Positions 1-64,000 of a DNA stretch of 64,000 nucleotides are shown here, piece after piece. A program made the translations under genes and the position numbers. The notes beneath the pieces were generated by a model. The model made no database searches. It worked only from the letters and a program-made list of their open reading frames with translations, and was not told where the DNA came from. The stretch is from Desulfobulbus propionicus. Its GTDB lineage: Bacteria > Desulfobacterota > Desulfobulbia > Desulfobulbales > Desulfobulbaceae. Within the stretch, counting starts at the first letter, position 1. Every line of letters starts with the position of its first letter. The stretch is taken from assembly GCA_002748755.1 (NCBI GenBank), contig PDTD01000012.1:53488-117487 (forward strand), read 5' to 3'.

Positions 1-129
1 CCGGGGCAGGGTGAACTCTTTGCCATTTTGATTGATGATATGGAGTCGTTTTTCCTGGACCTGGGTGATAAGCGCACAAACACATTTTCCCCCATCCAGA
101 TACTCAATGATGCTGCCTGCACTGATCAT
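1..129 (-). CDS. RNase II/RNB-family exoribonuclease, N-terminal fragment
   Basis: The reading frame runs off the left edge, so only the first 43 residues are visible. They begin MISAGSIIEYLDGG and continue with a short beta-rich stretch (CALITQVQEKRLHIINQNG). This resembles the N-terminus of RNB-domain exoribonucleases of the RNase II type found in sulfate-reducing bacteria. The family degrades single-stranded RNA 3' to 5'. No catalytic residues fall inside the window. The start is the ATG at 129; no convincing ribosome binding site precedes it. The gene diverges from era. The family call rests on N-terminal resemblance only. Confidence 0.55.
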   Translation of the reverse strand, partial: MISAGSIIEYLDGGKCVCALITQVQEKRLHIINQNGKEFTLPR

Positions 130-404
130 AGATCTAACACGTTGCGAAGTTTGTGGGTCATGGTAAGGTACAGTGGATAGCAGGAATAGGAGCCTTTGTC
201 ATTATTTTCTTACTTCTATTTTTTTTCATTGCTTCGAATTCGTCCCTATTTTGAAGGGAGTCTTTTGGTTCAAATACAAGCTATCTGCAACAGCTTGTGA
301 CAGGCATGTTGTCGATATTCCGATGATAAATACCTGAAGGTCCCGCACGAATAGGATAAAGAACTCTGACCATCAACCAGGTTTGTCCAGACAGCTATAC
401 TCGT

Positions 405-1364
405 ATGGAACACATTCAATCTTCACCAAGCCAGGATCCAATACCATATCGTTCCGGTGTGGTTGCCATTGTTGGGCCGCCTAATGCTGGTAAGTCGACT
501 TTGCTCAACTGCTTGCTAGGACAAAAAATTTCCATTGTTTCACCCAAACCCCAGACCACCAGAAACCGGATTGCCGGGATCCTGACTGGCAAGGCATATC
601 AGATACTTCTCCTGGACACCCCAGGCCTGCATAAGGCCCAGGATCGAATGAACCAGGAAATGGTCCAGGTGGCCCTGGAAAGTGTCGACGAAGCCGATAT
701 GGTACTTTTTGTCGAGGACAGTTACGCCATGACCGACAAACGTCGGGATACAATCCTGGAGCAATACCAGGGTTATTTTGATCAAATCAATGTACCGGCC
801 GTTCTTGCCTTGAACAAGGCTGATCTGGTGGAGCAGGAGGCTCTTCTGCCGCTTACTCGGTGGTTTGTGGACCTGCATGGGTTTGCAGAAGTCCTGCCCG
901 TATCCGCACTGCACGATCAGGGAACAGAGCTGTTGGTCGACAAGATCACTGGCCTGTTACCGGAAGGCCCTCAATATTATCCTGACGATATCCCCACCGA
1001 TGCCTCGGAACGCTTCATAGTGGCGGAAATAATCCGGGAAAAAGTTTTTTTACTGACCAAGGAAGAGGTACCCTATTCCACCGCCGTGGTTATAGACTCT
1101 TTTCAGGAAACCGACTCGCATGAGCCAATCATTATTTATGCCACTATTCTGGTGGAACGAAGTTCCCAAAAAGGAATCCTGATTGGGTCTAAAGGGGCCA
1201 TGTTGGCCAAAATACGCAAACAGGCAAGCCAGGATATCGTACGCTTGCTGGGGGTCCCTGTGCGTCTGCATTTGTGGATCAAGGTGCGTAAAAACTGGAC
1301 GGGGAATGAAAGGATGCTTAGGGAACTCGGACTCACCCGAAATGCTCATGAACATCGTGTCTGA
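405..1364 (+). CDS. era: GTPase Era, ribosome assembly factor
   Basis: Era is a membrane-associated GTPase that binds the 3' end of 16S rRNA during 30S assembly. The G domain shows G1 GPPNAGKS (residues 24-31), G3 DTPGL and G4 NKAD. The C-terminal half holds the KH RNA-binding domain (GSKGAMLAKIRKQA). The length of 319 residues is slightly above the family norm because of a roughly 15-residue N-terminal extension. The ATG at 405 has no clear ribosome binding site. The last residues (AHEHRV, then TGA) lie beyond the usual Era end. They match the inward reading of the dispersed repeat's terminal inverted repeat, so the C-terminus appears to be repeat-derived. Confidence 0.95.
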   Translation: MEHIQSSPSQDPIPYRSGVVAIVGPPNAGKSTLLNCLLGQKISIVSPKPQTTRNRIAGILTGKAYQILLLDTPGLHKAQDRMNQEMVQVALESVDEADMVLFVEDSYAMTDKRRDTILEQYQGYFDQINVPAVLALNKADLVEQEALLPLTRWFVDLHGFAEVLPVSALHDQGTELLVDKITGLLPEGPQYYPDDIPTDASERFIVAEIIREKVFLLTKEEVPYSTAVVIDSFQETDSHEPIIIYATILVERSSQKGILIGSKGAMLAKIRKQASQDIVRLLGVPVRLHLWIKVRKNWTGNERMLRELGLTRNAHEHRV

Positions 1365-1626
1365 ATTAAAAAAATATATCAGAAAAGCAGCTGGTTAGAA
1401 AAGAAATACTTTGTGGTCAATTGGTCCAGAATGTGCGCCAATACTCAAGAGTGGCTACATCAGAGGCGCTCGTTTTAGTGCACGCATCCTGCTGGGATAT
1501 CGGAGTTCTCCAACAGCCACCAAAGAGGGAATATCGTGCCCGTTGCTGAGATTGCTCACGGATGGCACATTCATCTGTTTGGGATTTTTTTACCAATGAG
1601 ACAAAATGCTCCTAAAAAACGGGTTA
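1334..1626. repeat. Decayed composite copy of the TIR repeat family
   Basis: The left end overlaps the era 3' end and contains CTCATGAACAT, which is identical to the consensus inner end. It continues with degenerate matches up to TGTGCGCCAATACTCA near 1435. A second block at about 1541-1626 is in the opposite orientation. It keeps the CTCACGGATGGCACATTCAT and AATGAGACAAAATG signatures and ends CGGGTTA. The stretch is too diverged to draw exact borders. It fills the era-ctpA gap together with unremarkable sequence to 1699. Confidence 0.5.
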
Positions 1627-1699
1627 GAGTTTTTTTAAAGCAGGTCAACATCTTCATCAGCAACATACATGGGGCGCAGCAGCCTCACTACTGGCTTCT

Positions 1700-3034
1700 C
1701 TACCGGCTGCCAACAAGAGTAAGGCTTTTAATAATGAACAGGGCTGTCCGCAATTGGTTGTCCTGCGCCAACCGCCTGGCAGCGAGCGCTTGTGCTTCCT
1801 GTTCCTTATTCAATTCCAACTCTTGGGTATCATCTGACGGCCTATCATCTGCTTTTGCGTCATTGACAAAATGACCTGGCAGATCCTTTTCCTTGATGTG
1901 GTTCTCCTGCTGGTCCGTTTCCTTTTGACTTTCGGCCTTGTTGAAGGGCACCGTGAGATCGGGTTGGATGCCTGTTGCCTGGATGGAATCACCACTGGGC
2001 GTATAATACCTGGCTGTTGTCAGACGTATACCTGCCCCGCCGGGGATAGGCAGGACTGTTTGCACTGATCCTTTACCAAAGGTACTTGTTCCCAGGATAA
2101 TGGCTCTTTTATGATCCTGGAGTGCACCGGCAACAATTTCAGCACCACTGGCAGAGCCGTCGTTGACCAAAACGACCAGGGGGTATGTGTTTTCGGACCC
2201 GGTGCTGTGCGCCTCATACGTCATTTGTTCCTGGCCGTGGCGTCCTCGAGTGGAAACAAGCAGCCCCTGGTTTATGAAGATGTCGGAGATCTTGACAGCC
2301 TGATCCAATAAGCCGCCTGGATTATTACGTAGGTCCAGGACCATTCCTTGTATAGGTTTTTTTTTCTTTGCCTGGTTCAGTTGCTGGCGAAAATCACGAG
2401 TAGTGGTGGCCTGGAAATGGGAGATTCGCATGTACAGGATGCCAGGTTCCAACTCAAATGAGCGTACCGATTGGAGTGGAATGGTATCTCTTTCCAGTTC
2501 AATATCCCGCATCCCCTGCCAGGCTTTCCTATAAATGGACAGGACAACGGTTGTTCCCTTAAAGCCTCTGAGTTTTTGTACTGCTTCCATCAGTGAGAGG
2601 TTCTTAGTGATTTCCCCGTTAATGCGAATGATTTGGTCTCCAGGTTGAATACCCTTTTTTGCTGCCGGAGAGCCTTCGATGGGGGTAATGACGGTCAGAA
2701 CATTATCTCGTATGGTTATTTCCAGTCCGATACCGTTAAAGCTGCCCTGCGTCTCTTCTTGCAGATCTGCAAAGTCTTCCGAAGACATATATGCGGAGTG
2801 GGGGTCAAGGGCACTTAACATGCCTTTGATGGCTCCGGTAATGACCTCTTCTGTGTCTATCTCGTCCACATATTGTTCTTGTAGCAGGTTGAGAATGTTG
2901 GCAAATGTCTCCAACTGCTGGTAGGCGTCCCTGTTTTCAGTAGAATCATCGGCCGTAGCCGGGGTATAGGCAAACAGCGTCCAGGTGAGGACGACTAAAA
3001 GGAGTATGTAGATTTGTTTATGAAAAGAGGACAT
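1700..3034 (-). CDS. ctpA: Carboxyl-terminal processing protease, S41 family
   Basis: This is a periplasmic serine protease of the CtpA/Prc type, which trims exported or peptidoglycan-associated proteins. The chosen start (MSSFHKQ) gives a signal peptide or anchor ending near TPATA. It is followed by a PDZ domain (GIGLEITIRDN to LRGFKGT) and the S41 core, with catalytic Ser in DGSASGAEIV and Lys in FGKGSVQT. A low-complexity, charged C-terminal tail rich in E, K and Q follows. An upstream in-frame ATG at 3151 lies inside a repeat element and is unlikely to be used. The gene is the last of the ftsE-ftsX-envC-ctpA block. It is separated from envC by two repeat copies, which may uncouple its expression. 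Confidence 0.9.
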   Translation of the reverse strand: MSSFHKQIYILLLVVLTWTLFAYTPATADDSTENRDAYQQLETFANILNLLQEQYVDEIDTEEVITGAIKGMLSALDPHSAYMSSEDFADLQEETQGSFNGIGLEITIRDNVLTVITPIEGSPAAKKGIQPGDQIIRINGEITKNLSLMEAVQKLRGFKGTTVVLSIYRKAWQGMRDIELERDTIPLQSVRSFELEPGILYMRISHFQATTTRDFRQQLNQAKKKKPIQGMVLDLRNNPGGLLDQAVKISDIFINQGLLVSTRGRHGQEQMTYEAHSTGSENTYPLVVLVNDGSASGAEIVAGALQDHKRAIILGTSTFGKGSVQTVLPIPGGAGIRLTTARYYTPSGDSIQATGIQPDLTVPFNKAESQKETDQQENHIKEKDLPGHFVNDAKADDRPSDDTQELELNKEQEAQALAARRLAQDNQLRTALFIIKSLTLVGSR

Positions 3035-3117
3035 GAGACAGCCTGGAGGAAAAAGGAGCTTCATTTTCTGTCGTGGCCCGCGCCATACATTAACACTATG
3101 CTGACAGGTCCGGTCTC

Positions 3118-3341
3118 GCCTCGGATTACTCATCAGCTCAGGCGATGCCAAGTTCGGTAGTCTTTGAGTAACTCAGTATTCTTGGGTGTCTGGGTTTTAA
3201 AAAATCTGCTGAAGATGGTACCGCATGGGCTGAGTGTTGGCGCACAGTTTGTAGAAATTTGAGCCCGCTCACGGAAAAAATATCTACTTGTTTTTATGTG
3301 TTTTTCTCAAAAAAGACAATATATTCATGAGAGATCCGGGC
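3118..3341 (+). repeat. TIR repeat family, full-length copy (first of a tandem pair)
   Basis: This copy runs from CGGATTACTCATCAGC to TTCATGAGAGATCCGGGC. It has both modules: the first hairpin (CTCAGGCGATGCCA to GGTACCGCATGGGCTGAG) and the second module with TTTTTCTCAAAAAAGACAAT. It lies in the envC-ctpA gap, in the same orientation as the copy at 3503. Confidence 0.8.
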
Positions 3342-3502
3342 AGGGAGAATTGAATCGTGCACGGAGCCCTCTGCTGCGGCATCAGTACGTATACTGAAGC
3401 GGACGATTTAAAACGTAGTACAACATTTTAAAGTAACTGGAAACAGAGAGTGTGGCAATGTATTTTTTACAGGGCCTGTGTCGTGGGTTGCAAGCATGCC
3501 TC

Positions 3503-3721
3503 GCCCGGATTGCTCATCGGCTCAGGCGGTGCCAGGATGGGCAGTTTTTGGCCCTTCATTCCACTTGGGTACTGGGTTTTACAAAGACTGCCGAAGATGG
3601 TACCGCATGGGCTGAGTGTTGGTGCCCTTGTTGTTGAAATGTGAGCCCGCCCATGGACAGCACATCCATCTGTTTTGTCTCTTTTTTCTCACATGAGACA
3701 ACAAGGTCGTGGGAAATCCGT
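3503..3721 (+). repeat. TIR repeat family, full-length copy (second of a tandem pair)
   Basis: The copy begins GCCCGGATTGCTCATCGGC and ends GTGGGAAATCC. Its internal landmarks are CTCAGGCGGTGCCAG, CTGCCGAAGATGGTACCGC, GAGCCCGCCCATGGACAG and the hairpin TTTTGTCTC...GAGACAAC. It lies 31 bp downstream of the envC stop codon on the envC strand. Confidence 0.85.
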
Positions 3722-3752
3722 GTTCGTGTGGATGGTGGAACCTCCAGAAGAC

Positions 3753-4919
3753 CTATTCGGAGGAGAATGCGTCGGGACACAGCCAGGGGAGCGGGTCTTC
3801 GGCTGTGGTTCCTTTGCGTATTTCAAAATAGAGTCCCCGGCCAAAAAGGGTGGCTATGTCGCCGGTTGTGGCGATGACCTGTTCCCGCTGCACGGTGTCG
3901 CCCTGTTGCACTACAAAGTTCTCCAGTCTTGAGGTCACGGTAAAATAATTATAGCCATGGTCGATGATAATAGTCCTGCCGTAGCCTCGCATATACCCGG
4001 CAAAAATAACCTTGCCGGCTAAGACGGCATGTACCTTTGCCCCATCCCTTGTCTTGATGGTTATGCCTTGTGATACCTTTTTTTGCAAAGAATCACTGTC
4101 TTCCTTGCCGAAACGGGAAAGCAGGATACCTTTTGCAGGCGGTTGCAGCGTCCCCATGTTGCGTACAAATACTTTTTTCTTGTTTTCTTCTTTCTTTTGC
4201 AGCCTGGCAATCTGAGCGGTAAGATCCTGCTCCGCTTTCCGCATTTCTTTCAAAGCCAGTTGATAGAGACTTTTTTCTGTTTTTGCTTTTTGCAGGAGCT
4301 GGTTTTTTTGCCTGGAAATATACAGCAGGGTCTTTTTTTCCTCTTCTGCGTTATGCAGAAAACTTTCCTGTACGCTTTTTTCCAGCTCATGGGCCTGCTT
4401 GGCCTGGAGAATGGACTGTTTTCTTTTTCGATACGCGCTGAAAACAGTGCTGTCATAGGAGACTAAATGTTGAAAGGAGTCATTAAATATAAGGAGGTCC
4501 GGGATGGATGTACTGGAAAAGGCAATCCGTAAGAAACCATTGTTGCCCATGAGATAATATGCTCGCAAACGTTTTTCCAAATGGGCTTGCAGAGCTTTTT
4601 TTTCCGCATGAATGGCATCGATTTCAGCCGCCCGGCTCTCAATGAGTCTTTCCTGCTCTCTAATTTTGTCCTGGATGGCCAGAACTTTTTCCTGTTGTGC
4701 AGCTATGTTGTCATCTAACCGTTCAAGCTGGTCCAGCAGGCTGGTCTGTTTGCGATCACTGTCCTGTATTTTAGCGCTTTGATACTTCATTTCCTTGTGG
4801 AGCTTGCTGATAGTCAGCCTATGGCGCTTAATGGGCTGGGATTCCCCTGCCAGACAGTGGGAGGTTTCTGGGCAGCCAGCAAGGGTTGGTATGATAAGGA
4901 GAAGGGGTATCAGGCGCAT
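3753..4919 (-). CDS. envC: EnvC-like murein hydrolase activator, degenerate M23 domain
   Basis: EnvC-type proteins are periplasmic, recruited by FtsEX, and activate septal amidases. The start at 4919 gives a signal sequence with the lipobox-like LAGC. Two long coiled-coil stretches follow (about residues 30-110 and 150-250), then a C-terminal LytM/M23 domain. The expected metal ligands are missing: SQGITIKTRDG stands where active M23 enzymes have HxGxD. This matches non-catalytic EnvC activators. The domain ends canonically (LYFEIRKGTTAEDPLPWL). The start lies 10 bp after the ftsX stop, so translation is probably coupled. Confidence 0.88.
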   Translation of the reverse strand: MRLIPLLLIIPTLAGCPETSHCLAGESQPIKRHRLTISKLHKEMKYQSAKIQDSDRKQTSLLDQLERLDDNIAAQQEKVLAIQDKIREQERLIESRAAEIDAIHAEKKALQAHLEKRLRAYYLMGNNGFLRIAFSSTSIPDLLIFNDSFQHLVSYDSTVFSAYRKRKQSILQAKQAHELEKSVQESFLHNAEEEKKTLLYISRQKNQLLQKAKTEKSLYQLALKEMRKAEQDLTAQIARLQKKEENKKKVFVRNMGTLQPPAKGILLSRFGKEDSDSLQKKVSQGITIKTRDGAKVHAVLAGKVIFAGYMRGYGRTIIIDHGYNYFTVTSRLENFVVQQGDTVQREQVIATTGDIATLFGRGLYFEIRKGTTAEDPLPWLCPDAFSSE

Positions 4920-4929
4920 GAGGATCGAC

Positions 4930-5835
4930 TTACAGGTTGACCATTTTTCGTGTTGAAGAAAAGCTACCCAGTGAGCAGAGCAGGGTGGCAGCACAGATAA
5001 GCAGGACAACGGACTGCATGGAGAGAAAGGTGAAGGGAAAAAAACGAAACAAAGTCGCTCCGGTAAATCGCAGATCTATCCAGGAGTAGAGCAGAAAGAG
5101 AGCCCAGACTCCCAGACCTGCTCCCAGCAGCCCCTGCATTGCTCCTTCAATGAGAAAGGGGGTGCGGATATAGTTATTAGTTGCCCCCACCAGTCGAAGC
5201 AAATCCAATTCTTTTTTCCGGGCCAGTAAGGTCAAGCGAATGGTGTGTGCAACCATGAATGTCGTGGTCATAACAAGCAGGACTCCGGAAAGAACGACAA
5301 TAATGCGAATAATCTGGATGAATGAGTAGAAGCGTTCTATCCACTCCTTGCCATACTGTACCTTGAGAACGCCGGGCAGGGTCTGCAGATAATCCGAAAA
5401 GCGTTTAATTCTGGAAAGACTGTCCAGCGTTTTGAAAGGATAAATCTCTATGGAAGGCGGCAGAAAGGTTGTGGGAATATCAACGAGAATATCTTTGTCC
5501 TCTCCCAGCTGATCGCTGAATCTGTCAAAGGCCTCGGTTCTGGAGAAAAAGACAATTTTTTCCACCTGATCAAATTTGAGGATTTTTCGCCGATACTCTT
5601 CCTTGAGAGGGGGAGTCGGCTCCTCATCCAGGTAGATCACCAGCCGAAGGTCATCACCAAGTTTCTGGCTGACCTGCATGGCGTTAATATAAATGAGATA
5701 GAAGAAAGAAAAAATCAAGACCGACAGGGCGACGGTGACAAGGGTCATGAACTGGGATTTCCAGGTCAGCTGCATGTTGCGGCCTGTATGGCGCAGGGCT
5801 GTTGAAACGAGGCTCATAGTTAACTGATTGCTCAA
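4930..5835 (-). CDS. ftsX: Cell division ABC transporter-like permease FtsX
   Basis: FtsX is the membrane half of the FtsEX complex, which passes ATP-driven conformational change to a periplasmic hydrolase activator. The 301 residues show the expected topology: one N-terminal membrane helix (about 28-50), a periplasmic domain, then three C-terminal helices. The frame opens with TTG at 5835, overlapping the ftsE stop by four bases. The first ATG is at 5817 (MSLVSTALRH). Neither has a strong ribosome binding site, so the exact start is uncertain. The order ftsE-ftsX-envC supports the assignment. Confidence 0.93.
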   Translation of the reverse strand: MSNQLTMSLVSTALRHTGRNMQLTWKSQFMTLVTVALSVLIFSFFYLIYINAMQVSQKLGDDLRLVIYLDEEPTPPLKEEYRRKILKFDQVEKIVFFSRTEAFDRFSDQLGEDKDILVDIPTTFLPPSIEIYPFKTLDSLSRIKRFSDYLQTLPGVLKVQYGKEWIERFYSFIQIIRIIVVLSGVLLVMTTTFMVAHTIRLTLLARKKELDLLRLVGATNNYIRTPFLIEGAMQGLLGAGLGVWALFLLYSWIDLRFTGATLFRFFPFTFLSMQSVVLLICAATLLCSLGSFSSTRKMVNL

Positions 5836-6581
5836 TAGGATTGAATAGTGTTGGCCGTCTCGTACTGGATGCCGTCGGGCTGCGGGGCTGCACGTACGTT
5901 CTCAACTTGCCGACCATACCTGAGTTCTATAATCCTGCGTCCCCCCTGCTGGTAAATATCTCTGTCGTGTGTTGCGATGAGCAGGGTCGTCCCCTTGTTA
6001 TTCATCTCGTTGAAAAGGTCCATGACACGCCCAGTCGTTTCCGCATCCAGGTTTCCGGTGGGCTCATCAGCAAGAATAATGTCAGGTTGATTGGCCACGG
6101 CCCGGGCAATGGTGACCCGCTGTTGTTCTCCTCTGGAAAGTTCGGCTGCAAGGGTATGTTTTTTTGCGGAAAGACCGAGTCGTATCAGAAGTTCCTTGGT
6201 CCTTTTGTGAATGAAGGAACGCTTGCGGTATACGACTTCCATGGCTATGGCAATATTGGCGGCCACAGTCCTCTCCGGAAGAAGTTTGAAATCCTGGTAA
6301 ACCATACCGATTTTTCGGCGAAGTCTATAGAGCCTGTTTCGGGGTATTTTGGCAATATCCAGGCCAGCCACTTCGATCATGCCTTTGGTCGGTTTTTCTA
6401 TCCTGCTGATCAGTTTGAGCAGGGTGGTTTTCCCTGAACCGCTGCGGCCGATAAGATAGACCATCTCACCTTTGTTGATTGAGAAGGTTACGTCTTCGAG
6501 GGCATGGACATCCGGGTTATAGGTTTTGGAAACCTTGATGAGGTCCATCATGGGCTGTGTGGGGTTGCTCGTTTGCGTCAT
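5832..6581 (-). CDS. ftsE: Cell division ATP-binding protein FtsE
   Basis: FtsE is the cytoplasmic ATPase partner of FtsX. It has Walker A GRSGSGKTT, a Q-loop in VYQDFKLL, an LSRGEQQR signature, Walker B IILADEPTGNLD and the switch histidine in ATHD. The usual FtsE signature LSGGEQQR reads LSRGEQQR here. The start at 6581 (MTQTSNP) adds about 10 residues to the classical start MDLIKVSK at 6548. The 3' end overlaps the ftsX start. The gene heads a leftward block of division and envelope genes. Confidence 0.93.
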   Translation of the reverse strand: MTQTSNPTQPMMDLIKVSKTYNPDVHALEDVTFSINKGEMVYLIGRSGSGKTTLLKLISRIEKPTKGMIEVAGLDIAKIPRNRLYRLRRKIGMVYQDFKLLPERTVAANIAIAMEVVYRKRSFIHKRTKELLIRLGLSAKKHTLAAELSRGEQQRVTIARAVANQPDIILADEPTGNLDAETTGRVMDLFNEMNNKGTTLLIATHDRDIYQQGGRRIIELRYGRQVENVRAAPQPDGIQYETANTIQSY

Positions 6582-6978
6582 CTCTTCAGTATCAGATTCT
6601 ACCAGGATAAGGAGTAGCTCGTGCGTCTTTGCTGATAGCATACCTAAATCTTATTTTTTTTTCAGGTTTTTATTGCATTGCAAAGGGCGGAGGCGTTAGT
6701 AAAAGGGATGAAAAGAAGAAGCCAAAAACTACCTGGACACCAACATGTTGGTCCTCTCTGTTTGCAGCTCCGCATTTTTTACGGGCTTGGCCTACAGATC
6801 AAAAGATCGTATTTGGCTGCAGATCATTTTTTCTACTTAATTGTTTTTATATTATATTTTTTTATTTTCTACAAATCTTTATGAGGAGTTCAGGCTGGTG
6901 CGCCTGGGCGGGAGATGATGGGCGCTTCATAAGAGGGCGCTGTGAGAAGATGCAACATCAGTTGCTGTGGGGAGATGT
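6582..6978. other. Intergenic region between divergent ftsE and gph
   Basis: This gap must hold the promoters of both divergent genes. An AT-rich stretch lies at about 6825-6880. I see no repeat copy, structured RNA or credible small gene here. Confidence 0.5.
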
Positions 6979-7650
6979 ATGCACTACAAGGCAGTGATTT
7001 TCGATCTTGATGGGACCTTGCTCGACACACTTCAAGACCTTGCCGATGCGGCCAATCAGGCTCTGGCGGATCTGGGTTTTCCCAGGCACCCGGTCGATGC
7101 CTACCGGTTCTTTGTTGGCAGTGGCCTGAACACCCTGATTGTCCGAATACTGCCTGAGGGAAAGAGGGACGAGCAGACGCAAAGGCAGACCGTAGAGAGA
7201 TTTAAACAACGGTACAGGCAAAACTGGAAAGCGACATCTGCGCCCTATGTCGGGGTACCGGCAATGCTTGATCAGCTGCAAGCCAACGGGGTCAAGTTGT
7301 GTGTTCTTTCCAATAAACCGCATGATTATACCACCCTCTGCGTGCAGGAACTGTTGCCTCAGTGGACTTTTTTTCAGGTTCTGGGACAACGATCGGGTGT
7401 ACCGAAAAAACCTGATGCCCGGGGTGCTCTTGATATTGTCCATTGTCTGGGGCTTCAAAAAAGGGATATCCTCTATGTCGGAGACACAGCCATTGATATG
7501 CAGACAGCGGCAAATGCCCAGTTGGACAGCGTTGGCGTATTATGGGGCTTTCGCTCTGCAGAAGAGTTACAGGCGGCAGGCGCTCGGTATTTGATCAGCT
7601 CACCAGAGGAACTTGTTGGCATCGTTAAATCTGGCCCGGATTTCTGTTGA
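6979..7650 (+). CDS. gph: Phosphoglycolate phosphatase, HAD superfamily
   Basis: This HAD hydrolase dephosphorylates 2-phosphoglycolate or a similar small phosphate ester. Motif I is FDLDGTLLDT with the nucleophile Asp, motif II is LSNKP, and motifs III/IV are KKPD with YVGDTAIDM. The helical cap lies between motifs I and II. The start is the ATG at 6979, preceded by GGGGAG; an in-frame GTG lies 12 bp upstream. The last four codons and stop (P-D-F-C, TGA) are read from a repeat's terminal sequence GCCCGGATTTCTGTTGA. The native C-terminus has therefore been replaced or extended by the repeat. Confidence 0.9.
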   Translation: MHYKAVIFDLDGTLLDTLQDLADAANQALADLGFPRHPVDAYRFFVGSGLNTLIVRILPEGKRDEQTQRQTVERFKQRYRQNWKATSAPYVGVPAMLDQLQANGVKLCVLSNKPHDYTTLCVQELLPQWTFFQVLGQRSGVPKKPDARGALDIVHCLGLQKRDILYVGDTAIDMQTAANAQLDSVGVLWGFRSAEELQAAGARYLISSPEELVGIVKSGPDFC

Positions 7651-7855
7651 ACAACTTTTCTCGGTTGAAAAAAGGGAAAAAAACGGATGGGTGCGCTGTC
7701 CTTGAGCCGGTTCACATTTCGACAAATTGTACCCCAACGCTTAGGCCAGGCGGTCCCGTCTTTGGCAGTATTTTAGTAGCCCATATATCCAAGGAGAATG
7801 GGTTTATAGTAACTCCTGTACCTGGCACCACCTGAGCTGAGGAGAGTTTCGGTCT
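7634..7855 (-). repeat. TIR repeat family, full-length copy overlapping the gph 3' end
   Basis: The copy starts GCCCGGATTTCTGTTGA inside the final codons of gph. It continues through GGATGGGTGCGCTGTCC, ACATTTCGACAAATTGTACC and CAGGCGGTCCCGTCTTTGGC. It ends CTGGCACCACCTGAGCTGAGGAG...GGTCTAG. The left end is the second-module end. The rest of the gap to the DUF445 start at 8031 shows nothing recognisable. Confidence 0.8.
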
Positions 7856-8030
7856 AGATGATATGGTCGCTCCCGGATAGCATATCAAGAAAGTTGTTTC
7901 CTGGTCAAGGCGCAGGTCATACCGATGCCGACATCTCATCGAGGTATCCAGCAGCCAAGAGGCTGCGAAAAAATTGCTTGAACCCAAGCACCAAGTATCA
8001 ACCCAAAGAGTACATACATACATACAGACA

Positions 8031-9629
8031 ATGTCAACTGATCTTTTTTCCCTGGCGACCTATGCCGGGCCACCGGTTATTGGTGCCTTTATCGGCTACC
8101 TGACCAACAAGGTCGCTATCCGTATGCTTTTCCGGCCCCTCAATCCCTGGCATGTTTTCGGTATCCGGGTGCCTATGACCCCGGGCGTAATCCCTTCTCA
8201 GCGCTACCGTCTGGCGGATAATATCGGCGAAATGGTAGGTAATCATCTCTTGACCAGTACCGAGATTGGGGCAGCCCTTTCAACCGAGACATTTCAGCAT
8301 CATCTGCAGACCATCATAGGCTCGCACTTGGAGGAGGTGCTTGATACGGAGTTTGACTCCCTTGCGTCCTCTCTTTCTCAGCAGCACAAGGATATCGTTG
8401 AGCAGGCCGTTGCCCGGTTCAGCGAACAGGCTGCGATACGACTGAGCACCTATTTTCGTACACCTGAATGGGCAACAGCACTCGAGAATGGACTGGCTGA
8501 GTTGGCGGATAAGACTACTCATGTCTCTGTGTCTGACTGTGTCGACAGAAAGAGCCGGGCAACCCTTTATGCCGCATTGGCACAGGTAATAAAACCAGCT
8601 CTCTGTAGCGCGGAAACAGAAGAGCAGGTAGGCAGGTTTGTGGCCCAATGGTTTGGAGAAGCCGTTCGGACTGGTAAGACCCTTAATGCGGTGTGCCCTG
8701 ACGAGATCATCCGTCTGCTCCATCAAGCAGTTGAGGAGCAGGCACCGAATCTGCTCGACCTGCTGGGACGACAGCTAACAACTCCTGAGATACGCCAAAA
8801 AATAGTTCAGGGTGTGTTGGGTGCCGTTGATCATTTTATCGAGTCTCTTGGCCCCATGGGTGCCATGGCCAAGGGCTTTATCGATGCGGATACCTTGGAG
8901 CGGAGCATCGATGCCTACCTTCAGGGAAAAGAAGAAGAAATGCTCTCCTGGCTGCAAGAGCCCCAGTTGGTGGAAAAGGCCACCAAAGCATTGCACCGCC
9001 AGGTAGATTCCTTTTTGGGTCAAAGTTTTTCCCAGCTCTACCAGCAACTCGGTGCCCAGGGACTTGATAAGGTGTGCCGGGCACTGGCACGGGCTATACT
9101 CGCGCCGTTCACTTATCAGAGAGAGGTGGCACCGCTGGAGTCATTCATAGAGGAGGTATGTGAATCCTTTCTGCAGGAAGGCGCCTTGACCGTGGACCAG
9201 CTCTTGGGCAAGAGTTCGTCCTCAGATAAAGAGCACGGTTTTTCTCTGCAAGCCATTCTCCTTGCCTGGAGCCGATCTGACACCATTGAAAAGGTTCTCA
9301 GGCAGCTCATCAATACATCCGGACGACGTTTGCTGGAGGTTCGGATAGGTAAGCTGTCGCCCATGGTGCATGCCTCATTCCAGCAGGCCATGGCCGAATA
9401 CGCGATTGTAGCGCTGAACAGGATATTCCTCAAAGAGGTGCCGGGATTGGTCCAATCTCTGCAAATTAGTACACTGGTTACCGAAAAGATCAACACCTTG
9501 GATCTGCTTAAACTGGAAAAGCTTCTGCTCTCTATAATGGAAGAGCAATTCAAGTACATCAATCTTTTTGGTGCTTTATTAGGATTTGTTATTGGTCTGA
9601 TGAACCTATTTATTCTTCATCTTAAGTAG
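8031..9629 (+). CDS. DUF445 family membrane protein
   Basis: DUF445 proteins (YheB/YtlD-like) are membrane proteins of unknown biochemical role. The N-terminus has a hydrophobic segment followed by the family motif GYLTNKVAIRMLFRP and GVIPSQR. A long helical, charged middle region of about 430 residues follows. The C-terminus has a single membrane helix (FGALLGFVIGLMNLFIL). The length of 532 residues is usual for the longer branch of the family. The start is the ATG at 8031, which removes a weak upstream in-frame extension. The family is recognisable, but its function is not known. Confidence 0.85.
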   Translation: MSTDLFSLATYAGPPVIGAFIGYLTNKVAIRMLFRPLNPWHVFGIRVPMTPGVIPSQRYRLADNIGEMVGNHLLTSTEIGAALSTETFQHHLQTIIGSHLEEVLDTEFDSLASSLSQQHKDIVEQAVARFSEQAAIRLSTYFRTPEWATALENGLAELADKTTHVSVSDCVDRKSRATLYAALAQVIKPALCSAETEEQVGRFVAQWFGEAVRTGKTLNAVCPDEIIRLLHQAVEEQAPNLLDLLGRQLTTPEIRQKIVQGVLGAVDHFIESLGPMGAMAKGFIDADTLERSIDAYLQGKEEEMLSWLQEPQLVEKATKALHRQVDSFLGQSFSQLYQQLGAQGLDKVCRALARAILAPFTYQREVAPLESFIEEVCESFLQEGALTVDQLLGKSSSSDKEHGFSLQAILLAWSRSDTIEKVLRQLINTSGRRLLEVRIGKLSPMVHASFQQAMAEYAIVALNRIFLKEVPGLVQSLQISTLVTEKINTLDLLKLEKLLLSIMEEQFKYINLFGALLGFVIGLMNLFILHLK

Positions 9630-9728
9630 CACAAGACTGATTCAGGATGGAACAGGAATAGGTAGTTGTTTTTTTTACTGATTAGCGACACCAAAAACAC
9701 GTTCTTTTGAGAAGGTTTTTCTTTATTT

Positions 9729-10625
9729 ATGCAGAGCATACACTATATTGAACGAAGTACAGGTATTCTGAAACAGGAAGTTGTTCCAAAAGAACAGTGG
9801 TTGAAATGGTTATATCATAATCCAATTGGTAAATCGGCACTGCATCTGGTGGTAAAAAAGAAATTTCTGTCTGCATGGTATGGGAGGAAGATGGATGCTC
9901 CGGCTTCCTCCAAGAAAATTCCTGGTTTTATCCGGCAAGTGCAGGTCAATATGGCTGAGTCAGCGGTCCCGGCAAGTGATTTTAAATCGTTTAATGATTT
10001 TTTCATTCGTCGGCTTAAGCCGGATGCCCGCCCCATTGATCCTCTTCCAGAAAGCATTGTCTCGCCTGCGGACGGAAAACTACTGGCCTTTGCAGACATG
10101 CGTGGATTTGATACCTTTTTTGTTAAGGGGCAGGTTTTTTCCTTGGAAAAATTCCTGGGAAACAGGACGCTTGCTGAAAGATACACCAATGGCACGCTGC
10201 TGATTATTCGCTTGGCACCTGTCGACTATCATCGGTTCCATTTTCCGGCTGATGGTGTCATTTCCAGTTCCCAGGTGATCAATGGTTCGTATTGTTCCGT
10301 TTCCCCTTATGCCGTGCAAAACAGGCTGCGTATATATTGGGAAAATAAGCGGGCATACAGTTTATTAGAGACAATCCGAGCCGGAGATATCGTGCTCTGT
10401 GAAGTCGGCGCCACCATGGTAGGTTCCATCGTCCAGGCCTATGAACCGGAAAGCCAAGTCCGAAAAGGACAGGAAAAAGGCTGGTTCAAGTTTGGTGGCT
10501 CCACGGTTATTGTCCTATTGGAAAAAGGCAAGATTCTTGTAGATAACGATCTGCTTGAAAACACGAGAAAAGGGTTTGAAACCAGTATTACAGTGGGAGA
10601 GCGTGTAGGGGTGGCATGTGGGTAG
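9729..10625 (+). CDS. psd: Phosphatidylserine decarboxylase proenzyme
   Basis: Psd converts phosphatidylserine to phosphatidylethanolamine at the inner membrane. The self-cleavage site that forms the pyruvoyl group is visible near residue 257 as FGGST, the variant of the classical LGST used in the longer psd class. Other family motifs are FFIRRLKP, SPADGKL and APVDYHRFHFP. The 298 residues match that class. A GAGAAGG sequence lies upstream of the ATG. The gene converges with the ompA-like gene, with hairpin-forming sequence in the gap. Confidence 0.93.
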   Translation: MQSIHYIERSTGILKQEVVPKEQWLKWLYHNPIGKSALHLVVKKKFLSAWYGRKMDAPASSKKIPGFIRQVQVNMAESAVPASDFKSFNDFFIRRLKPDARPIDPLPESIVSPADGKLLAFADMRGFDTFFVKGQVFSLEKFLGNRTLAERYTNGTLLIIRLAPVDYHRFHFPADGVISSSQVINGSYCSVSPYAVQNRLRIYWENKRAYSLLETIRAGDIVLCEVGATMVGSIVQAYEPESQVRKGQEKGWFKFGGSTVIVLLEKGKILVDNDLLENTRKGFETSITVGERVGVACG

Positions 10626-10636
10626 GTTGTAGTCTT

Positions 10637-10676
10637 GATGAGCAATCCGGGTTAGCCCGGATTGCTCATCAGCTCA
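10637..10676. repeat. Back-to-back TIR ends of the repeat family forming a perfect palindrome
   Basis: GATGAGCAATCCGGG (10637-10651) is followed, after four bases, by its exact reverse complement CCCGGATTGCTCATC (10656-10670). Repeat sequence (AGCTCAGG) continues after the second arm. It sits 12 bp after the psd stop in a convergent gap and could act as a hairpin on either strand. No T-tract follows. Confidence 0.75.
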
Positions 10677-10736
10677 GGCCCATCAGATTGCACATAGGAC
10701 GTGACGTTCTTATGTAATCTGGAAAAACAGGCGGTA

Positions 10737-10760
10737 GGGGATCCCTGGCAGGGGATCCCT
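10737..10760 (-). terminator. Possible hairpin terminator between psd and the ompA-like gene
   Basis: Two copies of GGGGATCCCT lie six to seven bases apart and can pair through GGGATCCC. On the leftward strand the hairpin follows the ompA-like stop and is followed by a T-rich stretch near 10730-10722. A weaker hairpin (AGATTGCACATA...TTATGTAATCT) lies at about 10685-10720. This is inference from structure only. Confidence 0.35.
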
Positions 10761-10791
10761 CAAACACAGGATGCTATGAGGTGGGGCAGCG

Positions 10792-13700
10792 TTACTGTTG
10801 GCTGACGGGATGCAATTCCACCCGCCTGTTTTTCGCCCGCCCTTGTGCAGTTGCATTATCCGCTATGGGGTCAGCCGGCCCATATCCTGCAACTGTAAAG
10901 CGTTCGGCTGCTAGATCTTTGCTTATGAAGTATTCGACAACCGCCTGGGCACGTCTCTCGGACACCTGCATATTACGGTTCACATCTCCAGTGGAATCAG
11001 TATAGCCCGCCACTGCACATTGTATTTCCGGGGAGTTGACAAGGGTGGTGACGACTTTGTCCAGCCCTTGCCTTGCCTCATCTGTCAAGACAGCGGTACC
11101 TGTTTTGAAGGTGACGCCCTCTAACACGATTCGAGCCTCTGCTTCGCAACCCAGACCATTGACAGATCCCCCTGCGGCAGTATCCGGGCAAAGATCAAGA
11201 CGATCGACAATACCATCCTTATCAGTATCCACTTCGCATCCCGTCTTATCAACAGGTATGCCACTGGCTGTGTCCGGGCAGGCATCCGTTGCATCATTGA
11301 CACCGTCACCATCACTGTCCGTTGTCTGCAGCAGCATCTGTTCGTTTTTGGCTTGGAGCGATTGCAGCCCATCCTGCAGTGCGTCGACTCTGGCTCTTGA
11401 TTCTTCCAGGGCCGCATTGCTTTGGGCCAGTTTGTCTTGCAAGTCGGTCTGGTTTTGTTCCATATTTGTCAAGATCTGCTTCAGATTGCCCTTGTCTTGC
11501 TCAAGGTCGGCTATATTTTGCTCAAGCGCTTCCTTGCGCTGCTCAATGGTTGCTATATGGGCCGCAGCCTTGTCCAGCTCCATTGACTTGGCATTGAGCT
11601 GTTGGTTGAGCGTCTCAATCTGTTGGCTGGTGTTCTCATGTTGCGTCTGCATATCGGTTAGTTGCGTTTGCAATTGCGTCACCTGGTCCTTCAGGGAGAT
11701 AATACGCTTTTCATTTTCTCCTTGTTGCTGCAAGGTTTCTGGTGGTATTTCCGGTTTGTTTTTTACCTCCTCTGAGAGCTGGACGATGGTATCTTTGGCA
11801 TCCTGCCATGCGGCCTCCAGGCTGGCAACTTTCTCCTCGCTGGCCGCAAGAGAGGCGGTTATCCGGGCTATTTCTTCCTTGCTCTGCCCTGCATTGTTGT
11901 CAGCTTCCAACCGTGCCGCCTTGGCGCTCTCAAGTTCCAGGCTCAGCTGCTCAATCTGTGAATTCAGGGCTTCAATGACGGATTTTTCACTTTGAATTTC
12001 ATTCAGTTTGACCTGGGCAATGGTCAGAGCGTCCACATTTTTTTGTAAGGATCTTCTGAGTTTATCGACCTCCTTGGCTGTCTGTTGGAGGGTATCTACC
12101 TGGGTCGCAAGGCCGGTCTTCTCCTGGCTCACAGCTTCCAATTCTCCTGCTAGAGCGCTGATGCGGCTTTCTTTGTCTTCCAGATTGGCGGTGAGTTCTA
12201 TAACCTGATGAGAAGCAAGTTCAAGTTGCTCTTTGAGTGGGGTGAGCTGTGCTATGTTTTCGTGTGCTTTTGTCAGTGCGGCTTCTTGCTCAGTTACATT
12301 TTGCGACAAGGCCGCTATTGTTTGTTGCAGGTTTTCTATCTGAGCCTGCGATGCAGCAAGTGCATCCTCTTTCTCTGTAAGAGTGGTCTGTAATTGTTTT
12401 TCCTGATCTTTCAGAAAAGTAAGCTCTTCAAGCTTTGTCGTTGCTTCGTTGATCTGGTGTTCTTTTTGTTCTATCACTGCCTTAAGCTCTTCAACCTGTG
12501 CGACCAGGGGCGTGAGTGTTTCTTCTTTGGCATGCGCCTCTGCTAGAGCTGTTTCCTTCTGGTCCAGGAGCGCCTGAAAATTATACTGCCTGGTTTCCAA
12601 ATCTTCTAGTTGGGTACTCAACGCACTAATATCTTGGTCTTTCTCCAAGATAGTTGATTTAAGAGTGTCCATCTCGACCACCCCTTGCTGCAGGGTATTG
12701 ATCTGTGCTTTCAAGGCTGCATTTTCTTCACTGAGCGTTTGGGTGCTGCCTTGCGCTTCTTCCAATTGGTTGGCAAGGCTTAGCATTTCTTGCTGAAGAG
12801 CAGCAAAGAGGCCGTCTTTTTCAGTGATTTGTGCTTTGAGAGGGTTGATGCTTTGAGTAACTTGATTGCGTTGTCCCTCGGATTCTGCCAAAGCTGTTTT
12901 GGTGAGAGCCAGGGTCGATTCCAGCTCAGAAAGCTGAGTTTCCAACGTTTTAACATGGTCCTGGGACGCCTGGAAATCCTGAAATAGGCTTTCCCGTTCC
13001 TTCTTTGCTGCTGCCTGGGCCTCTTTCAGGACGCTTGTTTCTTTTTCAAGGGCCTTGTTTGCCCCAGCGAGCCGATCTTTATCAGATTGTGCAGCCGCAA
13101 GTGCTTCCCGGACTTGTTGTAATTCTTTCTCTTGAATCATCCGTTTTTCAGTGGAAGCCTCGAGTTGTTGTCGGGTCTCTTTAACCTGGTCCGCGAGAAC
13201 CGCCTTGAACTCTGCAATTTGTTGCTTGAACTGATCCATGGCGGCCGGGAGTTCGCCATATCCGCTTTCGGCCAACTGCAGAGCTCGTCCCTCCTGTTCC
13301 ATGAACTTGAGAGCGTTCGCTTTGTCCTGACTGAGGCGAATCATGGCCCCGGCTTTCAGGTCTGCTTTTTTCAGCAACTTTCTGGTAATGGCAAGTTGTG
13401 AAGATGTATCCGCGAGTCTAGCTTGCAGACGACCAACTTCTGCTTTCTGAAATTTGAGCTGCTCTCGCAGTTGGGTGAGCATCTCTTGGTTCTGGCGGGT
13501 GAGCTGATCAGACGAATGCTGCCTTTCACCTTGCTTGTTAAGGGCAGCCTTGAGCTGCTCTATGACTGCATGAGCCTTAGCGAGCTCTTGTTCTCCGGCC
13601 AGCTTTTCCTGGGAGCGCTCTTGCGCCGTGTTGTTTGCCGTCTTTGCCTGTTCCAACTCCCTGAGCAGCTTCTGGTTTCTCCGGGTCAGGTCTCGAATAA

Positions 13701-14106
13701 CCATATTTGCCTGCTTGGACTGGCGGAGAAGCTTCTGATACTGCTTGACAAGAAGATCTTGATCTGCACTCCTTTCATTGGTTTGCAGAACCTCCCCCCC
13801 CACCTGTTTGTTTTCTTTTTGTTCTTTGGTAGGAGTGGTCTGCTCAGCCTTTTGTTGTGCATGTTTTTGCGGTGTGACGGCATCCTCTTGAGCCTGTTGC
13901 TTGTTGGCTGCCCTTTCCTCCGGGGCATTCTGTGGGCTCAAATTACCAATGACGGCAAGATGTTTGTTGGTGGCTTGTTCCACAACTCTTGTTTCGGTAT
14001 ATGAATTAGGAAAGGGTTGCTTTTGAGTAAGCTTGCCATGATAACCGGCAATCATGACGTACCCAACTATGCCAAATGCGGAAAGGAGAATAACGCGTGT
14101 TTTCAT
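10792..14106 (-). CDS. Giant coiled-coil OmpA-family protein with TSP3-like calcium repeats
   Basis: The product has 1104 residues. The N-terminus is one membrane anchor (VILLSAFGIVGYVMIAG, about residues 5-21). Residues of roughly 100-960 are an almost continuous coiled coil rich in E, Q, K, L and A. Next come two acidic thrombospondin type-3-like repeats (DSDGDGVNDATDACPD and DTDKDGIVDRLDLCPD). The last 110 residues are an OmpA/MotB peptidoglycan-binding domain (VAGYTDSTGD, NRRVELHP). The family tethers envelope structures to peptidoglycan. A fully extended coiled coil of this size would exceed 100 nm, far longer than a normal periplasm. The start is the ATG at 14106, with no strong ribosome binding site. 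Its specific role is unknown. Confidence 0.85.
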   Translation of the reverse strand: MKTRVILLSAFGIVGYVMIAGYHGKLTQKQPFPNSYTETRVVEQATNKHLAVIGNLSPQNAPEERAANKQQAQEDAVTPQKHAQQKAEQTTPTKEQKENKQVGGEVLQTNERSADQDLLVKQYQKLLRQSKQANMVIRDLTRRNQKLLRELEQAKTANNTAQERSQEKLAGEQELAKAHAVIEQLKAALNKQGERQHSSDQLTRQNQEMLTQLREQLKFQKAEVGRLQARLADTSSQLAITRKLLKKADLKAGAMIRLSQDKANALKFMEQEGRALQLAESGYGELPAAMDQFKQQIAEFKAVLADQVKETRQQLEASTEKRMIQEKELQQVREALAAAQSDKDRLAGANKALEKETSVLKEAQAAAKKERESLFQDFQASQDHVKTLETQLSELESTLALTKTALAESEGQRNQVTQSINPLKAQITEKDGLFAALQQEMLSLANQLEEAQGSTQTLSEENAALKAQINTLQQGVVEMDTLKSTILEKDQDISALSTQLEDLETRQYNFQALLDQKETALAEAHAKEETLTPLVAQVEELKAVIEQKEHQINEATTKLEELTFLKDQEKQLQTTLTEKEDALAASQAQIENLQQTIAALSQNVTEQEAALTKAHENIAQLTPLKEQLELASHQVIELTANLEDKESRISALAGELEAVSQEKTGLATQVDTLQQTAKEVDKLRRSLQKNVDALTIAQVKLNEIQSEKSVIEALNSQIEQLSLELESAKAARLEADNNAGQSKEEIARITASLAASEEKVASLEAAWQDAKDTIVQLSEEVKNKPEIPPETLQQQGENEKRIISLKDQVTQLQTQLTDMQTQHENTSQQIETLNQQLNAKSMELDKAAAHIATIEQRKEALEQNIADLEQDKGNLKQILTNMEQNQTDLQDKLAQSNAALEESRARVDALQDGLQSLQAKNEQMLLQTTDSDGDGVNDATDACPDTASGIPVDKTGCEVDTDKDGIVDRLDLCPDTAAGGSVNGLGCEAEARIVLEGVTFKTGTAVLTDEARQGLDKVVTTLVNSPEIQCAVAGYTDSTGDVNRNMQVSERRAQAVVEYFISKDLAAERFTVAGYGPADPIADNATAQGRAKNRRVELHPVSQQ

Positions 14107-14159
14107 GGGTCTTTTGGTCTCTGTTTAAGAATTCTTTATGTGAACAGGTGCATGTCTTT

Positions 14160-16091
14160 TCAACAGGGTTTGAGAATAAGGGTCGCCAGAGGTGGAAGGG
14201 TGAGGGATAGAGACTGATCCATCGCATGAAACCTCTCTTGGTCGGTATGCATATATTCTGGATTGGTTACCTGACTTCCGGAATAGATATCCAAGTCGGA
14301 ATTTATAAGTTCCCTGTACTGCCCCCACCGTGGAACGCCGATTCGGTACTTTTCTCGCACCACCGGGGTAAAATTACAGATAATGACAAGAAAGTCATCA
14401 GGATTTTTCGCAAAACGGATAAAAGAGAACACCGAATTGTCGGAGTCATTGGCATCAATCCAGCGGAACCCGGTCCTTTCGTAATCCAACTCATGCAAAG
14501 CAGGCTCATGGAAATACACCCGGTTGAGATCACGAACCAGTCGTTGCGCCCCTCTATGGGTCGGAGCCTGCAGAGCATCCCATTCCAAAGCTTTGTCGTG
14601 ATTCCATTCCTGCCATTGGGCAAATTCACAGCCCATAAACAGAAGCTTTTTGCCAGGGTAACTCCACATGAAGCTTACATAGGCACGAAAAGTAGCAAAT
14701 TTCTGCCATTCATCCCCAGGCATTTTATTGAGCAGGCTGCCTTTCCCGTGCACACCTTCATCATGGCTGATAGGGAGAATATAATTTTCATGAAAGGCAT
14801 AAAGCATCCCGAAGGTCAGCAGATTATGGTGGTATTTCCTGAACAGAGGGTCCGTACGTACATACTCAAGGGTATCATGCATCCAGCCCATATTCCACTT
14901 CAGGCTGAAGCCAAGACCTCCCAGATATGTCGGGCAGGAGACCATGGGCCAGGAGGTGGATTCTTCTGCAATGGTGAGTATCCCCGGGAATACCCCATGC
15001 ACCACCTCATTGGTCTTTTTGAGGAATGAGATGGCTTCAAGGTTTTCCCGCCCGCCGTATTGATTAGGCACCCATTGGCCCTCTTCTCTGGAGTAATCCA
15101 GATAGAGCATGGACGCCACGGCATCGACACGAAGCCCGTCTAGGTGATATTTATCCAGCCAGAAAAGAGCATTGGAGATGAGAAAAGAACGGACTTCGTT
15201 ACGTCCGTAATTAAAAATCAAGGTGCCCCAGTCCTGGTGTTCTCCCTGCTTGGGGTTAGCATGGGAATAGAGATGGGTTCCGTCGAAATAGTTGAGTCCA
15301 GCACCATCCTTGGGAAAGTGGGCCGGAACCCAGTCGAGGATAACACCCAGACCTGCCTGGTGACACTGATCGACAAAATACATGAAATCTTCGGGCGTCC
15401 CAAAGCGCGAGGTCGGTGCAAAAAAACCAAGAACCTGGTATCCCCATGAACCGTCAAAGGGATACTCCGCGATGGGAAGGATTTCAATGTGTGTATAGCC
15501 CATTTCTTTGACATAAGGAATGAGTTCCTGGGCCAGTTCTTGATAGGTCAGGTAGCGCTGTCCCCATTTTGCATCTGCTTTTTTTCTCCATGAACCTAAA
15601 TGCACTTCGTATATGGATATGGGCTTATCTAGGGCCTGCTGTTTTTGTCTGGTACGCATCCATTCGCTGTCCTGCCACTTGAACTTGTCCAGGTCAACAA
15701 CAATAGAACCGGTTCTGGGCCGTTCTTCCATGGCAAAGCTGTAAGGATCAGACTTGTCAAAGGTATCCTGATTCTGACAGACAATATGATATTTATAAAC
15801 AGTATGTTCCCTTAAACCGGGTATGAAAAGTGTCCAGATACCCGATGGTGAAGATACCATGGGGTGGGTTGTGCTCTCCCAGTCGTTAAAGTCACCAATG
15901 ACAGTAACCTGGGCAGCATTGGGAGCCCAGACGGCAAAAATCACCCCAGGTTCCCCTGCAAATTCTACCAGGTGAGCGCCTAATTTTTCGTAGGATTTCT
16001 CGTGGGTTCCTTCACCTATGAGGTGGATATCCAGATCACTGAGCCAGTTTGGCGGAGCTGCAGTACCGTCGTGTGGTGTTTTCTTTTTCAT
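14160..16091 (-). CDS. glgB: 1,4-alpha-glucan branching enzyme
   Basis: GlgB introduces alpha-1,6 branches into glycogen. The N-terminal CBM48/E-set domain ([18 protein letters not shown]) is followed by a GH13 barrel. Recognisable sequences are [10 protein letters not shown], the catalytic Asp in [15 protein letters not shown], the acid Glu in IAEESTSWP and the transition-state Asp in [14 protein letters not shown]. The C-terminal beta domain ends with LATLILKPC. At 643 residues it lacks the extra N-terminal module of the long enterobacterial form. No other glycogen gene is adjacent, so it is not part of a visible glg operon here. Confidence 0.95.
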
Positions 16092-16228
16092 AACATTTTG
16101 GAAATACTATAATATATGAACTGAAAGGAAGCATGCATTCATACCTCTCTACCTGCTGTCTGCTTCGATTGTTTTGTACTCGACATTTGTTACATTCAGT
16201 GATACACGCAGGCTTCTTGGGATGTTGA

Positions 16229-16274
16229 GCCCGAATTTCTCATCAATTCAGTCTGCGCTAATGAGAAAACCAGG
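16229..16274. repeat. Short remnant of the repeat family, two facing ends
   Basis: GCCCGAATTTCTCATCAATTCAG is followed about 10 bases later by AATGAGAAAACCAGG. These are the two inverted ends with nearly all internal sequence lost. Confidence 0.55.
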
Positions 16275-16367
16275 TGAAATCCTCCTTCTGTACTATATAA
16301 GTACCGTATCAATATGTGATTGTCACCGGGAATTATGCAAAAGCGCTTTTCTTTGGGGGAATCTGTA

Positions 16368-16491
16368 ACCCGGGTTTGTCATCAGTTCAGGCGATGCCAG
16401 GTTCGGAAGTTTTGGGGAACCCTGCGTCTATGTGTGTCCAAAAGACTGTCGCAGATGGTGCCACTACCGCAGAGGCGGGGGGCTCATCTGT
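16368..16491 (+). repeat. Partial copy of the repeat family (first module)
   Basis: AACCCGGGTTTGTCATCAG is followed by TTCAGGCGATGCCAGGTTCGG and AAAGACTGTCGCAGATGGTGCC. The second module is absent. The right edge overlaps the 3' end of the DUF2062 gene, whose TGA stop lies at this junction. Confidence 0.7.
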
Positions 16492-17041
16492 CGTTGAGTG
16501 ACTGTTTTTGACGACGTTTTTGGGCAACGGCATGGAAAAATTGTAAGGATAGGTAATAGGCCGCCAATCCAGTAGGGATAGCCATAAGAATGCCCCCGGT
16601 CATCATGACTGCAAATGCACTCAAGCCGATCTCTGCTAGCGCTATGAGACTATGCAACAGGCCCTCATGTTTCAGATGGTAGAGGAGCAGATCAATCTGT
16701 TGCCACTGCAATTTGTGCGGCAAAATTTTGTCTCCCAGCCACCAAGAGAAATAGTATTGGGGGAGAAAGGTGAGTGGATTGCTGACAATGGTGGCGCCTA
16801 TGAGCCCGGCTATGGGATTGAAGCGTATAATAAGCGCTGCACCGAGGATAAAGATGGTGTGAAGAGGAAAGGTTGGAGTAATGCCAATGGCTGCGCCAAT
16901 GCCCACAGCCAGGGCAAGAGAACGGGGAGACCCCTGCAGTCTTCGCAGGCGCAGATAATAATATCTGCTGGTTCGTTTGAGGTTGACATGCAGATTATTC
17001 TGCCCGGATGGGTGTTTGTCTGCTTCTGATTGCTTTTTCAC
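16484..17041 (-). CDS. DUF2062 domain membrane protein
   Basis: The 185-residue protein has a basic N-terminus, then the DUF2062 core with GSPRSLALAVGIGAAIGITPTFPLHT and NPLTFLPQYYFSWWLGD. It has three to four membrane helices and ends in a basic tail. The family occurs alone or fused to glycosyltransferases, and its function is unknown. The frame opens with GTG at 17041, preceded by GGGAAG. The stop lies at the junction with a partial repeat, so the last few residues may be secondary. Confidence 0.85.
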   Translation of the reverse strand: MKKQSEADKHPSGQNNLHVNLKRTSRYYYLRLRRLQGSPRSLALAVGIGAAIGITPTFPLHTIFILGAALIIRFNPIAGLIGATIVSNPLTFLPQYYFSWWLGDKILPHKLQWQQIDLLLYHLKHEGLLHSLIALAEIGLSAFAVMMTGGILMAIPTGLAAYYLSLQFFHAVAQKRRQKQSLNDR

Positions 17042-17192
17042 GTCTTCCCAGATTGATGAGCTTGGAAGAGACTTGCATTTTGACCATTCAATTATTCTAA
17101 TACTCCTGTGGGAAAGTATAACCCTAGTTCTGCTTGTACTGCAATCGTAACTCCTTGCAGTGGTCCATTTTTATACGGATGCAATAATCACA

Positions 17193-17432
17193 TAGTCCAG
17201 ATTTCTTTACAGTTCAGGCGGTGCCAGATGGACAGTTTTTGGTAGTGAAAAGGTGAGCCAAGACTCTGATACTCCCCTCTCTTTGCTGTCAAAAGACAGC
17301 CGAAGATGGCGCCGATTGAGCTGAGCTTTGGTGCCCTTTTTTTAAGAAATTGCCCTGCAATCCTTTTTCCCCTACGTCTTATTTTGACAATTTATTATTG
17401 GCTTTTCCCAAAGCCTTCATGAGAAATCCGGC
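17193..17432 (+). repeat. TIR repeat copy whose right end encodes the RsmA C-terminus
   Basis: The left part (TAGTCCAGATTTCTTTACAG, CAGGCGGTGCCAGATGG, GACAGCCGAAGATGGCGCCG) is well conserved. The second module is diverged, but the right end TTCATGAGAAATCCGGC is nearly perfect. That end overlaps the last codons of rsmA on the opposite strand. Confidence 0.75.
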
Positions 17433-18289
17433 TTCATGCCGTCGGCAAAGCTTCGGGAGAGCTGGACAAAATCTTCCAGGCGCAACCTTTCAGGGCGTAT
17501 TGAAGGGAGCAAGCCGGCCTGTTCAATACAAGCCTGGATAGCAGGCTTTTTCAGAAGAATGAAATGGGAAGCAAGGCTGTTGAGAAGTGTCTTACGGCGT
17601 TGGTTAAAGGCCGCATTGACTATTCTTTTGAAAAGTTGATGTTCAAAATCAGGGAGTTGTTGAACGCGCTCAGGGACGGGATAAAAGGTGAGGCGGATAA
17701 CAAGCGAGTCTATCTTAGGCCGAGGGTGGAATTCTTCCGGTTTCACCAGCAATAAAGATGAAACCGATGCGCAACTGGCCAGCAGGACGGTAGGGGCACC
17801 ATATTGTTTCGTGCCGGGTTGCGCCAGCAGTCTTTGAGCCACCTCTTTTTGTAACATAACCACAGCCTGTTCGATATAGGGATGGTGGGCAATAAGATGA
17901 AAAAGAAAAGGCGATGAAATAGAATAGGGGAGGTTGGCCACTATTTTCAGGCGTTGTCCGGTCTCCCTCCACAGTTCTTGCAAGTCTGTCTTGAGTATAT
18001 CTCCATGTCGCAGACTGACATTATCTGGGAGATCACCTTCTCTTGCGTGCATGCGGATTATGCCGGAATCCGCTTCAATGCCTATGACCCTGGCGGCTTG
18101 TACCGCCAGTGGCCTGGTCAGTGCTCCCAGCCCCACCCCTATTTCAATAAGAGTTTCGTCCGGCTCCACCTGGGCCAGATCAACAATATGCTCGGCTGTA
18201 TGCTGATGCACCAGAAAATTCTGCCCCAGGGCTTTTTGAGGTGCAAGTCCTTGTTGACGTAAGGAGGCTTTTGTCTTCTGGTATACCAT
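17417..18289 (-). CDS. rsmA: 16S rRNA (adenine1518/1519-N6)-dimethyltransferase
   Basis: RsmA (KsgA) dimethylates two adenines in the 16S 3' hairpin. SAM-binding motifs are IEIGVGLGALT and the catalytic NLPY (residues 118-121, in VANLPYSISSP). The C-terminal helical domain carries NQRRKTLLNSL. The chosen start lies 8 bp after the tsaD stop, indicating an operon. The final residues (K-P-D-F-S then TGA) are read from the repeat end GCCGGATTTCTCATGA, so the C-terminal end is repeat-derived. Confidence 0.94.
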   Translation of the reverse strand: MVYQKTKASLRQQGLAPQKALGQNFLVHQHTAEHIVDLAQVEPDETLIEIGVGLGALTRPLAVQAARVIGIEADSGIIRMHAREGDLPDNVSLRHGDILKTDLQELWRETGQRLKIVANLPYSISSPFLFHLIAHHPYIEQAVVMLQKEVAQRLLAQPGTKQYGAPTVLLASCASVSSLLLVKPEEFHPRPKIDSLVIRLTFYPVPERVQQLPDFEHQLFKRIVNAAFNQRRKTLLNSLASHFILLKKPAIQACIEQAGLLPSIRPERLRLEDFVQLSRSFADGMKPDFS

Positions 18290-18297
18290 AGGGTCGA

Positions 18298-19305
18298 CTA
18301 GAGAAGGGGGGAACGTGAATAGGCATCGTCGTCAGGCTGCACGCATTGACCTGCGAGGTAATGATGATAGCCGGCCAAGGCAATCATGGCAGCGTTATCC
18401 GTACAGTAGAGTGGACGCGGCACATACAACTGCATACCATGCAGGCTGCACGCCTGCTCCAATGCGGTACGTAAGCGTCTGTTGCAGGCAACGCCCCCAC
18501 CCAGCGCGATTCTTTTATGCCCGTTGTCCTGCGCCGCACGAAGAGTCTTTGCAACGAGAACTTCGACAATGGCCTCCTGGAAAGAGGCGCAGATGTTCTC
18601 CAGCTCCAGGGGACGATGCTGTTGTCTTTCCCTGTTCACATAATTCAGCACTGCAGTTTTCAGCCCACTGAAACTGAAATCCAGGCTGTCTTTTGCCAGC
18701 CATGCTCTGGGAAATCTGATCGCTTGCGGGTCGCCCTGTTCAGCATACCTGCTGATAACCGGGCCCCCAGGATACCCCAGGTCCAGGAGCTTAGCTGTTT
18801 TATCAAAGGCTTCGCCGGCTGCATCGTCTCTGGTCCGCCCCATACGGGTATATTCTGTTGCGCTGTGTACCTGATAAAGAGAGGTGTTACCGCCTGAAAC
18901 GATGAGGCCGGTATAGGGGAATGCAGGTCTCTCAGGCTCAAGGCGGCAGGAGAGCAGATGTCCGGCCATGTGGTCCACCCCAACGCAGGGGATGTTAAGG
19001 GCCAGAGAGATGGCTTTGGCAAAGGTAAATCCGACCAGCAGAGAGCCGACCAGGCCAGGTCCCTGGGTGGCACAAATCAAGCCAATGTTCTTGAGCTGCC
19101 TGCCTGCCTGGTGCAGAGCACTGTTAACAACCGGCTGGATGTTTTCAATGTGACAGCGTGAAGCAAGCTCAGGCACAATGCCACCATACAGGGCATGCAC
19201 CGCATTCTGGGATGAAATCACATTGGCAGAAACGATGCCGCTTTCTGCATTGTATACTGCGGCCGCGGTGTCGTCACAGGAAGTTTCAATGGCAAGAATA
19301 TACAT
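18298..19305 (-). CDS. tsaD: tRNA N6-threonylcarbamoyladenosine transferase TsaD
   Basis: TsaD transfers the threonylcarbamoyl group to A37 of ANN-decoding tRNAs with TsaB and TsaE. It begins LAIETSCDDTAAAV. Metal ligands are in the HMAGHLLS motif, and the ASKHA signature GLIVSGGNTSLYQV is present. The family motif ALGGGVACNRRLR occurs near the C-terminus. The length of 335 residues is normal. It heads a two-gene leftward operon with rsmA. The divergent neighbour is moaA. Confidence 0.95.
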   Translation of the reverse strand: MYILAIETSCDDTAAAVYNAESGIVSANVISSQNAVHALYGGIVPELASRCHIENIQPVVNSALHQAGRQLKNIGLICATQGPGLVGSLLVGFTFAKAISLALNIPCVGVDHMAGHLLSCRLEPERPAFPYTGLIVSGGNTSLYQVHSATEYTRMGRTRDDAAGEAFDKTAKLLDLGYPGGPVISRYAEQGDPQAIRFPRAWLAKDSLDFSFSGLKTAVLNYVNRERQQHRPLELENICASFQEAIVEVLVAKTLRAAQDNGHKRIALGGGVACNRRLRTALEQACSLHGMQLYVPRPLYCTDNAAMIALAGYHHYLAGQCVQPDDDAYSRSPLL

Positions 19306-19443
19306 TGTCTACGTCAGGTGTTGCATTAAAAGACATTCGGTGGTATTCGTTGGGCGTCAACCTCTTGCGCCAAACCGTTGCGCATGTCTAGGAAGCTTTG
19401 AGGGTTGGCGCTCTTTGTATTTCGAATGACCGTATAGTACCTG

Positions 19444-20493
19444 ATGCATAGACAAATATCCACTTCCCACGAAAACAAAAGTAGGCTTGTCGATCTTTTC
19501 GCCCGCACTATATCCTACCTGAGATTGAGTTTAACCGACCGTTGTAACCTGCGTTGTCTTTACTGTGATCCGGAAGATGAGGAACTGCCGTCCCATTTAC
19601 CCAAGCTTGCACATTGCGAGATGCTGTCCTATGAGGAGCTGCTTCGTATCGTGGGGGTGGCCGTTGGTATGGGTATCTCCAAAGTCAGGCTGACAGGAGG
19701 CGAGCCGCTGGTACGAAGTAATGTTATTGATTTTATTCGTGCAATGGGAAAGATTGAGGGGTTGACCGATGTGCGGCTAACAACCAACGGTGTTCTACTG
19801 GAACAGTATGCCGAGGATCTGTTCCAGGCCGGGGTTACCAAGGTTAACATCAGTCTTGATACCCTTAAACCGGAGCGATTCAAGCGGATTACAGGGGTGG
19901 ATTGTTTTGATAAGGTATGGCGAGGAGTACTCAAAGCCCTGGAAGTGGGGTTCAGCCCGGTTAAGGTGAATGTGGTCACCATGCGCAATGTGAATGATGA
20001 TGAGCTGAAAGATTTCATCCGGCTGGCCAAAAAACTGCCATTACAGATTCGTTTTATCGAATTTATGCCCATTGGTGATGCCACCCGCTGGAGTACGAAT
20101 ACCTACATTTCTTGCGATGAGATCAAGGAGCGACTGGTCGCCTTTGAAAAACTTGTTCCCTTGGATCGAAAAGAGACGGATGGTCCGGCACAGGTTTACC
20201 GATTGGGTACCGGCAGCCAGGGTTCCATAGGCTTTATAAGTCCCATGAGCCATAAATTCTGTGACCGCTGCAACCGTTTACGCTTGACCTCTGCGGGAAC
20301 ACTTCGCGCCTGTCTGCTCTATGATCAGGAAACAGATCTCAAAAATATTATCAGGAATGGAGCAAGCGATGAGGATATCAGGCAGACACTTATAGCGGCT
20401 ATCCTTAACAAGCCCAAAGGCCATGAAATGGCTGAACTGATCAATACACCAGCGAACAGTTGTCATGGCCAGATGTCACGGATAGGCGGTTAG
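19444..20493 (+). CDS. moaA: GTP 3',8-cyclase MoaA
   Basis: MoaA is the radical SAM enzyme of the first step of molybdopterin biosynthesis. The N-terminal cluster motif is CNLRCLYC, and the C-terminal cluster ligands are in KFCDRCNRLRLTSAGTLRACLL. The protein ends in Gly-Gly, which the family needs for radical chemistry. LTGGEPLVR is the SAM-binding GGE motif. No other moa gene is nearby. It converges with an ABC permease, leaving 9 bp between stops. Confidence 0.95.
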   Translation: MHRQISTSHENKSRLVDLFARTISYLRLSLTDRCNLRCLYCDPEDEELPSHLPKLAHCEMLSYEELLRIVGVAVGMGISKVRLTGGEPLVRSNVIDFIRAMGKIEGLTDVRLTTNGVLLEQYAEDLFQAGVTKVNISLDTLKPERFKRITGVDCFDKVWRGVLKALEVGFSPVKVNVVTMRNVNDDELKDFIRLAKKLPLQIRFIEFMPIGDATRWSTNTYISCDEIKERLVAFEKLVPLDRKETDGPAQVYRLGTGSQGSIGFISPMSHKFCDRCNRLRLTSAGTLRACLLYDQETDLKNIIRNGASDEDIRQTLIAAILNKPKGHEMAELINTPANSCHGQMSRIGG

Positions 20494-20502
20494 CCCGCAC
20501 CC

Positions 20503-21168
20503 TCAGCGTCCCCCAAAGCCGGGAACAAAGAGCCACTGTTCAATTTTTTTCAAAAAAAACACGGCACAGGTAACCAAGGCCAGGTAATACAGGCCAATAA
20601 TCATAAACACTTCCGTAAACCGGAAGTATTCTGTGGCAATGGTTTTTCCTTCTCCTGTCAGTTCCAGCACGGTAACGATATAGGCCAGTGAGGAATATTT
20701 GATCAGGTAAATGATTTCATTACCACAACCGTGAATGGCTCTGCGTACCGCCTGGGGAGTGATGATCCAGAAGATGGTCTGAAAAAAAGTGAATCCCAGG
20801 GCCTGGGCTCCGTGGTATTGACCACCTCTGGTGGAGAGCAGCGCCCCTCGTACGTATTCCGATTGATAGGCTCCGCTACAGAGGATAAATCCGGTGACAG
20901 CAGCCATATACGGGGAAAGATAGATACCCAGGTTGGGGAGTCCGAAATAAAGAATAAACAACTGGACAACCAGGGGCGTGCCCCGAAACAAGGCGGCATA
21001 AAAGTTGCCCAGCATGCGTACTGCCCTGTTGCCGTAGGCCCGCAAGGCACCAACGCTCATACCTATAAGTACGCCACCCAAGGCAGAAGGAATAATCAGG
21101 GCAATGGACATCTCCAGGCCACGGTTGAGGCTGGTGAACAACTCCTGATAAAAGGGGGAAAATTCCAT
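20503..21168 (-). CDS. Polar amino-acid ABC transporter permease
   Basis: This is a 221-residue permease of the His/Glu/Gln family with four to five membrane helices. The EAA-like loop is present (GAQALGFTFFQTIFWIITPQAVR). It starts 2 bp downstream of the ATPase gene stop and is the last gene of the transport cluster. It probably pairs with the second permease at 21932 as a heterodimer. The substrate cannot be read from sequence. Confidence 0.9.
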   Translation of the reverse strand: MEFSPFYQELFTSLNRGLEMSIALIIPSALGGVLIGMSVGALRAYGNRAVRMLGNFYAALFRGTPLVVQLFILYFGLPNLGIYLSPYMAAVTGFILCSGAYQSEYVRGALLSTRGGQYHGAQALGFTFFQTIFWIITPQAVRRAIHGCGNEIIYLIKYSSLAYIVTVLELTGEGKTIATEYFRFTEVFMIIGLYYLALVTCAVFFLKKIEQWLFVPGFGGR

Positions 21169-21170
21169 AG

Positions 21171-21935
21171 CTACATGTCCTTTTGCCCGATTTCATAGAG
21201 CCGTGCACAAAATCCCCGGGTTTTACTTGTCGTCTCTGCAGACAGCAGCTCCCTGGGGGTGCCTTGTTCGACAATGCGGCCATTTTCGATGAACAAAATA
21301 TGGTCGGCCAGGGTTGATATCAGGCTCATCTGGTGGGTTGCCATGATCATTGTCATACCGTCGCCTGCCAGTTTTTTGATCACAGCGATGACCTCGCCGA
21401 CCAGTTCCGGATCAAGGGCAGATGTCGGCTCATCAAGAAGCAGGACTTCCGGATCCATTGCCAGGGCGCGGGCGATGGCCACCCGCTGTTTCTGCCCCCC
21501 TGAAAGCTGCGCAGGGTAGAGATCTGCCTTGTCCTGGAGACCGACCTGTTCAAGTTCTTTGTAAGCACGGGCAACAGCCTGTTGTTTCCCCATGCCTTTC
21601 ACCTTACGCAGGGCAATCGTTATGTTGGCTTCTGCCGTAAGATGGTCAAAGAGGTTGAAATCCTGGAAGATCATGCCGACCTTTTGCCGCAACTGGTTGA
21701 GTTCCCTTTTACTGTGCAGGTTCACCGGACTGCCGTGAACGATGATTTCTCCTGCATCAGGCATGGCAAGGCAGTTTATACACTGGAGCAGGGTACTTTT
21801 TCCGCCTCCTGAGGGACCAATGAGGACAATGATTTCCCCTTTGCGTAAAGAAAGGCTGGCGCCGCTTAGAATAATGTTGGTGCCATAGCTTTTTTGGATG
21901 TCTCTGATTTCCAGAATGGCATCTGTGCTGCTCAT
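21171..21935 (-). CDS. Polar amino-acid ABC transporter ATP-binding protein
   Basis: This is a 254-residue GlnQ-like ATPase with Walker A GPSGGGKST, Q-loop FQDFNLF, signature LSGGQKQRVAIARAL, Walker B VLLLDEPTSALD and switch His in ATHQM. It overlaps the upstream permease gene by four bases (ATGA). It energises uptake through the two flanking permeases. Confidence 0.93.
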   Translation of the reverse strand: MSSTDAILEIRDIQKSYGTNIILSGASLSLRKGEIIVLIGPSGGGKSTLLQCINCLAMPDAGEIIVHGSPVNLHSKRELNQLRQKVGMIFQDFNLFDHLTAEANITIALRKVKGMGKQQAVARAYKELEQVGLQDKADLYPAQLSGGQKQRVAIARALAMDPEVLLLDEPTSALDPELVGEVIAVIKKLAGDGMTMIMATHQMSLISTLADHILFIENGRIVEQGTPRELLSAETTSKTRGFCARLYEIGQKDM

Positions 21936-22615
21936 TGTCTGAATCCGTCTTGACTGTAGCCAGGTATCCTGACCTTTTGATAAAGTTTTTCAAGCAGCAG
22001 TACTCCAACCCAGGTCAACACAAAATAGATCAGGCCTGCAGTGATGTACAAAGGCAGGTGCTGATAAGTCCGGGAGGCGACGAACTGGGTCCGGGCCATT
22101 ATCTCTGGTGCTCCAATGACAAAGGCCAGGGCAGAGTCCTTCAGAATAATGGAATATTCGTTGGACCAGGCAGGGATGGAAAGCCGCAGGATCTGTGGAA
22201 GAATGATTGTACGAATGGCTTGGGCCCGGGTCATCCCCAATGCGCAGGCTGCATTGAATTGGCCTTTGGGCATGGTGAGCATAGCGCCTTTGAAGATATT
22301 TGCCTGATATGCGCCTGTGGTCATGCCGAGTACCAGGGTCACAGCTGTCAAGGCGCTGACATTGAGTCCTATATAGGTAAATAGACCAAAATAGAAGAGA
22401 AACAGCAGCACCAAAACCGGAACCCCACGAAAAAACCAGACATAGCCTGCCAGCACCATTGCCATGGGTTGAGGCCCGTATACCATGCCAACAGCAACGA
22501 AAATACCTATAACCAGCCCAATGGTCATGGCGCTGCCGACGATGACGGCGGTGGCCACAGATCCCTGTAGCAGGTAGGGCAGGGAATCAAGGATAACGTT
22601 TTGATCAAAATTCAT
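21932..22615 (-). CDS. Polar amino-acid ABC transporter permease
   Basis: This is the first permease of the cluster, 227 residues, with the family loop ACALGMTRAQAIRTIILPQILR and about five membrane helices. Upstream lie a truncated repeat copy (22635-22784) and a strong hairpin terminator. Its expression may therefore come from readthrough from the binding-protein gene or from an unrecognised promoter. Confidence 0.9.
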   Translation of the reverse strand: MNFDQNVILDSLPYLLQGSVATAVIVGSAMTIGLVIGIFVAVGMVYGPQPMAMVLAGYVWFFRGVPVLVLLFLFYFGLFTYIGLNVSALTAVTLVLGMTTGAYQANIFKGAMLTMPKGQFNAACALGMTRAQAIRTIILPQILRLSIPAWSNEYSIILKDSALAFVIGAPEIMARTQFVASRTYQHLPLYITAGLIYFVLTWVGVLLLEKLYQKVRIPGYSQDGFRQ

Positions 22616-22634
22616 GGGCTGTGACTGCGTCCCC

Positions 22635-22784
22635 GTCTGGATTTATGATCAGCACAGAAGGTGCCGGATGAGCTGAGCTGTGGGCCACATTTAGTCGAAA
22701 GTTGAGTTTGCTCAAGGGTAGGCACCACATCCACTTGTTTTCCTTTTTTTTCCAATGAAACAAAATGTTCATGAGAAGTTGGGA
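22635..22784 (+). repeat. Internally deleted copy of the repeat family
   Basis: The left end GTCTGGATTTATGATCAGC jumps directly to GAGCTGAG and the second module (CACCACATCCACTTGTTTTCC, AATGAAACAAAATGTTCATGAGAAG). The first hairpin module has been lost, leaving about 150 bp. Confidence 0.7.
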
Positions 22785-22861
22785 CCAGTGTGCGCAGCAG
22801 GCTATTATGCTGCTGGAATGATAACGGATTCAGACGCAGGGTGAGATGTGCCTACCCCGGA

Positions 22862-22893
22862 AAGAAAACACTGCAGCTCCCTGCTGCAGTGTT
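22862..22893 (-). terminator. Rho-independent terminator after the amino-acid binding protein gene
   Basis: A perfect 11-bp stem (AACACTGCAGC paired with GCTGCAGTGTT, loop of five) is followed on the leftward strand by TTTTCTTT. It lies 23 bp after the stop of the binding-protein gene. This placement commonly lets a binding protein be made in excess over its membrane partners. Confidence 0.85.
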
Positions 22894-22915
22894 TGAAGAT
22901 TTCCTGGGATTATAC

Positions 22916-23668
22916 CTAGTTCTTCAACTCATATTTGTTGATTAATTCTTCCCAGCGGGGAGAAGCCATCAGTTTGGCCAAGGCTTTGTTGACTTTTTCA
23001 AGCAGTTCGCTGTCTTCCTTGCGCACGGCATAGCCGAATTCTTCATCATGCATTCCAAATGTCCCAATGATCTGAACAGGCTTTTTGGAAGCAGCATCCA
23101 TGGCCGGCGCATCATCCATAGCTGCTGCGTCAATACGACCATTGAGGACATCTTCCACTGCAAGCGGTGAGGAGTTATAATAGCGCAGGGTGAAATTCCA
23201 ACCATTTTTGGCCGCCTCTTCTTTGAGCCATTTTGCCTCGGAAGTACCCTGCTGGACGCCTATGGTTTTCTTTGTTGTGAGAATATCCTCTATGGTCAGG
23301 CTGGCATCCTTTTTGGTGACCATGACCTGTTTGATGACCCAATAGGGCGTGGTGAAATTGACTTTTTTACTGCGTTCCTTGGTGATGGACATGCCGGATG
23401 CGATAATGTCAATTTTCTTAGTCAGCAGACTGGTGATGATGCCGTCCCATTCAATGGGTTTATGGGTCACTTCCATGCCGATTTCCTGAGCGATCCAGTC
23501 CATTGCTTCGACATCAAAACCACTTGGAGTTCCGGTTTTGTCAATATAAGCAAAGGGCGGGAAATTGGCATCAATACCATTTATCAGTACTGTGTCTGCG
23601 GCATGCGCGGTGCCGAGGAGGAGACTGGCAGCCAGGCTGATAACAAGCAGGAGATGTTTTTTGATCAT
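22916..23668 (-). CDS. Polar amino-acid ABC transporter substrate-binding protein
   Basis: This is a periplasmic binding protein of SBP family 3. The 250 residues start with a clear signal peptide ending AHA. The family motifs are FAYIDKTGTPSGFDVEAMDWIAQ, DIIASGMSITKER and GVQQGTSEAKWL. The start at 23668 has GAGGA at the right distance, and a good promoter lies upstream. It probably feeds the permease/ATPase genes downstream. The ligand is likely a polar amino acid but cannot be named. Confidence 0.92.
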   Translation of the reverse strand: MIKKHLLLVISLAASLLLGTAHAADTVLINGIDANFPPFAYIDKTGTPSGFDVEAMDWIAQEIGMEVTHKPIEWDGIITSLLTKKIDIIASGMSITKERSKKVNFTTPYWVIKQVMVTKKDASLTIEDILTTKKTIGVQQGTSEAKWLKEEAAKNGWNFTLRYYNSSPLAVEDVLNGRIDAAAMDDAPAMDAASKKPVQIIGTFGMHDEEFGYAVRKEDSELLEKVNKALAKLMASPRWEELINKYELKN

Positions 23669-23773
23669 GTTGTTGTCCTCGAGGATATGGGTTGGAAATG
23701 AGATGTAATGAAGCATAAAGTGTTGACTGTATGCCGGAACAGGAACGGACAGACCTTGAAATGACTTTGCCCT

Positions 23774-23802
23774 GATATAGTGAAAATGAGTCTTTGTGTC
23801 AA
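23774..23802 (-). promoter_or_regulatory. Sigma70-type promoter of the binding-protein gene
   Basis: On the leftward strand TTGACA (23802-23797) and TATATC (23779-23774) are separated by exactly 17 bp. They lie about 105 bp before the start of the substrate-binding protein. Confidence 0.6.
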
Positions 23803-23831
23803 CGCAATTTCGATGATCCGGCCCTGACTTT

Positions 23832-25661
23832 TTAGCTGGATTTAAGTTTTTCCAGTTCATCCCACCGCTGGTAAAGCAACTCGACCTGCTCCTGGAGGTC
23901 CTGTTGCTCCTGCCAGTAAGCCTGCAGTTTTGCAGCATCGGCAACCGAATCTTCTCCTGCCATGAGAGCGGCCAGTTCTTCCAGGCGTTCCTCGGCAGAG
24001 ATGATTTTTCCCTCTATCTGGTCATACTCACGCTGGTCCAGGTAGGATAGCCTGCCCGGTTTTGGTGTGGCGGCTGGCCTGATTTTTTCAGGAGCAGTCT
24101 GATGTTCTTTTTTGCGCGGCGTTGATATTTCCCTGAGCCATTGCTCGTACTCGGCGTAGTATCGTGCTCCACCATGGCCGTCAAAGCCCAGGACAAGGTT
24201 ACAGACTCTATCAAGAAGATAGCGATCGTGGGTTACCAGTACCAGGGCTCCGGGGAAGGCACACAGACTTTCCTCAAGGACATCCAGTGCGGGAATATCC
24301 AGGTCATTGGTCGGCTCGTCAAGCAACAGAATGTCAGCAGGCTGCCGCATGAGTGTGGCAATAAGGATGCGGGCCTGTTCCCCCCCAGAAAGTCTGTGTA
24401 CCGGTGTCTCCAGTTGGTCTGTTCGAAAGAGAAATCGTTTTGCCCAGGTCGCCACATGAATGCTGCGGTTTTGGTAAACAATTGAATCTCCATCTGGTGC
24501 TAGAGCTCTGCGCAGCGTCTGATTTTTATCCAACTGTTCTCGTCGTTGATCAAAACTGACAAGACGAAGATTGTCTGCACGAGTTATTGTCCCTGTATCC
24601 GGCCCGTTTCCCTGCGCATCAGCAGACCCGGCGAGCAGATTCATCAAGGTGGACTTACCGGTCCCGTTCCCTCCAACCAGGGCCAGACGAAGTCCAGGAG
24701 TCAAGGTAAGGTACAAATCGGAGAACAGTTGTTTCTGCCCATAATTCTTACTGATAGCCGTACAGGTGAGGAGCCTTTTGGTTTTTCGTCCAGAACTTGC
24801 AAATGCAATATCCACCGTCTTGTTTGCCCTGGTACGCGCTTGAATATCCGCCAACTCCTCCATCAGTCGGCCTGCGGCATCGATACGATATTTTGCCTTG
24901 GTTGTCCGAGCTTTCGGACCTCTCCGCAGCCACTGGGTTTCTTGTCTTACCCTGTTGGCCAATCGTTCTTCCCGTTGCTCCTGACTGCTGAGATAGGCTG
25001 TTTTCTGTTTAAGAAAGTCGCTATAGGTGCCTTGGGTACGAAAAAAACCTTTCGGGTAAGACGGACCGAGTTCCATCACAGCGTTGACGGTGTTTTCAAG
25101 AAATCTCCGATCATGGCTGACCATGAGCAAGGCGCTGGGGCTCTCGGGAATATTGGCGTTGAGCAATTTTTCCAGCCAGATAATGCCTTCCAGATCAAGA
25201 TGGTTGGTCGGCTCGTCCATAACCAGAACATCGGGATGACGCACCAAGGCTCTGCAGATGGATAACCGTTTTCTCCAGCCGCCTGAAAGGCTGGTGACCT
25301 TCTCTTTGGTATCATCCCACTCAGCACGGCTGAGCACGGCCTGTATACGATTGTATTTCTCTGCTTCATCCAGGGGGAGATCGTTGAGCGCACTGTAGAG
25401 ATTATCAATGCAATTTTTCTCTTCTTCAAACAGATCTTCCTGGGCCAGAAAACTGAGCTGGGTGTGTTTTTGGGTGCATACCTCCCCGCTGTCGGCTTCA
25501 AGTAGCCCGCAGAGGATTTTCAACAAAGTGGATTTCCCTGAGCCGTTGGGTCCAATAAGACCGAGACGTTCCCCTGGATGCAAGTGCAGCGTGATCTCGC
25601 TGAAAAGTGTTTGGACGCCAAAAGATTTGGTCAGGTCCCGGCAACTGAGTACAGGTGGCAT
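23832..25661 (-). CDS. uup: ABC-F family ATPase (Uup-like)
   Basis: This is a soluble protein with two ABC domains and no membrane segment. ABC-F proteins act on ribosomes or in DNA maintenance. Domain 1 has GPNGSGKSTLL, LSGGWRKR and VMDEPTNHLD. Domain 2 has GGNGTGKSTL, LSGGEQAR and LLDEPTNDLD. A linker of about 80 charged residues separates them. The C-terminal 80 residues form a predicted coiled coil (EERLEELAALMAGED and on), as in Uup. The start lies 6 bp after the pheA stop. Confidence 0.88.
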   Translation of the reverse strand: MPPVLSCRDLTKSFGVQTLFSEITLHLHPGERLGLIGPNGSGKSTLLKILCGLLEADSGEVCTQKHTQLSFLAQEDLFEEEKNCIDNLYSALNDLPLDEAEKYNRIQAVLSRAEWDDTKEKVTSLSGGWRKRLSICRALVRHPDVLVMDEPTNHLDLEGIIWLEKLLNANIPESPSALLMVSHDRRFLENTVNAVMELGPSYPKGFFRTQGTYSDFLKQKTAYLSSQEQREERLANRVRQETQWLRRGPKARTTKAKYRIDAAGRLMEELADIQARTRANKTVDIAFASSGRKTKRLLTCTAISKNYGQKQLFSDLYLTLTPGLRLALVGGNGTGKSTLMNLLAGSADAQGNGPDTGTITRADNLRLVSFDQRREQLDKNQTLRRALAPDGDSIVYQNRSIHVATWAKRFLFRTDQLETPVHRLSGGEQARILIATLMRQPADILLLDEPTNDLDIPALDVLEESLCAFPGALVLVTHDRYLLDRVCNLVLGFDGHGGARYYAEYEQWLREISTPRKKEHQTAPEKIRPAATPKPGRLSYLDQREYDQIEGKIISAEERLEELAALMAGEDSVADAAKLQAYWQEQQDLQEQVELLYQRWDELEKLKSS

Positions 25662-25667
25662 CTGCTC

Positions 25668-26771
25668 TCAGTGTCCTGCTCCGCCGAGTTCAGGATCGTC
25701 GGCCCTGGGATAGGAGCCGAGCCACTCATAGTAGGCACAGATTTGCTGCAATATATTGCAGGCTTCCTGAATAACCGGGTCGTCCATGTGGCCTATCATG
25801 TCAATAAAAAACATGTATTTCCACATTTTTCCCTTTGTTGGCCTGGATTCAATTTTAGCCAAGTCAATATTTTTAGCAGAGAGAATGGTCAGGATTTCAT
25901 TGAGGGCGCCGGGTCGATTGATAAGCCCCACCAAAATGGATGTTTTATCAGCCCCACTTTTTTTGGGGGATTTTTTGCCCAAAATTAAGAAGCGGGTCGT
26001 ATTCCCCTGGTAATCTTCTATACCCCTGGCCACGATTTGCAAATCGTAGGTGGTTGCCGACAGGTTGCTGGCTATGGCCCCCACCTTGGGATTGTTGGCT
26101 GCCATCTCTGAGGCCGCCCCTGTGGAAAACACTGGCAGGGTAGAGATCTCAGGGATGTTTCTGCGTAGCCACTCACGACATTGCGCCAGCGCCTGCGAGT
26201 GTGAGGCAATGGTTTCAATATCCGATAGATTACCAGACTTGCAGACCAGGTTGTGGGAGATAGCGAGTTGGATTTCACCGCATATCTGCACGTTATAGTT
26301 CAGGAAAGAATCCAGACATGAGGTCACTGCGCCTTCAATGGAATTTTCCACGGGCACCACCCCGTAATCCATTCGTTCCTTTTCCACTTCCTGGAACACT
26401 TCGACTATGGACTCATACGCACAGTACTGGGCTGTCTGGCCAAAATATTTTACTCCCGCCTGGTGGGTGAAGGTGGCTTCCGGACCCAGATAGGCCACAG
26501 CAATTTTACGCTGCGAAAGACGACAGGTGGTGATGATCTCATGATAGATGGATCGTAGGGCCTTATAGGGGAAAATATCCTGATTTTTGTCACGCAGTCT
26601 CTGATATATTTCCAGCTCCCTCTGTGGGTCCCACTTGGCCCGGTCGGTTTCTTTTTTTAATGCACCGATGGTTAGAGCGCAGCTGAGACGTTCTTTCAGC
26701 AGTTCGAGGATGGTGTCGTCAATGGTATCAATCCGATCACGAACCTCGGATATAGTCTTGGGTGTGTTCAT
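25668..26771 (-). CDS. pheA: Bifunctional chorismate mutase/prephenate dehydratase
   Basis: This enzyme makes phenylpyruvate from chorismate for phenylalanine synthesis. Residues of about 1-85 are an AroQ chorismate mutase domain (VRDRIDTIDDTILELLKERL). The dehydratase domain begins VAYLGPEATFTH and includes PVENSIEGAV and NTTRFLILG. The last 90 residues are an ACT domain (LVGLINRPGALNEIL with ESRPTK), the site of feedback inhibition by phenylalanine. The chosen start MNTPKT gives 367 residues. A long upstream in-frame extension is judged non-coding. Confidence 0.94.
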   Translation of the reverse strand: MNTPKTISEVRDRIDTIDDTILELLKERLSCALTIGALKKETDRAKWDPQRELEIYQRLRDKNQDIFPYKALRSIYHEIITTCRLSQRKIAVAYLGPEATFTHQAGVKYFGQTAQYCAYESIVEVFQEVEKERMDYGVVPVENSIEGAVTSCLDSFLNYNVQICGEIQLAISHNLVCKSGNLSDIETIASHSQALAQCREWLRRNIPEISTLPVFSTGAASEMAANNPKVGAIASNLSATTYDLQIVARGIEDYQGNTTRFLILGKKSPKKSGADKTSILVGLINRPGALNEILTILSAKNIDLAKIESRPTKGKMWKYMFFIDMIGHMDDPVIQEACNILQQICAYYEWLGSYPRADDPELGGAGH

Positions 26772-27076
26772 AAAAACGTGTCGTGTGGTCTGTGTTGCAA
26801 AGAGTATATTCGCAGTCTGTATCTGCCTCTTTATCGTACTGGATTGGGAGAGGAGAAATCTATAGCAAATGCTGCCTCTTGCAAAGAAAAAATTGAAATT
26901 TGTTGCAGGAGTACGAAAAGCATATAATATTTCATTGTGCAGCCGGGGCACTCGCCCATGCCGCAAAGCGTTCCAAGGAGTGGCGTGTAGAGGCTGCCGT
27001 TTTCAAGCTGTTGTACGCTGTATGGACGCTGTAAAAGCGGACGTGCTCTCCATTTTTCCTACCCGGAGAATTTTTT

Positions 27077-27877
27077 TTGTATCATAAAGACAAGCTGGAG
27101 CGTTTACGTGCGATACTTCTCGGTTACGGTCGGATTGCTGTGGCTTTTTCAGGGGGCGTGGACAGTTCGTTGTTGTTGAAATGCTGTCTCGATTCACTGG
27201 GGGCCGGTAATGTCCTGGTTCTTTTTGGCAGATCGGAGCTCCTCACTGTCGAGGAAATTGAGCGAGCTGAAGGTTGGCTGGGTCGCCATGGATTGTCACA
27301 GGGCGTGGAAATGGAAGTCATTGACCTGCATCCTTTTTCGTGGAAAGAATTTGTGAAAAATCCAGAGAATAGATGCTATCTCTGCAAACTTCGCATTTAT
27401 AAAGCCTTCAGAGAAATTACGGAAAAAAAAGGTTTTACCGTACTGGCAGACGGTACCAACACCGATGACCTCAAAAGTCATCGGCCCGGATTACGTGCAA
27501 TACATCAACTCGGTGTGCGTATCCCTCTGGTGGAAGCAAGTTTTGACAAAGCCTCCATACGAACCTGCAGCAAAGAACTTGGCCTGGACAGTTGGAACAT
27601 GCCGACATCGTCCTGTCTGTCCACCAGGATTCCCCACGGCATGGAAATAACGCGTGAGCGTCTTGCCAAAGTGCAAGCTTGGGAGCAGGCTTTGATAAGT
27701 TTAGGTGTACGCGAATGCAGGGTGTGTCTTTCAGCAGACAGTGAAGAGAAAGTCTATGTACAACTGGCTACAGAAGATTTAGGCAAACTGGGCAATGATG
27801 ATATACGCCAGGCCGCTCTTCGGTATTTTTATGGTGTTGGGGTTAAAAAGGTGTTTGTTGATTTGGCAGGACGATAA
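27077..27877 (+). CDS. larE: LarE-like ATP-dependent sulfur transferase
   Basis: LarE sacrifices a cysteine sulfur to build the nickel-pincer cofactor of lactate racemase and related enzymes. The PP-loop SGGVDSSLL (near residues 25-33) is present. The Cys in TSSCLSTRIPHG is the position of the family's reactive cysteine, and CYLCK is a further Cys pair. The frame begins with TTG at 27077, after GGAGAA; no ATG lies nearby. Neither larB nor larC is adjacent, so the client enzyme is unknown. Confidence 0.88.
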   Translation: MYHKDKLERLRAILLGYGRIAVAFSGGVDSSLLLKCCLDSLGAGNVLVLFGRSELLTVEEIERAEGWLGRHGLSQGVEMEVIDLHPFSWKEFVKNPENRCYLCKLRIYKAFREITEKKGFTVLADGTNTDDLKSHRPGLRAIHQLGVRIPLVEASFDKASIRTCSKELGLDSWNMPTSSCLSTRIPHGMEITRERLAKVQAWEQALISLGVRECRVCLSADSEEKVYVQLATEDLGKLGNDDIRQAALRYFYGVGVKKVFVDLAGR

Positions 27878-27999
27878 GATAAAATTGGTGCGGAACCGGA
27901 CAATTGCCTAACTGTGTTGGCACTCCAATCCCATTGTCTGGCATGGAGGTCTGTATGACGCGATTATTGGCCACCCAAGAGGGAAAAACTTTTTTTCCT

Positions 28000-28027
28000 T
28001 TGACAAAGAAAAAAAAGTTTATTTAAG
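28000..28027 (+). promoter_or_regulatory. Possible sigma70 promoter for the HU gene
   Basis: TTGACA at 28000-28005 is followed after 16 bp by TTTAAG, about 80 bp before the HU start. The same area (27987-28020) is an AT-rich inverted repeat (AACTTTTTTTC...GAAAAAAAAGTT) that could alternatively end larE transcription. Confidence 0.4.
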
Positions 28028-28104
28028 TTTTGTCGTTGTTCACTGGAGCCATTTTTGGGGTCGTTGTACGAGAATGGCTGAGTAAAAATCATTGGGAGGG
28101 AAGA

Positions 28105-28377
28105 ATGAACAAAAAGGAACTCGTTGAATCCATGGCAGGAGCGGCCGAAATCAGCAAAGCTTCGGCAGAAAAAGCATTGAACGGTATGCTCATGGCAATA
28201 ACCGGTGCTCTTGCTCAGGGCGATAAAGTCACCTTGGTTGGGTTTGGAACTTTTTCCACAGTTGAACGTTCCGAGAGGAAAGCGAAAAACCCACGAACAG
28301 GTGAAATGATCACAATTCCCGCCAAAACAGTAGCCAAATTTAAACCCGGCAGTAAACTTTCAGACGCTGTTGAGTAG
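28105..28377 (+). CDS. hup: HU-type DNA-binding protein
   Basis: This 90-residue histone-like protein has a dimerisation helix pair (MNKKELVESMAGAAEISKAS), the core VTLVGFGTFST, and the DNA-binding arm with GRNP replaced by ERKAKNPRTGE. HU bends DNA and organises the nucleoid. The start is the ATG at 28105, preceded by GGGAGGG. An upstream in-frame ATG at 28030 is unlikely. The gene is monocistronic. Confidence 0.95.
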   Translation: MNKKELVESMAGAAEISKASAEKALNGMLMAITGALAQGDKVTLVGFGTFSTVERSERKAKNPRTGEMITIPAKTVAKFKPGSKLSDAVE

Positions 28378-29022
28378 CCGTTTTTCACGGCAGGGCACCT
28401 GAAATGATGGCTTTTTTCGCTCTATTTCGGTACCCTATCTACATAGATTTAGGCCCTCTCTTGGAGTTCAACGAACAAAGTGGACCTTGATAAGGTTTGT
28501 ATGCAGGATGCGTCATGGCTGTATCCTTTTGCAATACAGACTTGCCATCTTCGCCAGAATTGTGGCAACGTATATTACTACGTGTCAGATGGTACTAAAA
28601 ACTACCGAACTTGGCACCACCTGAACTGATGAGAAAACCGGGCGAGATCAGTATCGGTATTCTATCCATAAGGCCCACGATACACTGTAGTGGTTTGCTC
28701 TTTTCGTGTACCCAGATCTTGAAGGGAAATATACCTCAGCATTTTGTAGGTTTCCTTAAAAAAAAGTGAGCATCAGCCCCAAAGCACCCAAAAGGGGTAA
28801 GAAGAGAGGCCCATAAGGGCTTACAGATACACCTCTCTATAAGAGAACACCAGTGCCCAAGCAAAAGGGGGGGGATAGCTACCAACTCTAAACATAACTC
28901 TACATATGTACCAACCGTTTGCACCACCAAACAGGTGCAAACATGGTGGTTTTAGCCCAGCGAGTAGTGAAAGAGGAACACGAAGACAATAGAGCTTGAA
29001 AACGCAGAGAGTACATTGGTAT
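28378..29022. other. Gene-free region between HU and the tRNA-Pro fragment
   Basis: The region contains one partial repeat copy at 28541-28644. The rest, including a G-run near 28866, shows no convincing gene. A 64-residue open frame at 28736-28930 on the leftward strand has no recognisable features. Confidence 0.5.
28541..28644 (-). repeat. Partial copy of the repeat family (first module)
   Basis: CTTGCCATCTTCGCCAG is followed by CTACCGAACTTGGCACCACC and TGAACTGATGAGAAAACCGGGC. This is the first hairpin module in reverse orientation, with a good outer end. Confidence 0.7.
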
Positions 29023-29061
29023 CGGGAAGTGGCTCAGTCTGGTAGAGCACAGCGTTCGGGA
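29023..29061 (+). other. Duplicated 5' part of tRNA-Pro (attachment-site remnant)
   Basis: These 39 bases are identical to the first 39 bases of the intact tRNA-Pro(CGG) gene at 31035. They run from the acceptor stem to the end of the anticodon loop, and identity stops abruptly at 29062. This is not a functional tRNA. It marks the left border of the 2-kb island. Confidence 0.85.
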
Positions 29062-29305
29062 TATTGTAGACTGGTGTGAAAACCCCTAATATCGCCAGTT
29101 TTTATTTTGGCAAGGGGGGACATGGGGTCACCAAATACAATATCCGGGAAAGTTGAAACCTTCATGGATGTTTCTGTTTAGTCAGCGCTGTTTTCACCCC
29201 GCTGGAAAAAGGCCAAGCGGAAGACCATCTAAATGGATTCCTAGCCCTTTAGAAATCATTTTGTGAAAGCTAAGTAATAGTTCAGGAGTCACATACCATT
29301 ATGCA

Positions 29306-29632
29306 TTATTTAGTATTACTATCTCTTCGGAGATAGTTAAATGCATCCAATACATTTTGAACTTCAATTTGAAGGTATTCCCTACTAGGTGAAAGTGCTT
29401 GACCTTCATATATCCGTTCAATCTCTTCTTGTGAAAGGGTGTTTCCTTCAATTGCAGTTGTTGCTTGTGCACCTTTAATAAAAGACATAGACATTAATTG
29501 TTGTCTATCTTTCGGTCGCAACGGTGTATTAGTGATGGAACGAACTAGAGCATCGCATTCACCTAATTGATATTGTACTTTCTCTTTAATTTCCCATTGC
29601 TTGTGGAATAACAAATGCGGAAAACCTTCCAT
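29306..29632 (-). pseudogene. Truncated Fic-family protein (N-terminal regulatory region only)
   Basis: The 108 residues match the N-terminal part of class II Fic AMP-transferases. The inhibitory helix motif (S/T)xxxE(G/N) is seen as TTAIEGN, followed by LSQEEIERIYEG. The frame ends after a helix (VLDAFNYLRRD), before the catalytic HPFxxGNGR loop. No such motif is found in the following 240 bp on this strand. A good ribosome binding site (GGAGA) precedes the ATG at 29632, so a short product could be made. It cannot be an active Fic enzyme. Confidence 0.7.
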
Positions 29633-29763
29633 AGTCTTTCTCCAATGGGAGGCGTTTAAATAAACTAAACAAGCCGTTATGCAAATATCCCGTACTATTT
29701 GTACGAGAATTTGTCAGTAAATTTGCTTGAATATTTGCATTAAAAAATAATCAGTCTGCGAAC

Positions 29764-30651
29764 CTATAATCGCTGGACAGCAGAGGGTGCGGTCAAGGTA
29801 GACGGCAGAATTACAGCACAGCGTCCAGCGCCAATAAACAAATTAAGCACATTCGAATTGTTGAGGATGCGCAACAGTCGTTGATATTGAGCAGCGTTTT
29901 TGAATCCAAGGTTTTTAGCGTGCACCCCGAGTTCATGGGCAAGGACAGACATCGTTTTTCCTTTCTCAATGCCGCCTTGAACAAGATAGACTTTCCCGTC
30001 CGCAGTAGTGAACCCCTGAATGTGATCGTCTTTGGAATATTTTACTTCAACAGATGCGTGAATCTTCCACGCGCCAAGCGAGATATTTCTTGACTGTGCC
30101 TCCTCAAAGATTCGATCTCGGAGGGCGTTAAGCGATGATTGTCGGAGGATGAAACGACCTTCTTTTTCGGTGAGCGCTTGGGCTGATCCTGCGACGTTGA
30201 AGTCATATAAGAAACGTGTGAGGTTGGCATCACCAAATTTTCCCTTAAGGTGTTTAATGGTACTTTCGTTTATGGATAACTTACCTCCAAATATCCCTGC
30301 TGTCAATGCCTGAGAGCCCACAACCATGCCACCGCTAGACTCTATAAAATAACGCAATTCTAATAATGTGGCGCCCTGACCAACAACGTCACTCAGGATG
30401 ATGTATTCCCTTCCTTGTTTTATCGCCCCATCAAACTCAGGTCGCAAAAACAACCTCAGAGCTGATTTCTTTTCGGTTCTTTACGGGTTGTTAACCTGCA
30501 CAATATCAGTTGTGACATCAAAGCCCACATCCCAAAACAGCTCTGCAAAAATTCGTGGCAATGCATTTCGACCTGTTCCCTCTTCCGCGTGAGGTGCAAC
30601 AATAACCGCGTCAGGGTGTTTTTTGTGAAGCGACGAGAAATACCGGCCCAT
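29764..30651 (-). pseudogene. Broken phosphoribosyltransferase-zincin polyvalent-type protein
   Basis: The reading frame is continuous except for one TAA at 30479-30481. Before the stop comes the start of a PRTase domain (HAEEGTGRNALPRIF, DIVQVNNP). After it the same domain continues (LRPEFDGAIKQG, YIILSDVVGQGATLLELR). A later segment has VLAHELGVHAK, an HExxH zinc-protease motif. This pairing is typical of fragments of large polyvalent proteins carried by phages and conjugative elements. The N-terminus overlaps the integrase remnant on the other strand, and the C-terminus looks truncated. A nonsense-inactivated pseudogene is the simplest reading. Confidence 0.65.
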
Positions 30652-31008
30652 CCTGATTTGCCTTTGCGTCAGTGGTATGAACAAGATGGCAACGATCCGT
30701 AAAGGCACATTATAACCTGGAATAACAAGCCTATTAAAAGAATCCGGGGGGCTTGGGATGCAGCAAAACAGCGGGCAGGGGTTGGAGGACGAAAAATCCC
30801 CATGTATGCGATACGGCACGCTTTTGTCACTCAACTGCTACACGCTGGGGTTGATATAAAAACGATCTCAGAAATGGCTGGACACGACGCTCAAACAATG
30901 ATAAAAACCTATGCTCACACAATGGATGCCGTTAAACAATGGGCAATAGCCAACCTTGTGACCCCACTGGGGACACAAAAAAGCAAAAAAATAGAGTGGG
31001 GACACTAA
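30628..31008 (+). pseudogene. Tyrosine recombinase, C-terminal remnant
   Basis: The frame starts in the middle of a domain (KRREIPAHPDLPLRQWYEQD). It meets an in-frame TAA at 30700-30702, then continues RHIITWNNKPIKRIRGAW to IRHAFVTQLLHAGVDIKTIS, AGHDAQTMIKTYAH. This is the end of the phage-integrase catalytic domain: the RH box, the second His and the nucleophile Tyr (TYAH) are visible. The first catalytic Arg and the DNA-binding domains are missing. It lies next to tRNA-Pro, as expected for the integrase that used that site. Confidence 0.75.
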
Positions 31009-31034
31009 TAAAAAGCGTGTAATATTAAGTTGTT

Positions 31035-31111
31035 CGGGAAGTGGCTCAGTCTGGTAGAGCACAGCGTTCGGGACGCTGGGGTCGGAGGTTCAAATCCTCT
31101 CTTCCCGACCA
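31035..31111 (+). tRNA. tRNA-Pro (anticodon CGG)
   Basis: The cloverleaf is complete: acceptor stem CGGGAAG/CTTCCCG, D-arm GGCTCAGTCTGGTAGAGC, anticodon stem CAGCG/CGCTG around loop TTCGGGA, T-arm GGAGGTTCAAATCCTC and an encoded CCA (31109-31111). Anticodon CGG followed by G37 fits proline. A possible -10 box TAATAT (31020-31025) lies 9 bp upstream, inside the integrated element; the -35 is poor. Confidence 0.95.
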
Positions 31112-31495
31112 CGAAACACTCTTCTTCGTTAAACATCAACCAGCTGTGCTGTTCGTTTGAGCCTGCTGGGCAAACCAACCATCCAGACCACAGGTACTCT
31201 CTTGATCTGGCAAGCTGTCTAAGGGTGACCGCTTAGCGGCTGGATACAACTGTCTTTTATTAATCTGCATCTCTTCTTCTCAGGGGCACGATCATCTCGA
31301 AAAAGACCCTTTTTGGGGCTGATGCCTCGTGATCCTCTAGCCTTCCTTGGACTCGGTACAGAAAACTATACGATGAGACCGAGTTGCACAGAGCGTAGGG
31401 GTATCCATTGGTGGTCTGTCTCGCCTGTTCAGGACAGGATACCAAAACTAAGCGAGCCCATAAACATGGGAAAGTGCATGTAAAAGGGAGGGTAT
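31112..31495. other. Intergenic region after tRNA-Pro
   Basis: No repeat copy or recognisable gene. A short inverted repeat (GACCGCTTAGCGGC) lies near 31228. It could hold the tRNA terminator and the promoter of the next gene, but neither is clear. Confidence 0.4.
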
Positions 31496-31705
31496 ATGGA
31501 GACTATTAACAGAGTGCTGGCTGCCCTTGCCAGGAAGATTCCTCAACACTTGAGCGGTCCATTCATCATCCTGTCCTTCATGGCAGTGCTCGCTGTCCTC
31601 AATTATTGCATCGTCTCCATGGCCACATACGTCATCGTTGGAGCCGTGTTGCTGGTTTGCTGGATGATCATTGGTAAGCTGCTTACTGATCAATACAAAA
31701 AATAA
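31496..31705 (+). CDS. Small two-helix membrane protein, hypothetical
   Basis: The 69-residue product has an amphipathic N-terminus and two hydrophobic segments (about residues 22-40 and 44-61) with a short basic C-terminus (LLTDQYKK). I do not recognise the family. A good ribosome binding site (GGGAGG) precedes the ATG, and a weak terminator follows, so it is probably real. Its function is unknown. Confidence 0.6.
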   Translation: METINRVLAALARKIPQHLSGPFIILSFMAVLAVLNYCIVSMATYVIVGAVLLVCWMIIGKLLTDQYKK

Positions 31706-31714
31706 TTGTGTATA

Positions 31715-31737
31715 CCCGGCCTTGCCCCGGCTTTTTT
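31715..31737 (+). terminator. Weak hairpin with T-run after the small membrane protein gene
   Basis: CCGG (31716-31719) can pair with CCGG (31727-31730) and is followed by CTTTTTT. The stem is only four to five bases long, so the call is tentative. Confidence 0.3.
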
Positions 31738-31768
31738 CTACCTGGTTGCGTGACGGATTGAGGGAAGA

Positions 31769-32293
31769 TCAGAGGGCTTTCTTCAGTGATCTGGGTCTAG
31801 TTCTCTGGTGACCAAATTTTTTCAGCATTCTTTTATAGACAGGTTCAGGGACATATTGTTTGATGACTTCTTCCCAGCAGTCTGCCCCTACTAGCCCCTT
31901 GACCATGCTGGAGCTTACTTCCACTAGATCACGCGGCGACATCATGAAGATGGTTTGAATGTCGTTGTTTATGTTGCTGTTAACATAACGCATACCCCGC
32001 TCATATGCATAGTCTCCCTCGTTGCGAATACCACGGAATATATAGTTAGCCCCTACAGATTCCGCGTACTTCACGAGGAACTTGTTTTCAATGGTCACCA
32101 CTTCCACGTTTTGGTGGCCGATACACAGTTCCTTGATCATTTCAACCCGTTCATTCAGAGTGAACGAATAGGCTTTGTGAGCATTTTCTCCAACAGCGAT
32201 GAAAAACTTGTCAAAAAGTTTCATTCCCTGCTCGAACATCCACCGGTGTCCATTGGTTGGAGGATCATAACTACCAGCGTAAATACCTCTCAT
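31769..32293 (-). CDS. CoaD-like nucleotidyltransferase (pantetheine-phosphate adenylyltransferase family)
   Basis: The 174-residue protein starts MRGIYAGSYDPPTNGH and carries the nucleotidyltransferase TNGH motif. It also shows YSFTLNERVEMI, FRGIRNEGDYAYERGM and VSSSMVKG, which align with conserved CoaD segments. CoaD makes dephospho-CoA from 4'-phosphopantetheine and ATP. Several positions differ from typical CoaD and the basic C-terminal tail is longer, so a related cytidylyltransferase-like role is possible. The start is the internal ATG at 32293; the upstream in-frame extension lacks similarity. It stands alone. Confidence 0.7.
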   Translation of the reverse strand: MRGIYAGSYDPPTNGHRWMFEQGMKLFDKFFIAVGENAHKAYSFTLNERVEMIKELCIGHQNVEVVTIENKFLVKYAESVGANYIFRGIRNEGDYAYERGMRYVNSNINNDIQTIFMMSPRDLVEVSSSMVKGLVGADCWEEVIKQYVPEPVYKRMLKKFGHQRTRPRSLKKAL

Positions 32294-33223
32294 ATCGGCG
32301 CCTGACCAATTTGTTTTACTATACGGCTGTCTGAATACTCTTTTTCGATCAAGGTGCGGGCATACGGCCCCCAACACCAGAGTGTTCTGTCTACGATCAA
32401 CAATGCTCTGTACCCCCCAGGTCCAGGACATCGCTTGGCATAACTCAGTTTGTAAGGAAAAAGCATGGGCAATATCCTCTTACAAGATTTCCCAGCTGAC
32501 CCACATAAGCAACATTGATGGAAAGCGAACCTACTCAGTGTAGACCCAACTGTCAATGGTAACCCGCATTTTAAGCATTTTTTTTAGCAAGCACCTATTT
32601 GCTTGATTTTATATAGAATATTCAGCAATACAAACAAACAGCTTCTGGTATGGAAAAAAGACAGCGATCATTTTAGCCCGGGTCACCCACAGATTCTGTT
32701 GAGGAGCCCTATTTTTCTGAACGATCAAAAGGGGGAAAAAAACGGATCTTGTTTTGTCTTATCCTGGATTCAGGTACACAAAACCCTTGAATTTTGTGAC
32801 GTTATTGCGCAATGTTTTTAGGTGAATTTGGCCCTTTCTCCCAGAAGCTTAGGCGAGAAAGTGCCAGAAATGAGTCGTCGGTGGGACGCAATGCACTTGT
32901 TTGCTTCAAGAAGCTATTTTTCAAATCAACCTCCCTCACAATTCCACCGGGAAGTAAGTTGGAAAACATCCTCGATACTCATAACTTCCCACAGACTCTC
33001 CAGAAGAACCATAATAAACGTGTTCGCTAAACGTAAGGCTGTTGATAATTTTTTCTATTATATGAAGAACAACTGAGACTCGAGAGTGGCTTGGCTGCAA
33101 TGTTTCGCGTTCTGCTTGGATTGCAGATATCTATTGCAATGCTCGGGAAAGAGACCGGTGGAATGTGAAAGACAAAACACTTGGATAGGACTTCCAGCGA
33201 AAAAGTATGGATAGGTAGATATT
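32294..33223. other. 930-bp region without a recognised gene
   Basis: I find only short open frames without recognisable motifs, and base composition is uneven with A- and T-runs. The region is divergent between the CoaD-like gene and the VanY-like gene, so it must hold at least one promoter. It may be a decayed gene or unrecognised repeat remnants. Confidence 0.4.
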
Positions 33224-34030
33224 ATGACTTCTGCATCGGTTTTGAACCAAAGCATCTTCATTGTACTGTACAGTCTCTGTATTATGGGCATGATTTCCTC
33301 CTGTGGAGATGTTCCCGGGAATGTTGGCATGGATGTTTCTCTGCCTGTTACACCAAAAGTCTCACAGACTATACATTCCACACCGAAAGGTCAAATTGGT
33401 ATGGACAAAAAAGAGCAGGGGGACTCCCCAACGCTCTCTAACCCAGACAAAGGTATTGTTCTCTTGACAGATCCAGGAAAAAAACATTTACCAGCAGCAG
33501 AAAGAGATGAACAAGATATAGTCCGCATCAATGGAGTGACCTATCCTGTTCCCGAACAATGGAGGGGTAAAAAAATTGCTGCCCCCATTTTTACCCATGG
33601 TGACCTGGAGCGCATACCAAGGGAGTTGACATATAAAAGGACCGCTCTGTACCTGCTTCCAGAAGCAAATTTGGCGTTACAGGAAATGGCGCGAGCGGCT
33701 GCCGCCGACGGTGTACTTTTACAGGTGCATTCCTCGTACAGAAGTGCGTGGTACCAGAGAAAAATATTTGTACGAATGCTCGCTCAAGGACGTAGCTTTG
33801 ATGATATTGTCCGATACGTAGCCCCGCCTTCTTTTTCAGAGCATATGCTGGGTACAGTAGTCGACTTTTATCCCAGTAACTGGACATTTGCCGACTCGGC
33901 GGCATACAGTTGGCTGAAAAAACATGCTCGTTTATACCATTTTTTTGAAAGCTATCCGCAGCATCAGCCCGAGAATATGCCCTGGGAGGCTTGGCATTGG
34001 CGGTGGTTCCCTCCTGATTGCGGAGATTGA
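33224..34030 (+). CDS. VanY/LAS-family D-alanyl-D-alanine carboxypeptidase, lipoprotein
   Basis: The 268-residue product begins with a lipoprotein signal (LCIMGMISSC, lipobox ISSC). A linker of about 100 residues follows, then the C-terminal LAS metallopeptidase domain. Zinc-site motifs are complete: SSYRS, SEHMLGTVVDF (His and Asp ligands) and EAWHWRW (catalytic Glu and His ligand). Such enzymes trim the terminal D-Ala from peptidoglycan stem peptides in the periplasm. There is no vanRS-like regulator nearby, so a housekeeping wall role is more likely than glycopeptide resistance. Confidence 0.85.
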   Translation: MTSASVLNQSIFIVLYSLCIMGMISSCGDVPGNVGMDVSLPVTPKVSQTIHSTPKGQIGMDKKEQGDSPTLSNPDKGIVLLTDPGKKHLPAAERDEQDIVRINGVTYPVPEQWRGKKIAAPIFTHGDLERIPRELTYKRTALYLLPEANLALQEMARAAAADGVLLQVHSSYRSAWYQRKIFVRMLAQGRSFDDIVRYVAPPSFSEHMLGTVVDFYPSNWTFADSAAYSWLKKHARLYHFFESYPQHQPENMPWEAWHWRWFPPDCGD

Positions 34031-34217
34031 ATTCATGCAGTATGTTCAGGGTACTGTCCGCAAGGCCACTTTGTAACCGGCACATGGACCTCTGAAGGTT
34101 TTCTGTGAGGAATAATCAGGCCTGCCCACATCTGGAATACCATGAGCAGTACAGATAGAAAATACCTGTACATCGATTTTTTCTCTCCCATTCATGCGGG
34201 CTCTTTGGTATGCGGCA

Positions 34218-34243
34218 ACGGCTTGTGGTAGGCCACAAGCCGT
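34218..34243. other. Perfect 11-bp hairpin upstream of thiD
   Basis: ACGGCTTGTGG pairs with CCACAAGCCGT across a 4-base loop, 20 bp before the thiD start. No T-run follows and no TPP riboswitch motif is seen. It may affect thiD translation or end the upstream transcript. Confidence 0.5.
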
Positions 34244-34263
34244 GACAGATAAAAAATTCAAAA

Positions 34264-35109
34264 ATGAGTGCAGCAATGACAATACCTTATCGACGTGTAT
34301 TGACCATAGCCGGGTCCGACAGCGGTGGCGGAGCAGGTATACAGGCAGATTTAAAAACCATAGCCGCCAATGGCTGTTATGGCATGAGTGTGATAACAGC
34401 CTTAACCGCGCAAAACACGATTGGGGTAACAGATGTTCACCCTGTTCCAGTGGACTTTGTCTGTAAACAGATGGAAGCTGTTCTTTCAGATATAGGCGCC
34501 GATGCCATCAAAATCGGCATGCTCTTTTCTTCTGATCTAATCAAGGGAGTAGCTCAACAGTTACAAAAATACCCCGTGGAAAACATTGTTCTCGATCCGG
34601 TCATGGTTGCACAGAGTGGTGACAAACTTCTGGTTGACGAGGCCGTTTGGGCACTCAAACATTATCTGGCGCCCATGGCAACCATCATCACTCCGAACCT
34701 GCCAGAGGCATCGGAGTTGCTGGATTACCCGATTACCACCCTGGAAATGCTTGAGGACGGAGCAAGAAAACTCTGCACCCTAGGCTGTGAATATGTACTG
34801 CTCAAGGGAGGACACCTGGAGGCGGACGACAGTGATGATTGTCTTTATAGCAGCTTGGATGATACAGTCACCTTTTTTCCAACTAAGCGCATTGAGACCA
34901 AGAACAACCATGGCACTGGCTGCACCTTGTCTTCGGCTATTGCATCATATATTGCGTTGGGATACTCTGTTAAAGAGGCCGTTGCCAAGGCAAAACAATA
35001 CATTCACGGGGCAATAGAGGCCGGCACCCAATATACTCTTGGTCACGGTCATGGGCCGGTACACCATTTTTATCGTTTTTTCCCTGCAACAGCTTTTAAG
35101 GACAAATAA
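34264..35109 (+). CDS. thiD: Hydroxymethylpyrimidine/phosphomethylpyrimidine kinase
   Basis: ThiD phosphorylates HMP and HMP-P in thiamine biosynthesis. The ribokinase-like fold is shown by TIAGSDSGGGAGIQADLKT, AIKIGML and the C-terminal anion-hole motif NNHGTGCTLSSAIA. The 281 residues match the family. There is no strong ribosome binding site. ATGs at 34264 and 34276 are both possible. No other thi gene lies in the window. Confidence 0.93.
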   Translation: MSAAMTIPYRRVLTIAGSDSGGGAGIQADLKTIAANGCYGMSVITALTAQNTIGVTDVHPVPVDFVCKQMEAVLSDIGADAIKIGMLFSSDLIKGVAQQLQKYPVENIVLDPVMVAQSGDKLLVDEAVWALKHYLAPMATIITPNLPEASELLDYPITTLEMLEDGARKLCTLGCEYVLLKGGHLEADDSDDCLYSSLDDTVTFFPTKRIETKNNHGTGCTLSSAIASYIALGYSVKEAVAKAKQYIHGAIEAGTQYTLGHGHGPVHHFYRFFPATAFKDK

Positions 35110-35140
35110 TACAAACGCTGTAACGACTTCATAATGCTTA

Positions 35141-35247
35141 AGCCAGGATTTTTCATGAATATTTTGTCTCATTTAAGAAAGAAGCGATAAAACAGATGGA
35201 TGTGATCTCCGTTGGCAGATTCAATTATACAACTGCAAACAAAGAGT
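35141..35247 (-). repeat. Partial copy of the repeat family (second module)
   Basis: GCCAGGATTTTTCATGAATATTT is followed by TGTCTCATTTAAGAAAG, AAACAGATGGATGTGATC and AACAAAGAGTGTT. Only the second module remains, in reverse orientation, between thiD and the DUF808 gene. Confidence 0.7.
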
Positions 35248-35307
35248 GTTGACGGGAACTCCTTTTTAGCATGTTCACGGAGTTAGCGTCTTGCCAAAGA
35301 GGATGGT

Positions 35308-36210
35308 ATGGCCAGTGGAATTTTTGCCGTATTAGATGATATTGCCACCTTACTGGATGATGCGGTTGTCATCAGCAAGGTAGCTGCAAAAAAAACAGTG
35401 GGCATTCTCGGTGATGACCTTGCTGTTAACGCTGAAAAAGCGACCGGTTTTCGGGCCAGCCGAGAATTATACGTTCTCTGGGCCATAACCAAAGGCTCTG
35501 TTGTCAATAAACTCATTCTCTTGCCCATGGCTTTTCTGCTCAGCGCCTTTCTACCAATGGTGATTGTTCCCATACTGTTAATCGGCGGTGCTTATCTCAG
35601 TTTTGAAGGGGTGGAGAAAATTGTTCACACTGTGTTGTCTGGCAAACAGAACCAAACCTCAAAAGAGCCGACAGGTGGCAGTGAAGAAGAGGCCAGGAAG
35701 AAGGAAAAGGCGAAAGTGTCATCCGCCATCCGCACAGATTTCATTCTTTCCATTGAAATTGTCATCATCGCACTTGGCACGGTGATGCATGAATCCTTTC
35801 TCATGCAGGTTATTGTTGTCAGTAGTATTGCTTTGCTCGCCACCATCGGTGTCTATGGTCTGGTAGCTCTCATTGTCCGCATGGATGATGCTGGTTTGTA
35901 TCTCATCAGAAAAGGGCATGAACTGGGCGGAGCCGTCCAGGATATTTTATGCGTTTCAGGTAGGATACTGGTAGCAGCTCTACCGAAAGTTGTTCGCCTT
36001 CTCGGCATCATAGGCACCATCGCCATGTTGCTCGTAGGAGGCGGCATGTTTACCCACAATATCCCTGCCATCCACCATTTTCTCGAATCCTGGCACTCCG
36101 GCCTTATTGATCAACTTGCTGCCCTGGTAATCGGACTGATCACGGGAGGGGTGCTGTTTACCGTGGTGTCACTCACCGCAAAGGTTCGGAAAAAACCTGC
36201 AACGCATTGA
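35308..36210 (+). CDS. DUF808 (YedI-like) inner-membrane protein
   Basis: The N-terminus FAVLDDIATLLDDAVVISKVAAKKTVGILGDDLAVN is the hallmark of DUF808. The 300 residues contain about six membrane segments, with a charged loop (EEEARKKEKAK) after the second. The family is widespread in Gram-negative bacteria, and its biochemical role is unknown. It is a single gene. Confidence 0.88.
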   Translation: MASGIFAVLDDIATLLDDAVVISKVAAKKTVGILGDDLAVNAEKATGFRASRELYVLWAITKGSVVNKLILLPMAFLLSAFLPMVIVPILLIGGAYLSFEGVEKIVHTVLSGKQNQTSKEPTGGSEEEARKKEKAKVSSAIRTDFILSIEIVIIALGTVMHESFLMQVIVVSSIALLATIGVYGLVALIVRMDDAGLYLIRKGHELGGAVQDILCVSGRILVAALPKVVRLLGIIGTIAMLLVGGGMFTHNIPAIHHFLESWHSGLIDQLAALVIGLITGGVLFTVVSLTAKVRKKPATH

Positions 36211-36288
36211 GTCACAGCTAAACATTTTTGGCAACAGTACCAGAGGGGTAGGGGTGAAGCGGAGTACACCGCGCAGATGTGGTGTCTA

Positions 36289-36511
36289 GCCCGGATTTCT
36301 CATCAACTCAGGTGGTGCCAGATTCGGGAGTTTTTGATACCTCGTTATACGTGGGTATAGGCGGGGTCAAAAGCCTGCCGAAGATGGTACCACCTGGATT
36401 GAGTGTTGGTGCACCTTTTGTCGCAACCTGAGCCTGCTCACGAACAGTACATCCACCTGTTTTTGTTTCTTTTTTCTTAAAAAAGACAAAATGTTTACGA
36501 GAAATGCGGAC
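36289..36511 (+). repeat. TIR repeat family, full-length reference copy
   Basis: This is one of the cleanest copies, 223 bp. It begins (CTA)GCCCGGATTTCTCATCAAC and ends TTTACGAGAAATGCGG. First hairpin module: CTCAGGTGGTGCCAG...CTGCCGAAGATGGTACCACC. Second module: GAGCCTGCTCACGAACAG, ACATCCACCTG and TTTCTTTTTTC...AAAAGACAAAATG. It lies between the convergent DUF808 and oadB genes. Confidence 0.85.
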
Positions 36512-36543
36512 CCCCATGGTGCAGTCCTATCAGAAGTACCTCC

Positions 36544-37671
36544 TTATCCCACGTTGAAACTCCACAGGATACCTGCACAGATAGCAGAACCGATAACGCC
36601 GGATGAGTTGCACGCCATGGCATGCATGAGCAGGTAGTTGGTGGGGTCGGTTTTTAATCCCATCATGTGCACTTCGCGTGCTGATCCAGGAACAGCTGAT
36701 ACCCCTGCCGCTCCCAAAAGGGGATTGATTTTCGTTTTCAAAAAAAGATTCATGCATTTAGCAAAAAGCAAACCTGAAGCGGTTGCGATGCTAAACGCGA
36801 TTGCACCTAATAGAAAGATTCCTATGGAACGGGGATTGAGAAAGACATCCCCCTGTGTGGAGGCGCCCACGGTCAATCCCAGGAATATGGTAGCAGTATC
36901 AATGATGGATGATCGAGCTGTCTGTGCCAGACGTTCCACAACACCACTTTCTTTCATGATATTGCCAAAAAAGAATGGCCCTAGAAGGGGGATGGATGCA
37001 GGTGCAAGGAAACAGCAGAGGATCATACCAATAAGAGGAAAAATCAGTCTTTCTTTTCTGGAAACTTCCCGTAGATCGGGCATGCGGATTTTTCTTTCTG
37101 CCTCGGTGGTCAGCAGTTTCATGATCGGCGGCTGGATGATGGGAATGAGTGCCATATAGGAATAGGCAGCAATGGCAATGGGGCCGATGAGTTCGGGAGC
37201 GAGCTTTGCCGTGAGAAAGATGGAAGTCGGTCCGTCGGCGCCACCGATGATGGCAATGGAAGATGCCTCATTAGGCATGAATCCAAGGGCTAAGGCACTC
37301 AACAGGGTAAAAAAGATCCCCATCTGAGCTGCCGCTCCCAGCAGCATGAGTTTCGGGTTGCTCAAAAGGAAAGAAAAGTCTGTCATGGCCCCCAGGCCAA
37401 GAAAAACTATGGAAGGGTAGAGCCCGCTGGTCACTCCGAAATACAGATAATGAAGCACACTGTTGGTCTCGTAAATCCCTATGCCAAACCCCTTGAAAAA
37501 AGGAATATTGCCAAGAACGATCCCAAAACCGATGGGTAAAAGGAGCAGGGGTTCATATTCTTTGGCTATGGCAAGATAGACAAAGATGATCCCGACACCT
37601 ATCATGAGGATGTTCCTGTAATCAGCCAAGTAGTATCCAGTGTTAGTTACAAACTGCACAAGTAGTTCCAT
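36544..37671 (-). CDS. oadB: Sodium-pumping decarboxylase beta subunit
   Basis: OadB-type subunits (OadB/GcdB/MmdB) couple decarboxylation of a carboxybiotin to sodium export. The 375-residue polytopic protein shows the conserved SIAIIGGADGPTSIF region and the late motif GVSAVPGSAREVH. The oadG gene lies 50 bp upstream on the same strand, so the two form an operon. No alpha subunit (carboxyltransferase) or biotin carrier is found in the window. The substrate (oxaloacetate, methylmalonyl-CoA or glutaconyl-CoA) therefore cannot be decided. Confidence 0.92.
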   Translation of the reverse strand: MELLVQFVTNTGYYLADYRNILMIGVGIIFVYLAIAKEYEPLLLLPIGFGIVLGNIPFFKGFGIGIYETNSVLHYLYFGVTSGLYPSIVFLGLGAMTDFSFLLSNPKLMLLGAAAQMGIFFTLLSALALGFMPNEASSIAIIGGADGPTSIFLTAKLAPELIGPIAIAAYSYMALIPIIQPPIMKLLTTEAERKIRMPDLREVSRKERLIFPLIGMILCCFLAPASIPLLGPFFFGNIMKESGVVERLAQTARSSIIDTATIFLGLTVGASTQGDVFLNPRSIGIFLLGAIAFSIATASGLLFAKCMNLFLKTKINPLLGAAGVSAVPGSAREVHMMGLKTDPTNYLLMHAMACNSSGVIGSAICAGILWSFNVG

Positions 37672-37721
37672 ATCCTCTCCTCAATTATGGAATAGTACTT
37701 CCCCTTTGTTGACATCAGCTA

Positions 37722-38117
37722 TCACGTTAACGAAAAGACACCGTCACCAACTGATTGCAGCCGTTCCGCATCACGAAGACGGTTAATGGAAAGGTGCGGA
37801 TGTGGGAGGTGGTATTTATGAGCTAAAAAATAGAGTTCACACAGTTCAAACTCTGCTTCAAGCTCATCAATAAGCGGCTGGTAGGTTTGCACCAGGGTGT
37901 CAATATTGAGAGGGTCCGCCACCTCAGCTTGGATATATTCCTCCTCGACCGGAGGAATCTCAACCTCGGCAGTTTCTTTTTTCTCAAGTATAGCAAGGAC
38001 CTTATGCAGCTGTGAAATGATGGTGGCAAGAATAGCCAAACCTGATACGACAATGGTTGCACCGACGGCTGCCATTGCCCATCCGTTGTAGTGTGTAATT
38101 GCTTCAAATCCGGTCAA
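37722..38117 (-). CDS. oadG: Sodium-pumping decarboxylase gamma-type subunit
   Basis: The 131-residue protein has one N-terminal membrane helix (about residues 13-38), then an acidic segment (EVEIPPVEEEYIQAEV) and a longer than usual C-terminal region. OadG-type subunits stabilise the decarboxylase complex. The frame opens with TTG at 38117. The start is supported by a perfect AAGGAGGTG seven bases upstream. Assignment rests on topology and linkage to oadB. The C-terminal 70 residues are not typical of OadG. Confidence 0.72.
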   Translation of the reverse strand: MTGFEAITHYNGWAMAAVGATIVVSGLAILATIISQLHKVLAILEKKETAEVEIPPVEEEYIQAEVADPLNIDTLVQTYQPLIDELEAEFELCELYFLAHKYHLPHPHLSINRLRDAERLQSVGDGVFSLT

Positions 38118-38383
38118 AAGGCACCTCCTTTTCTAACATTCATGGGGACTGATACGCTCCCCTACTGAAAAAGCCCCGTACAGAAATGCATCCTTTTTCT
38201 ACATTGATTTAACGATATTGTCAAACGATATACACAGGTGCGATCATTGTGATTTGTTGAAATCATTGCGTTTTTAATTAAATTTTTGATAGCTTCGCCA
38301 AGCCGGTTGAGGGCGCATAATGTACCGGGGAGATGTGTGGCTGTTTTGGATTTTATCAAGATCTATACAGCCGACATCCCCTG

Positions 38384-38406
38384 TCCTGATGAGAAATCCT
38401 GGATAG
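38384..38406. repeat. Isolated end of the repeat family
   Basis: TGATGAGAAATCCTGGATA matches one terminal inverted repeat. No internal module is recognisable beside it in the gap upstream of oadG. Confidence 0.4.
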
Positions 38407-38469
38407 ATGCAAGAGTTTGTCCCAAGCCGAAGGGCCCTGGCAATGAGTAATGATCCAGATACAACCAGG

Positions 38470-39114
38470 TTACAGTTGCTCGACGAACTCCTGCATCCAC
38501 TGGCGCGTCTGCTGATACTGCTGCTCGCTCAGGCCAGCCCCAAGGCCGACTTTGCGTGCCATTTCTGCGGTCAGGAAATCACCTGGGCCATGGGCGTCGG
38601 AGTTAACCGCAAGCTTTGCCCCTGCCTGTAAGGCAACACGACAGACATGGCCATTGGTCAGGCTGTGGCCTTTTCGTCCTGACAATTCGAGAAGAATGCC
38701 ATTTTTTGCAGCCAGGCTGGCCTGTTCCAGGGTGATGAATCCGGGGTGGGCCAAAATATCTACCCCGGATTGGAGGGCAGCCTGGTTGGTACCCGGCATG
38801 ACAGGTTCTACGGGACTCTCCCCATGGACCACAACGATTTCCGCTCCCAAGTTCCGGGCGCGTTCTGTTAGGGTTCCAATCAGGGGAGGGGGGACATGGG
38901 TCAGTTCCACCCCGACAATAAGTCTGGTCGAGCAGGTCGATTTCAGATCAGCGGCCGCCTTGTGCAGATTGGTGATAAGAAATTCCAGGTTGGAGGAGTC
39001 GGCATGGTCGGTAATGGCCATGGCCTGATATCCAAGAACCTCGACACGGCGGAGATGCTCTGAGGGAACCAGTTCCCCGTCGCTGAGAAAAGTATGGGAG
39101 TGCAGATCAATCAT
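38470..39114 (-). CDS. PHP-domain phosphoesterase, histidinol-phosphatase-like
   Basis: The 214 residues begin MIDLHSHTFLSDGELVPSE, the first PHP metal motif (HSH). Further ligands are in AITDHAD, VGVELTHV, LAHPG and NSDAHGPGDF. PHP proteins hydrolyse phosphoesters, with relatives in histidine synthesis and nucleotide turnover. The exact substrate is unknown. The ATG lies 2 bp after the miaB stop, so it is the last gene of the long leftward operon. An upstream in-frame extension overlapping miaB is not used. Confidence 0.85.
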   Translation of the reverse strand: MIDLHSHTFLSDGELVPSEHLRRVEVLGYQAMAITDHADSSNLEFLITNLHKAAADLKSTCSTRLIVGVELTHVPPPLIGTLTERARNLGAEIVVVHGESPVEPVMPGTNQAALQSGVDILAHPGFITLEQASLAAKNGILLELSGRKGHSLTNGHVCRVALQAGAKLAVNSDAHGPGDFLTAEMARKVGLGAGLSEQQYQQTRQWMQEFVEQL

Positions 39115-39116
39115 GA

Positions 39117-40505
39117 TTATAGGCTTTCCTGGCTTGTATGCGCCTGTTTTGCAGGGGCGGCAAAAGCCGCTGCCTGTAGTGAGTGTTTGCCGGCATGTGC
39201 AATGAACAGATCCAGGGTATCCCCGGGAGCATAGGATTGACAGCCGTTGAAGGCTGGGCAATGGACGATGTGATTTGTGGGAGTTCTCCCCTTTAAGCCC
39301 TGCTCGGTGCAGGTTTCTATCATCACCGGCTGGACGCTGCCCAAATACTCCTGATTACGTTCCAGGCTGATCTGGTCCTGGCGGCTCTGAAAACGATGGA
39401 GGCGTTCACTTTTGACCTCTTCTGGTACTTTTTCCGGGAAGTCTGCAGACCTTGTTCCCGGCCGATCCGAGTATTTGAAAGAGAACGACCCATGGAAGCG
39501 CACCTCTTCGAGCAGGTCCATGGTCTTTTGAAAATCCTGCTCAGATTCACCGGGGAAACCGACGATAATGTCGGTGGCCAAAGCAATATCGGGTCGATAT
39601 TTGCGCAAGGTAGCAATCTTATCTAGATACCCCTCTATGGTATATTTTCTGTTCATGGCCTGCAGAATTTTGTTGGAACCGGACTGGACAGGCAGATGAA
39701 AGTGGGGACAGAGATTTTCGGTCTCGGCAAAACAGCGCATAAGGTCTTGAGAGAGGTCTTTGGGATGCGAGGTGGTGAAGCGCAACCGCTCAACGCCTTC
39801 TATGGCCGCCACCTTTCTCAGCAACTGGGAAAAATCCACCGGGACCTCTGCAACGGCGTTGGTCTTACCGTAGGAGTTGACGTTTTGGCCAAGCAGGGTG
39901 ATATCCCTGATTCCCTGCCTCGTCATCACCCGTACCTCTTCAAGGATATCTTCCGCCAACCGACTTACTTCACGACCACGGGTATAGGGAACCACGCAAA
40001 AACTGCAGAAATTATTGCATCCCTGCATAATGGTAACAAATCCTTTCCAGTTGTCCCTGGGCGGTAAGGCGGTTTGCAACAATTCCTGAAAGGGCGGTAT
40101 AGTGAACTCTTGTTCGAGTGTCGTGCACAGCTCTCTTTTCGTCTGTCTGTTGCGTAACCTGTTGAGCATTTCGGGTAACTGATACATCCGCTGGGTGCCG
40201 ATAACAAAGTCCACATGGGGCATACGTTCAAATAGGCGGGCGCCCTCTTGCTGGGCGACGCAACCGGCCACACCAACCAGGGTATCAGGAGCCTTTTTCC
40301 TGCTGTCTCGTATTTGCCCTAAGAGGCTGTATACTTTTTGTTGCGCCTTTGCCCTGATACTACAGGTGTTCAGAATAATAACATTGGCCTGTTCCATGCT
40401 ATGCACAGGAAGGTAACCTTCCACAGCGAGCATCTGTTGGATAATTTCAGAATCCCGCTCGTTCATCTGGCAGCCAAAGGTTTTTATATACAGTGTTCTC
40501 TCCAT
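39117..40505 (-). CDS. miaB: tRNA-2-methylthio-N6-dimethylallyladenosine synthase
   Basis: MiaB methylthiolates i6A37 of tRNAs reading UNN codons. The N-terminal UPF0004 domain has the three cluster cysteines (TFGCQMN, LNTCSIR, VAGCVAQ). The radical SAM motif is CNNFCSFCVVPYTRGRE. A C-terminal TRAM domain of about 65 residues follows. The 462 residues are normal. The miaA gene, which makes its substrate, is in the same operon. Confidence 0.95.
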   Translation of the reverse strand: MERTLYIKTFGCQMNERDSEIIQQMLAVEGYLPVHSMEQANVIILNTCSIRAKAQQKVYSLLGQIRDSRKKAPDTLVGVAGCVAQQEGARLFERMPHVDFVIGTQRMYQLPEMLNRLRNRQTKRELCTTLEQEFTIPPFQELLQTALPPRDNWKGFVTIMQGCNNFCSFCVVPYTRGREVSRLAEDILEEVRVMTRQGIRDITLLGQNVNSYGKTNAVAEVPVDFSQLLRKVAAIEGVERLRFTTSHPKDLSQDLMRCFAETENLCPHFHLPVQSGSNKILQAMNRKYTIEGYLDKIATLRKYRPDIALATDIIVGFPGESEQDFQKTMDLLEEVRFHGSFSFKYSDRPGTRSADFPEKVPEEVKSERLHRFQSRQDQISLERNQEYLGSVQPVMIETCTEQGLKGRTPTNHIVHCPAFNGCQSYAPGDTLDLFIAHAGKHSLQAAAFAAPAKQAHTSQESL

Positions 40506-40545
40506 ATCCGGGTTGTATCAATCTGTCAAAGGTTGGTCTAAACCA

Positions 40546-40797
40546 TCATGAGCAAAGGAGATGGTGGCGGGTAGGGTAGGGGGTCAGATCTTCTGACAGT
40601 TCACCCAGCAGGGCCCACAGGTCGCACTGATTATGCTCAGGAGTCCACAAACTGACAAGTCCCTCCTGCACCGAGATGGTGGATAAAACCGCCAGTCCGT
40701 CATAAGCCTCCAGGATATATTTCAACCAGCAGATTCGTGCTGGCCGAATACGCAGGTAGATCCTGACGCCCCTGGGGGTTGACATTTTCCTTGCCAT
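40546..40797 (-). CDS. DUF4911 family small protein
   Basis: The 83-residue protein resembles DUF4911 (VRIYLRIRPARICWLKYILEAYDGLAVLSTIS). The central pattern of a hydrophobic strand followed by FILEAYDGLA-like sequence is diagnostic. The function is unknown; the fold may bind ligand or RNA. It starts 6 bp after the purB stop and lies 40 bp before miaB, inside the operon. Confidence 0.7.
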   Translation of the reverse strand: MARKMSTPRGVRIYLRIRPARICWLKYILEAYDGLAVLSTISVQEGLVSLWTPEHNQCDLWALLGELSEDLTPYPTRHHLLCS

Positions 40798-40803
40798 CTG
40801 CGT

Positions 40804-42246
40804 TTACACCGTGAGACTTGCGTCAATTTCTTCCAGGATATCTGCATTACGCTGCAGCAGTGGCTGCACATGTTCTTCAAGGTACTCTGTTGTTTGCTGT
40901 TGCGCTCGTCCGGTGAACTCCTGATAAGTACCGATGAGTTGATCAAGCTCCTGTTTATCAAAGGGGACCTGGTCATCTGCGGCAAGGCGATCAAGCAGGT
41001 CATTGGCAACCCCTTGATTTTTCACGGCTGCGCCTGCTGCAACGGCATGTTCACGGATAACCTCATGCATCTCCTGACGACTTTTTCCACGCTCAACACA
41101 GGCCATAAGAATTTTTTCTGTTGCCATAAAGGGGAGTTCTTCCCGGAGATGTTTTTCGATTTGTTTGGGATACACAACCATATCACTGGTTATGTTCAGA
41201 TACAGTTTGAGGATGGCGTCGGTGAGGAGGAAGGCCTGGGCTATATCCATGCGGCGGATGGCGGAATCATCCAGGGTCCGTTCAAACCACTGATTGCCTG
41301 CTGTGGCAGCAAAATTGGCTGGCAGTCCCATGAGTTTTCTAGCCAATCCGGTCATTCGTTCTGAACGCATGGGATTGCGTTTATAGGCCATGGCTGAGCT
41401 ACCAACCTGTTTGGAGGCAAAGGGCTCTTCCTGAACCTTGAGGTTGGAGAGCAGCCGGAGATCCACACCGAATTTATGGGCTGATGCCCCGATGCCTGCA
41501 AGGGTCTCACTGGTCTTCATGTCCAGTTTACGTGGATAGGTCTGGCCTGTGACGCTAAACACCTTGTCAAAGCCCAGTTTTTTGGAAACTCTCCGATCCA
41601 GTTCCCGCACTTTTTCATGGTCTCCGTCAAACAGTTCAAGAAAAGTGGCCTGCGTGCCCACCGTCCCTTTGGCGCCACGGGCCTTGATTTGTTGCTCCAG
41701 TTGCTCAATATATTCAAAATCCATTATAAGGTCCTGAATATAAAGGGTATTTCTTTTTCCAACCGTTGTGGGCTGCGCTGGTTGATAATGGGTGAAGCCC
41801 AAGGTGGCCAGATCTTTGTATTGATCGCAGAACCGGGCGAGGTTGGCTATGACCCCGAGTAGAGACTTCTTAACCAGTAACAAAGCCTGTTTCTGCACAT
41901 AAAGATCCGTGTTGCAGACCACAAACTGTGAGGTCGCGCCAAGATGGATAACGGGTTCGGCAGTGGGACATTGTCTGCCGAATTCAAAAACATGCGCCAT
42001 TACATCGTGACGAATTTCCTGTTCTTTTTGGGCGGCAACATCAAAATCAATGGTGTGCATCTTGTCTTGCATCTCTTTGATCATTGCAGCGGTTACCGCC
42101 TTAAGACCAAGTTCATGCTGGGCTTCGGCCAAGGCCGTCCAACATGCACGCCAGCGGGTGAACTTGAATTGCTCGCTGAAAAGTTCCTGCATGGCTTTGC
42201 TGGTGTAACGTGAGACCAGTGGTTCCTGGTAGATTGCTCGGTTCAT
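40804..42246 (-). CDS. purB: Adenylosuccinate lyase
   Basis: PurB cleaves SAICAR and adenylosuccinate in purine synthesis. The fumarase-superfamily signature SSAMAYKRNPMRSER is present. Other motifs are GATSQFVVCNTD and TVGTQATF. The 480 residues belong to the eukaryote-like long class (NSRYTSKAM-type N-terminus) rather than the shorter Bacillus type. It starts 39 bp after recJ and is followed closely by the DUF4911 gene. Confidence 0.93.
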   Translation of the reverse strand: MNRAIYQEPLVSRYTSKAMQELFSEQFKFTRWRACWTALAEAQHELGLKAVTAAMIKEMQDKMHTIDFDVAAQKEQEIRHDVMAHVFEFGRQCPTAEPVIHLGATSQFVVCNTDLYVQKQALLLVKKSLLGVIANLARFCDQYKDLATLGFTHYQPAQPTTVGKRNTLYIQDLIMDFEYIEQLEQQIKARGAKGTVGTQATFLELFDGDHEKVRELDRRVSKKLGFDKVFSVTGQTYPRKLDMKTSETLAGIGASAHKFGVDLRLLSNLKVQEEPFASKQVGSSAMAYKRNPMRSERMTGLARKLMGLPANFAATAGNQWFERTLDDSAIRRMDIAQAFLLTDAILKLYLNITSDMVVYPKQIEKHLREELPFMATEKILMACVERGKSRQEMHEVIREHAVAAGAAVKNQGVANDLLDRLAADDQVPFDKQELDQLIGTYQEFTGRAQQQTTEYLEEHVQPLLQRNADILEEIDASLTV

Positions 42247-42285
42247 AACGTCCTCAAAACATAATGTCGCATAATATATATTATG

Positions 42286-44052
42286 TTAAATTTTACGGTG
42301 CGTGTCCACAGGAGTGATGTTGACGGCCTGAATTTCATTCCGACAGATGCCTTTAAAAAAAGATTGTTTCAGCTTAAAAACAATGTCCACTTTATTGCCT
42401 CTGATCTCTTCAAGCTGTTGGGCTTGGAAAAAGCCTATACCTGATATGGGTCTGTGGGTGTTGGATTTGAGCTGAAATTTAAGGTGGCCTTTGACATTTT
42501 TCATGTTCTGCAGTTCCTGCCGGTGCAGCATAAATAACGGTTCGGGGTTGCCTTCCCCAAAAGGTTGCAGTAATTGCAGTTTGTTGACGAACTCGTCTGA
42601 GAGCACCCTTTTTTGCCGCGAACAATAATCCACCCGCAGGTATTTAATCTGCTCTTTTCTGTCCGTCTTGCACAGGGTATCCAGCACCTGCTGGAAATCG
42701 GAAAAGTGTTCTGCCCGCAGCGTAAGGCCTATGGCCATCGGGTGCCCTCCGAATTGTTCCATATAAGGATCACATTTTTTTATTTTTTCATATAAATTAC
42801 ATCCTTCGGTAGATCGGCCTGATCCCTTGAATATGATCTGTTTCCCACTGGCGTTGTGATCTTTGGTGAGCACAATTGCCGGGCGTTGAAAGCGGTCTGC
42901 AATGCGCGAGGCGACAATGCCGAGAATACCGGGATGACAACGTTCATGATAGATGGTCAGTGCATTGGCTCCTTCTGCCGCCAGGTGCTCGCATTCCTCC
43001 ATGATTTCCTGGAGCACATCCTGCTCCATGTTTTTCCTGGTCAGATTAAGACTGTCCAGTTGGGTTGCAAGTGTACGTGCATCTGCCTGGGACTCTGAAA
43101 GCAGCAGTTCCACGGCAACCTCTGCTTGCCCCATCCTTCCGGCAGCGTTGATCCGAGGCGCCAGGCGAAACGATATATCTTCAGAAGAGACACGATCCTG
43201 CCTGTGTAGCCCGCATTGTTCACATAAGGCCATAATCCCGGTCCGTTTTTTCTGAGATAACACTTCCAGACCACCCCTGACAAGTATCCGGTTTGCCCCG
43301 AGAAGCGGCATGACATCCGCCACAGTGCCCAAGGCAACCAAGTCCAGGTATTGTTTGAGATTGGGTGGAGTATTTCCGTTATCCCAGTAATTTCGGTTAA
43401 TAAGCTCTCTGCGCAAGGCTGCGGCAAGAAAAAAAGCCACGCCGACGCCGGATAATTCCTTAAAAGGAAAAGGGCATCCCTGCTGTTTGGGGTTGACAAT
43501 GGCTTCCGCCTCTGGCAAACGGTTGGGCGGTTCATGATGATCAGTGATAACCACCTTAAACCCTTGGCTATGGGCATAGGACACAGCCTCATGGGCGGAA
43601 ATTCCACAATCAACGCTGATTATAAGCCCCCTCTTCCCATGCAATTTTTGAATGATGTACTGTATTGATTCTCCTGATAATCCGTATTTATCTGAAAGCC
43701 TGTTGGGAATATGATACCATGGTCGCACGCCAAGGGATTTGAGAAATCGATAGAGTAAAACCGTTGCTGAAATACCGTCCACATCGTAATCGCCATGGAT
43801 AACAATAGGCGCTTTTTCAAAACAACTGGTCAAAATGGTGCGAACAGCAGAGGTCATCCCCTTGAGCTCAGAGGGCTTGGGCAGACTTGAAAAATCACCA
43901 AACAAAAATTCCTGCACACAGGCAGCAGTGTCCAACCCTCTCCTGTTCAGGATACATCCAAGTTGAAAAGGAATGGAAAACTCGCGGGCCAAGAGCTGGC
44001 TGTTGTAGAGCGCCTCTGGATCGTATACCGGCTCAATAAGAGAATATTTCAT
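42286..44052 (-). CDS. recJ: Single-stranded-DNA-specific exonuclease RecJ
   Basis: RecJ is a 5'-3' exonuclease in recombination and mismatch repair. DHH motifs are visible: HGDYDVDGISAT (motif I), SVDCGISAHE, ITDHHEPPN (motif III) and the DHHA1 glycine motif FGGHPMAIGLTL. The C-terminal OB domain follows. Near 588 residues it matches family length. A GTG codon directly precedes the chosen ATG. It starts shortly after miaA. Confidence 0.95.
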   Translation of the reverse strand: MKYSLIEPVYDPEALYNSQLLAREFSIPFQLGCILNRRGLDTAACVQEFLFGDFSSLPKPSELKGMTSAVRTILTSCFEKAPIVIHGDYDVDGISATVLLYRFLKSLGVRPWYHIPNRLSDKYGLSGESIQYIIQKLHGKRGLIISVDCGISAHEAVSYAHSQGFKVVITDHHEPPNRLPEAEAIVNPKQQGCPFPFKELSGVGVAFFLAAALRRELINRNYWDNGNTPPNLKQYLDLVALGTVADVMPLLGANRILVRGGLEVLSQKKRTGIMALCEQCGLHRQDRVSSEDISFRLAPRINAAGRMGQAEVAVELLLSESQADARTLATQLDSLNLTRKNMEQDVLQEIMEECEHLAAEGANALTIYHERCHPGILGIVASRIADRFQRPAIVLTKDHNASGKQIIFKGSGRSTEGCNLYEKIKKCDPYMEQFGGHPMAIGLTLRAEHFSDFQQVLDTLCKTDRKEQIKYLRVDYCSRQKRVLSDEFVNKLQLLQPFGEGNPEPLFMLHRQELQNMKNVKGHLKFQLKSNTHRPISGIGFFQAQQLEEIRGNKVDIVFKLKQSFFKGICRNEIQAVNITPVDTHRKI

Positions 44053-44069
44053 CACGATGTATCATCCTG

Positions 44070-45041
44070 TTATACGGAGGTGTTTTCCATGAACTGATCG
44101 ATGGCTTCAACCGCCTGCCGCCGCTTTGTGCGGTCAAACCAGATAAGACCCGGAGTTTTTTTGAACCAGGTCAATTGTCGTTTTGCGTATCGCCGGGTAT
44201 CTAGAACCAGGTCAGCCTGGGCCTGCGCCAGTGAGGTCTTCCCTTGAATATACCCTACAATGTGTCGATAACCGATAGCCTGCATGGCGGGCAGTTCCGG
44301 GGTATATCCCATGGCCAGGAGGGCCGTCACCTCTTCGATTATCCCCTGCTTGAGCATTATGTCCGCGCGCCGTGCTATTCGTTGGTACAGCTGCTCTCTT
44401 TCACAGTTTAAACCTATTATTTTCAAATACTTAAATCGATTGCCCCCGCCTTGCTCTTTTTGTTGGCGTTTCTGCTCTGACCAGCTTATCCCCGTTGCCT
44501 CATAAATCTCCAAGGCGCGCACCAGTCGCTGGGTGTCGTTAATGTGAATGCTCTTTGCGCTCTCCCTGTCGATTACCCGCAGTTCGGCATAGAGGACCTC
44601 TCGTCCCTCTTGTTTGAGCCGTTCTTGAAGCCTTGCCCGGATTGTGTGCGGGACTTTGATGGATGCAAACAGTCCGTTCAGCAGGGATTGCAAATACAAA
44701 CCTGTCCCCCCTGTTATCACAGGGATCTTGCCTCGGAGGCTCAGTTCCTCAATTGTGCGAGTGCAGTCAGCGACAAACTGTGCTGCGTTGTACTGTTGAT
44801 TGGGATAACGAATATCAATTAAATGATGGGGAATCCGTTGTTGTTCTTCTTGGGAAACCTTTGCTGTCCCGATGTCCATATAGCGATAGACCTGCATGGA
44901 ATCCATGGAGATAACTTCACCGTTATAGCGGGCTGCAAGTTCCAGGGAAAGGTCGGTTTTACCAATGGCTGTAGGCCCTATGAGCACCAGAGTCGGGGTA
45001 TCACTGAAAGTCTGCTGATTCATTGCGTCGTCAGTGGACAT
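44070..45041 (-). CDS. miaA: tRNA dimethylallyltransferase
   Basis: MiaA adds the dimethylallyl group to A37, the substrate of MiaB. The P-loop is GPTAIGKT, followed by ISMDSMQVYRYMDIGTAK, PHHLIDI and VITGGTGLYLQSL. Two ATGs compete. That at 45041 overlaps the upstream gene by 22 bp. That at 45023 gives a tight ATGA overlap and would shorten the protein by six residues. Either way the gene is coupled to the HhH gene. Confidence 0.95.
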   Translation of the reverse strand: MSTDDAMNQQTFSDTPTLVLIGPTAIGKTDLSLELAARYNGEVISMDSMQVYRYMDIGTAKVSQEEQQRIPHHLIDIRYPNQQYNAAQFVADCTRTIEELSLRGKIPVITGGTGLYLQSLLNGLFASIKVPHTIRARLQERLKQEGREVLYAELRVIDRESAKSIHINDTQRLVRALEIYEATGISWSEQKRQQKEQGGGNRFKYLKIIGLNCEREQLYQRIARRADIMLKQGIIEEVTALLAMGYTPELPAMQAIGYRHIVGYIQGKTSLAQAQADLVLDTRRYAKRQLTWFKKTPGLIWFDRTKRRQAVEAIDQFMENTSV

Positions 45042-45508
45042 CCGTCCAGGATTCGTTGCAGCGTTTTGGGACCTATACCAGTAACAGAAAGCAGTTCTTT
45101 TGGACTGCTGAAAGGCCCATGTTTTTGGCGATAGGCTATTATTTTTGCGGCAAGAGACGGCCCTATGCCCGGTAAAAGCATCAGTTCTCTGGCACCCGCA
45201 TCATTGATATTGAAAGGCGAGTGCAGGAAAAAACACTGCCTGGGTGTTTTTGAGTGTGCGGTGGTCTTGCCCCAGGCTTCTTCAAGCCTCCATGTCTCTG
45301 CACCCCATACCCCGAGATCAAGGGTTTGATGAGCCGGTATGCCTATCAAGCGGCTGTTTTCGTAGCGGTACACCCACCCTTTGCCGGGCCTTTCCCTAAA
45401 CGAGGGGAGTTCAATGGACAATAACAGTATAAGAATGCCTAAAAGAAAAAGGACAAGCACACGCTTGTCCTTCCTGTCCATGCGTTGCCCGGGCTGTGTG
45501 GTGCTCAT
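45020..45508 (-). CDS. ComEA-like helix-hairpin-helix protein
   Basis: The 162-residue product has one N-terminal membrane anchor (VLVLFLLGILILLLSI, about residues 17-32). A linker of about 60 residues is followed by a C-terminal ComEA-type double HhH (FNINDAGARELMLLPGIGPSLAAKII and LLSVTGIGPKTLQRI). It probably binds DNA non-specifically at the outer face of the inner membrane, possibly in DNA uptake. Its ATG overlaps the cimA stop (ATGA). No other competence gene is in the window. Confidence 0.82.
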   Translation of the reverse strand: MSTTQPGQRMDRKDKRVLVLFLLGILILLLSIELPSFRERPGKGWVYRYENSRLIGIPAHQTLDLGVWGAETWRLEEAWGKTTAHSKTPRQCFFLHSPFNINDAGARELMLLPGIGPSLAAKIIAYRQKHGPFSSPKELLSVTGIGPKTLQRILDGCPLTTQ

Positions 45509-47103
45509 GAGTGTTTTGTTTTATCGTCCTTGAGCAGCTTATAATTCATGCTGTCCACGAGAGCCTGCCAACTGGCCTCAATAATATTGACGGAAACCCC
45601 AACCGTTCCCCATCTATCGTGTTCGTCCCGGCTCTCTATAAGAACCCGTACCTTGGCTCCGGTCCCTGATTCGCCTGTAAGGACGCGTACTTTATAATCC
45701 ACCAGCTCAACCTTTTCAAGGCAAGGATAAAATCGAATCAATGCTTTGCGCAGAGCCTTATCCAGGGCATTAACCGGTCCATCTCCCATTGCTGCGGTAT
45801 GCACTTCGTTGCCGCCGACATAGAGACGTAGGGTTGCTTCGGTGAGGGGACGCTCTGTCATACTGTACTTGAAATTCATCACCCTGAATGCTTCCAGTTT
45901 GAAAAATTTACGCTGCAATCCCAGAGTACGACGCATGAGCAGCTCAAAGCTCGCTTCCGCTGCTTCATATTGATACCCCTGTTTTTCAAGCTCCTTCATC
46001 TCGCTGACAATGGAGGCCATCAGCGGGTCATCGGATTCCAGAGGGATACCGTATTTCTGGGCCTTCATCAGGACATTGGCCCTGCCCGCCTGATCAGAAA
46101 TGAGTATGCGCCTGATATTGCCAACTTTTTCAGGCTCAATATGTTCGTATGTTAAGGGATTGCGCTTGACGGCACTGACGTGAATACCGCCCTTGTGGGC
46201 AAAGGCTGATTCACCCACATAGGGTTGATAGCGGTTGTGGGGCAAATTGGCGAGTTCGTCAACAAGTCTGGAGGTGCTGTAGAGTTGATCGATATTGTCT
46301 TTGACCCCGCAGTCCAGCTCCATTTTGAAGACCAGAGCCGGAATAATCGAGGTCAGGTTACTGTTACCGCATCGCTCACCATAGCCGTTGATGGTGCCCT
46401 GTACCTGGTCGGCTCCCAGATCGATGCTGACCAGAGAATTTGCAACCCCTGTCTCCGAATCATTGTGAGCATGAATCCCTATCTTAACCCGATGCTTTTG
46501 CTGCTGCAGGAGTTTCTGCACCTCTGCCATGATAGCAGGTATTTCATGGGGTAACGTGCCCCCATTGGTATCACAGAGGACGATGGTTTCTGCTCCTCCT
46601 GCAACCGCGCTCTCAATGGTGGCCAGGCAGTACTCCCGGTTGCACTTGAATCCGTCAAAAAAGTGTTCTGCATCATAGAGCAGATTTTGAGCATGGGGTC
46701 GCAGATAGTGCAGGGATTCCCTGATAAGTACGAGGTTATCCTCAAGAGAAATGCGCAAGGCCTCCTGCACATGGACATCCCAACTTTTACCGAAAATGGT
46801 TATCGCCGGAGTTTTTGCCTCAATCAGACCCTGCAGGTTAGGGTCTTTTTCTGGTCTGTTGCTGTTATGTCGTGTTGATCCAAATGCGGTCAACCGGGCA
46901 TTCTTCAGCTCAATTGATCGCATTTTCTTAAAAAAATCTATGGCATGGGGATTGGCTCCGGGCCACCCTCCCTCAATATAATCGACCCCCAGCCGGTCAA
47001 GCTGCCTGCAGATCTTGATTTTGTCTTCAACGGAGAGGTTGAAATTTTCCGCCTGGGTCCCGTCACGAAGGCTTGTGTCGTATATCTCTATCCGTCTACT
47101 CAT
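45505..47103 (-). CDS. cimA: (R)-citramalate synthase
   Basis: CimA condenses pyruvate and acetyl-CoA to citramalate, a threonine-independent entry to isoleucine. The HMGL-like TIM barrel starts IYDTSLRDGTQAENF, with the family-specific IEGGWPGANP that separates CimA from 2-isopropylmalate synthase. HAHNDSETGVANS holds the metal histidines. The C-terminal LeuA-like regulatory domain spans the last 140 residues. The 532 residues match. The position directly after lysC links the aspartate-family and branched-chain pathways. Confidence 0.92.
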   Translation of the reverse strand: MSRRIEIYDTSLRDGTQAENFNLSVEDKIKICRQLDRLGVDYIEGGWPGANPHAIDFFKKMRSIELKNARLTAFGSTRHNSNRPEKDPNLQGLIEAKTPAITIFGKSWDVHVQEALRISLEDNLVLIRESLHYLRPHAQNLLYDAEHFFDGFKCNREYCLATIESAVAGGAETIVLCDTNGGTLPHEIPAIMAEVQKLLQQQKHRVKIGIHAHNDSETGVANSLVSIDLGADQVQGTINGYGERCGNSNLTSIIPALVFKMELDCGVKDNIDQLYSTSRLVDELANLPHNRYQPYVGESAFAHKGGIHVSAVKRNPLTYEHIEPEKVGNIRRILISDQAGRANVLMKAQKYGIPLESDDPLMASIVSEMKELEKQGYQYEAAEASFELLMRRTLGLQRKFFKLEAFRVMNFKYSMTERPLTEATLRLYVGGNEVHTAAMGDGPVNALDKALRKALIRFYPCLEKVELVDYKVRVLTGESGTGAKVRVLIESRDEHDRWGTVGVSVNIIEASWQALVDSMNYKLLKDDKTKHS

Positions 47104-47108
47104 GGAAA

Positions 47109-48350
47109 TTAGCTGGCTTCCTCGGTGGGTATATTGTCTTTCTCCAGGGCAAAAGCATCATGAAGCGCACGTACAGCCAGTTCAGTATACTTCTCGTCTA
47201 TAATGCAGGAGACCTTGATTTCTGAAGTGGAAACCATCTCCACATTGATGCCTTCTTTGGATAGGATCTGAAACATGGTTGAGGCCACACCAGAATGGTT
47301 GCGCATACCGACTCCTACAATGGAGACCTTGGCGATATGCTTGTCCCCTGAAATGGAATCCGTACCAATTGTATTGGCAATGCTCTCGACGATCTCCATA
47401 GTCCGGTCATAGTCACTCCGCATAACGGTAAAGGTTACATCCGTCATGTGGCCGTCTCGGGTATTTTGGATGATCATATCCACCAGAATCTCGGCATCTG
47501 AAATGGGAGTAAAAATACTGGCCGCCATGCCCGGTTGATCAGGAACTTTCTTGATTGTAATCCGAGCCTCATTTTTATTGTACGTGATGCCCGACACCAG
47601 TATGGATTCCATTCTTTTTTCCTCCTTAACTACCCATGTACCAATATTCTCTGAAAAGGTCGAGCGAACATGTATGGGCACATTGTACCGTTTCGCCATT
47701 CCCACTGAGCGAATATCCAGCACCTTGGCCCCCAGGCTGGCGAGTTCCAGCATCTCTTCGTAACTTATCCGATCAATTTTCCGCGCCTTTTCGTAAACAT
47801 TCGGATCGGTTGTGTACACTCCTTCCACATCGGTGAATATCTCACATATATCTGCCTGCAGGGCTGCAGCTAAAGCAACGGCCGTGGTATCAGAGCCCCC
47901 ACGGCCCAGGGTGGTGATGTCGCCTTGTTCATCCACGCCCTGAAACCCGGCAACAATAACAATGGTCCCTTGGCTCAGGTGGTTGCGGATACCTTCAGGA
48001 TCAATCTTGGTAATTCGAGCTTTGGTATGAACATTGTTCGTGCACAGGGGCACCTGATCCCCAAGCATCGAGCGTGCCTGCTGTCCCAACTCCATACAGG
48101 CCATGGCAAACAAGGAAACCGTGACCTGTTCTCCGGTGGAAAGAAGAACATCCAATTCCCTGGTATCAGGATTTTTTTGCATAGCATTGGCTAAACTTAC
48201 CAGACGGTCTGTCTCACCGGACATTGCAGAGAGAACAATAACCATTTGATGCCCTTCGGCCTGCCGGGCGATAACTCTTTCAGCCACCGCCTTGATTTTG
48301 TCAACAGAACCGACTGAAGTCCCGCCAAATTTTTGCACAATAAGCGCCAT
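47109..48350 (-). CDS. lysC: Aspartate kinase
   Basis: Aspartokinase phosphorylates aspartate, opening lysine, methionine and threonine synthesis. It begins MALIVQKFGGTSVGSVDKI and carries VLSAMSGETD, FQGVDEQGDITTLGRGGSDTTAVALAAAL and FTDVEGVYTTDP. Two ACT domains follow (about residues 265-410), the site of feedback control. A start at 48350 gives 413 residues, the class of the single-chain alpha/beta enzymes. It heads the nine-gene leftward run. Only 5 bp separate it from cimA. Confidence 0.94.
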   Translation of the reverse strand: MALIVQKFGGTSVGSVDKIKAVAERVIARQAEGHQMVIVLSAMSGETDRLVSLANAMQKNPDTRELDVLLSTGEQVTVSLFAMACMELGQQARSMLGDQVPLCTNNVHTKARITKIDPEGIRNHLSQGTIVIVAGFQGVDEQGDITTLGRGGSDTTAVALAAALQADICEIFTDVEGVYTTDPNVYEKARKIDRISYEEMLELASLGAKVLDIRSVGMAKRYNVPIHVRSTFSENIGTWVVKEEKRMESILVSGITYNKNEARITIKKVPDQPGMAASIFTPISDAEILVDMIIQNTRDGHMTDVTFTVMRSDYDRTMEIVESIANTIGTDSISGDKHIAKVSIVGVGMRNHSGVASTMFQILSKEGINVEMVSTSEIKVSCIIDEKYTELAVRALHDAFALEKDNIPTEEAS

Positions 48351-48714
48351 ACTCTTTCTATCCCTCTCGCCCAATAGACCGGTACGGTCTGCAATCATTC
48401 TTGTGGCATTCCCATGGTAGAGAATGCATTGACTCCAGTGCCCTGAATCTGGTACGGATTCAGGATGGTGTGGAGGCTGCATGCTCTCAAAGAGATTTTC
48501 CGGAGGCTTGTTTGTATGTCTCTTTTCCCAAATAAGGCAAATTATTCAAGAGAGAACCGGGTGGCAAAGACGGAACAAAGCTATCCCCCCTGTACGGCCT
48601 AACCATGCAACCATAAAAAGCGAACGTGACAGTATAAGACAAATATTTACGATTGCAACAGCAATCGATATTCGATACAGAGGAAAGTCTGTTTGCCTGG
48701 CAAGAGAGGACAAG
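48351..48714. other. Divergent control region between lysC and trmL
   Basis: The gap should contain both promoters. Open frames extend upstream from both genes but lack similarity. I see no repeat copy, T-box or riboswitch. Confidence 0.45.
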
Positions 48715-49185
48715 ATGACCCTGGAACCACTGCATATAGTTCTGGTAGAACCTGAAATACCACCGAATACAGGCTCCATAGCCCGGTTGTGCGGCGCCAC
48801 CGACACGGTGCTTGATCTTGTCCATCCACTAGGCTTCAGTGTCGATAACAAGCATCTCAAGAGAGCCGGCTTGGATTATTGGCCGTATGTGACCATTCAT
48901 CATTGGAATAGCCTGGAAGAATTCCTGCAGGCCCAGGATGAGGAAAGCCTCTTTTTTTTCACCACCAAAACCAGCAGGCCATATACCCGCGCCCGTTTTT
49001 TGCCCGGCTCAAGGTTGCTTTTCGGCAAAGAGACCAGGGGCCTTCCTGAGGAAATCCTTGCACTGTACCATGAGCGCTGCTATACAGTGCCAATGAGCAA
49101 TGCCGCCATTCGCAGTCTGAACTTGGCCATAACGACAGGAATCGTCCTCTATGAGGCCTTGCGTCAGACAGGCAGTCTGGAGTAA
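48715..49185 (+). CDS. trmL: tRNA (cytidine/uridine-34-2'-O)-methyltransferase
   Basis: TrmL methylates the wobble ribose of two leucine tRNAs. It is a SPOUT knot protein: HIVLVEPEIPPNTGSIARLCGAT (N-terminal motif), LFGKETRGLPEEIL and the C-terminal knot MSNAAIRSLNLAITTGIVLYEALRQ. The start at 48715 has GAGAGGA upstream and gives 156 residues, the family length. A longer in-frame extension to 48481 is rejected. Confidence 0.93.
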   Translation: MTLEPLHIVLVEPEIPPNTGSIARLCGATDTVLDLVHPLGFSVDNKHLKRAGLDYWPYVTIHHWNSLEEFLQAQDEESLFFFTTKTSRPYTRARFLPGSRLLFGKETRGLPEEILALYHERCYTVPMSNAAIRSLNLAITTGIVLYEALRQTGSLE

Positions 49186-49360
49186 ACCGTTTCACGATCT
49201 GGATTGGTAACAGCCCCATGGACCCTGCGGGATTACGCCCGCACGCAGGACAACTGTGCACATCGTGTGCTCCCACTTCTAGCCACGGATACCCAGCGGT
49301 TTGTGCAAACAAACAGTATCGTGAACAAAGATACCCATTTTTAACAAGAGGAAAAGCATT

Positions 49361-50443
49361 ATGCCTGAGAGGATTTACAATTTCAGCCCAGGACCGGCCA
49401 CCCTGCCCTATGAAGTCTTACAGCAAGCAGCCAGGGATATCGTGAATTACAACGAGAAGGGTATCGGCCTTATTGAACTGAGCCATCGCTCTCAAGATTT
49501 CATGGCCGTCGCGGATGAGACGGAAAAGCTTGTAAGGGAACTCCTGGCTGTTCCTGAAAACTATAAAGTGCTCTTTTTGCAGGGTGGAGCCTCCTCCCAG
49601 TTTTTCATGGTTCCTATGAATCTTTTGGGACCAGGGAAAAAAGCGACATATCTCAATACCGGTACCTGGGCAAAAAAAGCGATCAAGGAAGCACAGCTTT
49701 TTGGAGACATTGAGGTCGCCTACTCCAGTGAGGAGCAATCGTTCAACAGGGTGCCAAGAGATGATGAGTACAGTGTCGCACCTGCCAGTACGTATCTCTA
49801 TCTGGTTTCCAACAATACGATTTACGGCACCCAGTTTTCTGATATGCCTGACAAGGACACCATGCTTGTGGCCGACATGTCTTCCGATATATTCAGCAGA
49901 CCCGTGGATGTAAGCAAGTTTGGCCTTCTTTTTGCCGGGGCGCAGAAAAATATGGGGCCAGCCGGGGTCACCCTGGTTATTATTCGCGATGACCTCTTGG
50001 ACCGAGCGGGAGAAAAGGTGCCGACCATGCTCAAATACAAAACCCATGCTGATAAAGGGTCCATGTTCAACACCCCGCCCTGCTTTGCCTTATACTGTGT
50101 GGGACAGGTTTTGCAATGGCTTAAAAATCTTGGCGGTATTCCTGCCATTGAAAAGATAAACAGGGCAAAGGCCGAGCTCCTGTACAAATGCATCGATGCC
50201 ACGGACTTTTATCGGGGACACGCGGAGATCGCATCCCGTTCCCTGATGAATGTTACCTTTAACCTCCCCTCCCCTGAACTGGAAGCGAAGTTTATCGCCG
50301 AAGCAGGATCCATGGGGTTGGATGGCCTGAAGGGGCACCGTTCCATCGGCGGCTGTCGAGCATCCATCTACAACGCCTTTCCCATGGAAGGTGTTGAAAA
50401 ACTGGTGGAATTTATGACTGATTTTGCGAGAAAAAAAGGTTGA
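49361..50443 (+). CDS. serC: Phosphoserine aminotransferase
   Basis: SerC makes phosphoserine from 3-phosphohydroxypyruvate and glutamate, using PLP. It begins RIYNFSPGPATLPYEVL. The active-site Lys is in FAGAQKNMGPAGVT. SHRSQDF and GGASSQF contact the cofactor. The C-terminus has GHRSIGGCRASIYNAFP. The 360 residues are typical. The start has GAGG upstream. It is monocistronic and followed by repeat elements. Confidence 0.95.
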   Translation: MPERIYNFSPGPATLPYEVLQQAARDIVNYNEKGIGLIELSHRSQDFMAVADETEKLVRELLAVPENYKVLFLQGGASSQFFMVPMNLLGPGKKATYLNTGTWAKKAIKEAQLFGDIEVAYSSEEQSFNRVPRDDEYSVAPASTYLYLVSNNTIYGTQFSDMPDKDTMLVADMSSDIFSRPVDVSKFGLLFAGAQKNMGPAGVTLVIIRDDLLDRAGEKVPTMLKYKTHADKGSMFNTPPCFALYCVGQVLQWLKNLGGIPAIEKINRAKAELLYKCIDATDFYRGHAEIASRSLMNVTFNLPSPELEAKFIAEAGSMGLDGLKGHRSIGGCRASIYNAFPMEGVEKLVEFMTDFARKKG

Positions 50444-50564
50444 ACCGTGTGCGGGGGGGATCAGGTTCGCTCTTGTGAGAGCGCTCAAATCCAGCATAGG
50501 TGGCGCCATCTTGAGCAATGTTGTGACAGGAAAGAGAGGGTACTATCGGGGTACCCGCTTTCCT

Positions 50565-50790
50565 GGTCTGGATTGCTCATCAGCCCAGGTGGCGTCAGGT
50601 TTGGTACTTTTTAGTGACCCATTTTACTTGGGGTTATATGTTGCCAAAATACGGTGGTAGATGGTACTGCCTGGGCTGACTTTGGGGGAACAGTTTGGGG
50701 AAATCTGAGCCCCTCATCAAGAGCACACCCAATTTTTTTTAAGCTATTTTTTCTTAAACACGACAAATTATCCCTAAAACATCTGGGCTA
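50565..50790 (+). repeat. TIR repeat family, full-length copy
   Basis: The copy runs from GTCTGGATTGCTCATCAGC to AAAACATCTGGGCTA. Landmarks are CCAGGTGGCGTCAGG, TAGATGGTACTGCCTGGGCTGA and AAATCTGAGCCCCTCATCAA. CTAG stands at the right border (50788-50791). Confidence 0.75.
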
Positions 50791-50800
50791 GGCACTGTAA

Positions 50801-50854
50801 GTAGGTGCAACCGTTGAATCTGGCACCGCCTGAGCTAATGAGCAATCCAGGCTA
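50801..50854 (-). repeat. Partial copy of the repeat family, adjoining the radical SAM gene
   Basis: CTGGCACCGCCTGAGC and TAATGAGCAATCCAGGCTA form one arm and the outer end of the first module. It ends five bases before the ATG at 50859. The repeat therefore makes up the whole 5' leader next to that start. Confidence 0.7.
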
Positions 50855-50858
50855 ACCA

Positions 50859-51728
50859 ATGGACTATCAAGGAACTATCATCAGGCCTCCCAGTGAGGCC
50901 AACTCAATCATCCTGCAGATCACCACAGGGTGTTCCCACAACAAATGCACCTTTTGCGGGGCATATACCAATACACCATTCACCCGCAAAAACTGGGAGA
51001 TCATAGAACAGGATATTGCTTTTGCCGAGCGTTGGTGCAAAAGGCAAAAAACCGTATTCCTGGCTGATGGAGATGCACTTGCCTTGCCCCACGATCAAAT
51101 CCTGCACATACTCCACCTTATCAGGCACCGGCTCCCCTGGGTCAGAAGGGTCTCCAGCTACGCCACGGCACAAAATATTGCCCGAAAAACAGATCACCAG
51201 CTTGCCGAGTATCGTTCCTGTCATCTCCAGCGGCTGTACGTGGGGCTTGAAAGCGGGTTGGACCAGGTGCTGAGCAACGTTTGCAAAGGGGTCTCCAGTC
51301 AGGATATAGTGGATTCCTGTCAACGGATACGCCGGGCAGAAATTTTTCTTTCCGTTACCTGCCTGCTTGGGCTCGGAGGCAAAGCATTATCCGACGCCCA
51401 CGCCGAAGCCACCGCAACTGTTCTCAAACGAATAAAGCCCAACCAGGTTGCCATACTGACTTTGATGCTCATCCCAGGCACTCCTTTGTACACGGCATGG
51501 CAGAGAGGGAATTTTCAAATGCCTGATCAATATGGACTGCTGAGGGAACTCAGCAAGGTGATCCAGGGGTTGGATACTTTGAAAACCCAATTCTATGCAA
51601 ACCATGCTTCGAATTACTTTGATCTGCAAGGACGTCTGCCCCGGGATCGTACGATCCTGCTCGCCCGACTAGACAGTGCGCTGGCTGGCAGAGAGAAACT
51701 TAAACCAGAACAAGTACGACGATTGTAA
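50859..51728 (+). CDS. Radical SAM protein of unknown specificity
   Basis: The 289-residue protein carries the cluster motif CSHNKCTFC (residues 25-33) after PPSEANSIILQITTG. This start is characteristic of a B12-independent radical SAM family related to Elp3/coproporphyrinogen oxidases. YVGLESGLDQVL is a further conserved segment. The substrate is unknown. The start follows directly on a repeat end and has no clear ribosome binding site. It lies 2 bp upstream of rlmN, so the two are co-transcribed. Confidence 0.82.
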   Translation: MDYQGTIIRPPSEANSIILQITTGCSHNKCTFCGAYTNTPFTRKNWEIIEQDIAFAERWCKRQKTVFLADGDALALPHDQILHILHLIRHRLPWVRRVSSYATAQNIARKTDHQLAEYRSCHLQRLYVGLESGLDQVLSNVCKGVSSQDIVDSCQRIRRAEIFLSVTCLLGLGGKALSDAHAEATATVLKRIKPNQVAILTLMLIPGTPLYTAWQRGNFQMPDQYGLLRELSKVIQGLDTLKTQFYANHASNYFDLQGRLPRDRTILLARLDSALAGREKLKPEQVRRL

Positions 51729-51730
51729 CA

Positions 51731-52792
51731 GTGCTACGGGATGTTAAAAACCTCACCCAGGAAGAGCTTGTCGCCTTTGTGGAACAGTTGGGTCAGCCGG
51801 CATTTCGCGCCAGGCAGCTCCTTGCCTGGTTGTACAAACCTGGTATAACCCAATTTGAACAGATGACCGATCTGGCCAAGGTCTTTCGAGCAGTCTTGGC
51901 AGAAAAAGCTACAATCAGCCGTTTTGACAGAGCCATTATTGAAGAATCCCGGGATGGCACAATCAAGTTTGCTTTTCGACTTGAAGACGGTGCCGTTATA
52001 GAGTCTGTTTTTATTCCAGAAAATGATCGGAACACCCTTTGCGTGTCGTCACAGGTTGGTTGTGCCATGGGGTGTCACTTTTGCCTGACAGGACAGATGG
52101 GGTTTACCCGTAACCTTACCGCAGCCGAGATTATCAATCAGGTTTGTGCCGTGCGGGACTGGGCTCGCGCCGGTGAAAAGGGAGAGTTATCCAATCTGGT
52201 ATTCATGGGCATGGGGGAGCCATTGGCCAACATGAACAACCTGCTGAAATCCATTAGCATTCTTACTGAGCAGCGGGGTTTGGGTTTCTCTGCGCGGCGC
52301 ATCACTGTCTCGACCTGTGGTTTGGTTCCGCAGATGTTGGAGTTGGGGGAACAGACGAACGTGAATCTGGCAGTCAGCCTCCATGCGGTCGAAAATGACC
52401 AGAGAAACCGGATGATGCCGATTAATAGGAAATACCCAATACAGGAGATTGTTGCAGCCTGTAAGCAATACCGGCATAAAAAACGTCAACGCATCATGAT
52501 TGAGTATACCCTGCAGCAAGGTCTCAATGACAGTGACCACGATGCCCGGGCTCTGGCAGCCCTGCTCCGGGGAATTCCCTGTAAAATAAATCTTCTGGCC
52601 ACCAACAGCGGACCTGCTGTACAAGTACCCTCCTCTTCCCGGGACAGGATACTTGCTTTTCAACAGGTTCTTCGAGACAATGGTTATACGGTGTTCATTC
52701 GTCAAAGCCGAGGTAGTGATATTGCAGCAGCTTGTGGTCAGCTTGCAGGAAAACAATGGCAAGAGGAGAGAACGCAGCTTTTGGAACACTGA
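51731..52792 (+). CDS. rlmN: Dual-specificity RNA methyltransferase RlmN
   Basis: RlmN methylates C2 of A2503 in 23S rRNA and A37 of some tRNAs. The radical SAM motif is CAMGCHFC (near residue 110). The second catalytic Cys is in SDIAAACGQL at the C-terminus. GMGEPLANM and LAVSLHA are present. The frame starts with GTG at 51731, immediately after the preceding gene's stop. There is no upstream ribosome binding site, so translation is probably coupled. The 353 residues match the family. Confidence 0.94.
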   Translation: MLRDVKNLTQEELVAFVEQLGQPAFRARQLLAWLYKPGITQFEQMTDLAKVFRAVLAEKATISRFDRAIIEESRDGTIKFAFRLEDGAVIESVFIPENDRNTLCVSSQVGCAMGCHFCLTGQMGFTRNLTAAEIINQVCAVRDWARAGEKGELSNLVFMGMGEPLANMNNLLKSISILTEQRGLGFSARRITVSTCGLVPQMLELGEQTNVNLAVSLHAVENDQRNRMMPINRKYPIQEIVAACKQYRHKKRQRIMIEYTLQQGLNDSDHDARALAALLRGIPCKINLLATNSGPAVQVPSSSRDRILAFQQVLRDNGYTVFIRQSRGSDIAAACGQLAGKQWQEERTQLLEH

Positions 52793-52818
52793 ACTGTCCC
52801 CCCTTTCTCCTGAATCCG

Positions 52819-53091
52819 TCACGGAGTCTTGAGATGTCTGAGAATCGTACCAGAGTAGAACAATGAAAAATATCTCACAGTTTTCTCTGTTTCTGATATT
52901 GCACAACAACACTCATCGCTTTCTTCTCTGTGACGGATCCAACATTTGAGGAGGTCCGCCCTCTTCCCTTTCTGGTATTGACTGTGCTCGATGACAACGG
53001 TATTCACAACCTTTTCCAGCATGATCTGCAGATAATACCACCCAAAGCCCTCCAGCATCGGCCGCTGCTCGTTGTCTATCGGTTTCTTCAC
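52819..53091 (-). CDS. Small unknown protein, second gene of the zinc-ribbon cluster
   Basis: The 90-residue product is not recognised. It has the segment MLEGFGWYYLQIMLEKVV, which resembles the start of the upstream gene's product (LEGLNSYYLNLEKLTEHL). That suggests a shared small domain or an ancient duplication. A Cys run (ECCCAI) lies near the end. Its ATG overlaps the upstream stop by four bases, the strongest argument that it is real. Confidence 0.5.
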   Translation of the reverse strand: MKKPIDNEQRPMLEGFGWYYLQIMLEKVVNTVVIEHSQYQKGKRADLLKCWIRHREESDECCCAISETEKTVRYFSLFYSGTILRHLKTP

Positions 53092-53741
53092 TTGGACTGT
53101 CCATGGGGAAAGGCATGTACCTCTATACGCTCCCTGGCTTCGCGGTCAATTATCTCCTTGACATACGAACCAAATCGAAAAACACCTCCATCGACCTGCA
53201 CTTTACCTAAAAGCAGGATGTAATCTTCATCAGATTTGGACAGGCCACTGCCTCCCCATGAGTACGAACCGCCTACGCGGTGACCCTTCTGAAAAAAAAG
53301 CAGGCCACCTTCCTGCTTGTTCAGGATATCGACATCAATAAATCCCGAAAAATGCTTCTGCCTGAGCCTGAAAATGAGATCCGGGAGTGGTATGTCTGCT
53401 GATAGTAAAGATGGTTTTGCCCTTTGGTAGGTGGGCATTTGTCCCCAGAAAAAAACGGCATGGGGAGAAAGGTCAAATATTTTCAGCACAAAGCTGTATT
53501 GCTTGAATGGCTGCTCAACGACAGAAAGATTGTCCGAATGGACAGCTTTTTTGTCCTTTTCCTGAATAACACTTTGTATAATCTCATTTTCATCAAAAAA
53601 AATAAGAAACTCATGGGATACGGCTTTTCCATATATGCATCCTGAGCCTATCTCCCCCTGAAGGTGCTCGGTTAACTTTTCAAGATTGAGATAATAACTG
53701 TTGAGTCCTTCAAGATAGGGCTGTTCCTTGGGAGTTAGCAT
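53088..53741 (-). CDS. Unknown 217-residue protein, cytosolic, DUF4388-like centre
   Basis: I do not recognise the family with certainty. Residues of about 115-165 (LIFRLRQKHFSGFIDVDI followed by GGLLFFQKGHRVGG) resemble the pattern of DUF4388/PATAN-type domains, which are common in deltaproteobacterial signalling proteins. There is no signal peptide or membrane helix. It is coupled to the following gene by an ATGA overlap and preceded by a zinc-ribbon gene, so the three probably act together. Confidence 0.6.
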   Translation of the reverse strand: MLTPKEQPYLEGLNSYYLNLEKLTEHLQGEIGSGCIYGKAVSHEFLIFFDENEIIQSVIQEKDKKAVHSDNLSVVEQPFKQYSFVLKIFDLSPHAVFFWGQMPTYQRAKPSLLSADIPLPDLIFRLRQKHFSGFIDVDILNKQEGGLLFFQKGHRVGGSYSWGGSGLSKSDEDYILLLGKVQVDGGVFRFGSYVKEIIDREARERIEVHAFPHGQSK

Positions 53742-53857
53742 ACTGTTTAGCTTCAGGAGTCAAATGAAAGGTCTTCTCGCTATTCTCAGGTCACGGCTGA
53801 CCACAAACGAACTTGGGAAATCTCGGTGTACTGGCGTTTGCTCTGGTGTGCCAGGAA

Positions 53858-54034
53858 CTACTTCCTTTCGCCCATAAAATCTGGAGTACACTCTGATCTC
53901 ACACCCTGTTTTTGGTTTTTTTCGACAATTATGATATGTCCGCACTCCTGACAGTTAAACCTGGCGCGGTCACTTTTCATCTTGCTTTCATCAATAGTAT
54001 ATTTTTTTGAACAATCTTCGCAAATAGCAAGCAT
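53858..54034 (-). CDS. Small zinc-ribbon (MJ0042-type) protein
   Basis: This short gene encodes 58 residues. It begins MLAICEDCSKKYTIDESK and continues to FNCQECGHIIIVEK. The two CxxC pairs spaced by about 20 residues match the MJ0042-family zinc ribbon, often found at the N-terminus of larger deltaproteobacterial proteins. GGAGAG lies upstream of the ATG at 54034. The frame ends at TAG, 117 bp before the next gene. It could be free-standing or a separated N-terminal domain. Confidence 0.65.
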   Translation of the reverse strand: MLAICEDCSKKYTIDESKMKSDRARFNCQECGHIIIVEKNQKQGVRSECTPDFMGERK

Positions 54035-54314
54035 ACTGATACTCTCCGCCTATCGTTCCTGGTAACAGTTCAATATAGTTATATGGCATGAGTGACCAAG
54101 GCGTCAACGTGTGAACGCTAAAAAACAACACGCCATCATGGCCAACATTGATGGAGTCGGGGTGCCTGTAAACGCTTCCTATTGTGGTTGCAAGCTTTTT
54201 CAACAGCAGGCGGTCCTTTTTCCAAGCCGGGATTAACTACCACGGATTAATTATTATTCCAAGAAATAGATGAATGCCACGCCTTTTCTATATCAAGCTT
54301 CGCTCTCTTCTCAA

Positions 54315-54529
54315 TCCCGGGTTTCTCGTGACCATTTTGTCTTGTTTGAAAAAAATATATAAAAACAGATGGATGTGATGTTCGTGAGTGGGCTCTTCTT
54401 TCGAATAACTGTGCACAAAACTCAGGTACCATCTTCAGTTATATTTGGGCAGCACAGAGAACCAAGTAGAATGGGTTACCAAAAACTCCCGAACCTGGCA
54501 TCACTTGAGCTGATGAGCAAACCGAGGTA
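54315..54529 (-). repeat. TIR repeat family, full-length copy
   Basis: The copy starts CCCGGGTTTCTCGTGACC. It continues with TTTTGTCTTGTTTG, AAACAGATGGATGTGATG, GGTACCATCTTCAG and CCGAACCTGGCATCAC, and ends TGATGAGCAAACCGAGG. It ends 6 bp from the ppk1 stop. The rest of the gap upstream to 54035 shows nothing recognisable. Confidence 0.8.
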
Positions 54530-54534
54530 ACACC

Positions 54535-56748
54535 TTATTTTTTTTTGCGTTTGGCGATTTTTTTAGAAGACAGCTTCTTTTTATACTGCTTGCGGGCTGC
54601 GGCAAGCCGCTGGGCGCTTCGCTTGATAAGGATTTCCTGGCTGGAAAGGTTTTCTTTGGCAGCAGTAGGCTTTCGTTGGATATAGCTGCCGTCCGGCTGC
54701 ATGTCCCAGGCGCTACGCTGATCAGCGAGTTGCAGGTCCAGGAACTCCCGTAACTGGGCTTGCAATCTTTTATTGTCAATGGGAATAATAACTTCCACCC
54801 TTCTTTCCAGGTTACGTTTCATCAGGTCAGCAGACCCAATGAAATATTTTCCATTTCCCCGGTTTTTAAAATAATAAATGCGGGCATGCTCAAGAAATCT
54901 GCCCACAATGGAAATCACGGTTATGTTTTCGGAGAGTCCCGGAATGCCTGGCCTGAGGAGGCAGCTATCACGAACAATCAAATTGACAGGTACGCCGGCC
55001 TGCGAGGCTTGATAGAGCGCGGCAATGATATCCGAATCGGTCAAGGCGTTGGTTTTCAGCTGGATCAGTCCTGGATTTTTCGGCGTGTGATGGTCTGTTT
55101 CCGCCTGGATGTATTCAAGCAGAGCGGTTTTCAATATCCTGGGAGATGGCAGCAGCTTAACGTATCTGCGCTGCGGAGCGTAGCCCATAGTAAGGAAATT
55201 GAACAGTTCGGTCAGGTCGCTCCCGACCTCTGGATCACAGGTTAACACCCCCAGATCACTATAGAGACGCGCAGTGCCTGCATGGTAGTTGCCTGTACCC
55301 ACATGAGCGTAGCGTTTCAGCCCGTTATAATCCCGTCTGACCACGAAAATTACCTTGGAATGGGTCTTCAATCCGACAACGCCATAGGTGACATGTATGC
55401 CGGCTTCCTCCAGAGAAGAGGCCCACTGAATATTAGCAGACTCGTCGAACCGTGCCATCAACTCAACAACCACGGCTACCTGTTTCCCATTATGGGCGGC
55501 ATCCAGCAGGTATTGGATAATGCGTGAATCCGGCGAGGTCCTGTACAGGGTCATCTTGATGGCCAGAACCTTGGGGTCTATACTGGCCGCCTGCAGAAAT
55601 CGCTCAATGGAGGCGCTGAAAGATTCATAGGGGTGCTGCAGGAGAAACGGCCCCTCTTTACGGATTAGATGAAAAATATTGGGAGTATCAGTGGCGAGTT
55701 TAAAATGGCTCAGAGGCTGGTGGGGCGGATATGTCAGGGCAGGTTTATTAATGCTTACGATCTGCATGAGATCACGCTTATCCATTATGCCGTTGACGGT
55801 AAAAACGTCCTTCCTGGAATCGATACCCAACTCTGCAGCCAACATGCCTCTGTGTAGTCTGGTCATATTGTCACTCACTTCCAGACGAACGATTTCGGCA
55901 AACTTGCGATCACGCAGAGCAGACTCTATCATTGAAAGCAGGTCGACGGCCTGGTCTTCGGTATTCTCAGTGACCGCGTTTCTGGTAACCCGAAATAATT
56001 CCGCGCTGTCAATGAGCATTCCTGGAAAAAGTTTGTCCAGGTTGTTGGCGACAACATCTTCAAAACGCACATAGATGTGTTTACGGGGGGCTACCCGAAT
56101 AAACCGGGGAATGTCGCCGACACCAATGGGCATCTTAATGCGATTGAGGTAGGTATGGGTATCATTTTTGTGATGGGTTGCCACCAGAAGATTCAACGAG
56201 AGGTTGGAGATAAACGGAAAAGGATGCGCCGGATCCATCCCCTGCGGGGTAAGCAGCATGTAAATATTTTCGTCGAAATAGGTATCGATTTTCTTTTTCT
56301 GCTTCTCATCAAGTTGCTTGTATTCCACCACTCTGACATCTTCGGCGGCCAGCAGGTCTAACAAATGGTATTCCAGTTGCTGCTGCTGCGACAAAATATC
56401 GCGGATAACAGCATAGGCTTCGTTAATCTGCTGCTGGGGTGTACGACCGTCGACAGAAAGCTCTTTCAGACCAGCCCCGACCTGCTGTTTCAATCCGCCG
56501 ATACGCTTCATGAAAAATTCGTCCAGATTGGAACTGATGATGGACATGAACTTGACCCTCTCCAGCAAAGGGTTGCGGTCATCCTGCCCTTCATTGAGTA
56601 CTCTACGGTTAAACTCCAGCCAGGTCAGTTCGCGATTCAGATACCACTGAGAACTGGTCAGGTCAAACAGTTCACCCGGCTCTGGATGAGCTATCTGCAA
56701 AGGGCTTGTCTTCTTTGTGTCAGGGGAGGCTTCTTTCTGAGTTGTCAT
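54535..56748 (-). CDS. ppk1: Polyphosphate kinase 1
   Basis: PPK1 reversibly makes polyphosphate from ATP at the inner membrane. The N-domain starts WYLNRELTWLEFNRRVL and holds MSIISSNLDEFFMKRIGG. The catalytic histidine is in HVGTGNYHAGTARLYSDLG, and the second HKD-like part is in LEHARIYYFKN. The C-terminal 45 residues are a basic Lys-rich tail ending KRKKK. Start choice is open: the ATG at 56748 has GGCGGA upstream, and one at 56763 is also possible. No ppx gene is adjacent. Confidence 0.94.
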   Translation of the reverse strand: MTTQKEASPDTKKTSPLQIAHPEPGELFDLTSSQWYLNRELTWLEFNRRVLNEGQDDRNPLLERVKFMSIISSNLDEFFMKRIGGLKQQVGAGLKELSVDGRTPQQQINEAYAVIRDILSQQQQLEYHLLDLLAAEDVRVVEYKQLDEKQKKKIDTYFDENIYMLLTPQGMDPAHPFPFISNLSLNLLVATHHKNDTHTYLNRIKMPIGVGDIPRFIRVAPRKHIYVRFEDVVANNLDKLFPGMLIDSAELFRVTRNAVTENTEDQAVDLLSMIESALRDRKFAEIVRLEVSDNMTRLHRGMLAAELGIDSRKDVFTVNGIMDKRDLMQIVSINKPALTYPPHQPLSHFKLATDTPNIFHLIRKEGPFLLQHPYESFSASIERFLQAASIDPKVLAIKMTLYRTSPDSRIIQYLLDAAHNGKQVAVVVELMARFDESANIQWASSLEEAGIHVTYGVVGLKTHSKVIFVVRRDYNGLKRYAHVGTGNYHAGTARLYSDLGVLTCDPEVGSDLTELFNFLTMGYAPQRRYVKLLPSPRILKTALLEYIQAETDHHTPKNPGLIQLKTNALTDSDIIAALYQASQAGVPVNLIVRDSCLLRPGIPGLSENITVISIVGRFLEHARIYYFKNRGNGKYFIGSADLMKRNLERRVEVIIPIDNKRLQAQLREFLDLQLADQRSAWDMQPDGSYIQRKPTAAKENLSSQEILIKRSAQRLAAARKQYKKKLSSKKIAKRKKK

Positions 56749-56965
56749 GTTTCTGTCCGCCATATTGGTGTCATGTTCAGCAAGGTTCAAGGCCGCACGA
56801 AAGTTCTCGCCTTGAGGGAAGTGGTCGAACTTCTCCTCTTTGCATACAACAATGGTTTGCTGCACATTCTCCCGGAGGTCCTCTCGGTGGCCCTGCCCTC
56901 GTTAAAGCACCTCTGGCAATCAGCGGCGCCAAGTCGCCTGTTGCAGACCATCCTACCGTGTCCGC

Positions 56966-57160
56966 TTACTCCGGCTCTGCATGCGTCTTTTTGTCCCCGC
57001 CCGGTTCTTCTTCGTCTTCCAGAATATAGCCCAGACCGAAGCAGGCAGGGCACTCTTCCCTGGTGATAAAAAAACGACTCTCACCCTGAAAATACCCTAT
57101 CTCGCCCGAACCTCCGCAGCTAGGACAGACATTTTTTGTGTTCTCTGCTTTGGGGACCAT
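56966..57160 (-). CDS. Small DnaJ-like zinc-finger protein
   Basis: The 64-residue product carries two zinc motifs, CPSCGGSGEIGYF and CPACFGLGY, similar to the CxxCxGxG repeats of DnaJ's central domain. An acidic tail follows. There is no J-domain. It starts 2 bp after the folD stop and is surely co-transcribed. It may be a redox or folding accessory protein, but its role is unknown. Confidence 0.75.
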   Translation of the reverse strand: MVPKAENTKNVCPSCGGSGEIGYFQGESRFFITREECPACFGLGYILEDEEEPGGDKKTHAEPE

Positions 57161-57162
57161 TG

Positions 57163-58050
57163 TTACAAAAGAGTGTTCTGCTGCCTGGCGGCCAGAACAG
57201 TGTTTTTCATCAACATGGTAATGGTCATGGGACCGACTCCTCCCGGAACCGGTGTAATGGCTGCCGCTTTTTCCTTGACCGTATCAAAGGCTACATCACC
57301 GGTAAGCTTGGCCTTCCCTGATTCGGTCACCCCTGTACGATTGACCCCCACATCAATGACAACGACCCCTTCCTTGACTTGGTCGGCGGTTATCATGTTG
57401 GGCGTCCCGGCGGCAACAATAAGAATATCGGCACGCCGAGTGTGCAAGGCCATATCCCTGGTTCGGGTATGACACAAGGTGACGGTGGCATTGCCGCTGT
57501 CACGTTTTTGCAGCATCAGGTTCGCAATGGGTTTTCCGACTATGTTTGATCTGCCCACAATAACAACCTCAGCACCTGATGTTTCAACACCGCTACGCAG
57601 CAACAATTCCAGTATGCCCTGGGGCGTACATGGCAAAAAGCACTGCTCGCCAAGTACCATCTTTCCCACGTTGACCGGATGAAAGCCATCAACATCCTTT
57701 GCCGGATCTATGGCAAATAGGATCCTCGCCTCATTGATCTGTCCCGGCAAAGGCAGTTGAACCAAAATCCCGTTAACGGTCCGGTCCTGGTTGTATTGGT
57801 CAATCAATTCCAGAAGTTCCTGCTCTGTGGTCTCTGTCGGCAGGGTGATCTGTTCAGAACGTATCCCAAGATTTTTCGCGATTTTGTTTTTTGCCGCCAC
57901 ATAGGATTGTGATGCCGGGTCCTCTCCCACCAATATGGTCACCAGGCCAGGTACGACACCGTGTTTTTCTGTCAGTTGCGCCACCTCAAGGGCCAACTCC
58001 TGACGGATAATTTTTGCTATTTCCGTCCCCCTAATAATTCGTGCACTCAT
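57163..58050 (-). CDS. folD: Methylenetetrahydrofolate dehydrogenase/cyclohydrolase
   Basis: FolD interconverts methylene-, methenyl- and formyl-tetrahydrofolate. Active-site Tyr and Lys are in SQSYVAAKNKIAKNLG. ILVQLPLPG is the folate loop, and the NADP-binding motif is GRSNIVGKPIANLML. The C-terminus PVPGGVGPMTITMLM is diagnostic. The 295 residues are normal. In anaerobes it also serves the Wood-Ljungdahl methyl branch, but no other pathway gene is here. Confidence 0.96.
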   Translation of the reverse strand: MSARIIRGTEIAKIIRQELALEVAQLTEKHGVVPGLVTILVGEDPASQSYVAAKNKIAKNLGIRSEQITLPTETTEQELLELIDQYNQDRTVNGILVQLPLPGQINEARILFAIDPAKDVDGFHPVNVGKMVLGEQCFLPCTPQGILELLLRSGVETSGAEVVIVGRSNIVGKPIANLMLQKRDSGNATVTLCHTRTRDMALHTRRADILIVAAGTPNMITADQVKEGVVVIDVGVNRTGVTESGKAKLTGDVAFDTVKEKAAAITPVPGGVGPMTITMLMKNTVLAARQQNTLL

Positions 58051-58210
58051 ACTATCCTTGTCTCACTATTGCAGTGTTTTCTCATACGGTCTGACAACAC
58101 CCATCTATAAAAAGTTGCCCCTACAGGCCTGCTATAGCCAGAAACGGTACTGCTCCACATCTGAAACACTGTGTGCACATTCACAGGCTGTGCAGCTATG
58201 TGTGTTATGG

Positions 58211-60676
58211 TTACCAGCGACCTGAGGATGCTTTCTGAAGCAGGGCCTGCAGGGCGGTCTGGCGCAAGGATGTGTCCTGATTACGCACGGCCATGGCAAA
58301 AGCCTTTCGGGTACCGACCAGGACAACCAATTTTTTGCCCCGGGTAAGACCAGTATACAACAAATTACGAAAGAGCATTGTAAAATGCTGGGAAACGACT
58401 GGAATAATAACAGCATCAAATTCCGATCCCTGCGATTTATGGACGGTTATGGCATAGGCCAGTTCCAATTCACTGAGATGCTCCTTGTTGTAGGTAACCT
58501 TTCGATTCTCCGGCAGAAAAGACACCGTGCAAGTCAAATCATAGGAATTGATGGCGGTAATCCGACCAATATCACCGTTGAATACATTGAGATCATAATT
58601 GTTGCGCCGATGAATAACCCGGTCGCCCACCCGAAAGATACGCTCCCCTAAGGTCAACTCCGCTTTGTTCTTTTGGGCGGGATTCACTTTTTCCTGCAGG
58701 GTTTTATTCAGGTTTGCCGTACCCAGTCCGCCACGGATCATGGGGGCCAGCACCTGGATCTCGGTTTCTGGTCCCAAATATTTCGGCACCCATTGTGTAT
58801 AAAGATTATGGATCACATCCAAAGCCGTCAATCCAAAATAGAGAGAAGACCAGGGATGTATTTTTTTACTCATCACCATAAGCTGCTCTGTGGCAGTCTC
58901 CGCCGCTGCCAGGGCTGTCAGATCTACATGGGCATATTTTTCTGGTATAAAGGGATAGCTTTGGTCCAGCGCCTGTTTTCCTTCGACAGGGGGCTCATAG
59001 AGGGGGGAATCATACAATTCTTCACGCTGTTCTATGGTACTGGAATGCCGTTTAATCCTGTCAATAAACCTCATCTGTTCTTTGGTTGCTTCATCAGAAT
59101 CAATGAAAAAACAGTCGAGGTCCCGCCATATCCCCGGTTCCTTGAAAGGCGATTTGAGCCTGGGGGCTGCTCCGGCATTAATGCTGTGGGCAGCCTGGAT
59201 AATGGCCGACTGGGAGGCCTGACGAAAGATGGTATGCAAGTGGTAGCAAGGGATGACACCAGACTGAATGCAATCTTTCAAAACATTTCCCGCCCCCACT
59301 GAAGGCAGCTGGTCCGGGTCGCCGATAAACAACAGAGCTGTTTCAGGGGCAATTCCCCGTAAAAGTGATGCGCTCAGCGATATATCAAGCATGGAACATT
59401 CATCGACAATGATAAAATCAGCCTGCAGAGGGTTTTCTTCACAACGTTGAAATCGTGTTCCCTGAAACTCTAGCAACCGGTGAATGGTTTTTGCCTCCAT
59501 ACCGATCACCTCGCCCATGCGTTGCGCTGCCCGTCCGGTCGGGGCAGCCAGAAGAACCTTGAGGTTCATGGCCTGCAGTAAAGCCACAAGGACCTTGGTC
59601 GTTGTGGTCTTGCCGCAGCCGGGTCCGCCGGTTAAAATTGAGAAGCCCTGGTTGACAATGGCGCAAACAGCTTCCTGTTGTTCTCTGCTGAGCTGCAAAT
59701 GAATTGTTGCACAGTAACGCTCCACCCACCCATGTATCCGTTGGCTGTTGTTTTGCCGGTTACCGACCTGACTATGGAGCCGTTTTGCCACATATGATTC
59801 ATCATAATATAATGATTTTGCGTAATAACAGGTAATCAGTTCCTGATTGTCTCCGGTAGGGAGTACCCGGGTACAGAGTTGAGACGCACGCTCCATCTGC
59901 TGTAACTGATCGGGAATACTCTCTGCTATGGATAGGGAGAGCAATCCATTCACCTGCTCGATTATCTGGGACTGGTTTAAATAACAGTGTCCCGACTCCC
60001 TCGCCGCAGACAAAACATGACGAATTCCGGCGCTTATACGCATGGGAGAATTGTCGGCAAACCCCATGGAGAGCGCAACTTTATCTGCTGTAAAAAAGCC
60101 TATGCCATAGAAATCTTCTGCCAACCGGTAGGGGTTTTCCGCCACCATGGATATGGCCTTGTCTCCATACTGTTGATAAATACGAACAGCGAACAAGGTC
60201 GAAATGCCATGGGATTGGAGAAACATCATGACGTCACGCACAGCCCGATGCTCCATCCAGGAATGCTTGATGGTATTCAATTTTTTATAGGCAATGCCTG
60301 GGACTTCAAGTAACCCGTCTATATGTTCTTCAAATACTGTTAAGGTTTGCTCACCAAAGTGGCGGACAATTTTTTGCGCTGTTTTGGGCCCCACTCCGCG
60401 AATCAGTCCAGAACCAAGATATTTTTCCAGTGCAGCGGCTGTGGCTGGTTTGAGTTCCGTGGCATAGTGCGCCTTGAATTGTTTACCATACTTCTTGTGT
60501 GTGGTCCAATGGCCGACAAATTCCATGGTCGCTCCGGCAAAAACCTTGGTCTGGTGTACAGTGACTGTCACCAAATCTCGATACCCATCAAAAGAAGAAA
60601 CCTTGAGAACAGACCAGCCATTGGTCTCGTTGAAAAACGTGACCCGCTCGACTATGCCGCGAATTGTTTCTCGCAT
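58211..60676 (-). CDS. recD2: RecD2-type ATP-dependent DNA helicase
   Basis: RecD2 is a 5'-3' superfamily 1 helicase acting without RecBC. The N-terminal OB/HhH region (RGVGPKTAQKIVRHFG) is followed by Walker A GGPGCGKTTTTK, Walker B VDECSMLD and GDPDQLPSVGAGNVL. The C-terminal motif VI is AITVHKSQGSEFDAVIIP. An insertion between the two RecA-like domains (about 90 residues, DRIKRHSSTIEQREELYDSP and on) looks longer than usual. The ATG at 60676 is preferred over a GTG seven codons upstream. Confidence 0.92.
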   Translation of the reverse strand: MRETIRGIVERVTFFNETNGWSVLKVSSFDGYRDLVTVTVHQTKVFAGATMEFVGHWTTHKKYGKQFKAHYATELKPATAAALEKYLGSGLIRGVGPKTAQKIVRHFGEQTLTVFEEHIDGLLEVPGIAYKKLNTIKHSWMEHRAVRDVMMFLQSHGISTLFAVRIYQQYGDKAISMVAENPYRLAEDFYGIGFFTADKVALSMGFADNSPMRISAGIRHVLSAARESGHCYLNQSQIIEQVNGLLSLSIAESIPDQLQQMERASQLCTRVLPTGDNQELITCYYAKSLYYDESYVAKRLHSQVGNRQNNSQRIHGWVERYCATIHLQLSREQQEAVCAIVNQGFSILTGGPGCGKTTTTKVLVALLQAMNLKVLLAAPTGRAAQRMGEVIGMEAKTIHRLLEFQGTRFQRCEENPLQADFIIVDECSMLDISLSASLLRGIAPETALLFIGDPDQLPSVGAGNVLKDCIQSGVIPCYHLHTIFRQASQSAIIQAAHSINAGAAPRLKSPFKEPGIWRDLDCFFIDSDEATKEQMRFIDRIKRHSSTIEQREELYDSPLYEPPVEGKQALDQSYPFIPEKYAHVDLTALAAAETATEQLMVMSKKIHPWSSLYFGLTALDVIHNLYTQWVPKYLGPETEIQVLAPMIRGGLGTANLNKTLQEKVNPAQKNKAELTLGERIFRVGDRVIHRRNNYDLNVFNGDIGRITAINSYDLTCTVSFLPENRKVTYNKEHLSELELAYAITVHKSQGSEFDAVIIPVVSQHFTMLFRNLLYTGLTRGKKLVVLVGTRKAFAMAVRNQDTSLRQTALQALLQKASSGRW

Positions 60677-61009
60677 GCTCTTTTGCACATTTCCCACCAG
60701 ATCAAAAAGAGTGTTGTCGTCGATCCCAATCCATGGTATACTACACTATTTTGCCCACAATGGGCAACACACAAGCCGGTCTCGAACCATGACAGTCAGG
60801 GGGACGCATAGTTCTGGATGAACACGGTTGGCTTGGATATCTGTTTGCTCCAATGAAAAAAACTATTGACGGGCATGCGGATTCACAGCCAATGGTAGAT
60901 GCTGTAGCTGTTCATGTCAAACGGCCTCCCTCACGGAGTGAAGAACACTTTTTATCAAGAATGCAATACCAGCGGTGCAGGCTGTTTCTTGCTGTACAGG
61001 ATCAGAAGT
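60677..61009. other. Intergenic region between recD2 and the SleB-like gene
   Basis: No repeat copy or RNA gene is seen. Several short frames run into the downstream gene but show no similarity. Confidence 0.4.
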
Positions 61010-61402
61010 ATGAGTTTTTTAGAAGGATTGTTATGGCTCACCCTCAACATTTACCATGAGGCGAGAGGTGAGCCTGAAATAGGTCAGTTAGCAGTTGCCC
61101 ATGTAACTTTGAACAGGGCCATATCAACACATACCTCTGTCGGCGCGGTGGTTACCGCCCCTTACCAGTTCAGCTGGACTTTTCAGAAAAAATCCTACTT
61201 CCCCGCAGAATATGACGCCTTACTACAGAGTGCTCATGTAGCGCTCAAGGCACTCATCACCGCAGATTTTACTAAAGGGGCTACATTCTACCATCGTACA
61301 GACGTGCATCCACCCTGGGCAGCGGACATGGAGTTTATCGCCAGGTACGGGGCCCATCTTTTCTATCGTCAAAATACGGATATCGCCCACACTGCCTTGT
61401 GA
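61010..61402 (+). CDS. SleB-like cell wall hydrolase
   Basis: The 130-residue protein matches the Hydrolase_2/SleB family. It has NIYHEARGEPEIGQLAVAHVTLNR, with the catalytic Glu in the HEARGE motif, then YQFSW and a later GATFYHRTDVHPPWA. Such enzymes cleave peptidoglycan glycan strands. The short N-terminus (SFLEGLLWLTL) is not a clear signal peptide. It could be cytoplasmic or need another start: an in-frame ATG at 60914 adds 32 unlikely residues. Function is inferred from the family. Confidence 0.82.
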   Translation: MSFLEGLLWLTLNIYHEARGEPEIGQLAVAHVTLNRAISTHTSVGAVVTAPYQFSWTFQKKSYFPAEYDALLQSAHVALKALITADFTKGATFYHRTDVHPPWAADMEFIARYGAHLFYRQNTDIAHTAL

Positions 61403-61471
61403 TACAGAGAGGGGCAGGATGAGGCCCAAGGCAGTCGTCTTTGGGTGCTATCCTTTCCTGCCTTATACGTC

Positions 61472-61590
61472 AGCCCCGGATTCGTCATCAATATGTTGTC
61501 TCATTTGAGAAAAAACACCTAAAAATATATGGATGTGGTGCCCGTGAGCGGTCTTAATTTGTAACAAAAGTCCATGAAAAATCCGGGCTG
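61472..61590 (-). repeat. Half-length copy of the repeat family with both ends
   Basis: GCCCCGGATTCGTCATCA opens the copy. It keeps TGTTGTCTCATTTGAG, TATATGGATGTGGTGCCC and GTGAGCGG, and ends CATGAAAAATCCGGGC. The first hairpin module is missing. About 120 bp are bounded by two inverted ends. It lies in the SleB-MFS gap, which otherwise shows nothing. Confidence 0.75.
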
Positions 61591-61720
61591 CCTTCTCTGG
61601 ATGCTATCATCCCTAAAACAATCACCTTGGCCTTTTCTCCCTCTGAACAATATGTTATGAACAGGGAGGCTGTGGCAAGCACAGATTCAAAGGAAAAAAA
61701 GCCTACAGAATAGACGTTGT

Positions 61721-62923
61721 ATGCAAAGCGAAACGCTGATTAAAACGGGCAGCAGAGAGTATAACAAGGCTAACCTGGCCCTTTTTTTGGCCGGGTTTGT
61801 GACCTTTGTGACCTTATACGATTTTCAACCCCTGTTTCCCAGCCTTGTGGACGAATACAACATTTCCCCGGCAACGGCAAGCCTGACCCTTTCCTGTGCT
61901 ACCTTTTCCCTGGCATGCACCCTACCCTTGTCCGGTTCTCTGTCTGATGCTGTCGGGCGCAAGATTTTGATGAGTATCGCCGTGGTTTGTGCTCCGGCGC
62001 TGACACTGGCAAGCACCATGATCAATTCCCTGCATATCCTGCTGCTGATGCGGTTGGGCCAGGGTATAATCCTGGCTGGTGTTCCGGCGGTGGCTATGGC
62101 CTATCTCCGAGATGAGTTTGAACCGCGCGCGCTTGGCAGCACTATGGGATTATATATTGCCGGGAACGCCATCGGCGGGATGAGCGGGCGTATCTTCACT
62201 GCCTGGTTGACCGATATCATGTCCTGGCGGTGGGCTCTTGTGATGCTTTCCCTGCTTTGCCTGCTGTGTGGGATTTTTTTCTGGGTGTTGCTCCCGGCAT
62301 CACGCAATTTCCGGAGTCAACCTTTTCAGCTTTCCTCGCTGACAGGCTCTTTACTCAATCATGTCTGCAATCCTGGCCTGCTCTATCTCTTTCTGATCGC
62401 TTTCGCCTGCATGGGTGGGTTTGTAACCCTGTACAACTATATCACCTTCAGGTTGCTCGGGGATGATTTTGCCCTGACTCAATCGCAGGCCGGGTTGATT
62501 TTTTTAGCCTATGCATTTGGGGCTTTCAGTTCCAGAATCATGGGCAGCCTTGTCAACCGATATGGCCGGAGCCACATTCTTTTGACATCATTGTCGATCA
62601 TGGCTGGAGGTTTGATACTGACCCTTGGCGTATCTCTGTGGATGGTTGCCAGCGGCATAGTGGTCTTTACCATCGGCTTTTTTGGCGCCCACTCTGTTGC
62701 TTCAGCCTGGGTCGGTATCCAGGCAGGACAGGCGCGCGCCCAGGCATCATCCCTGTATCTCTTTTCATACTATCTGGGATCAAGTGTTTCAGGAACAGCC
62801 GGTGGCTTTTTCTACCATCACTGGAACTGGGTTGGTATCGTTATTTTGATTGTAGGCCTGATCTTGATGGCATCAATGGCCTGCCTGCTCCTAGCCCGGG
62901 TTTCTCGGGACTATGTTGTCTGA
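61721..62923 (+). CDS. MFS transporter, drug/proton antiporter type
   Basis: The 400-residue protein has 12 predicted membrane segments and resembles the YnfM-like branch of MFS exporters. The loop 2-3 motif is GSLSDAVGRKILM, and motif C-like Gly-rich sequence is GNAIGGMSGRI. The substrate is unknown. The last nine residues (A-R-V-S-R-D-Y-V-V, then TGA) are encoded by the end of a repeat element (GCCCGGGTTTCTCGGGAC). The natural C-terminus has thus been replaced or extended. The start has only a distant purine-rich sequence. Confidence 0.9.
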   Translation: MQSETLIKTGSREYNKANLALFLAGFVTFVTLYDFQPLFPSLVDEYNISPATASLTLSCATFSLACTLPLSGSLSDAVGRKILMSIAVVCAPALTLASTMINSLHILLLMRLGQGIILAGVPAVAMAYLRDEFEPRALGSTMGLYIAGNAIGGMSGRIFTAWLTDIMSWRWALVMLSLLCLLCGIFFWVLLPASRNFRSQPFQLSSLTGSLLNHVCNPGLLYLFLIAFACMGGFVTLYNYITFRLLGDDFALTQSQAGLIFLAYAFGAFSSRIMGSLVNRYGRSHILLTSLSIMAGGLILTLGVSLWMVASGIVVFTIGFFGAHSVASAWVGIQAGQARAQASSLYLFSYYLGSSVSGTAGGFFYHHWNWVGIVILIVGLILMASMACLLLARVSRDYVV

Positions 62924-63112
62924 TGAGTGAAAAAAATAACAGGTGGCTGTGCTGTCTGTGAGGAGGATCAAATTTGGATAAACTGTGCACCAACACTCAG
63001 TTCAGGCGGTACCATCTTCGGCCTTCTTTTGCCAATACATATACCCAAGTAGAGTAGTTCCCATACACTCCCGAACCTGGTACTGCCTGAGCAGATGAAA
63101 AATCCAGGCTAG
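62892..63112 (-). repeat. TIR repeat copy closing two convergent genes
   Basis: The copy is bordered by CTAG on both sides (62892-62895 and 63109-63112). It runs from GCCCGGGTTTCTCGGGAC through AAACTGTGCACCAACACTCAG, CAGGCGGTACCATCTTCGGC and CCCGAACCTGGTACTGCC to GATGAAAAATCCAGG. Its left end encodes the MFS C-terminus. Its right CTAG supplies the TAG stop of the leftward lipoprotein gene. Confidence 0.82.
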
Positions 63113-63474
63113 TCCTTGAAGTCCCAGGAAACCAGCTCAAAGGATCTTGTTGAGCGCCATTTCTGCCACCAGACGATTGTCTCAACTCTTCGTTCCTTCT
63201 TGTTTACAAGCACTCTGAGTTTCAGACGAAAGTTGATCCCGTTGACCACCTGTTGCTCAGCCTGTTGAATCTCCAAGAGTTGCATCTGAGCCTGTCTTTT
63301 CCCTATTTCTCTGCTCAAGATGGCCTGTTGCTGCTCAATAGCAGCATAGGCAGCCATAATTACCTTGGGAGAATTGGGAGCCACTTCTGTATAGGCGCCT
63401 ACCTGTTGTCTTTCCCTCATACAGCCGGAAAAGATGATGAAGAGCGCGAGAACGGCATAGGAAAAAAAACGCAT
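63109..63474 (-). CDS. Cystatin-like lipoprotein, hypothetical
   Basis: The 121 residues start with a lipoprotein signal (FFSYAVLALFIIFSGC, lipobox FSGC). A helical stretch is followed by QQVVNGINFRLKLRVLV, which matches the cystatin-type QxVxG hairpin. A strand with ETIVWWQKW and a final FELVSWDF follow. This suggests a cystatin/NTF2-like fold, possibly a protease inhibitor or binding lipoprotein. The ATG at 63474 has a perfect GAGGAGG. The TAG stop comes from the repeat border. Function is unproven. Confidence 0.68.
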   Translation of the reverse strand: MRFFSYAVLALFIIFSGCMRERQQVGAYTEVAPNSPKVIMAAYAAIEQQQAILSREIGKRQAQMQLLEIQQAEQQVVNGINFRLKLRVLVNKKERRVETIVWWQKWRSTRSFELVSWDFKD

Positions 63475-63668
63475 AAAAACCTCCTCAAGGCAGGGTTGAC
63501 GAAAATGGATAAAAAAAAGATTTCCGCTGTTATCCATTACCAGTGCTGTAGCGGTAACCATGGCTGTTGTCTGTACATGTATGAGTGTAGCAGAAAGTGG
63601 GCCGAATCTCTTGTTATGCCCCAACATGCTAAGATATGGTGAAAAATATATTTTTACTTAAAAATCTC

Positions 63669-63699
63669 TTGACTTAGAGTTAGCTCTAACTTGTAGATT
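63669..63699 (+). promoter_or_regulatory. MerR-family type promoter/operator
   Basis: TTGACT (63669-63674) and TAGATT (63694-63699) are separated by 19 bp instead of 17. The spacer contains the dyad TTAGAG-TTAG-CTCTAA. An overlong spacer with a centred palindrome is the signature of promoters activated by MerR-family regulators. It lies 97 bp before the start of the NHL-type gene. No MerR gene is inside the window. Confidence 0.7.
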
Positions 63700-63795
63700 A
63701 TTTCCAGAAGTTATTAATTTGGTGGCAAATAGAAATGATCTAATTATTATAACTATTTAATTTGCCGAAATAAATCGATGCAATATTAAGCAAAA

Positions 63796-64000
63796 ATGCC
63801 CACCGTATTAACCCAAAATAATCTACAAGCCGTAAAATTTTCAATAGTACTTTTGTATTTAGCTATTTTCACAGTCAGTTCCGGTGTGTACGCTAAGCCT
63901 GCTTCATTAACGAAATTATATTCCGGTTTTAATTCACCTGTCGGTATGGGGTTTGACTCAAAAGGGAATTTATATATTGCTGAATGGGGTGCAGATATTG
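63796..64000 (+). CDS. Secreted NHL/beta-propeller-like protein, 5' part
   Basis: The gene is cut by the window edge after 68 codons. It starts MPTVLTQNNLQAVKFS, then a hydrophobic signal segment (IVLLYLAIFTVSSGVYA) with a likely cleavage after VYA. NSPVGMGFDSKGNLYIAEWG follows, one typical NHL/SMP-30-like propeller blade. Codon use is AT-rich (TTA, AAT, ATA), unlike the upstream genes, which suggests later acquisition. A MerR-type promoter precedes it. The substrate or partner is unknown. Confidence 0.65.
   Translation, partial: MPTVLTQNNLQAVKFSIVLLYLAIFTVSSGVYAKPASLTKLYSGFNSPVGMGFDSKGNLYIAEWGADI

Follow-up and report, generated by a model that had tools for sequence, protein, structure and literature searches.

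An abundant transposase-less element with IS1380-type ends in a Desulfobulbus genome, its predicted fold and a nested 17-bp unit

The repeat described here is a transposase-less, very abundant mobile element of sulfate-reducing bacteria. We class it as a new IS1380-group MITE family. Its mobility is of the ordinary kind; what sets it apart is a preserved fold biased to one strand, together with a nested 17-bp unit. Judging from the sequences compared, we consider it highly probable that the element was moved in trans by an IS1380-family transposase at YTAR sites, that its copies in the source genome are decaying neutrally, and that pairing in its left hairpin, hairpin A, would be kept in the lineages where it spreads. 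More tentatively, and as somewhat less likely than not, we propose two tiers. The MITE would spread as a fold on one strand (an end stem with hairpin A, in many cases a small hairpin, and hairpin B), and this fold would persist while the sequence is replaced. Nested in it would be a mobile 17-bp unit, GGTAAGCGNAGACTCCG, confined to Desulfobulbales within the sampled genomes of the phylum, which may insert after an A and multiply in tandem.

Copies, ends and the IS1380 link

An earlier note on this DNA had described a dispersed repeat of about 220 bp, with about 18 copies in the window, the whole 64-kb stretch that was analysed. This repeat is real. We searched the window with an nhmmer HMM built from 30 genome copies (consensus of ~223 bp) and found 18 MITE copies once overlapping, self-complementary matches were dropped. 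All eight copies that had been called near full length were recovered. Five lie on the plus strand, at 3120..3342 (E-value 5e-63), 3501..3724 (2.3e-60), 17193..17432 (1e-19), 36287..36510 (4.1e-67) and 50564..50790 (9.8e-45). Three lie on the minus strand, at 7632..7856 (1.2e-48), 54314..54529 (3.6e-56) and 62891..63111 (4.3e-52). The copy at 62891 has CTAG on both flanks, and the copy at 36287 has CTAG on its left flank and an altered right flank. Ten partial copies had also been proposed. Eight of these (1334, 10637, 16368, 22635, 28541, 35141, 50801 and 61472) were found at E<=1e-3, while those at 16229 (E 0.25) and 38384 (E 0.03) missed this threshold, with end motifs nonetheless visible at both. 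The site at 1334 does hold a copy, but as two fragments, 1333..1447 (minus strand, model positions 115-228; 8.8e-6) and 1467..1623 (plus strand, model positions 40-225; 1.4e-14). The other partial copies are a left end at 10653..10679 (plus; 5.1e-4) that abuts an inverted end across TTAG, left halves at 16366..16483 (plus; 6.1e-20) and 28543..28645 (minus; 2.7e-20), a right part at 22655..22784 (plus; 3.5e-21), a right end at 35142..35226 (minus; 7.6e-14), a left end at 50814..50854 (minus; 1.1e-7), and a right part, module B, at 61473..61582 (minus; 4.1e-18). The note had overlooked a further right end at 48505..48562 (plus; 4.3e-7). Chance sharing of short motifs does not explain the family: the end motif, allowing up to two mismatches, occurs at 199 places in the genome, compared with 0 for the reversed motif. 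At gathering thresholds, no Rfam family was found on the MITE in the window. On L073, L217 and L033, none fell on the elements at E<=1, the weak matches lying outside them.

The source genome (G000) comprises 2,001,158 bases. A first search, with window positions 3100-3360 as query, gave at least 41 genome places (40 of 207 candidates were scored). The HMM found 113 non-redundant copies in the window and 393,487 further bases, and a second model, rebuilt from copies of this genome, found 115 in 457,487 bases. This amounts to 25.1 copies per 100 kb and 4.08% of bases, a density that is perhaps slightly high because the additional stretches came from four contigs with copies known beforehand. 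If the 457,487-base sample is typical, the genome would hold about 500 copies. Upper-side estimates for two genomes of the same genus, from stretches partly picked around known matches, were 6.0 (G005) and 4.2 (G003) per 100 kb. Copies differ from the consensus of their own genome by a median of 20.5% in G000 (64 copies), 7.3% in G005 (12 copies) and 28.8% in G003 (10 copies of mixed subtypes).

The MITE ends are CCCGGATTTCTCATSA, beside 4-bp YTAR duplications, and they match the ends of IS1380-family insertion sequences of relatives. The terminal inverted repeats that had been described are borne out by 16 end pairs in the consensus fold and by inverted ends in relatives. The exact end motif with YTAR occurs in 15 of 257 genomes of the order and 9 of 69 genera (control, 0). 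PF13701 is present in 11 of these 15 genomes, above the cut-off in 7. The earlier note had proposed looking for a transposase whose own terminal repeats match, and IS1380-family elements in relatives do share the ends and the YTAR duplications. G126 has two 1711-bp IS1380 copies with exact ends, flanked by CTAA/CTAA and CTAG/CTAG, and in both the transposase is split across two frames. G015 has one 1714-bp element with CTAA/CTAA flanks, ends with 1 and 2 mismatches, and an open gene of 471 aa that scores 375.7 bits against NF033539 (IS1380 transposase; cut-off 180). In G136, an IS1380 element with these ends is broken and more diverged. IS1380 elements bearing these ends occur in other genera.

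Identical 4-mers flank 9 of 53 copies in G000, compared with 2.4 expected on re-pairing and a maximum of 8 in 2000 re-pairings. The corresponding figures are 3 of 7 copies in G005 (0.7 expected; highest re-pairing 3) and 7 of 8 in G003 (2.4 expected; highest 7). Several elements in relatives also have the same 4 bp on both sides (CTAA, TTAG or CTAG), and others do not. The earlier suggestion of a MITE was right, and the IS1380-type ends and YTAR duplications make it precise: the repeat is short and multicopy, lacks a transposase, and has terminal inverted repeats, target-site duplications and ends in common with an autonomous element. As had been stated, no transposase gene was found among the eight window proteins scanned. 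The longest open stretch in the consensus is 68 codons, and we rejected the repeat as an IS1380-family member itself, since its consensus has no transposase-length frame.

G000 has four PF13701 (IS1380) matches, all partial and one above the cut-off; one of the partial matches sits in a remnant of ~690 bp (L087) whose far end is a MITE. No intact IS1380 element with these ends was found in the genus genomes G000, G001, G003, G004 and G005, and because the G000 assembly is 90.66% complete, an intact transposase could sit in the missing part. We attribute the mobility of the MITE to IS1380 on the basis of the matching ends and the duplications, and the G000 copies look like fossils, presumably spread in trans by a transposase that is now apparently lost here.

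The genomes compared include six of the same genus as the source (G001 to G006). A consensus search of 37 genomes, source included, matched five: G000, G003, G004, G005 and G015, the last through its 22-bp ends only. The same search found no match in the same-genus genomes G001, G002 and G006; G001 holds an element with these ends and a different interior. A search with the G126 element matched 29 of 249 genomes of the order and 12 of 69 genera, some through the ends only. A scan with part of hairpin A returned 40 stretches, in Desulfogranum marinum DSM 2058 (placed by NCBI taxonomy within Desulfobulbaceae, Desulfobulbales), in two MAGs (DOLJORAL78_47_9 and CSMAG_517) and, once, in a MAG that bears the label Neomarinimicrobiota. 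The claim that the two internal modules are separable held, most clearly in relatives: G161 has 112-bp elements with module B only, and G121 and G004 have elements of 34 and 49 bp that are barely more than two joined ends. No plasmid or phage match was found for the one element tested (G005 type).

The 17-bp unit in hairpin A

Some MITE copies carry the 17-bp unit, mostly in exact 17-bp steps. The window copy at 17193..17432 has a hairpin A of 118 bp, compared with 101-102 bp in most copies, and is longer by way of a decayed unit at 17252..17268 (plus strand; GGTAAGCGNAGACTCCG with 3 mismatches, centre base free). Outside G000, hairpin A without the unit measures 100-103 bp in 56 of 61 segments. 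With one unit it measures 118 bp in 14 of 19; of the rest, one is 115 bp and four are 136 bp, namely L185 and L279 counted once per strand, which carry additional inserted sequence. Two units give 134-135 bp (3 segments), three give 152 (1) and four give 168-169 (2). The flanks show no evident direct repeats in the printed contexts, and we therefore read the 17-bp steps as probable gains rather than losses.

The exact unit is found in 123 of 257 genomes of the order and 41 of 69 genera, at up to 149 places (reversed control, 0), and also in other repeat families. In a phylum search of 395 genomes, it was present in 5 of 16 Desulfobulbales genomes and in 0 of 379 others. Seventeen stretches bearing the unit lie on 15 viral contigs, and several of them share their flanks. 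In 382,463 bases of G003, from stretches selected around MITE ends rather than for the unit, we counted 7 exact units, 6 with one mismatch, 2 with two and 9 with three, compared with 0, 0, 0.17 and 1.67 for shuffled units. G000 and G005 had no such excess.

The presence of the unit in many unrelated contexts would also be expected of a protein-binding site that accumulates by recombination and is not itself mobile. Neither enzyme family tested was tied to the unit, which likewise favours a binding site. In 28 chosen genomes, 14 with 19-118 units and 14 with none, Y1_Tnp was present in 13 of the genomes with units and 11 of those without, and reverse transcriptase (RVT_1) in 10 and 12, respectively; G020 has 118 units, yet neither Y1_Tnp nor RVT_1. 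Both therefore seem unlikely as drivers of the unit. However, hairpin A grows mostly by 17-bp steps, and an A precedes the unit in 59 of 63 distinct contexts, whereas the outer positions are less uniform (C at -2 in 34 of 63, A at +1 in 38 of 63). With this evidence we regard a binding site as somewhat unlikely.

Nor did we accept that the unit generally targets hairpin tips. Stems of 6 bp or more at the junction occurred at 3 of 61 unit sites and at 10 of 366 control sites (p 0.06, rank test), and mean folding energy was -11.95 at unit sites and -10.58 in controls (p 0.013). One tip position is common to many MITE copies, probably by inheritance.

Decay within genomes and pairing between lineages

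Hairpins within the repeat had been noted before, and predicted folds agree. For the G000 consensus, the predicted energy is -114.5 kcal/mol on the strand that reads hairpin A first and -91.2 on the other. We folded 14 elements on both strands, leaving uncounted L065 and L077 (module B only), L076 (truncated) and L035 (without B). In all 10 two-module elements, which represent few families, the predicted fold combines an end stem with a long hairpin A and a hairpin B, and the A-first strand is the more stable in all 10. A small hairpin between A and B is predicted in 7 of the 10, with only two pairs in L054. Left modules that seem unrelated by eye (G138/G149, L054/L080 of G003 and L053 of G001) fold to a similar layout.

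A transition at a paired site leaves a G-U on one strand and an A-C on the other, and under neutrality the two should be about equal, assuming equal rates. In resident copies, derived G-U and A-C changes numbered 422 and 385 in G000 (p 0.21; 401 and 377 in a first version of the count), 51 and 43 in G005 (p 0.47), and 44 and 35 in G003 (p 0.37). We conclude that resident copies decay neutrally, without selection for pairing.

For comparison between lineages, the alignment comprised 19 hairpin-A segments, drawn from 12 genomes in 6 genera; it omitted L222, all window segments but one, duplicates, the insert-bearing L239, L221 and L223, and L229. The 42 hairpin-A pairs comprised 672 Watson-Crick, 79 G-U, 12 A-C and 35 other cells, a percentage paired that is raised because the structure was derived from two of the aligned sequences. 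Both sides had changed in 16 of 42 pairs, compared with 7.7 in shuffled alignments, and in 55 cells, compared with 15.2, counts that common ancestry can inflate since the segments are related and their cells non-independent. None of 500 shuffles reached either figure, and slid controls gave at most 8 pairs and 14 cells. Counted by position, G-U exceeded A-C by 24 to 10 (p 0.024), and by 11 to 2 at positions with at least two sequences (p 0.022). The covariation check proposed earlier, done here as pair counts on a stated structure, was thus strongly positive between lineages and negative within resident copies. We conclude that the pairing of hairpin A has been maintained from lineage to lineage through changes that are compensatory and biased to one strand.

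Paired changes would also arise if one arm of an inverted repeat were copied onto the other, and the compensatory changes could reflect such DNA-level correction between palindrome arms rather than structural selection. Correction alone would not give the one-strand excess of G-U over A-C seen both in cells and by position, and resident copies lack such a bias. We consider this explanation unlikely. When five segments were folded on each strand in turn, the energies were -54.9/-31.3, -46.1/-30.0, -64.8/-39.7, -49.4/-40.6 and -50.5/-37.7. Folds with DNA parameters favour the same strand (-24.9/-16.8 and -32.8/-22.2), so RNA and single-stranded DNA are not told apart.

The host might instead retain the repeats for its own use, as functional regulatory or terminator-like RNA elements. 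Their density is high despite their age (25 per 100 kb at a median of 20.5% from consensus), and 114 of 115 G000 copies are intergenic according to a simple purpose-written gene caller. Gaps between convergent genes hold 30 of 106 gap-placed copies, compared with 16% expected from non-MITE gap length, a ~1.8-fold enrichment (p 0.0014). However, convergent gaps may simply be the most insertion-tolerant, changes that preserve a pair are no more favoured than those that break one within G000, G005 or G003, and copies in tandem gaps lean to the strand opposite the genes (33 vs 19 in the same direction, p 0.07). Host use thus appears quite improbable. Weakest of all, and extremely improbable, is mobilization of REP/ERIC-like palindromes by a Y1 (HUH) transposase: the elements are hairpin-rich, intergenic and multicopy, but Y1 elements are not known to make target duplications on insertion, and these have both target-site duplications and terminal inverted repeats matching an IS1380 element. 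REP and ERIC sequences are generally defined by having neither target duplications nor long ends in common with another IS class; both are present here, and the REP/ERIC-like alternative in the earlier note is superfluous.

In the explanation we prefer, an IS1380-family transposase acting in trans would recognize the ~16-bp ends, insert the element at YTAR and duplicate those four bases, a step suggested by the matching ends and the duplications. The source-genome copies would be old insertions stranded between genes and decaying neutrally. In its predicted fold the element consists of an end stem plus hairpins A and B, in many cases separated by a small hairpin, with B extending the right end. 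Lineages in which the element went on spreading would have retained hairpin A pairing biased to one strand, and the folded strand, as read-through RNA or single-stranded DNA, may have helped spread or softened the harm of new insertions. Several observations count against this explanation: the IS elements with these ends lie in other genera, with none intact in the genus genomes searched; the transposase is split in both G126 copies; only 9 of 53 G000 copies retain identical duplications; some re-pairing equals the observed duplication count in G005 and G003; and the aligned hairpin-A segments are related.

Relation to known elements

The MITE shares its terminal repeats and 4-bp YTAR duplications with the IS1380 family (NF033539 / PF13701). 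Unlike IS1380 elements, it has no transposase gene, and no common interior is seen by eye at the printed IS ends. Cyanobacterial small dispersed repeats are tiny sequences of 21-27 nt, often within minitransposons and some with a predicted fold. The 17-bp unit is likewise tiny, dispersed and in a minitransposon-type element, and against empty paralogous copies it is an exact small insertion, as in such repeats; it differs in its 17-bp length and its occurrence in Desulfobulbales, and is set apart by description. These cyanobacterial repeats are the subject for which Elhai et al. (2008) is cited in PMC3116915. The Chunjie MITE of Geobacter uraniireducens, as described in the review PMC10969869, is 178-235 bp long, with 38 copies with ends and 57 partial copies. 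The present MITE resembles it in size, conserved inverted ends, direct repeats, mostly intergenic position and many partial copies, but fewer Chunjie copies are reported there, and the two systems are compared by description alone. The BrickBuilt MITE of Porphyromonas gingivalis (PMC4596501) contains a tandemly repeated 23-nt unit. A short tandem unit inside a MITE is a feature in common, whereas the unit here is 17 bp, is missing from most copies, and occurs in several repeat families and 123 of 257 genomes. Among the literature matches listed, which covered few subscription journals, there was no MITE of this genus or order, no comparable IS1380 MITE and nothing recognizable as the 17-bp unit.

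MITEs are often regarded as hardly more than two ends. The interior of this one appears to be structurally constrained only during spread, which would make it a clean case for what a DNA transposase's passenger gains from a one-strand fold. Other MITEs could be tested cheaply in the same way, by setting G-U against A-C changes both between lineages and within genomes. Should the 17-bp unit prove to be mobile, it would be among the smallest mobile DNA units known, and how so small a sequence inserts would be a tractable question.

A 17-bp unit in hairpin A and in other repeats

The insertions that we found in hairpin A of the MITE, the repeat family of about 223 bp that lacks a transposase, were mostly exact 17-bp steps, and the unit is GGTAAGCGNAGACTCCG. 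The same unit was also found in further repeat families across the order Desulfobulbales. Its sites include window 17252-17268, where a decayed unit with three mismatches lies within the MITE copy at 17193-17432, and, among other examined stretches, L071, L164, L186, L199, L239 and L288.

At two places, L279 and L208:1734, the 17-bp unit was followed by a second short motif, approximately aaatttccaa(a/t)tgcaggatttaggta. In the relative G005 (L174), hairpin A was 186 bp long, its tip carrying roughly 84 bp of inserted sequence, part of which, compared by eye, was similar to sequence adjoining the unit in L260 and L264. Hairpin A was also present, with one decayed unit and an apparent second, on a contig (L185) of a MAG labelled Candidatus Neomarinimicrobiota; either misbinning or transfer may account for this.

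MITE ends in other arrangements

A pair of MITE ends in inverted orientation meets at window 10640-10679, with a single TTAG between them. A different MITE of about 175 bp, without hairpin B, lies between the same ends at L035:1343-1516 in the relative G015, and similar copies were observed. The relative G126 carries two IS1380 copies with matching ends (L083:1372-3082 and L093:726-2436), which are 97% alike. In both, the transposase reading frame is broken in two at a stretch of eight A; this may be a site of slippage, or else a defect that both copies inherited.

A direct repeat at tRNA-Pro

An exact 40-bp direct repeat occurs at window 29022-29061 and 31034-31073, with a spacing of 2,012 bp, and its second copy covers the start of a tRNA-Pro gene (31035-31111). 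The pair resembles the attachment sites that would bound a small integrated element.
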